Assembly (NCBI GenBank): GCA_003241875.1
Contig: QBLU01000034.1
Coordinates: 5,000-38,065 of the forward strand
DNA: 33,066 nt
Origin: Alphaproteobacteria bacterium
GTDB lineage: Bacteria; Pseudomonadota; Alphaproteobacteria; Sphingomonadales; Sphingomonadaceae
Reading direction: 5' to 3'
Shown here: one piece after another, positions 1 to 33,066 of the stretch
Position numbering within the stretch: the stretch's first letter is position 1
Layout of the letters: the number at the start of each line of letters is the position of its first letter
Notes under the pieces: generated by a model
The model's database searches: none
The model's input: the letters and a program-made list of their open reading frames with translations, nothing else
Told to the model about the DNA's origin: nothing
Position numbers and translations under genes: made by a program

Positions 1-2
1 AC

Positions 3-1040
3 ACTGATGCGATCGCCGAGGCGGTTCCCGCCGATCGCATCAGTGTCGAGGCGCTGGGCGATCCGGCGCTGATCGTCGATGGCGACATCGCCGTGGCCGC
101 CAATGCCGAGGCGCGGCGGCTGTTCGGCGACCGGGTCGACGGCGGCGATCTGCGGCTGACGGTGCGCAACCCGATCATTCTCGACGCCATTGCCGAGGCC
201 CGGGACAGCGGCACCAGCGTCGAGCGCGAACTGTCGGGCCTCGGCACCGGTAACGCCGTCTATCGGCTGCGTGTCGTCGATGCCGGCGATGGCCGGCTGC
301 TGCTGCTGTTCGACGACATCACCCAGGCCCGACTGACCGAGCGCATGCGGGTCGATTTCGTCGCCAATGCCAGCCATGAACTGCGCACGCCGCTGGCGAC
401 GCTGTCGGGTTTTGTCGAGACGCTGCAGGGCCCGGCCGCGGAAGACGAACCGGCGCGGCGGCGCTTTCTCGACATCATGGCGCGGGAGGCGGCGCGCATG
501 TCGCGGCTGATCGACGACCTGCTGTCGCTGTCGCGGATCGAGCTCGACAAGCATGTGCGCCCGGTGGCGCAGCTTCAGCTCGAAGGTATTGTGGCCGATG
601 TCGGCAAGACGCTGGCGATGCGGTTGGATGGCGACGAACGGCAACTCGTCATCGACGAGCGCTTGCCGCTGCCGCCCGTCATCGCCGATCGCGACCAGAT
701 CCTGCAGGTGCTGCACAATCTGATCTCCAATGCGCTGAAGTATGGCCGCAATGGCACGCCGATCACCGTCGTCGTGGTCGCCGAGCCGGGCAGTTCGGCG
801 CGGCCGGCGGTCGTCCGCATTTCCGTCAACGACGTCAGCGAGGGCATCGCGCCCGAGCATCTGCCGCGGCTGACCGAACGCTTCTATCGCATTGATTCGC
901 AGCGGTCGCGCAAGATGGGCGGGACGGGCCTGGGCCTCGCCATCGTCAAGCACATCGTCGAGCGTCATCGTGGCCGGCTGGAGATCGAAAGCCGGGCCGG
1001 GGAGGGGACCACCGTTTCGTTCACGATACCCCTGGCCTGA
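3..1040 (+). CDS. phoR: Phosphate-regulon sensor histidine kinase PhoR (5' partial)
   Basis: Inner-membrane histidine kinase that would phosphorylate PhoB when phosphate is low. The frame is open to the window edge, so the start and the N-terminal membrane part lie outside. The visible protein begins with a PAS-like stretch. The phosphoacceptor motif HELRTPL follows (His codon at 375-377), then the N-box NLISNALKYG, the FYRID F-box and the G2 box GTGLGLAIVKHI. The G1 box reads DVSEG where the family usually has DxGxG, so the first glycine is replaced by serine; the Asp that contacts adenine is kept. The assignment to PhoR rather than another kinase rests on phoU and phoB immediately downstream. 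In many alphaproteobacteria pst genes separate phoR from phoU; here none do. Confidence 0.88.
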   Translation, partial: TDAIAEAVPADRISVEALGDPALIVDGDIAVAANAEARRLFGDRVDGGDLRLTVRNPIILDAIAEARDSGTSVERELSGLGTGNAVYRLRVVDAGDGRLLLLFDDITQARLTERMRVDFVANASHELRTPLATLSGFVETLQGPAAEDEPARRRFLDIMAREAARMSRLIDDLLSLSRIELDKHVRPVAQLQLEGIVADVGKTLAMRLDGDERQLVIDERLPLPPVIADRDQILQVLHNLISNALKYGRNGTPITVVVVAEPGSSARPAVVRISVNDVSEGIAPEHLPRLTERFYRIDSQRSRKMGGTGLGLAIVKHIVERHRGRLEIESRAGEGTTVSFTIPLA

Positions 1041-1049
1041 CGGCATGCA

Positions 1050-1078
1050 TTGTCACGAAAGCGCAATATAAGTGTCAT
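1050..1078 (+). promoter_or_regulatory. Putative Pho box upstream of phoU-phoB
   Basis: TTGTCAC (1050-1056) and GTGTCAT (1072-1078) are 22 bases apart start to start, which is two 11-base turns, the periodicity of PhoB direct repeats (consensus CTGTCAT with 4-base spacers). The middle repeat at 1061-1067 (GCGCAAT) is degenerate. The site sits in the 200-base gap between the phoR stop and the phoU start, where PhoB autoregulation of phoU-phoB would be expected. No clear -10 box was identified. The binding role is inferred. Confidence 0.42.
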
Positions 1079-1240
1079 AAAGCCCACATCAGGCAGCGTT
1101 ACCGCGCATCATGTGGTTGCTTCCGATCATCGAACTTCGGCGCCCGGAGCGTCCTGCGCCAGATGATCGCCGTTTCGGCAACCGCAGCGACCGCTGCGCC
1201 ACGGACCAGCGACTTGCGCTGGGCAGAAGGCAGTGTGCAC

Positions 1241-1951
1241 ATGGCTGAAATCATCGCCCATACCGTCAAGGCGTTCGACGACGACATGGCGCAACTGCGG
1301 TCGCTGATCAGCCGCATGGGCGGGCTGTGCGAGACCCAGATCGCCGCGGCCGTCGCCGCGCTGACGACGCGCAACGTCGATGCGGCCGCGGTCGTCGTGG
1401 CCGAAGATGCCCGGATCGATACGCTGGAATCGGAGGCCGAGGCGCTGGCGGTGCGCATCATCGCGCTGCGCGCGCCGCTGGCCGACGACCTGCGCGAGAT
1501 CGTCGCCGCGCTGAAGATTGCCGGCGTTCTGGAGCGTATCGGCGATTATGCCAAGAATATCGCCAAGCGCGCCGGCGCGCTGGCGCAAAGCCCGCCGGTC
1601 GAACCGATCGTCATCGTTCCCGAAATGGCTCGCGTGGTGATCTCGATGATCAAGGACGTGCTCGATGCCTATGTGGATCGCGATGTCGCGCTGGCGCAGC
1701 AGGTCTGCGACCGCGACCGCCGGGTCGATGATTTCTACAACAGCCTGTTCCGGTCGCTGTTGACCTTCATGATCGAAAATCCGCAGTTCATCACGCCATC
1801 GACGCATCTGCTGTTCGTGGCGAAGAACCTCGAACGGATCGGCGATCATGTCACTTCCGTGGCCGAGATGGTGATTTTCGCGGTGACCGGCGACCGCCCT
1901 TCCGAACGCACCAAGTCCGACGATACCGCCACGCTGGCGACCGATTTTTAA
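1241..1951 (+). CDS. phoU: Phosphate signalling regulator PhoU
   Basis: A 236-residue PhoU-family protein, near the usual length, made of two repeats of a three-helix bundle. The family pattern is clear in both halves: LRAPLADDLREIVAALKI followed by ERIGDYAKNIAKR in the first, and HLLFVAKNLERIGDHVTSVA in the second. These acidic ExxxD-type motifs bind metal ions in PhoU homologues. PhoU works in the cytoplasm to link the Pst transporter to PhoR and to keep the regulon off when phosphate is plentiful. The ATG at 1241 is chosen because GAAGG lies about 10 bases upstream; an in-frame ATG at 1163 would add an unrelated 26-residue extension. The gene ends 15 bases before phoB and is probably co-transcribed with it. 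Confidence 0.93.
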   Translation: MAEIIAHTVKAFDDDMAQLRSLISRMGGLCETQIAAAVAALTTRNVDAAAVVVAEDARIDTLESEAEALAVRIIALRAPLADDLREIVAALKIAGVLERIGDYAKNIAKRAGALAQSPPVEPIVIVPEMARVVISMIKDVLDAYVDRDVALAQQVCDRDRRVDDFYNSLFRSLLTFMIENPQFITPSTHLLFVAKNLERIGDHVTSVAEMVIFAVTGDRPSERTKSDDTATLATDF

Positions 1952-1966
1952 CTGCGGGGAATGACC

Positions 1967-2680
1967 ATGCGACCCAAGATCCTGCTTGTCGAGGACGACG
2001 CCAATCTGGTCGAGCTGGTCAGCTACAACCTTGAAAAGGAGGGCTTCGACGTCATCCGCACCGGCGATGGCGAGGAAGCCCTGGTGCTGGCGCAGGAGGA
2101 CAAGCCCGACCTTGTCATCCTCGACTGGATGATCGCCAACCTGTCGGGCATCGAGGTCTGCCGCCGCCTGCGCCGCGCCCCGCTGACCGCCAACCTGCCG
2201 ATCGTCATGCTGACCGCGCGCGCCGAGGAGGCCGATCGTATCCGCGGGCTCGAAACCGGCGCCGACGATTATATCACCAAGCCGTTCAGCCCGCGCGAAC
2301 TGGTCGCCCGGGTCCGCGCCGTGCTGCGCCGCCTGCGGCCGGCGCTGTCGGGCGGCAATCTCGATTATGCCGGGATCATGATGGACACGTCGGCGCACAA
2401 GGTGACGCGCGACGGTGCCATGGTGCAGCTGGGGCCTACCGAGTTCCGCCTGCTGCGGCATTTCCTCGAGCATCCCGGCCGGGTGTTCAGCCGCGAGCAG
2501 CTGCTCGATGCCGTCTGGGGCCGCGATGTCTATGTCGAGCAGCGCACTGTCGACGTGCATATCCGCCGGCTGCGCAAGGCGGTGAACGGCACCAGCAACG
2601 GCGGCGAACTGCCCGACGTCATCCGCACGGTGCGGTCGGCCGGCTATGCGCTCGATGCCGATCCCGGGTCGGCACGCTAG
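1967..2680 (+). CDS. phoB: Phosphate regulon response regulator PhoB
   Basis: An OmpR/PhoB-family response regulator. The N-terminal receiver domain shows the acidic pair in LLVEDD, the phosphoacceptor Asp in VILDWM (residue 53 from this start), the Thr of MLTAR and the Lys of YITKPFS. The C-terminal winged-helix DNA-binding domain carries the typical PTEFRLLRHFLEHPGRVFSR and VDVHIRRLRKAV stretches. It binds Pho boxes and would activate phosphate-starvation genes. Two ATGs are available. GGGGA touches the ATG at 1961 but sits six bases before the ATG at 1967, so 1967 is preferred; the difference is two residues. Codirectional with phoU. Confidence 0.93.
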   Translation: MRPKILLVEDDANLVELVSYNLEKEGFDVIRTGDGEEALVLAQEDKPDLVILDWMIANLSGIEVCRRLRRAPLTANLPIVMLTARAEEADRIRGLETGADDYITKPFSPRELVARVRAVLRRLRPALSGGNLDYAGIMMDTSAHKVTRDGAMVQLGPTEFRLLRHFLEHPGRVFSREQLLDAVWGRDVYVEQRTVDVHIRRLRKAVNGTSNGGELPDVIRTVRSAGYALDADPGSAR

Positions 2681-2758
2681 CAGCCCCTCGAGTCGCGCTA
2701 TTTGCGTTTGCCAGTGTGTCGGCTAGAGGCTGCGCGACACATCAGGGGCCGTATTTCC

Positions 2759-3661
2759 ATGACATTGCGTTTCGACAACCGCGTTGCGATCGTGACCGGG
2801 GCTGGTGGTGGTCTGGGCCGGGCCTATGCGCTAGAGCTCGCCCGCCGCGGTGCCAAGGTCGTCGTCAACGATCTCGGCGGCGCCCGTGACGGCTCGGGCT
2901 CGTCGCTGTCGGCGGCACAGTCGGTGGTCGACGAGATCACCGCGGCCGGGGGCGAAGCCATGGCCAATGGCGCCAGCGTCACCGATGAAGCCGCCGTCGA
3001 AAAGATGGTGGCGTTCGTCAAGGAACGCTGGGGGCGCATCGACATCCTGATCAACAACGCCGGCATCCTGCGCGACAAGACCTTCGTGAAGATGACGCAT
3101 GACGATTTCCGCCAGGTCCTCGATGTGCATCTGATGGGCAGCGTCATCTGCACCAAGGCGGTGTGGGAGATCATGCGCGAACAGGCCTATGGCCGCATCC
3201 TGATGACGACGTCGTCGACGGGGCTGTATGGCAATTTCGGCCAGGCCAACTACGGCGCCGCCAAGCTCGGCCTTGTCGGGCTGATGAAGACGCTGGTGCT
3301 CGAAGGCGCCAAGTACAACGTCAAGGTCAACACCGTGGCACCGCTGGCCGCGACCCGCATGACCGAGGACCTGATGCCGCCGGAACTGCTCGCCAAGATG
3401 GGCCCCGAGACGGTGGTGCCGGCGGCCGTCTACCTCGTCAGCGAGGACGCGCCGACCAATGCCGTCATCAACGCCGGCGGCGGCGGCTTCGAGCGCAGCT
3501 ATGTGACGCTGACCAAGGGCATCCATGTCGCGCCCGAGGACATGACCGCCGAGACGATCGCGGCGCGCTTTGCCGAGATCAGCGACCGCACCGGCGAGCT
3601 GGTGCCCGATACCGGGGCGGCGCAGGGTGCGGTGGCGCTGGGCGGCGGCAAGCACGGCTGA
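2759..3661 (+). CDS. SDR family oxidoreductase (HSD17B4/3-hydroxyacyl-CoA dehydrogenase-like)
   Basis: A 300-residue classical short-chain dehydrogenase. Visible motifs are TGAGGGLG (residues 13-20, Rossmann nucleotide loop), NNAG (99-102), the catalytic Tyr-x-x-x-Lys as Y165-GAA-K169 and the active-site Ser in TTSST. The acidic VVVNDLGG end of the second strand and the C-terminal extension beyond the core (GGGGFERSYVTLTKG onward) resemble the dehydrogenase unit of peroxisomal multifunctional enzyme type 2 and its bacterial single-domain relatives, which act on 3-hydroxyacyl-CoA or steroid substrates. Substrate cannot be read from sequence. The ATG at 2759 has AGGGG about 10 bases upstream; an in-frame upstream ATG at 2702 would add 19 unrelated residues. 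Confidence 0.85.
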   Translation: MTLRFDNRVAIVTGAGGGLGRAYALELARRGAKVVVNDLGGARDGSGSSLSAAQSVVDEITAAGGEAMANGASVTDEAAVEKMVAFVKERWGRIDILINNAGILRDKTFVKMTHDDFRQVLDVHLMGSVICTKAVWEIMREQAYGRILMTTSSTGLYGNFGQANYGAAKLGLVGLMKTLVLEGAKYNVKVNTVAPLAATRMTEDLMPPELLAKMGPETVVPAAVYLVSEDAPTNAVINAGGGGFERSYVTLTKGIHVAPEDMTAETIAARFAEISDRTGELVPDTGAAQGAVALGGGKHG

Positions 3662-3719
3662 GCCCAAGCGCCGCTTGCGCGGCTAGGCTGGCGGGGCGGG
3701 CGAACGGAACGTTTTGCCT

Positions 3720-3879
3720 GTCACCCCGGCGAAGGCCGGTCCACGATCTCTGGCGCGGTGGGCTTGCTGCCCGTCATCCGGGCGAGGGCTGGTGCTCTCG
3801 ATCACGCGAAGGAGCTGGCGCAGGGCGCATCAGGTACCTGAAATTGTGGTTCATGGGCCCCGGCCTTCGCCGGGGTGAC
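3720..3879. repeat. Inverted pair of sphingomonad-type palindromic repeats
   Basis: The 20-mer GTCACCCCGGCGAAGGCCGG at 3720-3739 recurs as an exact reverse complement at 3860-3879. A degenerate third copy lies at 3773-3792 (GTCATCCGGGCGAGGGCTGG). The same family appears at 25033-25136. The pair fills most of the 248-base gap between the SDR gene and DUF2794, which converge here, so it may also act as a bidirectional stop. No U-tract is present. Confidence 0.8.
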
Positions 3880-3909
3880 GGTCGTACTTCCGCTCGTCTG
3901 CGCGCCGCT

Positions 3910-4245
3910 CTACGCCTCGACCAGCTTCACCAGCCGGCGTTCGATCGGGGCCAGCACATTGGCGAGGTCCTGGCCGCGCTTCAGCACGACGCCGCCTTCG
4001 CCATAGAGGATCCATTCGCCCTGCTTGAGCCGCAGCGCCGGGTCCTTGACGACGCGCACCTCGGGGTTCTCGGCGGCGCGGCGAAAGGCCGAAAAGCTGG
4101 CGGTTCTGGCGCCCAGGTCGATAGCATAGTCGCGCCAATGACCGGCGGCGACCATGCGGCCATAGAGCGACAGGATGCGATCGAGCTCGAGACGGGTGAA
4201 GGCGACCTGCGTCGCGCGCGCCGGCAGCGGCGAAACATTATCCAA
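3910..4245 (-). CDS. DUF2794 domain-containing protein
   Basis: A 111-residue protein matching the alphaproteobacterial DUF2794 family in length and content (FTRLELDRILSLYGRMVAAG, then WRDYAIDLG, then a C-terminal LAPIERRLVKL). Function is unknown; no signal peptide or membrane segment is seen, so it is probably cytoplasmic. The best start is a TTG at 4245, with GAGGA nine bases upstream. The nearby ATG at 4238 is in another frame, and no in-frame ATG precedes the conserved region. It follows cysE by 20 bases on the same strand and probably shares its transcript, with translation kept modest by the TTG codon. Confidence 0.82.
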   Translation of the reverse strand: MDNVSPLPARATQVAFTRLELDRILSLYGRMVAAGHWRDYAIDLGARTASFSAFRRAAENPEVRVVKDPALRLKQGEWILYGEGGVVLKRGQDLANVLAPIERRLVKLVEA

Positions 4246-4265
4246 GGGTCGACATCCTCGTCGGC

Positions 4266-4934
4266 TTACGCCGAGCGCTGCTTGTCATCGTCGGTAAGGG
4301 CGTTGAGGCGCGCACGCAGGTTCTCGACCTCGCAACGCAGCAGTTCGAGCTTCTGCGTCTCGGGATCGTATTTCTGGCTGCACGGCGTGCCATAGGGCAT
4401 GAACGGCTTCTGATAGTCGCCGGCGTCGACGACCACCGGCCGTGCCGGGATGCCGACCAAGGTCGCGCCTTCGGGTACGTCGCGGGTGACGACGGCATTG
4501 GCGCCGACACGAGCGCGCCGGCCGACGATGATCGGCCCGAGGACCTGGGCGCCCGAACCGACGATGACGCCGTCTTCCAGCGTCGGGTGGCGCTTGCCGG
4601 CGATGCCGTTGGCGGGATCGGTGCCGCCCAGCGTCACGCACTGGTAGATGGTGACATTATCGCCGATCACCGCGGTTTCGCCGATGACGACAAAGCCGTG
4701 ATCGATGAAGAAATTGCGGCCGATGGTGGCGCCGGGATGGATGTCGATCGCGGTCAGGAATCGCGACAGGTGATTGACGACTCGCGCCACGAAAAACAGG
4801 CGGGCGTTGAACAGGCCATGGGCGACGCGGTGCAGGCCGAGCGCCAGGACGCCCGGATAGGTCAGCACCTCCCAGCGCGTGCGCGGCGCCGGATCGCGGG
4901 ATTTGATCGAATCGAGATAGGCGATCAGGGCCAT
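4266..4934 (-). CDS. cysE: Serine O-acetyltransferase (EpsC/CysE type)
   Basis: Transfers acetyl from acetyl-CoA to L-serine, the first step of cysteine synthesis, in the cytoplasm. The 222-residue protein has a short N-terminal helical part and a left-handed beta-helix of hexapeptide repeats. IDIHPGATIG (63-72), the catalytic-type His in FIDHG (His79) and GGTDPANGIAGKRHPTLEDG are typical of the short EpsC class. A basic, hydrophilic tail (about 190-222, LELLRCEVENLRARLNAL) looks like a coiled coil, probably for oligomer contacts. The start at 4934 has AGGAG seven bases upstream; an in-frame ATG at 4964 is less likely. First gene of the minus-strand pair with DUF2794. Confidence 0.88.
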   Translation of the reverse strand: MALIAYLDSIKSRDPAPRTRWEVLTYPGVLALGLHRVAHGLFNARLFFVARVVNHLSRFLTAIDIHPGATIGRNFFIDHGFVVIGETAVIGDNVTIYQCVTLGGTDPANGIAGKRHPTLEDGVIVGSGAQVLGPIIVGRRARVGANAVVTRDVPEGATLVGIPARPVVVDAGDYQKPFMPYGTPCSQKYDPETQKLELLRCEVENLRARLNALTDDDKQRSA

Positions 4935-5075
4935 TGTCGGTCTCCTGCGGCCGCCATTCGGCATTCCGCGTCAATTCCTGAGTCTTACCCGGTTTGACGG
5001 GGCTACGCCAGCCGGGACGGAACGGCCCGATGGCGGCTGGCGTTCCATCCGGCAGGCAAGATCGAGGGAGACAGG

Positions 5076-5315
5076 ATGATGTCCGGTTCGCATGACGGCA
5101 AGAGTTCAGGCGAGCAGGCCAAGGGACCAGGCGAACACGCCGAGGCCGGCGACGCCGGCGCGGCGCGCCGCGCCGCCGAGACGGGTCCGCGCGAGGACCG
5201 TGACCGCTGGGGGGCCGCACAGCCACCCGGCACCGAAGAGGCCCATGACCGGGCGGGATCCGATCGCCGGCGCGGCCTTCCCGATGATGGTGGATTGGTG
5301 GAGGGGGAGGATTGA
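5076..5315 (+). CDS. Doubtful small hydrophilic ORF
   Basis: A possible 79-residue protein rich in Gly, Glu, Asp and Arg, with no hydrophobic segment and no recognised domain. In its favour are a strong purine-rich site (GAGGGAGACAGG) just before ATGATG, third positions mostly G or C, and a stop codon located exactly in the loop of the 11-bp hairpin at 5300-5326. Against it are the lack of any family resemblance and ORFs of similar length on the other strand. It lies in the 460-base gap between cysE and ahpD; nothing else convincing was seen there apart from the hairpins. Confidence 0.33.
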   Translation: MMSGSHDGKSSGEQAKGPGEHAEAGDAGAARRAAETGPREDRDRWGAAQPPGTEEAHDRAGSDRRRGLPDDGGLVEGED

Positions 5316-5326
5316 CCTCCCCCTCC
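5300..5326. terminator. GC-rich hairpin without U-tract
   Basis: GGAGGGGGAGG (5300-5310) pairs perfectly with CCTCCCCCTCC (5316-5326) around the five-base loop ATTGA. The small ORF's stop codon TGA is in the loop. No T-run follows on either strand, so factor-independent termination is uncertain. A second hairpin (5365-5372 with 5387-5394) lies just past the ahpD stop, also without a T-run. Confidence 0.4.
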
Positions 5327-5395
5327 TGCTCGCCGGCCGGGACTTGGTGACCGGTTCGACGAGCCGCGCTCCTTTTCGACCCGAAGGGAGCGCGA

Positions 5396-5914
5396 TCAGA
5401 TGGCCTGCAGCGTCCGCGCGACGGCGTGGACGACGGAGGCGATTCGCACGGCGGCCTGGATCTTGTCGGCGCCGACATTGTGCTGCGCCAGCACCTTGTC
5501 ATGGGAATCGATGCACATGCCGCAGCCGTTGATCGCCGACACGGCGAGGCTGAACAGTTCGAAATCGGCCTTGTCGATGCCCGGCGAGCCGATGACGTTC
5601 ATGCGCAGCTTGGCCGGCATCGTCTTGTAGTCGGGGCGCGAGGCGAGATGGACGAAGCGATAGTAGATGTTGTTCATCGCCATCACGGACGCCGCGGCCT
5701 TGGCGGCGGTCATGGCTTCGGGCGCCAGCTTGTCGGCGGCCTCGGCTTCGATCGCATCGATGACCGGCTTGTAGCCGCAGGCATGGGCGACCGCGACGAA
5801 GGTGCCCCATTTCTGCTGGTCGGTGAGCAACTGCTCCGAAATCAGGCTGGAGACGTTGAGGCGCTGGTCCTTGGCATAGTCGGGCAGCGTCTTGGCGAGT
5901 TCTGAAAAGAGCAT
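5396..5914 (-). CDS. ahpD: Alkylhydroperoxidase AhpD (carboxymuconolactone decarboxylase fold)
   Basis: A 172-residue all-helical AhpD-family protein. The redox centre is C131-G-M-C134 in INGCGMCIDSH, with His138 after it and Glu119 before it. This matches the Glu/Cys-x-x-Cys/His relay known for mycobacterial AhpD, although that enzyme has a His inside its CxxC where Met is found here. AhpD recycles oxidised AhpC, so this gene and the upstream ahpC would form one peroxidase system in the cytoplasm. The ATG at 5914 has AAAAGGA about seven bases upstream. It lies 149 bases after ahpC on the same strand; the spacer holds a hairpin (5951-5969) that might tune relative expression. Confidence 0.9.
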   Translation of the reverse strand: MLFSELAKTLPDYAKDQRLNVSSLISEQLLTDQQKWGTFVAVAHACGYKPVIDAIEAEAADKLAPEAMTAAKAAASVMAMNNIYYRFVHLASRPDYKTMPAKLRMNVIGSPGIDKADFELFSLAVSAINGCGMCIDSHDKVLAQHNVGADKIQAAVRIASVVHAVARTLQAI

Positions 5915-5950
5915 GGCGGTTCCTTTTGACGAGAGGCGCACAGGGAAGGG

Positions 5951-5969
5951 GCACGGGCAAAGCCCGTGC
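5951..5969. other. Hairpin between ahpC and ahpD
   Basis: GCACGGGC (5951-5958) and GCCCGTGC (5962-5969) form an 8-bp perfect stem with an AAA loop (TTT on the transcribed minus strand). It sits in the spacer of the ahpC-ahpD transcription unit. It could partly terminate the transcript or protect the ahpC messenger; neither role is shown by sequence. Confidence 0.4.
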
Positions 5970-6063
5970 TGGCGTCGGACGGGTTCGGCGGACCCGAAGG
6001 GCCGCCGCCGCGCCGTCCGAGCTTGCGCCTGTCGGCGCGCAGCGTGGCTGCGCGCTCGCGGCG

Positions 6064-6612
6064 CTACGCTGCGGGCCGCAGAGTCTCGGCGCCTTCGGTC
6101 CAGTTGCACGGGCACAGCTCGTCGGTCTGCAGCGCGTCGAGGATGCGCAGCGTCTCCTGCGGGTTGCGGCCGACGTTGAGGCCGTTGATCGTCACGTGCT
6201 GGATGATGTTGTCCGGATCGATGATGAAGGTGGCGCGCAGGGCGACGCCGGCATCCTTCACGACGATGCCGAGCGCATCGGCGAGCAGCTTGGAGTTGTC
6301 GGCCAGCCAGGGGAAATCGGCAGCGGCAAGGCGCTCGTCCGACTTGCGCCAGGCGAAGTGGACGAAATCGGTGTCGGTCGAGGCGCCGATGAGGACGGCG
6401 TCACGATCGGCGAAGTCACCCTTCAGGTCGCCATAGCCGATGATCTCGGTCGGGCAGACGAAGGTGAAGTCCTTGGGCCAGTAGAACAGGATCTTCCACT
6501 TGCCGGGATAGGCAGTGGTGATGTCGAGCGTTTCGCCGTTGGGCAGGGCACCGACGCCCTGCTGGACGGGCAGGGTGAACGAGGGGACGGTATCACCGAC
6601 GGTGAGGGCCAT
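6064..6612 (-). CDS. ahpC: Peroxiredoxin AhpC (mycobacterial type)
   Basis: A 182-residue peroxiredoxin that reduces hydrogen peroxide and organic hydroperoxides. The peroxidatic Cys53 is in FTFVCPTE. Two C-terminal cysteines occur as CPCNW (Cys167 and Cys169), the arrangement of the three-cysteine AhpC of Mycobacterium tuberculosis, which is recycled by AhpD rather than AhpF. The ahpD gene directly downstream fits this. The start at 6612 has GGAG eight bases upstream. The gene is divergent from oxyR across 124 bases, so peroxide-induced expression through OxyR is likely. Confidence 0.95.
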   Translation of the reverse strand: MALTVGDTVPSFTLPVQQGVGALPNGETLDITTAYPGKWKILFYWPKDFTFVCPTEIIGYGDLKGDFADRDAVLIGASTDTDFVHFAWRKSDERLAAADFPWLADNSKLLADALGIVVKDAGVALRATFIIDPDNIIQHVTINGLNVGRNPQETLRILDALQTDELCPCNWTEGAETLRPAA

Positions 6613-6690
6613 GATGTGCTCCAGTGGTTTTGAATAAGGGAACGCAGAACTGCGAGACGCTCACATGGGGTCGCAGGTTGTAGAAAGCCA

Positions 6691-6735
6691 ATCGATAATC
6701 TTGACGTTACAAATCGACTGAGCCGATAAGTCGGG
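6691..6735. promoter_or_regulatory. ahpC-oxyR divergent control region
   Basis: This part of the 124-base divergent gap holds ATCGAT (6691-6696) and AAATCGA (6711-6717), and a CGACT/AGTCG inverted repeat (6716-6720 and 6729-6733). LysR-type regulators bind such dyads. TTGACG (6701-6706), a 17-base spacer and CGATAA (6724-6729) form a weak plus-strand promoter for oxyR that would start transcription at or next to its ATG. The classical enteric ATAG/CTAT OxyR pattern is not clear. Confidence 0.35.
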
Positions 6736-6736
6736 C

Positions 6737-7696
6737 ATGACATTCCTGCCGACGCTGAAGCAACTGCAATATCTGACCGCGCTCCACATCCATGGCCATT
6801 TCGGGCGCGCCGCCGATGCCTGTTTCGTCACGCAATCGACCTTGTCGGCCGGCCTGCGCGAGCTCGAAAGCCTGCTCGGCGTGCAGCTTGTCGAGCGCAA
6901 TCGCCGCGTCGTGCGCTTTTCGCCGCTGGGCGAACAGGTGGTTGCCAAGGCCTATGAGGTGCTGCGAGAGGCCGATGCGCTGGCCAGCCTGACCCGCGCG
7001 GCGGGAACGCCGCTGGCAGGGCCGCTGCGGCTGGGCGTCATCCCGACCATCGCGCCCTATCTGCTGCCCCGCGCGCTGCCGGCGGTGCGCGCGGCATATC
7101 CCGAGCTGAAGCTCTACCTACGCGAGGACATGAGCCAGGCCGCCTGCGAGGCGCTTGCGCGCGGCACACTCGATGTCGTGCTGCTGGCGCTGCCGTGGGA
7201 GTGCGGCGCCGTCGACACGATGGAATTGTTCACCGATCCGTTCTTCCTCGTTTTCCACCCCGGCGACATGATCGATCCGCCGCCGACCGTGGCCCCCGAC
7301 GCCATCGATGATTCGCACCTGCTGCTGCTCGAGGATGGCCATTGCCTGAAGGACCAGGCGCTGGCGATGTGCGGGCGCCCGGAACTGCGCGCCGATCCGA
7401 CGGCCCGCGGCACGTCGCTGGTCACGCTGGTGCAGATGGTCGCGGGCCGGCTGGGGCAGACGCTGCTGCCGAAACTGGCGCTCGATGCCGGCATCATCGA
7501 TGGCACCGGGCTGATCGCCCGCCCGCTGGCCGGCGGCGCGGCGCGCACGGTGGCGCTGGTCTGGCGACAGGGCAGCCCGCGCGCCGCGGAATTCCGGCTG
7601 CTTGGCGCGGGTCTGCAGGCGGCGATGGAGACCGCTGTGGACAGGCCCGACGCCCCGGCTATGGTGCCCGCAAATCCTGGGGAGAGTGTTGAATGA
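6737..7696 (+). CDS. oxyR: Hydrogen peroxide-sensing LysR-type regulator OxyR
   Basis: A 319-residue LysR-family regulator. An N-terminal winged helix (about residues 5-62; FGRAADACFVTQSTLSAGLR is the recognition region) is followed by a two-lobed sensor domain. The sensor has LLLLEDGHCLKDQALAMC, with Cys203 and Cys212 spaced as Cys199 and Cys208 of E. coli OxyR, the pair that forms the peroxide-induced disulfide. It should therefore respond to peroxide directly. It faces ahpC-ahpD, its probable main target. No Shine-Dalgarno site is visible before the ATG at 6737, and the message may be leaderless. The last codons overlap the start of the quinone oxidoreductase gene by four bases (ATGA), so the two are translationally coupled. 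Confidence 0.93.
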   Translation: MTFLPTLKQLQYLTALHIHGHFGRAADACFVTQSTLSAGLRELESLLGVQLVERNRRVVRFSPLGEQVVAKAYEVLREADALASLTRAAGTPLAGPLRLGVIPTIAPYLLPRALPAVRAAYPELKLYLREDMSQAACEALARGTLDVVLLALPWECGAVDTMELFTDPFFLVFHPGDMIDPPPTVAPDAIDDSHLLLLEDGHCLKDQALAMCGRPELRADPTARGTSLVTLVQMVAGRLGQTLLPKLALDAGIIDGTGLIARPLAGGAARTVALVWRQGSPRAAEFRLLGAGLQAAMETAVDRPDAPAMVPANPGESVE

Positions 7697-8667
7697 AGGC
7701 TGTATTGTGCGTCGAACATGGGCCGCCGGAGAAACTGGTGGTGCAGGATATCCCGGTGCCGGAGCCGGGGAAGGGCCAGGCGCGCGTTCGCGTCCATGCC
7801 GCCGGCGTGAATTTTCCCGACACGTTGATCATCCAGAATCTCTACCAGTTCAAACCGGCGCTGCCGTTTTCGCCGGGCGGTGAGGCCGCCGGCGTCATCG
7901 ATGCGATCGGCGAGGGCATAACCGACCTGAAGGTCGGCGACCGCGTCGTCGCGATGACCGGCAACGGTTGTTTTGCCGAACAGGTCATCGCCAACCGGGC
8001 GCAACTGGTGCCGATCCCGGGCGACATGCCGTTCGACATCGCCAGCGGTTTCACCATGACCTATGGCACGTCGCACCATGCGCTGAAGCAGCGCGCGCGG
8101 CTGCAGCCCGGCGAGACGCTGCTGGTGCTGGGTGCGGCCGGGGGCGTCGGGCTGACCGCGGTCGAGCTCGGCAAGGTCATGGGCGCCAAGGTCATCGCCG
8201 CCGCCTCGTCGGACGAGAAACTGGCGCTGTGCCGGCAGTACGGCGCCGACGAGACGATCAACTATGCCACCGAGGACCTGAAGGACCGCGTCAAGGCGTT
8301 GACCGGCGGCAAGGGTGTCGATGTCGTCTATGATCCGGTAGGTGACCGCTTTGCCGAGCCGGCGTTCCGCGGCATCGCCTGGAACGGCCGCTACCTGATT
8401 GTCGGTTTCGCCGGCGGCGCCATTCCGTCGCTGCCACTCAATTTGCCGCTGATCAAGGGCGCCAGCATCGTCGGCGTGTTCTGGGGCGCCTTTACCCAGG
8501 CCGAGCCGGCGCTGCACCGCGAGAACATGGCGGAGCTGCTGGCCTGGTACAACGAAGGCCGGCTGAAGCCGCACGTTTCGAAGCATTTCAGCCTCGACGA
8601 AGGCCCGGCGGCGATCCGTTGGATGATGGACCGCAAGGCGACCGGCAAGGTCGTGCTGGACGTTTGA
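7693..8667 (+). CDS. NADPH:quinone oxidoreductase family protein (MDR superfamily)
   Basis: A 324-residue zinc-independent medium-chain reductase. The N-terminal GroES-like fold (VHAAGVNFPDTLIIQN, FSPGGEAAGVI) precedes a Rossmann domain with GAAGGVG at 147-153. The zinc-binding cysteine cluster of alcohol dehydrogenases is absent. Family members reduce quinones or enones with NADPH in the cytoplasm; the exact substrate is not readable here. The ATG at 7693 overlaps the oxyR stop as ATGA and has GGGGAGA about seven bases upstream. Coupling to oxyR and closeness to the aldehyde dehydrogenase suggest a role in detoxifying products of oxidative damage, which is an inference. Confidence 0.88.
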   Translation: MKAVLCVEHGPPEKLVVQDIPVPEPGKGQARVRVHAAGVNFPDTLIIQNLYQFKPALPFSPGGEAAGVIDAIGEGITDLKVGDRVVAMTGNGCFAEQVIANRAQLVPIPGDMPFDIASGFTMTYGTSHHALKQRARLQPGETLLVLGAAGGVGLTAVELGKVMGAKVIAAASSDEKLALCRQYGADETINYATEDLKDRVKALTGGKGVDVVYDPVGDRFAEPAFRGIAWNGRYLIVGFAGGAIPSLPLNLPLIKGASIVGVFWGAFTQAEPALHRENMAELLAWYNEGRLKPHVSKHFSLDEGPAAIRWMMDRKATGKVVLDV

Positions 8668-8676
8668 GGGTTTTGT

Positions 8677-10119
8677 ATGAAGTTGCGTGACACTTATCCG
8701 CTGTATCTGGCGAACAAGCCGGAGCAGCCCAACACCGACCTCGCGGTGACCGACAAGTTCACCGGCGAGGTCGCGACCCGCGTCGCCATGGCCGATGCGG
8801 CCACCATCGATCGCGGCATTGCTGCCGCAGTCGAGGCGGCGGCGCCGATGGCGGCGATGGCGGCCTATGAGCGGCAGGCGGTGCTGATGCACTGCGTCAA
8901 GCGCTTCACCGAGCGGCAGGAGGAACTGGCCCATGCGCTGTGCATCGAGGCCGGCAAGCCGATCAAGGATGCCCGCGGCGAGGCCGGGCGGCTTGTCGAT
9001 ACCTTCCGCATCGCCGCCGAGGAGAGCGTGCGGATCACCGGCGAGGTCCAGCCGCTCGACATTTCGGCCCGCGCCAAGGGCTATCAGGGCCTGTGGAAGC
9101 GCGTGCCGATCGGGCCGTGCAGCTTTGTCTCGCCGTTCAATTTTCCACTCAATCTCGCCGCCCACAAGATCGCCCCGGCGCTGGCGGTGGGCTGTCCGTT
9201 CGTGATGAAGCCTGCTTCCCGCACCCCTCTCGGCGCGCTGATCATCGGCGAGGTGCTGGCCGAAACCGACCTGCCGCCGGGCGCCTTCTCGATCCTGCCG
9301 GCGCATCGCGAGGGCGCCGACCTGTTCACCACCGATGACCGGCTGAAGCTGCTGTCGTTCACCGGCTCTCCCGATGTCGGCTGGGACCTGAAGTCGCGGG
9401 CCGGCAAGAAGAAGGTCATCCTCGAACTCGGCGGCAATGCCGCGGTCATCATCGACAAGGACGCCGACCTGGAGGACGCCGCCGAGCGCGTCGTGTTCGG
9501 GGCCTTCTACCAGTCCGGCCAGTCGTGCGTCGGTGTCCAGCGCATCAACGTTCATGACGCGGTTTATGATGCCTTCAAGGCGCTGCTCGTCGGCAAGGCG
9601 GAAAAGCTGGTTTGCGGCAATCCGCTCGACGAGAATGTCTTCATCGGGCCGATGATCGACGTGAAGGAGGCCGCCCGCCTCGACGACTGGATCCAGGAAG
9701 CCGTCGCCGCCGGTGCCACGCTGCTCTGCGGCGGCAAGCGCGAGGGCGCCATGCTGGCGGCGACGCTGCTGGAGGCGGTGCCGACATCGGCGAAGCTCTA
9801 TCGGGAGGAAGCCTTTGGCCCCGTTGCGATCTTCTCGCGGTTCAGCGATTTCGACGCGGCGCTGGCAGAGGTCAACGACAGCCGCTTCGGCCTGCAGGCG
9901 GGCGTCTTCACGCGTGACCTGTTCCACATGCTGAAGGCGTGGGACCGGCTCGAGGTCGGCGGCGTCATCATCAACGACGTGTCGAGCTACCGGGTCGACA
10001 ACATGCCTTATGGCGGCGTCAAGGATTCGGGGCTGGGCCGCGAAGGCGTGCGCTTTGCCATGGAAGACATGTCCGAGATCCGCAACCTGGTCATCCGGCG
10101 GCGGCCGCAGGACCTTTAG
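8677..10119 (+). CDS. Aldehyde dehydrogenase family protein
   Basis: A 480-residue NAD(P)-dependent aldehyde dehydrogenase of normal length. Expected residues are present: Asn155 in FNFPLNL, the cofactor-binding Lys178 in VMKPAS, Glu250 in LELGGN and the catalytic Cys284 in SGQSCVGVQR. It oxidises an aldehyde to the acid; some relatives use lactaldehyde or phosphorylated aldehydes, and the substrate cannot be chosen from sequence. The gene starts nine bases after the quinone oxidoreductase stop and is very likely in the oxyR operon. Its 3' end overlaps the convergent glycosyltransferase-like gene by 29 bases. Confidence 0.9.
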   Translation: MKLRDTYPLYLANKPEQPNTDLAVTDKFTGEVATRVAMADAATIDRGIAAAVEAAAPMAAMAAYERQAVLMHCVKRFTERQEELAHALCIEAGKPIKDARGEAGRLVDTFRIAAEESVRITGEVQPLDISARAKGYQGLWKRVPIGPCSFVSPFNFPLNLAAHKIAPALAVGCPFVMKPASRTPLGALIIGEVLAETDLPPGAFSILPAHREGADLFTTDDRLKLLSFTGSPDVGWDLKSRAGKKKVILELGGNAAVIIDKDADLEDAAERVVFGAFYQSGQSCVGVQRINVHDAVYDAFKALLVGKAEKLVCGNPLDENVFIGPMIDVKEAARLDDWIQEAVAAGATLLCGGKREGAMLAATLLEAVPTSAKLYREEAFGPVAIFSRFSDFDAALAEVNDSRFGLQAGVFTRDLFHMLKAWDRLEVGGVIINDVSSYRVDNMPYGGVKDSGLGREGVRFAMEDMSEIRNLVIRRRPQDL

Positions 10120-11605
10120 GGCCGGCAATACCGCGATCCTGGGCGACCGCCGGGTGCGGCGGCAACCACAGCGTTCCCTGGCCGTCCGGCGTCGGCACGC
10201 GGCGATAGCCGCGCGAGCGCGCCCAGGCCGCCAGTCCGGCGTCGGGCTGGCGGCGGCGGTTGACGCCGCTGGCGCCTTCATAGCCGGTCAGCAGCGCCGC
10301 CGGGGGCCGCCGGTCGAGATCGGCAGCCAGCGTCTGCGGTGACGTCATGCGCCAGCGCCGCAGCTCGGTGGGGCTGCGGTCGCCGGCGGTCCGGTAAAAG
10401 GCGGCGCCGCCGGCAAAGCGCGCATCGAACCGGTGGCCGGAATCGACAACTCGCGCCACCGACAGGCTGGCGATCGCGCCGGGGCCGCTGACCTGAGCGC
10501 CGATCCAGCGCGCATCGGCGGTCACCGCCAGCGCCGCCGGCGCACCGACGCGTTGCCAGGCGACGCCGCCGATGGCGAGCAGGGCGACCGCCGTGGCCGC
10601 TGCCACCGAAGTCAGCGCCGGCCGCGCCAGCCGTGGCATCCGGTCGATGTCGCGGCCGAGCAGCACGAACAGCGGCGGCAGCATCGGCATGAAGTATTGC
10701 GGCCAGGTCGGGGTCGGCAGCAGCGCGCCGACCAGCGCGCCGACGAGCAGGGCCTCGAGCATCCCGAACTGTCGGCGCCGCACGGCGACGACCGCCACCA
10801 GCACCAGCGCCGGCAGCGCGGGCCCCTGCGCCAGTGCAAGAACACTGTCGAACAGCTTGCCGGCGAGCGTCAGCCGCCCGTCGAGACCGTTGCCGAGGTA
10901 CCAGGCCGCAGAGGCTTCGACGGGGAAGCGCAGCACGCCATAATCGAAGGCGCCGGGATGGGCGATGCGGGCGGCAAGGCTCGGCAGCAGGCCGATGACG
11001 CCGCCGGCGCCATAGGCGAGCACGTCCACCCAGCCGGCGCGCGCGTGCCGGGCCAGTGCCTGCCATAGCAGCCAGAGCCCGACGGCGGCGAGCGGCAGCG
11101 CCAGGCTGATCTTGGCACTGGTGGCGAGGCCGAGGGCGAGCCCGGCAAGCAGCAGGCGTGTCCGTCCGGGCGTGCCGGCAAGCGCCCATAGCGCCATCGC
11201 CATCAGGGCGGTCGGCAGCGCATCGTTGCGGGCGACCCGCGCGCCATAGGCAAAGGGCACCGAGAATGCCAGCAGGCCGCTGGCCCAGGCGGCGGTGCGG
11301 TCGCCGGCGCCATGGCGTCGCAACGCGCCATAGACGCCGATGATCGCCGCGAGTGCGAAGGCGGCGTTGGCCAGCCGCAGCGCGAGCAGGGTCCAGCCCG
11401 GCGTGACCGCCGCCAGCGGGCCGAGGATGAAGGGCTGCAGCGGCATCTGGAGGTACAGGAAGTCGCGAAACGGCAGCAAACCGCGCGCCGCCAGTGCCGC
11501 CGCCGCGACATATTGGTCTTCGTCATGATTGATCGGCTGCAGCAGCACCATCAAGGCGAGCCAGCCGGCAAGCGCCAGGACGGACAGGGTACGACGGGAT
11601 GACAT
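10091..11605 (-). CDS. Glycosyltransferase family 39-like integral membrane protein
   Basis: A 504-residue polytopic protein with roughly ten or more hydrophobic segments in the first 400 residues and a soluble C-terminal part. After the first membrane helix an acidic motif NHDEDQYV (Asp28-Glu29-Asp30) occupies the place of the first-loop acidic motif in GT-C enzymes such as ArnT and the PMT family, which transfer sugars from polyprenyl-phosphate donors on the periplasmic side. TPTWPQYFMPMLPPLFVL is also typical of this superfamily. The acceptor is unknown. The ATG at 11605 directly precedes the first helix. Divergent from the 2H phosphoesterase across 43 bases; its 3' end overlaps the aldehyde dehydrogenase. 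Confidence 0.7.
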   Translation of the reverse strand: MSSRRTLSVLALAGWLALMVLLQPINHDEDQYVAAAALAARGLLPFRDFLYLQMPLQPFILGPLAAVTPGWTLLALRLANAAFALAAIIGVYGALRRHGAGDRTAAWASGLLAFSVPFAYGARVARNDALPTALMAMALWALAGTPGRTRLLLAGLALGLATSAKISLALPLAAVGLWLLWQALARHARAGWVDVLAYGAGGVIGLLPSLAARIAHPGAFDYGVLRFPVEASAAWYLGNGLDGRLTLAGKLFDSVLALAQGPALPALVLVAVVAVRRRQFGMLEALLVGALVGALLPTPTWPQYFMPMLPPLFVLLGRDIDRMPRLARPALTSVAAATAVALLAIGGVAWQRVGAPAALAVTADARWIGAQVSGPGAIASLSVARVVDSGHRFDARFAGGAAFYRTAGDRSPTELRRWRMTSPQTLAADLDRRPPAALLTGYEGASGVNRRRQPDAGLAAWARSRGYRRVPTPDGQGTLWLPPHPAVAQDRGIAGPKGPAAAAG

Positions 11606-11648
11606 GGTTTGGCTTGGAAACGCACGGCGATGACCGCAAGGTCCGTCC

Positions 11649-12203
11649 ATGACCGAGACTCCTGCCGAACCCCCTGCCGACTGGCGCGCCGTCGATCCGC
11701 GGCCGCTGATCCTCACGGCCCTGGTCGAGCCGGACGTCCAGGCGCGGTTCGAGGCGCTGCGGCGCGCCCATTACCCGGCGGCGCTCAACCGCGTGCCGGC
11801 GCATATCTCGCTGTTCCACCATCTGCCGGGTCGCGAACTCGATGCCGTGAAGCGGCGGCTGAAGGCGGTCTGTGCCGAGGTGCCGCGGCCGGAGGTGGCG
11901 GTGACCGGGCTGCGCTCGCTGGGGCGCGGCGTGGCGCTGAAACTGCAGGCGCCGCTGCTCGAGGATGTCCGCGCCGAACTGGCGGCGGGGTGGAACACGC
12001 TGCTGATCCCGCAGGACCGCGCCGGCTATCGGCCGCACCTGACAATCCAGAACAAGGTGACGCCGGCCGAGGCCGGGGCTACGCTGAAGGCGCTCGAAGC
12101 GAGCTTTGTACCGTTCACCACCCTGGCGGTCGCCATCGCCATCTGGCGCTATCTCGATGGCCCCTGGGAGGCGCTCGGCCAAGTGGCGTTTCGCGGCCGC
12201 TGA
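11649..12203 (+). CDS. 2'-5' RNA ligase family protein (2H phosphoesterase)
   Basis: A 184-residue protein with the two His-x-Ser/Thr motifs that define the 2H superfamily: AHISLF (His52, Ser54) and PHLTIQ (His130, Thr132). Related enzymes act on 2',3'-cyclic phosphates or 2'-5' RNA linkages, although the cellular role of most bacterial members is unclear. No secretion signal is seen, so it is cytoplasmic. The ATG at 11649 has AAGG about eight bases upstream. It precedes bamD by 77 bases on the same strand, but no functional tie between them is evident. Confidence 0.85.
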   Translation: MTETPAEPPADWRAVDPRPLILTALVEPDVQARFEALRRAHYPAALNRVPAHISLFHHLPGRELDAVKRRLKAVCAEVPRPEVAVTGLRSLGRGVALKLQAPLLEDVRAELAAGWNTLLIPQDRAGYRPHLTIQNKVTPAEAGATLKALEASFVPFTTLAVAIAIWRYLDGPWEALGQVAFRGR

Positions 12204-12280
12204 GGGGCGTGCGGGAGGGGCGACGGGCTGCGCCGCTGGCCGCTTGGCGCTGGCGGTCGCATCGGCTAAGGCTGTGCGCC

Positions 12281-13081
12281 ATGAAGGTCTCCCGTGCGTT
12301 CCGCCCTGTCCTTGTCGCCGTTGCCGCCACGTTGGCGCTGTCGGGTTGCGCGACCAACAAGGGCCGCAAGGACCAGAGCTATGTCGCCCGCGACGTGGAG
12401 ACGCTCTATCTGGTGGCGCGACAGACGCTGGAAAAGCGCCAGTACAAGCTGGCGGCCGCGCAGTTCGACGAGGTCGAGCGCCAGCATCCCTATTCGGTCT
12501 GGGCCCGCCGCGCCCAGCTGATGAGCGCCTTTTCCTATTATGTCGCCGGCGACTTCAACGAAAGCGTCGCCTCGGCACAGCGGTTCCTGTCACTGCACCC
12601 CGGCAGCCGCGAGGCGCCCTATGCCTATTACATGATCGCGATCAGCTATTATGAGCAGATCACCGGGGTCAATCGCGACCAGCGCATCACCCAACAGGCG
12701 CTCGATGCGATGGGCGAGCTGATCCGCCGCTATCCCAATACCGATTATGCCGCCGATGCGCGGCTGAAGGTCGACCTGGCGCGCGATCACCTTGCCGGCA
12801 AGGAAATGGAAGTCGGGCGCTTCTACCAGCGCCAGGGGCTGTATCTCGCCGCAATCGCCCGGTTCCGCACCGAAGTCGACCGCTATGACACGACCAGCCA
12901 CACGCCCGAGGCGCTGCACCGGCTGGTCGAATGCTATCTGGCGCTCGGCATCCCCGAGGAAGCGCGCAAGGCCGCCGCGGTGCTCGGCAACAACTATCCG
13001 GGCTCGAAATGGTACGAGCGCAGCTACGCCCTGATGGCCAAGAAGGCGCCGGGCCAGATGGCGACCGCCACCGGCGCCTGA
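12281..13081 (+). CDS. bamD: Outer membrane assembly lipoprotein BamD
   Basis: A 266-residue lipoprotein of the Bam complex, which inserts beta-barrel proteins into the outer membrane. The N-terminus is a lipoprotein signal peptide with the lipobox LALSGC, so the mature protein starts at Cys23. Tetratricopeptide-like helical repeats follow: LEKRQYKLAAAQFDEVERQ, FNESVASAQRFLSLHPGS, a central YEQITGVNRDQ typical of BamD, and YLAAIARFRTEVDRY. The ATG at 12281 directly begins the signal sequence; the upstream site is weak (TAAGG). The frame is open upstream to 11609, but that stretch is an out-of-frame shadow of the phosphoesterase gene. Confidence 0.93.
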   Translation: MKVSRAFRPVLVAVAATLALSGCATNKGRKDQSYVARDVETLYLVARQTLEKRQYKLAAAQFDEVERQHPYSVWARRAQLMSAFSYYVAGDFNESVASAQRFLSLHPGSREAPYAYYMIAISYYEQITGVNRDQRITQQALDAMGELIRRYPNTDYAADARLKVDLARDHLAGKEMEVGRFYQRQGLYLAAIARFRTEVDRYDTTSHTPEALHRLVECYLALGIPEEARKAAAVLGNNYPGSKWYERSYALMAKKAPGQMATATGA

Positions 13082-13087
13082 ACGCGG

Positions 13088-13123
13088 AACGGCCCCGCTG
13101 CGCGGTTGCGCAACAGGGCCGTT
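13088..13123. terminator. Hairpin between convergent bamD and csbD
   Basis: AACGGCCC (13088-13095) pairs with GGGCCGTT (13116-13123), with an inner TGCGC/GCGCA stem. It lies in the short gap between the ends of bamD and csbD and could stop transcription from both sides. Only short T-runs flank it, so strength is uncertain. Confidence 0.55.
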
Positions 13124-13138
13124 ACAATGTCGATCGGT

Positions 13139-13318
13139 TTAGCGGTCGGTGTCGCGAATCGCGTCCTTGACGCCGCCGGCAGCATTTTCGACCTTGCCCT
13201 TGACCTGCTGGGCCTGGCCTTCGGTCTCCATCTTCTTGTCGCCGACGAGCTTGCCGACGCCTTCCTTGATTTTGCCGCCGGCCTGGTTGCCGATACCGTC
13301 GATACGATCCTTGTCCAT
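13139..13318 (-). CDS. CsbD family stress protein
   Basis: A 59-residue hydrophilic protein, the usual size of the CsbD/UPF0337 family. It begins MDKDRIDGIGNQAGGKIKEG, continues with VGKLVGDKKMETEGQAQQ and ends KDAIRDTDR; alternating Gly, Lys and acidic residues with repeated KxK-G patterns are characteristic. Family members are abundant general stress proteins of unknown biochemical role, probably intrinsically flexible. The ATG at 13318 has AAGGAGA eight bases upstream, a very strong site that suggests high expression. No clear GGAAC-type general-stress promoter was found upstream. Confidence 0.88.
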   Translation of the reverse strand: MDKDRIDGIGNQAGGKIKEGVGKLVGDKKMETEGQAQQVKGKVENAAGGVKDAIRDTDR

Positions 13319-13417
13319 GACAGGTCTCCTTTGATGTGACTGCGTTGTTTATGAAACGAACTGGACCGGCGCCGGTTGCATGCCCTAGGGTTTGCCGGGG
13401 TGCGCCGGGGGGCTGAG

Positions 13418-13804
13418 ATGGTTGTGACGCTGATGACGGCCGGGCTGTGCGGCCTGCTGTATTTCTGGTTGTCGTTCCGTGTGGTGGAGGTGCGTCGCTC
13501 GGCCAGGGTGCTGATCGGTGACGGCGGTGACGACCTGCTGCTGTCGCGCATCCGCGCCCATGCCAATTTCGCCGAATATGTGCCGATCTGCTTGGTGCTG
13601 ATCGCGGTCATCGAACTGTCCGACAGCGTGTCGCCGCCGGGGCTCTATGCCGCCGGCATCGGGCTTGTCGCGGCGCGGGTGGCCCATGCTGTCGGCATGG
13701 AGCGCGGCGGCGCCAATCGCTGGCGGCTGGTCGGCACAATGGCCACCTGGGCGACGCTGGTGGGGCTGTCGTTCTGGGCGATGGTGCGCGCCGTGACCTA
13801 TTAG
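13418..13804 (+). CDS. MAPEG family membrane protein
   Basis: A 128-residue protein with four hydrophobic segments. The family signature RIRAHANFAEYVPICLVLIA sits in the second helix region, the place of the glutathione-contacting residues in eukaryotic MAPEG enzymes. Bacterial members are inner-membrane proteins often annotated as glutathione metabolism proteins, but few have been tested. The ATG at 13418 follows GGGGGG at a suitable distance; an in-frame ATG at 13376 lacks such a site. The last four bases overlap the end of the convergent MBL-fold gene. Confidence 0.83.
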   Translation: MVVTLMTAGLCGLLYFWLSFRVVEVRRSARVLIGDGGDDLLLSRIRAHANFAEYVPICLVLIAVIELSDSVSPPGLYAAGIGLVAARVAHAVGMERGGANRWRLVGTMATWATLVGLSFWAMVRAVTY

Positions 13805-14466
13805 TCGGCAAGCACCGCGTCGGCGACATAATGGTTGCTGCGACGCTCGGCGGCAAAGGTCGACATCGGGCCGTGGCCGGGCACGAATGCCGTCTCGCCG
13901 CCGAGCGGCCACAGCCGGCTGGTGATCGAGCGGATGAGGTCGCCATGGTTGCCACGCGGGAAATCGGTGCGGCCGATGCTGCCCTGGAACAGCACGTCGC
14001 CGACGATGGCGAGGTGTGACGGCGCATGGTGGAAAACCACATGGCCGGGGGTGTGGCCGGGGCAGTGATAGACGTCGAGAACGAGGTTGCCGACGGTGAC
14101 CTGGTCGCCATCGAACAGCCAGCGATCCGGGGTGAAGGCGGCGGCGCCGTCGATGCCGTATTTGGCGCCGGCATCGGGGGCCTGGTCGATCCAGAACTTG
14201 TCGTCGGGGTGTGGCCCCTCGATCGGCACGCCCAGCCGCTCGGCGAGCACGCCGGCGAGACCGCAATGGTCGATATGGCCATGGGTGATCAGCAGTTTCT
14301 CGACGGTCACGCCGTGTTGCGCGGCGACGGCCAGCAGCCGGTCGAGATCGCCGCCGGGATCGGTGAAGGCGCCGCGCATCGTCGCCGTGCACCACAGCAG
14401 CGTGCAATTCTGTTGCAGCGCGGTGACCGGCACGATGACGGCTTGCAGGGGCGGCTTGGCGTTCAT
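13801..14466 (-). CDS. MBL-fold metallo-hydrolase (glyoxalase II-like)
   Basis: A 221-residue metallo-beta-lactamase-fold protein. The metal-binding signature is THGHIDHCG (His62, His64, Asp66, His67), with further ligands in GHTPGH, IVGDVLF and the C-terminal VPGHGP. Short proteins of this kind (YcbL type) are usually thioester hydrolases acting on hydroxyacyl-glutathione. Neighbouring MAPEG proteins are also glutathione-linked in many annotations, but the two genes converge rather than form an operon. The start at 14466 is the first ATG at the conserved N-terminus; longer in-frame starts reach into the regulatory region of the next gene. Confidence 0.85.
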   Translation of the reverse strand: MNAKPPLQAVIVPVTALQQNCTLLWCTATMRGAFTDPGGDLDRLLAVAAQHGVTVEKLLITHGHIDHCGLAGVLAERLGVPIEGPHPDDKFWIDQAPDAGAKYGIDGAAAFTPDRWLFDGDQVTVGNLVLDVYHCPGHTPGHVVFHHAPSHLAIVGDVLFQGSIGRTDFPRGNHGDLIRSITSRLWPLGGETAFVPGHGPMSTFAAERRSNHYVADAVLAD

Positions 14467-14663
14467 GGCCGCAGATGTGGCGGCAGTTGCGGAGCAAGGC
14501 AAGCGAGAGCACGCGGTCGCCGTCGGGCGGGGTCCGCGAAATGTAAAGCCAGCCGACAGTTTATGGCGCCTGCCTGTTAACCTTTGGCCACAATAGGTCT
14601 GGTGATGCTGGCTAACTGATTGAAAACTCCGCAACGCGGCGTTAACAATTACGGCGGTGCAAC

Positions 14664-14679
14664 TGGCATGGAAGTTGCA
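14664..14679 (+). promoter_or_regulatory. Sigma-54-type -24/-12 promoter, first PEPxxWA-CTERM gene
   Basis: TGGCATGGAAGTTGCA matches the sigma-54 consensus TGGCAC-N5-TTGCW at all but one or two positions, with the invariant GG (14665-14666) and GC (14677-14678) exactly ten bases apart. Transcription would begin near 14690, leaving a leader of about 105 bases before the ATG at 14797. The 330-base gap 14467-14796 is locally AT-richer than its neighbours and holds no gene. It also contains an AACGC-G-GCGTT palindrome near 14631 and a GTAAA(N4)GCCGACA-like site at 14543-14558. Confidence 0.68.
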
Positions 14680-14796
14680 ATCGTTTCGATGAGCTATCTT
14701 TCATCGTGTCGATGCGACGTTCCGGCCCGACGGGTCCGGATCGCGGCGGCAATTTTGGCCGCGGGCTCGTAATCTTCCAACCATAACGGGGTCCAC

Positions 14797-15570
14797 ATGA
14801 CATCGATCAAGCACCATCTGGTGCGCTTCCTGGCGCTCGGCATCACCGCCGGCGCCATTGCGACCGGCGCCAGCGCGTCGACCAATCTCGTCACCAACGG
14901 CGGCTTCGAAACCTGGGGCCTGAGCGGTTCCGACGAGTTTTCGACCAACTACGCCCCCGGCAACGGCCAGCTGCAGGGCTGGACGACACGCGGCCTCGCC
15001 TTTGTGTTCGTCCCCGGTGACCATACCGCCGTCGGCCGCTATGGCGGTTTCGAGCTTTACGGCCCGGCCAATGGCTACAACAACGGCCTGACGACCAGTG
15101 CCCAGGGCGGCAACTATATCGCGTCGGACGCCGACCGCGGCTATGGCGCGCCGATCACCCAGCTGATCAGCGGGCTGGAAGTCGGCAAGACCTACAATGT
15201 CTCGTTCGAGTGGGCGGCCGGCCAGCAGCTCAACTACAACGGCGCGACGTTTGAATCCTGGCAGGTCAGCCTGCTCGATTCGAACAATATCGTCACCACC
15301 GACTATCGCACCGCCACGGTGACCAACCCCCAGGGTGGGTTCCAGGCTTGGCGCAGCGAAACCTTCAGCTTCGTCGCCACCGAGACGGCGCAGACGCTGC
15401 GCTTCTGGGCCGATGGTGGCCCGGGCGGCGTGCCGCCGTTTGCGCTGCTCGACGGTGTGTCGCTGACCGCGGCCGCCGTGCCCGAGCCGTCGACCTGGGC
15501 CATGCTGGTTGCGGGTTTCGGGCTTGTCGGCGCCGCTGCGCGCCGGCGCGTGCGTGCCATCGCTGCCTGA
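14797..15570 (+). CDS. PEPxxWA-CTERM sorting domain protein
   Basis: A 257-residue exported protein. A signal peptide (about residues 1-28, ending GASAS) precedes a beta-rich body that opens LVTNGGFETW, the pattern of DUF642/choice-of-anchor-type domains, and ends with QTLRFWADGG. The C-terminus carries the sorting signal VPEPSTWAMLVAGFGLVG followed by an arginine cluster. In this system an exosortase removes the C-terminal anchor and releases the protein to the cell surface or matrix; no exosortase gene is in the window. The ATG at 14797 begins the signal peptide. Expression is probably sigma-54 dependent, and a hairpin terminator follows at 15581. Confidence 0.9.
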   Translation: MTSIKHHLVRFLALGITAGAIATGASASTNLVTNGGFETWGLSGSDEFSTNYAPGNGQLQGWTTRGLAFVFVPGDHTAVGRYGGFELYGPANGYNNGLTTSAQGGNYIASDADRGYGAPITQLISGLEVGKTYNVSFEWAAGQQLNYNGATFESWQVSLLDSNNIVTTDYRTATVTNPQGGFQAWRSETFSFVATETAQTLRFWADGGPGGVPPFALLDGVSLTAAAVPEPSTWAMLVAGFGLVGAAARRRVRAIAA

Positions 15571-15580
15571 TGCGACAATG

Positions 15581-15608
15581 GGGTGGCCGGGGGTATCTCC
15601 GGCCACCC
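15581..15608 (+). terminator. Terminator of the first PEPxxWA-CTERM gene
   Basis: GGGTGGCCGG (15581-15590) and CCGGCCACCC (15599-15608) form a perfect 10-bp stem with an eight-base loop, followed by GTTTCGG. It begins 11 bases after the stop codon. It also argues that the next gene starts at 15634 rather than at the in-frame ATG at 15583 inside the hairpin. Confidence 0.72.
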
Positions 15609-15633
15609 GTTTCGGCCAAGGTTTCGCCCGCTG

Positions 15634-16461
15634 ATGTCCCTTTCCGGCCTTGCCATCGATGTTGCCCGGCTGTGCGTCTGGCTGGTCGTGCTGACGGCGG
15701 TGTTCGTGCCGCTGGAACGGCTGTTCGCCCGCGTGCCGTCGCCAGTGTGGCGGCGGGAGATCGGCATCGATCTAGGCTATTATTTCCTCAACAGCCTGGT
15801 GCCGGCGGCGTTGATCGCGCTGCCGCTGGCGCTGTTCGCGACGCTGGTGCAGCGGGTGCTGCCGGCGGGATTCCATGCCGCCGTCCATGCCCTGCCGCTG
15901 TGGCTGTCGATCCCGGCGGGGCTGGTCGTCGCCGATATCGGGTCATATTGGGGCCATCGCCTGATGCATGCGTCGCCGCTGCTGTGGCGGTTCCATGCTG
16001 TGCATCACAGCGCGGAACACATGGATTTCCTCGTCAATACAAGGGCCCATCCGGTCGACCTGGTGGTCACGCGACTGTCGGGGCTGGTGCCGCTCTATGT
16101 GCTCGGGCTGGGTGCGGCGGGGGCGGCGGGCAGCCTGTTGCCGGTGGTGATCACGCTGATCGGGACGTTTGCCGGCTTTTTCATCCACGCCAATTTGCGC
16201 TGGCGGCTGGGTCCGGTCGAGGCGCTGGTGGCGACGCCGGCGTTCCACCATTGGCATCACAGCCGCACCGACCATATCGATCGCAACTTTGCCGCGACCT
16301 TTCCGTGGCTCGACCGGCTGTTCGGCACCCATTACCTCCCCGATCACTTCCCCGATGCCTATGGCACCGTCGATGCCCAGCCGCCGACGCTGGCGGGGCA
16401 ATTGCTGGCGCCGGTGGTGGCGAGGCCGCCTATTTCAGCAGGGTCTGCGTCCAGAAGGTGA
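15634..16461 (+). CDS. Sterol desaturase / fatty acid hydroxylase family protein
   Basis: A 275-residue integral membrane protein with about four or five hydrophobic segments. The diiron-binding histidine clusters of the superfamily are present: GHRLMH, FHAVHHS and FHHWHHSRTDH. Members insert oxygen or double bonds into lipids; in bacteria targets include carotenoids, hopanoids and fatty acids, and the present target is unknown. The start at 15634 lies just past the preceding terminator and has AAGG upstream at a loose distance. The 3' end overlaps the convergent S9 peptidase gene by 32 bases, so its last residues are encoded opposite that gene's end. Confidence 0.85.
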   Translation: MSLSGLAIDVARLCVWLVVLTAVFVPLERLFARVPSPVWRREIGIDLGYYFLNSLVPAALIALPLALFATLVQRVLPAGFHAAVHALPLWLSIPAGLVVADIGSYWGHRLMHASPLLWRFHAVHHSAEHMDFLVNTRAHPVDLVVTRLSGLVPLYVLGLGAAGAAGSLLPVVITLIGTFAGFFIHANLRWRLGPVEALVATPAFHHWHHSRTDHIDRNFAATFPWLDRLFGTHYLPDHFPDAYGTVDAQPPTLAGQLLAPVVARPPISAGSASRR

Positions 16462-18340
16462 TGTTTGCCAGGAAGTTATAGTCCTGGTTTTCCTTCTTTC
16501 GATAGCCGTGGCCCTCGTTGGCGGCGAGGATGTGCCACGCCTGGCCGCCATTGCCGCGCACCGCGTCGACCATCTGGCTGGCCTCCGACGCCGGCACGCG
16601 GGGGTCGTTGCCGCCGGTGACGACAAGCAGTGGCATTTTCAGTTCCTTCGACCGCGTTATCGGCGAGATTTCGAGCAGCTTGCGGCGCTGCGCGGGCACG
16701 CGTTCGTCGCCATATTCGACCCGGCGCAGGTCGCGGCGATAGCCCTGGGTGTTCTCGAGGAAGGTGACGAAGTTCGAGATGGCGACGGTGCATTGCGCCG
16801 CCTGCAGCCGGTCGCCGTAGCGAATGGCGCTGGCATAGCACATGTAACCGCCATAGCTGCCGCCGGCGACGGCGATGCGGGCGGGGTCGATATCGGCGCG
16901 GGCGGCGAGGGTATCGAGCAGCGCCCCGACGTCCTTGACCGAATCCTCGCGCCTGGAGGGGCCATTGTCGAGCGCCACGAAGCGCTTGCCATAGCCGGTG
17001 GAGCCGCGAACATTGGGCGTGAACACCGCGATGCCGAGCTCGTTGATGAGGTAATTGTCGCGGCCGGCATAGTCGGGGCGCGACTGGCCCTCGGGGCCGC
17101 CGTGGATATCGATGATCAGCGGGCGCTTGCCGGGGAATTTCGCCGGGTCGGGGGTGGTCAGGAACCCCGAAACCGGCAGGCCGTCGAAGGATTTGACCGT
17201 CACCAGTTCGGGCAGGCGGTTCTGCGCGGCGTCGAGTCCGCCGGTTTCGGACCGTGTCCAGCGCGTCGCGACCAGCGTCTTGGGGTCGAGGCTCCAGGCG
17301 TCGGGGGGTGATATGGCGCTGGTCATGGTGAAGCCGATGGCGCCCCAGGGGGCGATCTCGATGCCGCCGAGCACGCCCGGCGGCAGCTTGGGCTCCCCGA
17401 TGACGGCGCCGGTCCTGGGGTCGACGAGGCGCAGGCGGGCAGCGCCGGCGACATTGTCGACCGTGGCGATGAAGCTGCCGTCGTCGGCGATGTCGAATTC
17501 GTCGACGTCCCATTGGGCAGGACCGTTGACCAGCGCCCGGAAACCGTCGCGGGCGTTGATCGTGCCGAGCCGCTGGACGTCGCTGCCGACGTCGGAGGTG
17601 ACGTAGATGGTGCCGTCGGGGCCGTATTTGGCGCCGGAATAGGCGGCATTGGGGCCAGGGCGGTTGAGCCGGCTGAGCACGCCGGTGCCGAGGTCGATCT
17701 CGAACAGGTCGGATCGTTCGACGGAAACATAGCGGCTGACCAGCGCCGTCTTGCCCGATGGCGCGAAATCGCTGAACGACCAGCCGCCGCCCTGCAGCGC
17801 GGCGAGCTTGCGATCGCTGCCCGGCGTGGCCGGATCGATCAGGTAAAGGTCGCTGTCGACCCCGTTGCGGCGGTTGGAGGCATAGCCGACGAGCCGGGAA
17901 TCGCGCGACCAGACGGCGCCGGTATTGCGGCTCTTGCCATCGGTCAGCAGGGTCAGCCGGCCTTTCGACAGGGTGTAAAGCTGGTAGAATTCGTTGCCGC
18001 CAATGTCCTTGCCCACCAGCAGCGTCCTGCCATCGGGCGACAGCGTGCCGCCGGGCACCGGTTCGGCCTCGAAACTGATCTGGGTGCGGGCGGCACCGGG
18101 GGCAGCGACGGTGTGAAGTTGCTGGGCATTGCCGAAGCGGGTGCCGATCAGCATGCCCTTGCCGACCGGATCCCAGCCCTGGAACGACGCGCTGCGGTTC
18201 TCCAGATAGGGCCGCACGGCATCCGCGAGGGCCAGCGGGATCGCCGGCACGCCGTCGGCGGTGATGGCAGCGGGTATGGGGACCGTCTGGGCCAGCGCCG
18301 GGGCAGCAAACAGGGTGGCGGCGAGCAGGATCTGGCGCAT
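16430..18340 (-). CDS. S9 family (prolyl oligopeptidase-type) serine peptidase
   Basis: A 636-residue exported peptidase. A signal peptide (residues 1-18, ending ALAQ) is followed by a beta-propeller-like region with WD-type repeats such as LSPDGRTLLVG and WSRDSRLVGYASN (about 60-370). The C-terminal alpha/beta-hydrolase domain contains the nucleophile Ser495 in GGSYGGY, Asp579 in GGNDPRVP and His611 in EGHGYRK, the full catalytic triad. It should cleave short peptides in the periplasm, probably an oligopeptidase of the dipeptidyl/acylaminoacyl type. The start at 18340 has GGAG five to six bases upstream. Transcribed alone; DUF1428 lies 84 bases upstream on the same strand. Confidence 0.9.
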   Translation of the reverse strand: MRQILLAATLFAAPALAQTVPIPAAITADGVPAIPLALADAVRPYLENRSASFQGWDPVGKGMLIGTRFGNAQQLHTVAAPGAARTQISFEAEPVPGGTLSPDGRTLLVGKDIGGNEFYQLYTLSKGRLTLLTDGKSRNTGAVWSRDSRLVGYASNRRNGVDSDLYLIDPATPGSDRKLAALQGGGWSFSDFAPSGKTALVSRYVSVERSDLFEIDLGTGVLSRLNRPGPNAAYSGAKYGPDGTIYVTSDVGSDVQRLGTINARDGFRALVNGPAQWDVDEFDIADDGSFIATVDNVAGAARLRLVDPRTGAVIGEPKLPPGVLGGIEIAPWGAIGFTMTSAISPPDAWSLDPKTLVATRWTRSETGGLDAAQNRLPELVTVKSFDGLPVSGFLTTPDPAKFPGKRPLIIDIHGGPEGQSRPDYAGRDNYLINELGIAVFTPNVRGSTGYGKRFVALDNGPSRREDSVKDVGALLDTLAARADIDPARIAVAGGSYGGYMCYASAIRYGDRLQAAQCTVAISNFVTFLENTQGYRRDLRRVEYGDERVPAQRRKLLEISPITRSKELKMPLLVVTGGNDPRVPASEASQMVDAVRGNGGQAWHILAANEGHGYRKKENQDYNFLANITFWTQTLLK

Positions 18341-18423
18341 CGAGGCTCCGGTGACAGGCAGGCGCGCAGCATAGGCGCAGCGCCGCTGGCCCGGCAAGGC
18401 GGGCGCCGCCCTGTCGCCGGGGA

Positions 18424-18780
18424 TCAGTCGGCGGCGGTGTCGACGATGGTGGCAAAGCCGCCGAACACCATGCGCTTGCCGTCGAAGGGCATCGCCATGT
18501 CTTTCATGGGGTTGTCAGCCATCATTCGGGCGTTGCCGGCGTCGCGAATTTCGCGCGATGGCCAGACGATCCACGAGAATACCACGGTTTCGTCGGCTTC
18601 GGCGGCGACGGCGCGGCGGAAATCGGTGACCTTGCCGTCGGGAATGTCGTCGCCCCAGCATTCGACGACGGCGAGGGCGCCGAGATCGCGGAAGATTTGG
18701 GCGGCGGCCGTGGCCACTTCGACATAGGCGGCGCGCTGGTCGTGGCGCACGGGCACGAGGAAACCATCGACATAGCTCAT
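18424..18780 (-). CDS. DUF1428 family protein (YbaA-like)
   Basis: A 118-residue protein of the DUF1428 family, of normal length, beginning MSYVDGFLVPV and containing ECWGDDIPDGKVTDFRRAV, VVFSWIVWPSR and the closing MPFDGKRMVFGGF. The fold is a ferredoxin-like alpha/beta-barrel dimer; biochemical function is unknown. No signal peptide is present. The ATG at 18780 has AAAAGGG about nine bases upstream; an in-frame start at 18870 would add an unrelated extension. Divergent from the pabB-pabC fusion across 140 bases. Confidence 0.9.
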   Translation of the reverse strand: MSYVDGFLVPVRHDQRAAYVEVATAAAQIFRDLGALAVVECWGDDIPDGKVTDFRRAVAAEADETVVFSWIVWPSREIRDAGNARMMADNPMKDMAMPFDGKRMVFGGFATIVDTAAD

Positions 18781-18920
18781 GGTCGGGACCCTTTTGCTGG
18801 CGTTCCGGCCATCAACGCCGCAGCCTTGCCGGGTGTTCCGGGCGCTGTCGGGTCGACTGCGGCGAGGCAACGCAAGCCGCCCCGGTGGCGGCGGCGCGGC
18901 ACTTGGCCTAGGAAACCCGC

Positions 18921-20633
18921 GTGTTCGACCCCGCGCGCCCCTTTGTGCTGCTCGACGATGTTGCGGCGGGGACGGCGCGGCTGTTCACCGGCATGCTGGA
19001 AACCGTGGTGGCGGAGGGGCCCGAGGCGGTGAGGCCGGGGCTCGATCGGCTGCGCGCGCCGGGGCCCTGGGCGGGTTTCATCGGGTTCGAGGCGGGCTAT
19101 GCGCTGGAACCGCGGCTGGTGCCGCGGGCGCCGCCGGCGGGCGAGCCGCTGCTGTGGTTCGGGCGCTTTGCCGAGGATCGCGCCGTGGCGGTCGAAACGC
19201 TGCTGGGGGACGCGCCGGCGACGGTCGGCGCGGTGGTGCCGGGGGTGGCGCGCGGCGAATATGATGCGCAACTGGCGCGAATTCTGGCGCTGATCGCGGC
19301 CGGCGATATCTACCAGGCCAATCTGACCTTTGCCGCCACGGTCGCCGTGGGGGGGCATCCGCTGGCGCTCTATGCGCGGCTGCGAGCCGGCAGCCGGGCG
19401 CCCTATGGCGCCCTGGTGTTCACCGGGGCGCTGTGGCTTCTGAGTTTTTCGCCCGAACTGTTCTTTCGCATGGACGGCCGGGCGCTGCTGGCGCGGCCGA
19501 TGAAGGGCACGGCGGCGCGCGGCGCCGATGCGGCGGACGATGCGGCGCGGGCGGCGGCGCTGCAGGCCGACCCCAAGAACCGCGCCGAGAACCTGATGAT
19601 CACCGACCTGTTGCGCAACGACCTGTCGCGGGTGGGCGGCGACGTGCGGGTGCCGGCGCTGTTTGCCGTCGAAACCTATCCGACGGTGCTGCAGATGACA
19701 TCGACGGTGACGGCGACGGCGCATGACGGCGTGACGGCAGCGGATGTTCTGGAACGGCTGTTTCCGTGCGGCTCGGTCACCGGCGCGCCGAAAATCCGCG
19801 CGATGGAGGTGATTGCCGAGGTCGAGGCCGGCCCGCGGGGCGCCTATACCGGCAGCATCGGGGTGATTTCGGCGAGCGGCGATGCGGTGTTCAACGTCGC
19901 GATCCGCACGCTGGTGATGGCGCCGGGGGCGGCGACGGCGCGACTGGGGCTGGGCAGCGGCATCGTCGCCGACAGCGATGCGGCCGATGAATGGGCGGAA
20001 TGCCTTGCAAAATCAGCGTTTCTGGCGCGGCGGGGAGCCCCGGATCTTATCGAAACCATGCGCTGCGAAGACGGCAACCTGCCCGACATTGAGGCGCATC
20101 TGGCGCGAATGGCGGCAAGCGCCGTATTTTTCGGCTCGGTCCTGGATGCGGATGCGGCGCGAAATCGCGTGCGGGCGGCGGTTTCGGACGGGATTTCGGG
20201 GCGGATTCGCTTGATTGCCTGCTCAACTGGCGCGATCGCGGTGCAGGTATCGCCGCTGCCGCCGGCGCCCGCTGGTGCGGTCGCGGTGGCACTGGCGCGG
20301 CTGCCGGTCGATCCGGGCGACTGGCGGTTGCGGCACAAGACCGGCGACCGCGGCTTCTACGACGCCGCCCGCCGCGCCGCGGGCACCGGCGAGGTCGCGC
20401 TGGTCCGCGCCGACGGATGGGTGACGGAGGGCAGTTACACCAATATCTTCGTCGAACGCGACGACCTGCTGGTGACGCCGCCGCTGGCGCTCGGCCTGTT
20501 GCCGGGCGTGCTGCGCGGCCGGCTGATCAATCAGGGCCTGGCGGTGGAGGGCATGGTGACCGTCGCCGACCTGGCCGGCGGTTTCTATATCGGCAATGCG
20601 CTGCGCGGGTTGATGGCGGCGCGGCTGGCGTGA
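18921..20633 (+). CDS. pabB: Aminodeoxychorismate synthase component I fused to aminodeoxychorismate lyase
   Basis: A 570-residue two-domain protein for p-aminobenzoate synthesis on the folate route. Residues about 1-375 are PabB: GDIYQANLTF (128-137), PMKGT (193-197, with the Lys of the PIKGT motif), LMITDLLRNDLSR, CGSVTGAPKIRAM and the end GSGIVADSD. Residues about 378-570 are a class IV aminotransferase-fold lyase (PabC): HKTGDRGFYDAARR, in which Lys473 is the PLP lysine candidate, and TEGSYTNIF. The fusion would pass aminodeoxychorismate between sites. The glutamine amidotransferase PabA is not in the window. The start is a GTG at 18921 with AGGAAA eight bases upstream. Confidence 0.92.
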   Translation: MFDPARPFVLLDDVAAGTARLFTGMLETVVAEGPEAVRPGLDRLRAPGPWAGFIGFEAGYALEPRLVPRAPPAGEPLLWFGRFAEDRAVAVETLLGDAPATVGAVVPGVARGEYDAQLARILALIAAGDIYQANLTFAATVAVGGHPLALYARLRAGSRAPYGALVFTGALWLLSFSPELFFRMDGRALLARPMKGTAARGADAADDAARAAALQADPKNRAENLMITDLLRNDLSRVGGDVRVPALFAVETYPTVLQMTSTVTATAHDGVTAADVLERLFPCGSVTGAPKIRAMEVIAEVEAGPRGAYTGSIGVISASGDAVFNVAIRTLVMAPGAATARLGLGSGIVADSDAADEWAECLAKSAFLARRGAPDLIETMRCEDGNLPDIEAHLARMAASAVFFGSVLDADAARNRVRAAVSDGISGRIRLIACSTGAIAVQVSPLPPAPAGAVAVALARLPVDPGDWRLRHKTGDRGFYDAARRAAGTGEVALVRADGWVTEGSYTNIFVERDDLLVTPPLALGLLPGVLRGRLINQGLAVEGMVTVADLAGGFYIGNALRGLMAARLA

Positions 20634-20666
20634 AAAAACGGGGCGACCCGGCTGGGCCGCCCCGTT
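20633..20666 (-). terminator. Intrinsic terminator of the second PEPxxWA-CTERM gene
   Basis: Arms 20637-20645 (AACGGGGCG) and 20658-20666 (CGCCCCGTT) enclose an inner CCC/GGG stem. On the minus strand the hairpin is followed by six T residues (20633-20638), a textbook rho-independent terminator starting 11 bases after the minus-strand stop. It also borders the pabB-pabC stop codon. Confidence 0.85.
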
Positions 20667-20676
20667 GTCAGGCAGT

Positions 20677-21267
20677 TCAGGCGGCGACGGTGATCCGGCG
20701 GCGGCGCATGGCGGCGCCGGTCAGACCGAAGCCGGCGATCAGCATCGCCCAGCTGGCGGGTTCGGGCACGCTGGGCACAGCTGAAGCCATCGAGGTCACG
20801 ATCATCCGATCGCCGCCAGCCGTCGAAAGCGTGAAGTATGACGTCCCGGTCGGAGCGCCGTTGAACTGCCCGAACAGGTTGAAGTCGCCAAACTGGCCGA
20901 AAGAGCAGAAGTCGGCTTTGCCGAACGAGCAGCCGTTGCCCATGGCCTGCCCGATGAGTTCCTGGCTGTAATCGAGCTGCGAGAACGACGCGAAATAATA
21001 GGATGCGAAATCGGTTTGAGCGAAGCTGCCGTTGCCGGTCGTCGCGCCGCTGATCGTCAGGTCGAGCAGCTGCACATTGGCGCTGGGAAAGCTGTTCTGG
21101 TTCTGTGCGCCGCCAAGGTCAGCGGGCGTCGCACTGAAATCGAAATGGCCGATCGCCGAGGCGCCGTTGTTGAACGGCGCACCGCTCCAGGTGACGGTAA
21201 AAACGGCGGCATTGGCGGCCGCAGACAAGGCGAGCGCTGCGCCGAACGCCAAAAGCTTGATTTTCAT
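20677..21267 (-). CDS. PEPxxWA-CTERM protein with FG-rich segment
   Basis: A 196-residue exported protein. The signal peptide (1-21) ends in ANAA. The body is poor in charge and rich in Phe, Ser, Gly and Asn. Residues 113-135 hold four Phe-Gly pairs and two cysteines (Cys113 and Cys121), including CSFGKADF and CSFGQFGDF. The C-terminus is the sorting signal VPEPASWAMLIAGFGLTG followed by four arginines. No known domain was recognised in the body. The ATG at 21267 has GGGGGG six bases upstream. A sigma-54-type element lies at 21330-21345 and an intrinsic terminator follows the stop. Confidence 0.88.
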   Translation of the reverse strand: MKIKLLAFGAALALSAAANAAVFTVTWSGAPFNNGASAIGHFDFSATPADLGGAQNQNSFPSANVQLLDLTISGATTGNGSFAQTDFASYYFASFSQLDYSQELIGQAMGNGCSFGKADFCSFGQFGDFNLFGQFNGAPTGTSYFTLSTAGGDRMIVTSMASAVPSVPEPASWAMLIAGFGLTGAAMRRRRITVAA

Positions 21268-21329
21268 GATTGCCCCCCGGCTGTTTCGGCAACGGGAAAT
21301 CCGCCGCCTAATGACCGAAGCAAAGTTAT

Positions 21330-21345
21330 AACAACTATCGTGCCA
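21330..21345 (-). promoter_or_regulatory. Sigma-54-like -24/-12 promoter, second PEPxxWA-CTERM gene
   Basis: Read on the minus strand this is TGGCACGATAGTTGTT. The -24 half matches TGGCAC perfectly, and the spacing to the -12 half is ten bases, but the -12 dinucleotide is GT rather than GC. Transcription would start near 21318, about 50 bases before the ATG. Upstream lie two inverted copies of CGTGAAATWCG (21367-21377 and 21429-21439) and an ATACGG/CCGTAT dyad (21373-21397), possible activator sites. Confidence 0.5.
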
Positions 21346-21473
21346 AAACCCAAGCCACTGATATTGCGTGAAATACGGTATCGTCTGGTGGCCGTATGGC
21401 AGTCTGTTCCACACTTCGGCCCGCGCAACGAATTTCACGTCGCCGGTTGCGTCGCTTGCGTCGCCGGGGCTAG

Positions 21474-22703
<1,230 letters not shown>

Positions 22704-22787
22704 GCGGGCGGGCCGGCGCAGGGGTTGTAACGGCGGCGTATTCAGCCATGATGCGCGCCGGTTTCAGCGCTGGTGGCGGAGATGACG

Positions 22788-23657
22788 ATGCGGTTCGGGC
22801 GGTCCATTGCCGTGTTGATTGCCGTGGCGGCGGTGCCGGCGCTGGGCCAGGATGCGTCGGAGCTGCGCTACAAGGCCGAAGCCCGCGCCGCGGCCAGGCC
22901 GGCGCTGGTGGCGCGCTATGGCCCCGACGACCTGCGCAGCGGCGAACTGCGGCTGCCGGCGGGCAAGGGGCCGTTTCCGGTCGCGGTGGTCATCCATGGC
23001 GGCTGCTGGACCGCCAGCTATGACACGTTGGGCGGCATCGCCGGCGTCGCCGATGCGCTGACGAAACGCGGCATCGCGACCTGGAACATCGAATATCGCC
23101 GCATGGGCGACCCCGGCGCCGGCTGGCCCGGCACCTTCGAGGATATCGGCGCCGGCATCGACCATCTCGCGGTGCTGGCGAAATCCCAGCCGATCGACCT
23201 GGCGCGCGTTGCCGTCATCGGCCATTCGGCGGGCGCGCACCTGGCGCTGTGGGGCGCCTCGCGCGGCCGGCTGGGGCCGCGCTTTGCGCCGGTGGTCAAG
23301 CCGGTGGCGGTGGTCGCCATCGATGGCCCCGGCGCGCTGGCGCCGTTCGTCGGCATCGATGCCAAGGTTTGCGGCCAGCCGGTGATCGTGCCGATGATGG
23401 GCGGCCCGCCCGACCAGCAGGCCGAGGCCTATGCCATGGCATCGCCGGCCGACCACCTGCCGCTGGGCATGCGGCAATTGCTGGTGATGGCGGCATTCAA
23501 GCCGTTCATGGCGCCCTATGCCGCGGCGGCGAGGGCGGCCGGCGACAGCGTCGAGGTGATCGAGGGCGGCGAGGACCATTTCGAGGTGGTGACGCCGAGC
23601 ACCGCCGATGGCAGGAAGACCATCGATTTCATCGTCGACCGGGCGTTTGCGCGCTAA
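22788..23657 (+). CDS. Exported alpha/beta hydrolase (BD-FAE-like)
   Basis: A 289-residue secreted hydrolase. A signal peptide (about 1-20, ending ALGQ) precedes an alpha/beta-hydrolase core with the oxyanion motif HGGCW (70-74), the nucleophile elbow GHSAG (Ser147) and a late His264 in GGEDHFEV. This is close to the esterase/kynurenine formamidase-like group; the substrate is probably an ester, but which one is unknown. Three in-frame starts exist. The ATG at 22788 is chosen because GGAG sits six bases upstream, while the ATG at 22782 touches that site. Codirectional with, and 45 bases before, the cytochrome c gene. Confidence 0.85.
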   Translation: MRFGRSIAVLIAVAAVPALGQDASELRYKAEARAAARPALVARYGPDDLRSGELRLPAGKGPFPVAVVIHGGCWTASYDTLGGIAGVADALTKRGIATWNIEYRRMGDPGAGWPGTFEDIGAGIDHLAVLAKSQPIDLARVAVIGHSAGAHLALWGASRGRLGPRFAPVVKPVAVVAIDGPGALAPFVGIDAKVCGQPVIVPMMGGPPDQQAEAYAMASPADHLPLGMRQLLVMAAFKPFMAPYAAAARAAGDSVEVIEGGEDHFEVVTPSTADGRKTIDFIVDRAFAR

Positions 23658-23702
23658 CGGCGTGACCGCACCCGCGCCTGGTGCCGGTTGACCCGGCCAG
23701 CC

Positions 23703-24587
23703 ATGCCCCGCGCCGTCCTTGCCAGCCTGGTTGCCGTGCCGGTCGCGGTGCTCGCCGTCGCCGGCTGGGCGTGGAGGGCGAGCGAGGCGCATCTCACCGG
23801 CTTTGCCGCGCCGCCGCCGTTCGCCGCGGTCGTTGCCGGGGATGGCGCGACCGTTGCCAAGGGCCAGCACCTGGCGATCACCCGCGGCTGCATCGGTTGC
23901 CATGGCGAGCGGTTGCAGGGGGAGGTGTTCGAGGACGATCCGCTGCGCGGGCGCTTCGTTGCCGCCAATCTGGCGAAGCTGGCGCGGCAGCAGTCGCCCG
24001 CGGTGTTCGAACGCGCGCTGCGGCACGGCATCGGCCAGGACGGCCGCGCGCTTTATGCCATGCCGTCGTATAACTTCGTGCATCTGCGCGATGCCGATGT
24101 CGCGGCGCTTTACGCCTATGCGCGCAGCCTGCCGGTCGCCGAGACCCCGCTGCCGGCGCCGCGGGTCGGCCCGGTGATCCGCTGGGCGATCGCCCGCGGC
24201 CAGGACGGCGCGGTGCCGGCGTTCGTGCCCAAGGTGCCGGCGCTGCGCTGGCAGGCCCATGCCGATCCCGCCGTCCGCCGCGGCGAGTATCTGGCGATGA
24301 CGAGCTGCAACGAATGCCATGGCTTTGCCTTGCGCGGTGACGACCCCTTTGCCCCGCCCGGCAGCCCGCCGCCCGTTGGCGGCCCGCCCGACCTCGCCAT
24401 CGTCGCCGGCTATGGCAGGGACGCCTTCGTGCGCCTGATGCGCACCGGCAAGCCGCCCGGCGACCGCGACCTCGGCCTGATGACCCGCGTCGCCCGCGGC
24501 CGCTTTGCCCACTGGACCGATGCGGAGTTGGAGGATCTCTATGCGTTTCTCGTGGCGATGGGGGCGCAAGCAAGGGGGCAGGGCTGA
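23703..24587 (+). CDS. Di-haem cytochrome c
   Basis: A 294-residue cytochrome with two c-type haem sites: CIGCH (63-67) and CNECH (202-206). An N-terminal hydrophobic segment (about residues 5-23) is an uncleaved anchor or signal, so the haem domains face the periplasm. Candidate axial methionines are in YAMPSYNF and LGLMTRVA. The two-domain layout resembles the cytochrome subunits of periplasmic alcohol or gluconate dehydrogenases, but no dehydrogenase subunit is adjacent, so the electron partner is unknown. The ATG at 23703 is preferred over a TTG at 23688; neither has a strong ribosome-binding site. Confidence 0.87.
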   Translation: MPRAVLASLVAVPVAVLAVAGWAWRASEAHLTGFAAPPPFAAVVAGDGATVAKGQHLAITRGCIGCHGERLQGEVFEDDPLRGRFVAANLAKLARQQSPAVFERALRHGIGQDGRALYAMPSYNFVHLRDADVAALYAYARSLPVAETPLPAPRVGPVIRWAIARGQDGAVPAFVPKVPALRWQAHADPAVRRGEYLAMTSCNECHGFALRGDDPFAPPGSPPPVGGPPDLAIVAGYGRDAFVRLMRTGKPPGDRDLGLMTRVARGRFAHWTDAELEDLYAFLVAMGAQARGQG

Positions 24588-24596
24588 AAGGGGTGG

Positions 24597-24881
24597 TTAG
24601 CTGCCGTTCGCTAGCGGGTCTTTGTCGGGCGCGCTTCCGTTTCGCAGGACTAGAGAAACCGCATTGCGCCAGTCTTCCCAGAGTGCGCGGTCGATTGGTG
24701 CGCCTTGTGGCGCACTCGCGTCCAAACCCATCGTGCGACCCGTGGAAGACAGGATGTTCGCAATGTTGTCCTCGGATCGTCCCCCAACCTCCCACCATAT
24801 TTCCAAAAACCGGCGCATTGCGTCGAAGGCCGCTAGTTCGTCCAAGGTGCGAAGCGGCGGAGCGCCTGTCCAATCATCCAT
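24597..24881 (-). CDS. Small protein of unknown function, atypical composition
   Basis: A 94-residue acidic, Trp-rich cytoplasmic protein. It starts MDDWTGAPPLRTLDELAAFD and contains AMRRFLEIWWEVGGRSEDNI and IDRALWEDWRNAV. No named domain was recognised; the WW pair and the ALWEDW motif suggest a compact helical fold. Base composition is clearly lower in GC than the genes on either side, and codons such as AAT, TTG, TCT and CGT are more frequent, suggesting transfer or relaxed selection. The ATG at 24881 has only a weak AGG upstream; the open frame continues upstream to 25538 through repeat DNA, which is not credible as coding. Convergent with the cytochrome c gene, with nine bases between them. 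Confidence 0.62.
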   Translation of the reverse strand: MDDWTGAPPLRTLDELAAFDAMRRFLEIWWEVGGRSEDNIANILSSTGRTMGLDASAPQGAPIDRALWEDWRNAVSLVLRNGSAPDKDPLANGS

Positions 24882-25032
24882 ACGCCTACAGTAACGTGGC
24901 AGCGAATGTCCGCTAGTGGGGCGAAAGCCGACAGGCAGGATCAACGGCGGCGCAAGGGTTGTTCTTAAAGGCTCCGGCAGCGTGGCTGGTCGCTTGGCGT
25001 CGCGCGCGGCGAGGCTGCGCATAAACCCGAAT

Positions 25033-25136
25033 GTCATCCCGGCGCAGGCCGGGACCCATGAACCACCGGCTTGCCGGGGTGAGCGCTCCGGTTGCCGAGG
25101 TTGTGGGCCATGGGTCCCGGCCTTCGCCGGGATGAC
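25033..25136. repeat. 28-base inverted repeat pair of the sphingomonad palindrome family
   Basis: Arm one (25033-25060) begins GTCATCCCGGCGCAGGCCGG and ends GACCCATG. Arm two (25109-25136) is its reverse complement with a single mismatch (27 of 28). The 48-base centre holds a further short GC-rich dyad. The core is the same as at 3720-3879. It fills much of the 290-base gap 24882-25171 between the small unknown gene and DUF445; no gene is seen there. Confidence 0.85.
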
Positions 25137-25171
25137 GGGGGGGGCGCTTTCCCCCGCCGTCGCCCGCGGCG

Positions 25172-26377
25172 TCAGAGTGCCAGCGTTGCCGCGTGGATGG
25201 CGAGGCCGACGGCGCCGCCGATGACGGTGCCGTTGATGCGGATGAACTGCAGGTCGCGGCCGACGGCGGTTTCGAGCTTTTCGGTGACGGTCGAGGCGTC
25301 CCAGCTGCGCACCGTGGTGCTGACCAGGCTGACGATCTCGTCGCCATAGTCGTTGACGAGGCCGACGGCGGCGCGGCGCAGGTGGAGGTTGATGGCGGCC
25401 CGCAAGGGCGCGTCGGCCTCCAGCCGGGCGCCGAGCGCCTTCATGGCGACGGCGAGCTTGCCCGGGGCGATCGCATCGGGGTTGGTCAGGCTGGCGACGA
25501 GACTGGTGCGGGCGCTGTCCCACAGGCCCTGGAGCCACAGCGCCATCGCCGGATTTTCGATGAGGTCTTCCTTGAAGCCTTCGATGCGGGCCTGGGTTTC
25601 GGGGAAATGCCTGAGGTCGAAGGCATAGGTGCGCAGGCCTTCGGCGATGCGGCGGCGCAAGGGGTGCTGCGGATCGGCGGCCATTTCGGACAGCAGCCGG
25701 CCCACCCCGCTGATCAGCGACGACGATACCTGCTCATCGACATTGACCAGTTTGAGGAACCAGTTGGTGCGTTCGGCGACCATGCCGCGGATCGTCGATT
25801 CCTGGTCGGCGAGCATCCCCGCCAGCCACTGGATGCCGCTGTCGATCAGCGGTTCGTGGCGGCGCTTGTCGATCGTCGTGTCGATGGCATCGGCGAGGAT
25901 GGGGGACAATTGCACGTTGCGCAGGCGTTCGGTGGCGGCCTCGCGCACCAGGTCGCCGATGACGCGCTGGTCGAGCGCCTCGATCAGCCGGGCGATGAGC
26001 GGCCCCCAGCCGCGCTTTCGCCCCGGTGCGGGGGTGCGGTCGGCGAGCAGCCAGCGCGCTGCGGCGCCGGCGATGTCGACCTCCTCCAGCCGCCGCGCGA
26101 CGATGGCGGGGGTGAGGAAATTGTCCTTGAGGAACACCGCCAGGCTGTCGCCGATGCGGTCCTTGTTGGCCGGGATGATCGCGGTGTGCGGGATCGGCAG
26201 GCCGAGCGGGTGGCGGAACAGCGCGGTGACGGCGAACCAGTCGGCGAGGCCGCCGACCATCGCTGCCTCGGCAAAGGCCTGGACCCAGGGCAGCGCCGGG
26301 TGGGCGCCGCGCCAGTACAGCGTGGCCGCGAACAGCACCGCCATGGCGATCAGCAGCAGCGTCGCCGCCAGCCGCAT
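25172..26377 (-). CDS. DUF445 family membrane protein
   Basis: A protein of at least 401 residues of the DUF445 (YjiN-like) family. A hydrophobic N-terminal segment (about 3-20) leads into the diagnostic EAAMVGGLADWFAVTALFRHPLGLPIPHTAIIPANKDRIG region (residues about 37-76); a long helical middle follows, and a second hydrophobic segment (VIGGAVGLAIHAATLAL) closes the protein. Function is unknown. The start is uncertain: the first ATG (26377) has no ribosome-binding site, while the frame stays open upstream with FELPATPFHR, resembling the longer N-termini of relatives, but offers no ATG, GTG or TTG. It lies 70 bases after the RND pump gene on the same strand. Confidence 0.8.
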   Translation of the reverse strand: MRLAATLLLIAMAVLFAATLYWRGAHPALPWVQAFAEAAMVGGLADWFAVTALFRHPLGLPIPHTAIIPANKDRIGDSLAVFLKDNFLTPAIVARRLEEVDIAGAAARWLLADRTPAPGRKRGWGPLIARLIEALDQRVIGDLVREAATERLRNVQLSPILADAIDTTIDKRRHEPLIDSGIQWLAGMLADQESTIRGMVAERTNWFLKLVNVDEQVSSSLISGVGRLLSEMAADPQHPLRRRIAEGLRTYAFDLRHFPETQARIEGFKEDLIENPAMALWLQGLWDSARTSLVASLTNPDAIAPGKLAVAMKALGARLEADAPLRAAINLHLRRAAVGLVNDYGDEIVSLVSTTVRSWDASTVTEKLETAVGRDLQFIRINGTVIGGAVGLAIHAATLAL

Positions 26378-26447
26378 TCGGTGGAACGGCGTCGCCGGCA
26401 GCTCGAATGGGCGCAGCAGTTTCAGCAGTTGATCACTTTTCGCAGCG

Positions 26448-29400
26448 TCACTCCGCCGGCTGCGGAGTCGCCTTGACGGTAGCGCCTTCGTTGTTGGTGA
26501 ACCAGCGCTTCATGCGCGGCGCGAGCCATTCCTCGGCGCCGACGGCGAGGCTGAAGGCGGCAGGAACGATGACCAGCGTCAGCGCCGTCGACACGATCAG
26601 CCCGCCGATGACGACGATGCCCATCGGCGCGCGGAAGCTGCCGTCGCCGCCCAGCGACAAGGAGACGGGCAGCATGCCGGCGACCATGGCGATGGTCGTC
26701 ATGATGATCGGCTGGACGCGCTTGTGGCCGGCCTCAAGAATGGCGGCGGTGCGTTCGGCGCCGTGCTTCATCTCCTCGATCGCCATGTCGACGAGCAGGA
26801 TCGAGTTCTTGGCGACGATGCCGAGCAGCATCAGCAGCCCGATGAACACCGGCATCGAGATGACGGTACCGGTCAGGTGCAGCGCCAGGCCGCCGCCCAG
26901 CGGCGCCAGCAGCAGCGAGCCCATGTTGACGAACGGCGGCAGCACCCGCTTGTAGAGGAGGACGAGGACGGCAAAGACCAACAGCACGCCGGCGACGACG
27001 GCGATGACGAAGTTGACCATCAGTTCGGCCTGCCACTTGTCCTGGCCGAGGGTGACGCGCTCGATGCCCTGCGGCAGGTTCTTGACGGCGGGCAGCGCCA
27101 GGATCTTTTCCATGGCGGTGCCGCTGACGAGGCCCGGGGCAAGGTCGGCGCCGATCATCACGCGGCGCGACTGGTTGTAGCGGCGAAGCTCGGTCGGGCC
27201 GGTGCCGAAGCTGACATTGGCGACGACCTTCAGCGGTACCGAGCCGCCGCGCGTCGTCGGCACCGGCAGGTTTTCCAGCGTCTCGATGCTGCGGCGCGAA
27301 TTTTCGGCGAGCGCGACGCGGATTGGGATCTGGCGATCGGAGAGCGAGAATTTGGCGACATTCTGGTCGATGTCGCCCAGCGTCGCGATGCGGATGGTTT
27401 CCGACAGCGCCGCCGTCGTCACGCCCATGTCGGCGGCAACGTCGAAGCGCGGCTGGATGGTGATTTCCGGGCGGCGCAGGTCGCCTTCGATGCGCGGCTG
27501 GCGGATTTCGGACAGGCCGCGCATCTGGTCGACGATCTTCGACGCCGCAGCCTCGAGCTGCACCGGGTCGCTGCCCGACAGCACCACCGACAGGTCGCGG
27601 CCGTTGAAGCCGCCGTTCTGCGACTGGAAGCCGACGCGGGCATCGGGGATGGTCTGCAGCTTGGGTGCCATCGCGCGTTCGAATTCGACACTGGTGACCG
27701 GGCGATCCTTCTTCAGGGTCAGGAAGACATTGGCCGAGCCGACCTCGATATCCGAAAAGGCCTCGGCGACGACCGGGGAGGCCTGGACGATCCGGCTGGC
27801 GGCATCGGCGACGGCTTCGGTCTGGGCCAGCGTCGCACCCGGCGGCAGCGCGATCGAGATCTGGCTGTAGTCCGAATCGCGGGCCGGCTGGAAGGTGATC
27901 GGCAGGGTGGCGTAGCTGACGACGGTCAGCACCAGCGCCAGCAGGCCGATGCCCATGGTCCACCAGCGGTTGTCGAGGCACCATTTCAGGACGCGGATAT
28001 AGGCGCGCACCCAGGCCTTGTCGCCATGCTCGGCCTCGCCGTGGCTTTTCAGGAAAAAGGCCGCGAGCATCGGCGTGATGAGGCGCGCGACGGCGAGGCT
28101 CAGCAGCACCGAGACGACGACGGTGAAGCCGAAATTCTTGAAGAACTGGCCCGAAATGCCGGGCATCAGGCCGACGGGCAGGAACACCGCGACGATGGCG
28201 AAGGTGGTGGCAACGACGGCCAGGCCGATCTCGTCGGCGGCGTCCATCGAGGCCTGATAGGCGGATTTTCCCATGCGCATGTGGCGGACGATGTTCTCGA
28301 TCTCCACGATCGCATCGTCGACGAGGACGCCGGCGACGAGGCTGAGCGCCAGCAGGCTGAGCACGTTCAGCGAGAAGCCGAGCAGGTCCATGAACCAGAA
28401 GGCCGGGATTGCCGACAGCGGGATGGCGAGCGCGGCGATGACCGTCGCGCGCCAGTCGCGCAGGAAGACGAAGACGACGATGATGGCGAGGATGGCGCCC
28501 TCGATCATCGCCGAGATCGACGATTCATACTGCTGCTTGGTGAAATCGACGCTGGTGTACAGCTCGGTGAAGGTGATCTGGGGATTGTCCTGCTTCAGCT
28601 GCGCCAGCACCTTCTGGGCTTCGTCATAGACGGTGACGTCGGACGAGCCCTTGGACTTGGCGATCGAGAAGTTGAGGACCTGGCGGCCGTTCTTCTTCGA
28701 CAGGTTGCGCTGTTCGGCATAGCTGTCCTTGACATCGGCGATGTCGGACAGGCGGACGACGCGGCCGCCGGGCACGGAAATCTGGGTCTCGCCGAGCGCC
28801 AGTGCATTCTCGGCATTGCCGATGACGCGCACCGACTGTTCGGAGCCGGCGATTTCGGCGCGGCCGCCGGCGGCGTTGAGATTGACGAGGCGGAGCTGGT
28901 CATTCACCTGGCTCGCGGTCAGCCCATAGGACTGCATGCGGGCGGGATCGAGGATGACGCGGATCTCGCGGCTGACCCCGCCCGAGCGGCGGACCTGGGC
29001 CATGCCCGGGATGGCGAGCAGTTTCTTGGAAATGGTGTTGTCGACATACCAGCTGAGCTGTTCCAGCGTCATGTCGGTGGCTTCGACCGCGAAATAGGCG
29101 ATCGGGCCGCCCGACACGTCCATGCGCTGGACCTGCGGCTGCAGGATGCCCTGCGGCAGGTCGCTGCGGATATTGGCGATGGCGTCGCGGACATCGTTGA
29201 CGCCGCGATCGACCGGCGTGCCGATGGCGAACTGCACGGCGGTGCGCGACTGGCCTTCCGACACATAGGAGGTGATTTCGTCGACGCCGTTGATGCCGCG
29301 CACCGCCGCCTCGACGCGCTGGGTGACCTGGGTCTCGAGCTCGGTCGGCGCCGCGCCGGGCTGGCTGACAACGACCTGCGCCGCCGGAAAATCGATGTCC

Positions 29401-29516
29401 GGGTTGTCGTTGATGTCCATCTTGATGAAGCTGACGATGCCGGCGAGGACCAGCATCGCGAACAGCACCAGCGGCGGGATGGGGTTCTTGATCGCCCAGG
29501 CGGAAATGTTGCGCAT
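26448..29516 (-). CDS. RND efflux transporter, inner-membrane pump subunit
   Basis: A 1022-residue proton-driven efflux pump of the AcrB/MexB/MdtB superfamily (HAE1 type). It has twelve expected membrane helices in two sets of six, each with a large periplasmic loop after the first helix. The proton-relay acidic pair is Asp400-Asp401 in [13 protein letters not shown], and the Lys of the second half is in [12 protein letters not shown]. Such pumps export drugs, dyes or toxic metabolites; the substrate is not readable. The gene follows the membrane fusion protein by nine bases. No outer-membrane channel gene is adjacent, so a TolC-like partner must come from elsewhere. Confidence 0.93.
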
Positions 29517-29525
29517 GGTCTGGCC

Positions 29526-30701
29526 TTAGCCGGGGGTGCGGGCGAGGGTGGGGGCGAGCACCGGGGCGACCTTTTCGCCCGGCCGCAGGAAGGCGCCGGC
29601 GTTGGCGACGACCTTTTCGATGCCGGTGATGCCGGCTTCGATGCTGACGCCGTCATTGCTGACCGTGCCGATGGTGACGGCGCGGCGCTGGACCTTGTTG
29701 TCGGCGCCGACGACCATGACGTAGTTGCCCTTGTCATCGGCCTGGATCGCCGACTGCGGCAGCACCGGGCGCAGCGCCTCGCCGGCGTCGATCGCCACCT
29801 TGGCAAAGGCGCCGACGCGCAGGCCCGGGGCATAGGGCACGGCGACGCGCGCCACGCCCTGGCGGCTGATCGCGTCGATGACGGGGTCGAGCAGCCAGAT
29901 CTTGCCGGGATAGGCGGTGGTGGAGCCGACCGGCGTCACCCGTGCCGGCATGCCGGGCTTCAGCCGCGCCATGTCCTGTTCGGCGACGAGGGCTCGCATC
30001 TCGAGGATGCCGCCTTCGGCGATGCGGAACATCGGCGTGCCGCTGCCGGCGCCGACGATCTGGCCGGTTTCGACCGAGCGCGACAGCACCAGGCCGGCGG
30101 CCGGGGCGCGGATGTCGAGCCGGGCGATCAGCGCCTCGTTGGCGGCGAGCTGGGCGCGGGCCAGTTCGGTGCGCGCCTGCGCGCCATCGCGGGTGGCGGT
30201 GCGACGGTCGATGTCGGCCTGCGAGATGAAGCCCTTTTGCACCAGCGCCTGGGCGCGCTTGAGATCGGCATCCGCAAGGCGGGCGTCGGCCTCGGCGGAG
30301 CGGATGGAGGCACGCAGCTGCGCCGATGTCTGCACGGGGACGGCGCGATCGATTCGCGCCAGGACCTGCCCGCGGGCGACCGACTGGCCGGGTTCGACCA
30401 GCACCGCGATGACGCGGCCGCCTTCGCCCTGGACGCCGATCGCCGAGTCGCGGCGGGCAGCGATCGAGCCGGTGGCCTTGCGCGTGCCGGGGACGACGAC
30501 GGTGACCTGGGGGGCGACCGCGGCCGGCGCGGCAGGGGGCGCGGGGGCAAAGAACGTGCGGTAGGCGACGATCGCGGCAACGATCACCAGCGCGATGACG
30601 ACCGGCACCAGCCAGCGCGGCCGGCGCGTCGTCGCGGCCGGCTCGGGGAAGCTGTAAAGGTCTGCCGCTTGCGGGTCGGGCAGCTTGTTATGCATGTTCA
30701 T
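29526..30701 (-). CDS. RND efflux periplasmic adaptor (membrane fusion protein)
   Basis: A 391-residue adaptor that connects the RND pump to an outer-membrane channel. A cytoplasmic N-terminus of about 27 residues is followed by one membrane helix (about 30-50) and a Pro/Ala-rich linker. The split lipoyl half-motifs are GGRVIAVLVEPGQSVARGQV and LDIRAPAAGLVLSRSVETGQ, with a helical hairpin between them. Beta-barrel and membrane-proximal domains complete the protein. The start is ATG at 30701 or the in-frame ATG at 30695, with no strong site for either. First gene of the efflux operon. Confidence 0.9.
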   Translation of the reverse strand: MNMHNKLPDPQAADLYSFPEPAATTRRPRWLVPVVIALVIVAAIVAYRTFFAPAPPAAPAAVAPQVTVVVPGTRKATGSIAARRDSAIGVQGEGGRVIAVLVEPGQSVARGQVLARIDRAVPVQTSAQLRASIRSAEADARLADADLKRAQALVQKGFISQADIDRRTATRDGAQARTELARAQLAANEALIARLDIRAPAAGLVLSRSVETGQIVGAGSGTPMFRIAEGGILEMRALVAEQDMARLKPGMPARVTPVGSTTAYPGKIWLLDPVIDAISRQGVARVAVPYAPGLRVGAFAKVAIDAGEALRPVLPQSAIQADDKGNYVMVVGADNKVQRRAVTIGTVSNDGVSIEAGITGIEKVVANAGAFLRPGEKVAPVLAPTLARTPG

Positions 30702-30728
30702 GCTCTGATACGTCCTCTGGCGAGAACT

Positions 30729-30839
30729 GTATTACTTGAATACCCCACCGCCTGCAAGTGTGTGTGTTAGCGCAGGAGTGTGGCGATGCGAAGGCAATTT
30801 CCTGCACGAATCGTTCATAACGGGTAAGAAACACACTTG
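30729..30839. promoter_or_regulatory. Efflux operon control region with long-spaced inverted repeat
   Basis: In the 192-base divergent gap, CAAGTGTGT (30755-30763) and its exact complement ACACACTTG (30831-30839) are spaced 76 bases apart. On the minus strand a weak promoter can be drawn: TTGCAG (30752-30757), 17 bases, TAATAC (30729-30734). The first repeat arm overlaps its -35 box, as expected for a repressor site. No regulator gene is adjacent. Confidence 0.4.
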
Positions 30840-30893
30840 TGTGACGGTGATTGCCGGTTCGGGCAGGGCTGTGACCATCGGGAGGAGACGGCA

Positions 30894-31154
30894 ATGGGAC
30901 TGTTCGGGCTCATCGGCACCGCGATCGTCGGGCTGATCGTCGGCGGCATCGCCAAATGGCTGTCGCCGGGTCCCAAGCCCGATGGCTGCATCGTCACCAT
31001 CCTGATCGGCATCGCCGGCGCCATGATCGCCAAATATGTCGGCAGCGAGGTGTTCGGCTGGTATCGCGACGGTGACGCACCGGGCTGGATCATGTCGGTG
31101 CTGGGCGCCGTCGTGCTGCTGTGGCTGTACCGGCTGGTGCGCAACCGCGGCTGA
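30894..31154 (+). CDS. GlsB/YeaQ/YmgE family stress response membrane protein
   Basis: An 86-residue small membrane protein with three hydrophobic segments. It starts MGLFGLIGTAIVGLIVGGIA, continues with KWLSPGPKPDGCIVTILIGI and ends with a helix and RLVRNRG. The Gly-rich helices and the PGPKPDG turn are typical of the transglycosylase-associated (YeaQ/GlsB) family, linked to general and envelope stress in other bacteria but without a known activity. The ATG at 30894 follows GGGAGGAGA at a good distance. Divergent from the efflux operon; the SIMPL gene follows after 82 bases. Confidence 0.88.
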   Translation: MGLFGLIGTAIVGLIVGGIAKWLSPGPKPDGCIVTILIGIAGAMIAKYVGSEVFGWYRDGDAPGWIMSVLGAVVLLWLYRLVRNRG

Positions 31155-31236
31155 GGCGCCAACCGTTCAGGGTTGCGAAAGTCGGCAGGGCCGAAACGGC
31201 GGCCATCGCCGATCCGCAACCAGGGGTACCCTGCCG

Positions 31237-31968
31237 ATGACCATTCGCCGTTCCGCCGTTTCCGCCGCCCTGGCCGCGAGCCTCGCCGCCGCCGTGCCCG
31301 CCATGGCGCAGGTTCCGGGCCAGACCTTCACCGTCGCCGCCGCGCCGACGACACTGACCATCGTCGCCGAGGGCCGGGTCACCCGCGCCCCCGATGTCGC
31401 CGAAGTGTCGGGCGGCGTCGTCACCACCGCGGCAACGGCGGCGGCGGCGATGTCCGAAAACGCCACCCGCATGACGGCGGTGGTGGCGGCGATCCGCAAG
31501 GCGGGTGTCGCCGATCGCGACATCCAGACCAGCGGCCTCAACCTGCAGGCGCAGTATCGCTATGAAAACAACCAGGCGCCGATCCTGACCGGGTACCAGG
31601 CGAGCAACACGGTGAAGCTGCGGCTGCGCAAGCTCGCCGATGCCGGCCGCCTGCTCGATACCCTGGTCGCGGTCGGTGCCAACCAGCTCAACGGCCCGGT
31701 GTTCAGCATCGACGACGACACCGGTGCGCTCGACGAGGCGCGCATCCAGGCGGTGGCGACGGCGCGCAAGCGGGCCGAGCTCTATGCCCGGGCTGCGGGC
31801 CTGAAGATCGGCCGCATCGTCCGCATTTCCGAGGTCGCCGGCGCGCCCGAGGAGCCGCGGCCGATGGCGATGACGATGCGGGCCAAGGCGTCGGATGCGG
31901 CGCCGCCGGTCGAACCGGGTGAGGTCGCGCTGACCGTCGACGTCACCATGGTGTTCGAACTGCAATAG
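31237..31968 (+). CDS. SIMPL domain-containing exported protein (DUF541)
   Basis: A 243-residue secreted protein. The signal peptide (1-24) ends AMAQ. The SIMPL/DUF541 body shows the family hallmarks: LTIVAEGRVTRAPDVAEVSG, DIQTSGLNLQAQYRYE, and ARKRAELYARAAGLKIGRI before a closing TVDVTMVFEL strand. Bacterial relatives are periplasmic or outer-membrane-associated and form oligomers; their function is poorly known, with hints of roles in oxidative stress. The ATG at 31237 has AGGGG about ten bases upstream. The third PEPxxWA-CTERM regulatory region begins right after its stop. Confidence 0.88.
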   Translation: MTIRRSAVSAALAASLAAAVPAMAQVPGQTFTVAAAPTTLTIVAEGRVTRAPDVAEVSGGVVTTAATAAAAMSENATRMTAVVAAIRKAGVADRDIQTSGLNLQAQYRYENNQAPILTGYQASNTVKLRLRKLADAGRLLDTLVAVGANQLNGPVFSIDDDTGALDEARIQAVATARKRAELYARAAGLKIGRIVRISEVAGAPEEPRPMAMTMRAKASDAAPPVEPGEVALTVDVTMVFELQ

Positions 31969-32038
31969 GTGTCGGCCAGATTTACAGCGTAAACCTTTCG
32001 ATCAGGTTTTGGCGCTGCAATTCCTTAACTTTTGCAGT

Positions 32039-32054
32039 TGGCCCGAATGTTGCA
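32039..32054 (+). promoter_or_regulatory. Sigma-54-type -24/-12 promoter, third PEPxxWA-CTERM gene
   Basis: TGGCCCGAATGTTGCA has the invariant GG (32040-32041) and GC (32052-32053) ten bases apart, with TTGCA as the -12 half. Transcription would start near 32065, about 30 bases before the ATG. Upstream within 60 bases is the palindrome TTTAC-AGC-GTAAA (31981-31993). Confidence 0.65.
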
Positions 32055-32094
32055 TGGCAGCATTGGTAACAGGTATGCCAACGAGGAGTTAATA

Positions 32095-32733
32095 ATGCGT
32101 TCTACTTTTGTGCGGTCGATCCTGGCAGCGACGGCGGCGGTGGCGCTGTCGGGCGGTGCCTTTGCCGCGACGATCATCAACGGCAGCTTTGAAACCGGTG
32201 TCCCCGACCCCGGCGCCTTTGCAACGCTGGATGCGGGCAGCACCAATGTCGACGGCTGGACCGTCGGCGGCGCCGGCATCGATTATATCGGCAGCTACTG
32301 GTTCGCCCAGGACGGCGTGCGCAGCCTCGACCTGTCGGCGCTCGGCGCCGGTTCGGTGTCGCAGGATCTCGCGACCGCCATCGGTGGCCGCTATGCCGTG
32401 ACCTTCTTCATGTCGGGCAACCCCGAAGGCGCCCCCGGCCTGAAGACGCTGATCGCGTCGGCCGGTGCCGCCAGCCAGACCTTCACCATCGACGCCTCGG
32501 CGTTCAGCTCGCCGAACATCGTGTGGACGCCGTTCACCTTCAACTTCACCGCGACCGCGGCAACGACGACGCTGACCTTCACCAGCGGTGTCGACACCGC
32601 CTTTGGCGCGGCGCTCGACAATGTCGCGATCACGGCGGTGCCCGAGCCGGCGAGCTGGGGCATGCTGATCGCCGGCCTCGGCCTAGTCGGCTATGCACAG
32701 CGCCGCCGCAGCCGCCGGTCTGTCGCCGCCTGA
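32095..32733 (+). CDS. PEPxxWA-CTERM protein (DUF642/choice-of-anchor-like)
   Basis: A 212-residue exported protein. The signal peptide (about 1-24) ends in AFAA. The mature part opens IINGSFETGVPDPG and continues with TNVDGWTVGGAGIDYIG, a pattern of DUF642/choice-of-anchor C-type beta-sandwich domains, and closes with AALDNVAITA. The sorting signal is VPEPASWGMLIAGLGLVG followed by an arginine-rich tail. Trp-Gly instead of Trp-Ala in the motif is a small variation. The ATG at 32095 has GAGGAG seven bases upstream, a strong site. A sigma-54-type promoter precedes it and an intrinsic terminator follows, so it is a single-gene unit. Confidence 0.9.
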   Translation: MRSTFVRSILAATAAVALSGGAFAATIINGSFETGVPDPGAFATLDAGSTNVDGWTVGGAGIDYIGSYWFAQDGVRSLDLSALGAGSVSQDLATAIGGRYAVTFFMSGNPEGAPGLKTLIASAGAASQTFTIDASAFSSPNIVWTPFTFNFTATAATTTLTFTSGVDTAFGAALDNVAITAVPEPASWGMLIAGLGLVGYAQRRRSRRSVAA

Positions 32734-32753
32734 GCTTCGGACCCGAGATGACG

Positions 32754-32786
32754 AAAGGGCCCGGGGGCATCCCCCGGGCCCTTTTT
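32754..32786 (+). terminator. Strong intrinsic terminator
   Basis: A perfect 14-bp stem (AAAGGGCCCGGGGG at 32754-32767 with its complement at 32771-32784), a three-base CAT loop and a run of five T residues. It begins 21 bases after the third PEPxxWA-CTERM stop codon. Confidence 0.92.
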
Positions 32787-32807
32787 CGTGGCGGGCGGGG
32801 CGCTAAG

Positions 32808-32865
32808 GTGGATTGCAGTTTCGTTGAACCAGGAAGGCCCGCTCAGGCTGAGCTTGTCGAAGCCG
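32808..32865 (+). repeat. 58-base direct repeat, copy 1
   Basis: This 58-base segment recurs without mismatch at 33009-33066, 201 bases downstream. It contains the core GCTCAGGCTGAGCTTGTCGA. No gene is seen between the terminator at 32754 and the window end. Confidence 0.9.
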
Positions 32866-32888
32866 TGTCGCAGGGCGGTGCTCGCGGG

Positions 32889-32914
32889 GGCTTCGACAAG
32901 CTCAGCCTGAGCGG
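32889..32914 (-). repeat. Inverted copy of the repeat core
   Basis: The reverse complement of the core of copy 1 over 26 bases, so copy 1 and this arm could form a long hairpin (32840-32914). The flank TTGAATGCAG is similar to, but not the same as, the complement of the copy 1 flank. Confidence 0.85.
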
Positions 32915-33008
32915 ATCAACTTGAATGCAGTCAGCTCTGACCGCGGCATTTCGGGCGATCGTCGCACCGCCATCGATGACGAAGCCCCGACGGCGGCGGG
33001 GCGCCAGA

Positions 33009-33066
33009 GTGGATTGCAGTTTCGTTGAACCAGGAAGGCCCGCTCAGGCTGAGCTTGTCGAAGCCG
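33009..33066 (+). repeat. 58-base direct repeat, copy 2 (cut by window end)
   Basis: Identical to 32808-32865 over all 58 bases available. The window ends within or at the end of the copy, so its true length and a following inverted arm cannot be judged. Confidence 0.9.

Follow-up and report, generated by a model that had tools for sequence, protein, structure and literature searches.

The three PEPxxWA-CTERM genes in the window (the whole stretch of 33,066 nucleotides analyzed here) are each preceded by an element that we take, with a probability of about 85%, to be a sigma-54 promoter of a kind serving genes for exported, exosortase-sorted proteins, many such promoters having in addition an enhancer box of the PrsR type. 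In the proposed mechanism, the membrane kinase PrsK would phosphorylate PrsR, which in this form would bind the box, interact with the RpoN polymerase poised on the -24/-12 element, and open the promoter; the boxes mostly lie at gaps placing them on one face of the helix. Signal peptides would direct the export of the products, which the exosortase XrtV would process. We infer binding and activation by PrsR, expression, and the sorting of the PEPxxWA proteins from sequence patterns and gene content. The idea of a sigma-54/PrsR regulon is not new: the available text of Haft et al. 2006 (PMC1569441) predicted it from an upstream box and a sigma-54 motif common to 99 of 167 proteobacterial PEP-CTERM genes, the set from which PrsK/PrsR were named, and termed their stimulus obscure. 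The present case would link a sorting signal that has received little study (PEPxxWA, XrtV) with one defined pair of kinase and regulator, and it yields a list of promoters that a single deletion strain would test. The features in the window are the following:

14664..14679, + strand: sigma-54-type -24/-12 element of gene 1, TGGCATGGAAGTTGCA; 1 mismatch; 117 bases before the chosen start
14797..15570, + strand: PEPxxWA-CTERM gene 1, 257 aa; NF035944 49.5 bits (cut-off 35)
20677..21267, - strand: PEPxxWA-CTERM gene 2, 196 aa; NF035944 52.2 bits (cut-off 35)
21330..21345, - strand: sigma-54-type -24/-12 element of gene 2, TGGCACGATAGTTGTT; 1 mismatch; 62 bases before the start
31970..31986, + strand: PEP-box of gene 3, predicted PrsR enhancer site, TGTCGGCCAGATTTACA; 53-base gap to the promoter GG
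32039..32054, + strand: sigma-54-type -24/-12 element of gene 3, TGGCCCGAATGTTGCA; 1 mismatch; 40 bases before the start
32095..32733, + strand: PEPxxWA-CTERM gene 3, 212 aa; NF035944 46.7 bits (cut-off 35); a DUF642/choice-of-anchor C protein (TIGR04362 152.9 bits; PF04862 67.5 bits)

When the window is matched against the sigma-54 consensus TGGCACGNNNNTTGCW (TGGCACG-N4-TTGCW), only three sites have at most one mismatch, and each lies upstream of one of these genes. The first-pass annotation, which had assigned the three genes GG-N10-GC-type elements and noticed none at the other gene starts it examined, is borne out: all three elements stand at the coordinates it gave. One detail counts against the sigma-54 reading, namely the GT in place of GC at -12 in the element of gene 2. 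Looser matches in the window show no excess over expectation (7 sites versus 6.97 expected at up to two mismatches; 46 versus 62.6 at up to three) and are therefore regarded as being at chance level. In the window, we trusted only sites with at most one mismatch; those with two were used solely where a PEPxxWA start lay no more than 120 bases away.

Across the genome, a promoter-like site with at most two mismatches lies within 120 bases of the start of 22 of the 53 PEPxxWA genes. As a strand control, we took the best match in up to 450 bases ahead of every one of the 53 starts: it had at most two mismatches on the gene strand in 23 cases (22 within 120 bases and one at 192) versus two on the opposite strand, one of which is, judging by its coordinates, a divergent PEPxxWA gene's promoter. 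Start codons were picked by a heuristic: two of the promoters (L052 and L070) count only with the next in-frame Met as start, and the 31 genes with no such site include one that is only 34 aa long from its chosen start (L042) and three for which the sequence ahead of the start was shorter than 450 bases (L037, L048, and L060). The 31 genes, together with the chance-level number of two-mismatch sites in the window, are the points in favor of the three window elements being fortuitous matches and their genes being transcribed from other promoters. We consider this very improbable: sites with at most one mismatch occur at only about 0.5 per window-sized stretch genome-wide (57 versus 32 for the reversed pattern), here all three stand at the three genes, and gene 3 has an in-phase box as well. 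Moreover, 17 of the 57 genome-wide sites precede PEPxxWA genes against about 0.04 expected. Its broader claim, that the PEPxxWA branch forms one dispersed RpoN regulon, survives in part. A dispersed promoter set far above chance is present, but a regulon of all PEPxxWA genes is ruled out by the 31 without such a promoter, and genes 1 and 2 lack a predicted PrsR box. As 22 of the 53 genes carry the site, the set represents a subset rather than the whole branch.

The genome encodes the machinery that this mechanism would need. RpoN (TIGR02395, 403 bits) and PrsR (TIGR02915, 670 bits; cut-off 502.6), the two components whose absence had been named beforehand as fatal to the sigma-54 interpretation, are both present, as is PrsK (TIGR02916, 577 bits; cut-off 300). 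The prsK and prsR genes stand in tandem with a 4-base overlap. XrtV (NF035943, 384.7 bits; cut-off 313) is the only exosortase found. Counting against PrsR as the activator, seven further sigma-54 activators are also encoded, including NtrC, NtrX, and PspF.

Unsupervised Gibbs sampling recovered the box TGTCGG-N5-TTTACA (464 bits versus 273-287 in three shuffles), which is present upstream at 18 of the 22 sites. A combined pattern of box and promoter matches the genome 15 times, against none for its reversed form; 14 of the matches are PEPxxWA promoters, and one is a non-PEPxxWA site on contig C33. Gene 3 is among them (G000:C39:36969-37052), and its box scores 21.1 bits with a matrix to which this copy itself contributed as one of 15. 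The gaps between box and promoter cluster at 52-54, 62-67, and 72-76 bases and are helically phased (n=62, R=0.82, p<=5e-5) in a set comprising the 15 sites of this genome, the one on C33 included, and 47 from six other genomes selected for many pattern matches, with a search pattern that admitted gaps of 46-76 only. One further box in this genome (L075) has a gap of 100. Of the 47 sites, we followed 40, in five of the six genomes, downstream: 34 precede PEP-CTERM-type proteins, and the remaining six have no PEP-CTERM-type ORF downstream. Such phasing offers a sharp criterion by which PrsR targets may be recognized.

A sigma-54 motif shortly before the gene is seen in all three window genes, and a 17-base box ending in TTTACA, 32-92 bases ahead of that motif, is seen at gene 3, which from its sequence fits the proposed PrsR/sigma-54 scheme fully. 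A PEP-box was also sought for genes 1 and 2 by Gibbs sampling and with the matrix, and none was significant (best matrix matches of 3.0 bits, p about 0.13, and 3.4 bits, p about 0.12, respectively). Because this motif is missing, we do not file them as members of the PrsK/PrsR regulon; they are probably sigma-54 dependent, with an activator site that is not recognizable as a box. They might answer to an activator other than PrsR, a tentative possibility to which we give rather less than even odds. The seven additional activators provide candidates (NtrC, NtrX, and PspF pass their cut-offs, and the remaining four pass that of no named family), whereas the fact that 18 of these 22 promoters have the box speaks for PrsR, and no other motif common to the upstream regions of genes 1 and 2 was found, the PEP-box alone having been modeled. 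Two more of the 22 promoters, L039 and L066, likewise have no significant box. By eye, both show related sequences with altered spacing.

The distribution of box/promoter pairs among relatives is consistent with PrsR acting through the box. With a strict pattern and with counts tallied by hand from the result tables, pairs occur in 175 of 252 family genomes with PrsR versus 11 of 46 without it and, among PEPxxWA-rich relatives, in 36 of 37 versus 1 of 10, in a sample whose members are not independent. A genome was taken as having PrsR if the best five candidates scored included a match at E<=1e-130, and 251 of the 252 such genomes also exceed the family cut-off; a PEPxxWA count of 27 in this survey means at least 27 (the genome of the window has 53 in the genome-wide count). 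Relatives with PEPxxWA genes but without PrsR, which mostly also lack the pairs, constitute a natural experiment. Counting against the association, the 11 genomes with a pair and no PrsR match include one with five pairs (G017), 7 of the 36 PrsR-containing, PEPxxWA-rich genomes have only one pair, and 77 of the 252 genomes with PrsR have no strict pair.

Since TGTCGG-N5-TTTACA fits the PEP-CTERM box in the available text of Haft et al. (PMC1569441), our finding extends a known regulon. Shared with that description are a sigma-54 motif near the start, a 17-base upstream box ending in TTTACA, dispersed targets, the prsK-prsR tandem, and partial coverage of the PEP-CTERM genes (99 of 167 there versus promoters at 22 of 53 here). 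In contrast, the targets here carry the PEPxxWA signal in a genome where XrtV is the only exosortase found, whereas in NCBIfam PrsK is assigned to the XrtA system; the box is missing at window genes 1 and 2; and the helical phasing of the box is an addition. In the literature searched, mostly without subscription papers, the term PEPxxWA-CTERM was not found. Experimental parallels come from other lineages, one of them the betaproteobacterium Aquincola tertiaricarbonis. Its pepA, likewise a PEP-CTERM gene with a -24/-12 element, has a mapped start and a demonstrated need for RpoN1; in the accessible part of that study, which concerns a single gene, RpoN1 dependence rather than PrsR dependence is the feature established (PMC9850573). 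In Desulfovibrio, DAP-chip with DVUA0057, listed as PrsR by Haft et al. (PMC1569441), enriched its five predicted PEP-CTERM targets, as far as the available text reports (PMC3333781).

What looks like the same promoter arrangement also precedes a covarying hairpin (model R1), which occurs in 97 of 298 family genomes. It seems to be missing from the genus of the window: under strict filters, R1 had no match in this genome or in six sampled genomes of the same genus. Of 101 R1 matches, we examined 90 and left out 11; 89 of the 90 lie just behind a PEP-box and a sigma-54 core, 88 of them with a spacer of 63-65 bases. The core has at most two mismatches in 89 copies and none in 77, while in the reverse-complement control none is perfect and 12 of 90 have one mismatch. 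Double changes are seen in 12 of 16 pairs in the fitted alignment A2 (91 rows, as locus L186 contributed an extra weak antisense match that was retained in counting) and in 6 of 16 in the unfitted alignment A1, and conservation is also seen in the unpaired loop GUCUCC. For five copies folded as single strands, z-scores ranged between -5.3 and -0.5, a span that makes folding energy alone indecisive. In 385 genomes sampled across the class, R1 has four matches: three fall among the five genomes of the family and one among the 380 others (E 0.005). This last match is treated as spurious because neither a sigma-54 core nor a box is present in the surrounding stretch, which by eye resembles coding sequence; outside the family, the hairpin was therefore not convincingly found in this sample.

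Judged from these features, the hairpin is probably a PrsR/sigma-54-controlled small RNA, and we think it quite likely that, in roughly one in three of the family genomes sampled, PrsK/PrsR also drives a small noncoding RNA. In several genomes, it lies alongside a convergent gene, recognized by eye as one for a monothiol glutaredoxin, at that gene's 3' end, and a scan of one hairpin locus found no terminator-like site of its own, so that it might instead be a terminator or other element of such a neighbor. This appears unlikely given the covarying pairs, the conserved unpaired loop, and the almost invariant position behind box and core, and the neighboring gene differs in other genomes. The putative small RNA is apparently undescribed. 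Searches of Rfam gave no match other than tRNAs at nine hairpin loci, none at E<=1 for L171:1380-1720, and none in the window, and no small RNA controlled by PrsR or a PEP-box was found in the literature searched, again mostly without subscription papers. Qrr, GlmY/GlmZ, and CrcZ are sigma-54-dependent small RNAs. The hairpin resembles these, as well as the small RNA target of DVU0679 in the accessible text of PMC3333781, in being a short intergenic element behind an enhancer-dependent promoter. It differs in that a PEP-box replaces the sites of the other activators and in having no Rfam match at the loci searched. Descriptions of PrsK/PrsR so far concern its control of genes for PEP-CTERM proteins; if our reading is correct, the small RNA would give it a posttranscriptional arm and offer a conserved readout for it. 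As the GUCUCC loop looks similar to an anti-Shine-Dalgarno seed, a possible role of the RNA is to repress the translation of targets when the PrsR program is on. PEPxxWA genes are absent from 87 of the 97 hairpin genomes, and 8 of the 97 have no exosortase match.

The sigma-54 promoter consensus is TGGCACGNNNNTTGCW. Each of the three GG-N10-GC elements in the window, which lie where the first-pass annotation had placed them, has one mismatch to it, and they are the only sites in 33 kb with at most one; weaker matches do not exceed the chance level. All three downstream genes are identified as PEPxxWA-CTERM by the NF035944 profile, gene 3 (32095..32733, plus strand) being additionally a DUF642/choice-of-anchor C protein. 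In the genome that contains the window (G000; 3.82 Mb, 111 contigs), the consensus has 57 matches with at most one mismatch, versus 32 for the reversed pattern. The 53 PEPxxWA genes above cut-off were scanned up to 450 bases upstream of their starts, and 22 have a sigma-54-type site with at most two mismatches within 120 bases. Two of these promoters qualify only with the next in-frame Met as the start, and one more gene, with a site 192 bases upstream, was left out. Seventeen of the 22 sites have at most one mismatch and five have two; chance would give about 0.04 of the former. The initial observation is thus confirmed. The proposal built on it, that the PEPxxWA branch forms one dispersed RpoN regulon, is partly right: no such promoter was found within the same limits at the remaining 31 genes, and hence the sigma-54 set is a large subset rather than the whole branch. 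It was also in large part anticipated in 2006, when the text of Haft et al. already predicted the regulon (PMC1569441). Our finding extends this known kind of regulon. Aquincola pepA is reported to depend on RpoN1 and has a mapped start (PMC9850573), and PMC3333781 describes a separate regulator whose target is a small RNA. The literature searched contained no description of the XrtV-only setting, box phasing or small RNA considered below. Further sigma-54-type sites, with zero or one mismatch, lie near sigma-54 activator genes, including pspF; those adjoining such genes are probably other sigma-54 promoters.

Sigma-54-type sites near activator genes in G000
Contig C78, position 103295
Contig C103, positions 4054 and 4198
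Contig C63, position 10233
Contig C42, positions 11485 and 11670

Both rpoN and a PrsR-like activator are present in G000. RpoN occurs in one copy (TIGR02395, 403 bits; cut-off 277), and PrsR (TIGR02915, 670 bits; cut-off 502.6) is one of several sigma-54 activators (12 PF00158 matches, eight of them strong). The PrsK gene (TIGR02916, 577 bits; cut-off 300) lies directly upstream of prsR with a 4-base overlap. NCBIfam labels PrsK as an XrtA-system protein. The single exosortase match in G000 is XrtV (385 bits; cut-off 313), and no XrtA was found there, the exosortase scoring 132 against the XrtA cut-off of 208; the PrsK/PrsR pair thus seems to work with XrtV. The neighbors of xrtV, read by eye, resemble an exopolysaccharide locus.

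Unsupervised Gibbs sampling of the 22 upstream regions recovered (G/C)TGTCGG-N5-TTTACA at 464 bits (40 restarts), as against 273-287 bits for three shuffles (12 restarts each). This box, a predicted PrsR enhancer site, matches motif 1 of Haft et al. in the features described in their text (17 bases, TTTACA at the 3' end, a spacer of 32-92 bases; PMC1569441). A matrix built from 15 copies, which score high by construction, places the box at 18 of the 22 promoters; the three beyond those copies (loci L034, L040, and L052) are significant against shuffles. The matrix scan found no box at four promoters, those of window genes 1 and 2 among them. The strict combination of box and promoter core (the pair) occurs 15 times in G000, versus 0 for the reversed pattern, and 14 of these are PEPxxWA gene promoters.

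Box of gene 3 and the only non-PEPxxWA pair
Window 31970-31986: clear box of gene 3, from the matrix scan
G000 contig C33, 49853-49947, minus strand: fifteenth pair (L127)

Downstream of the latter pair, which partly coincides with the end of what by eye is a truA-like gene, lies a possible membrane ORF of 38 aa. An intergenic repeat lies 3' of gene 3 in two near-identical copies (window about 32810-32866 and 33010-33066), and related sequence is also found after the C33 site.

If PrsR has to contact the polymerase on a single face of the DNA, phased gaps would be expected. Box-to-GG gaps at 62 sites (15 in G000 and 47 in six hit-rich relatives) cluster at 52-54, 62-67, and 72-76 bases, with R=0.82 at a period of 10.5 (p<=5e-5 versus gaps spread uniformly over the range that the pattern allows). 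The three boxes that did not contribute to the matrix are also in phase (gaps of 75, 73, and 53); a different box, at L075, has a gap of 100, beyond the pattern's range. The published spacer (mean 62.8, SD 10.6; PMC1569441) would fit a mixture of such gap classes.

Among 298 family genomes, 186 have the pair (the reversed pattern gives 34 matches in 32 genomes), 252 have PrsR, and 97 have PEPxxWA genes. Pairs occur in 175 of the 252 genomes with PrsR versus 11 of the 46 without (p=1e-8), counts that do not represent independent events because the genomes are related. Some matches in these 11 look like chance, and three of the assemblies are incomplete (G152, G159, and G176). G017 (96% complete) has no PrsR or exosortase match, yet has nine PEPxxWA genes and five pairs; genes may have been missed, or another activator may operate there. 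In the 47 genomes with at least 20 PEPxxWA genes each, pairs are seen in 36 of 37 with PrsR, seven of these having just one, versus one of 10 without, namely G159 (84% complete). G286, of the same genus as the window, carries 27 or more PEPxxWA genes together with two exosortase matches, and neither a PrsR match nor a pair was found in it. Downstream of 40 pairs traced in five other genomes are 21 PEPxxW proteins, four other PEP-CTERM proteins, nine proteins ending in a VPAP-type anchor, and six cases without a resolved product. The switch is therefore not tied to one sorting signal.

Pairs upstream of proteins with a VPAP...RRR ending in place of PEPxxWA
Loci L305-L312, L315, L317 (genomes G099 and G210): nine pairs

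The strongest new lead is a probable small RNA in the relatives. Most of the 30 loci from a pair search there precede a hairpin and no convincing gene. Four were set aside (L141 nearly duplicates L140; L153, L154, and L169 precede ORFs), and the hairpin follows the pair at 23 of the 26 tabulated. It reads GAGGCGGGnCC...GUCUCC...GGnCCCGCCUC, closed by CUUCG/CGAAG. A model of 21 copies (R1), with the promoter sequence excluded, matches 97 of the 298 family genomes in 35 of 96 genera, once in 93 genomes and twice in four; it has no match in G000 or six same-genus genomes, and no convincing one among 380 genomes of the class outside the family.

Hairpin loci (model R1)
L170-L259, for example L171:1501-1569, plus strand

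Exactly one strict pair is present in 56 of the 97 hairpin genomes, PrsR in 92 (p=5e-4), and PEPxxWA genes in 10; eight gave no exosortase match. Of the 101 R1 match rows, 90 copies were examined for a promoter, and 89 have both a sigma-54 core (perfect in 77) and a box with at most two mismatches, separated by 63-65 bases in 88 of the 89. The reverse complements of the same 90 stretches contain no perfect core, 12 cores with one mismatch, and only boxes with three or more mismatches. Nineteen copies come from the genomes that supplied the model; core and box are present in 70 of the other 71. Exact-pattern matches in named records, including Citromicrobium bathyomarinum, Novosphingobium malaysiense, and Alteriqipengyuania abyssalis, number 19, with the core in all 19 and the box in 18.

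In the alignment fitted to the model (91 rows), double changes occur at 12 of 16 pairs (83 cells versus 14 expected), and none of 500 shuffles reaches any covariation measure. The unfitted alignment of 21 has them at six pairs (11 cells versus 3.4 expected), its pair-type count being equaled or exceeded by 57 of 500 shuffles. Rfam had no family matching the hairpin at the loci searched. The hairpin is probably a small RNA driven by PrsR and sigma-54. Its unpaired loop, GUCUCC, is 88-100% conserved per position and exact in 74 of 91 rows, and the UCUCC within it suggests that the loop may act as an anti-Shine-Dalgarno element.
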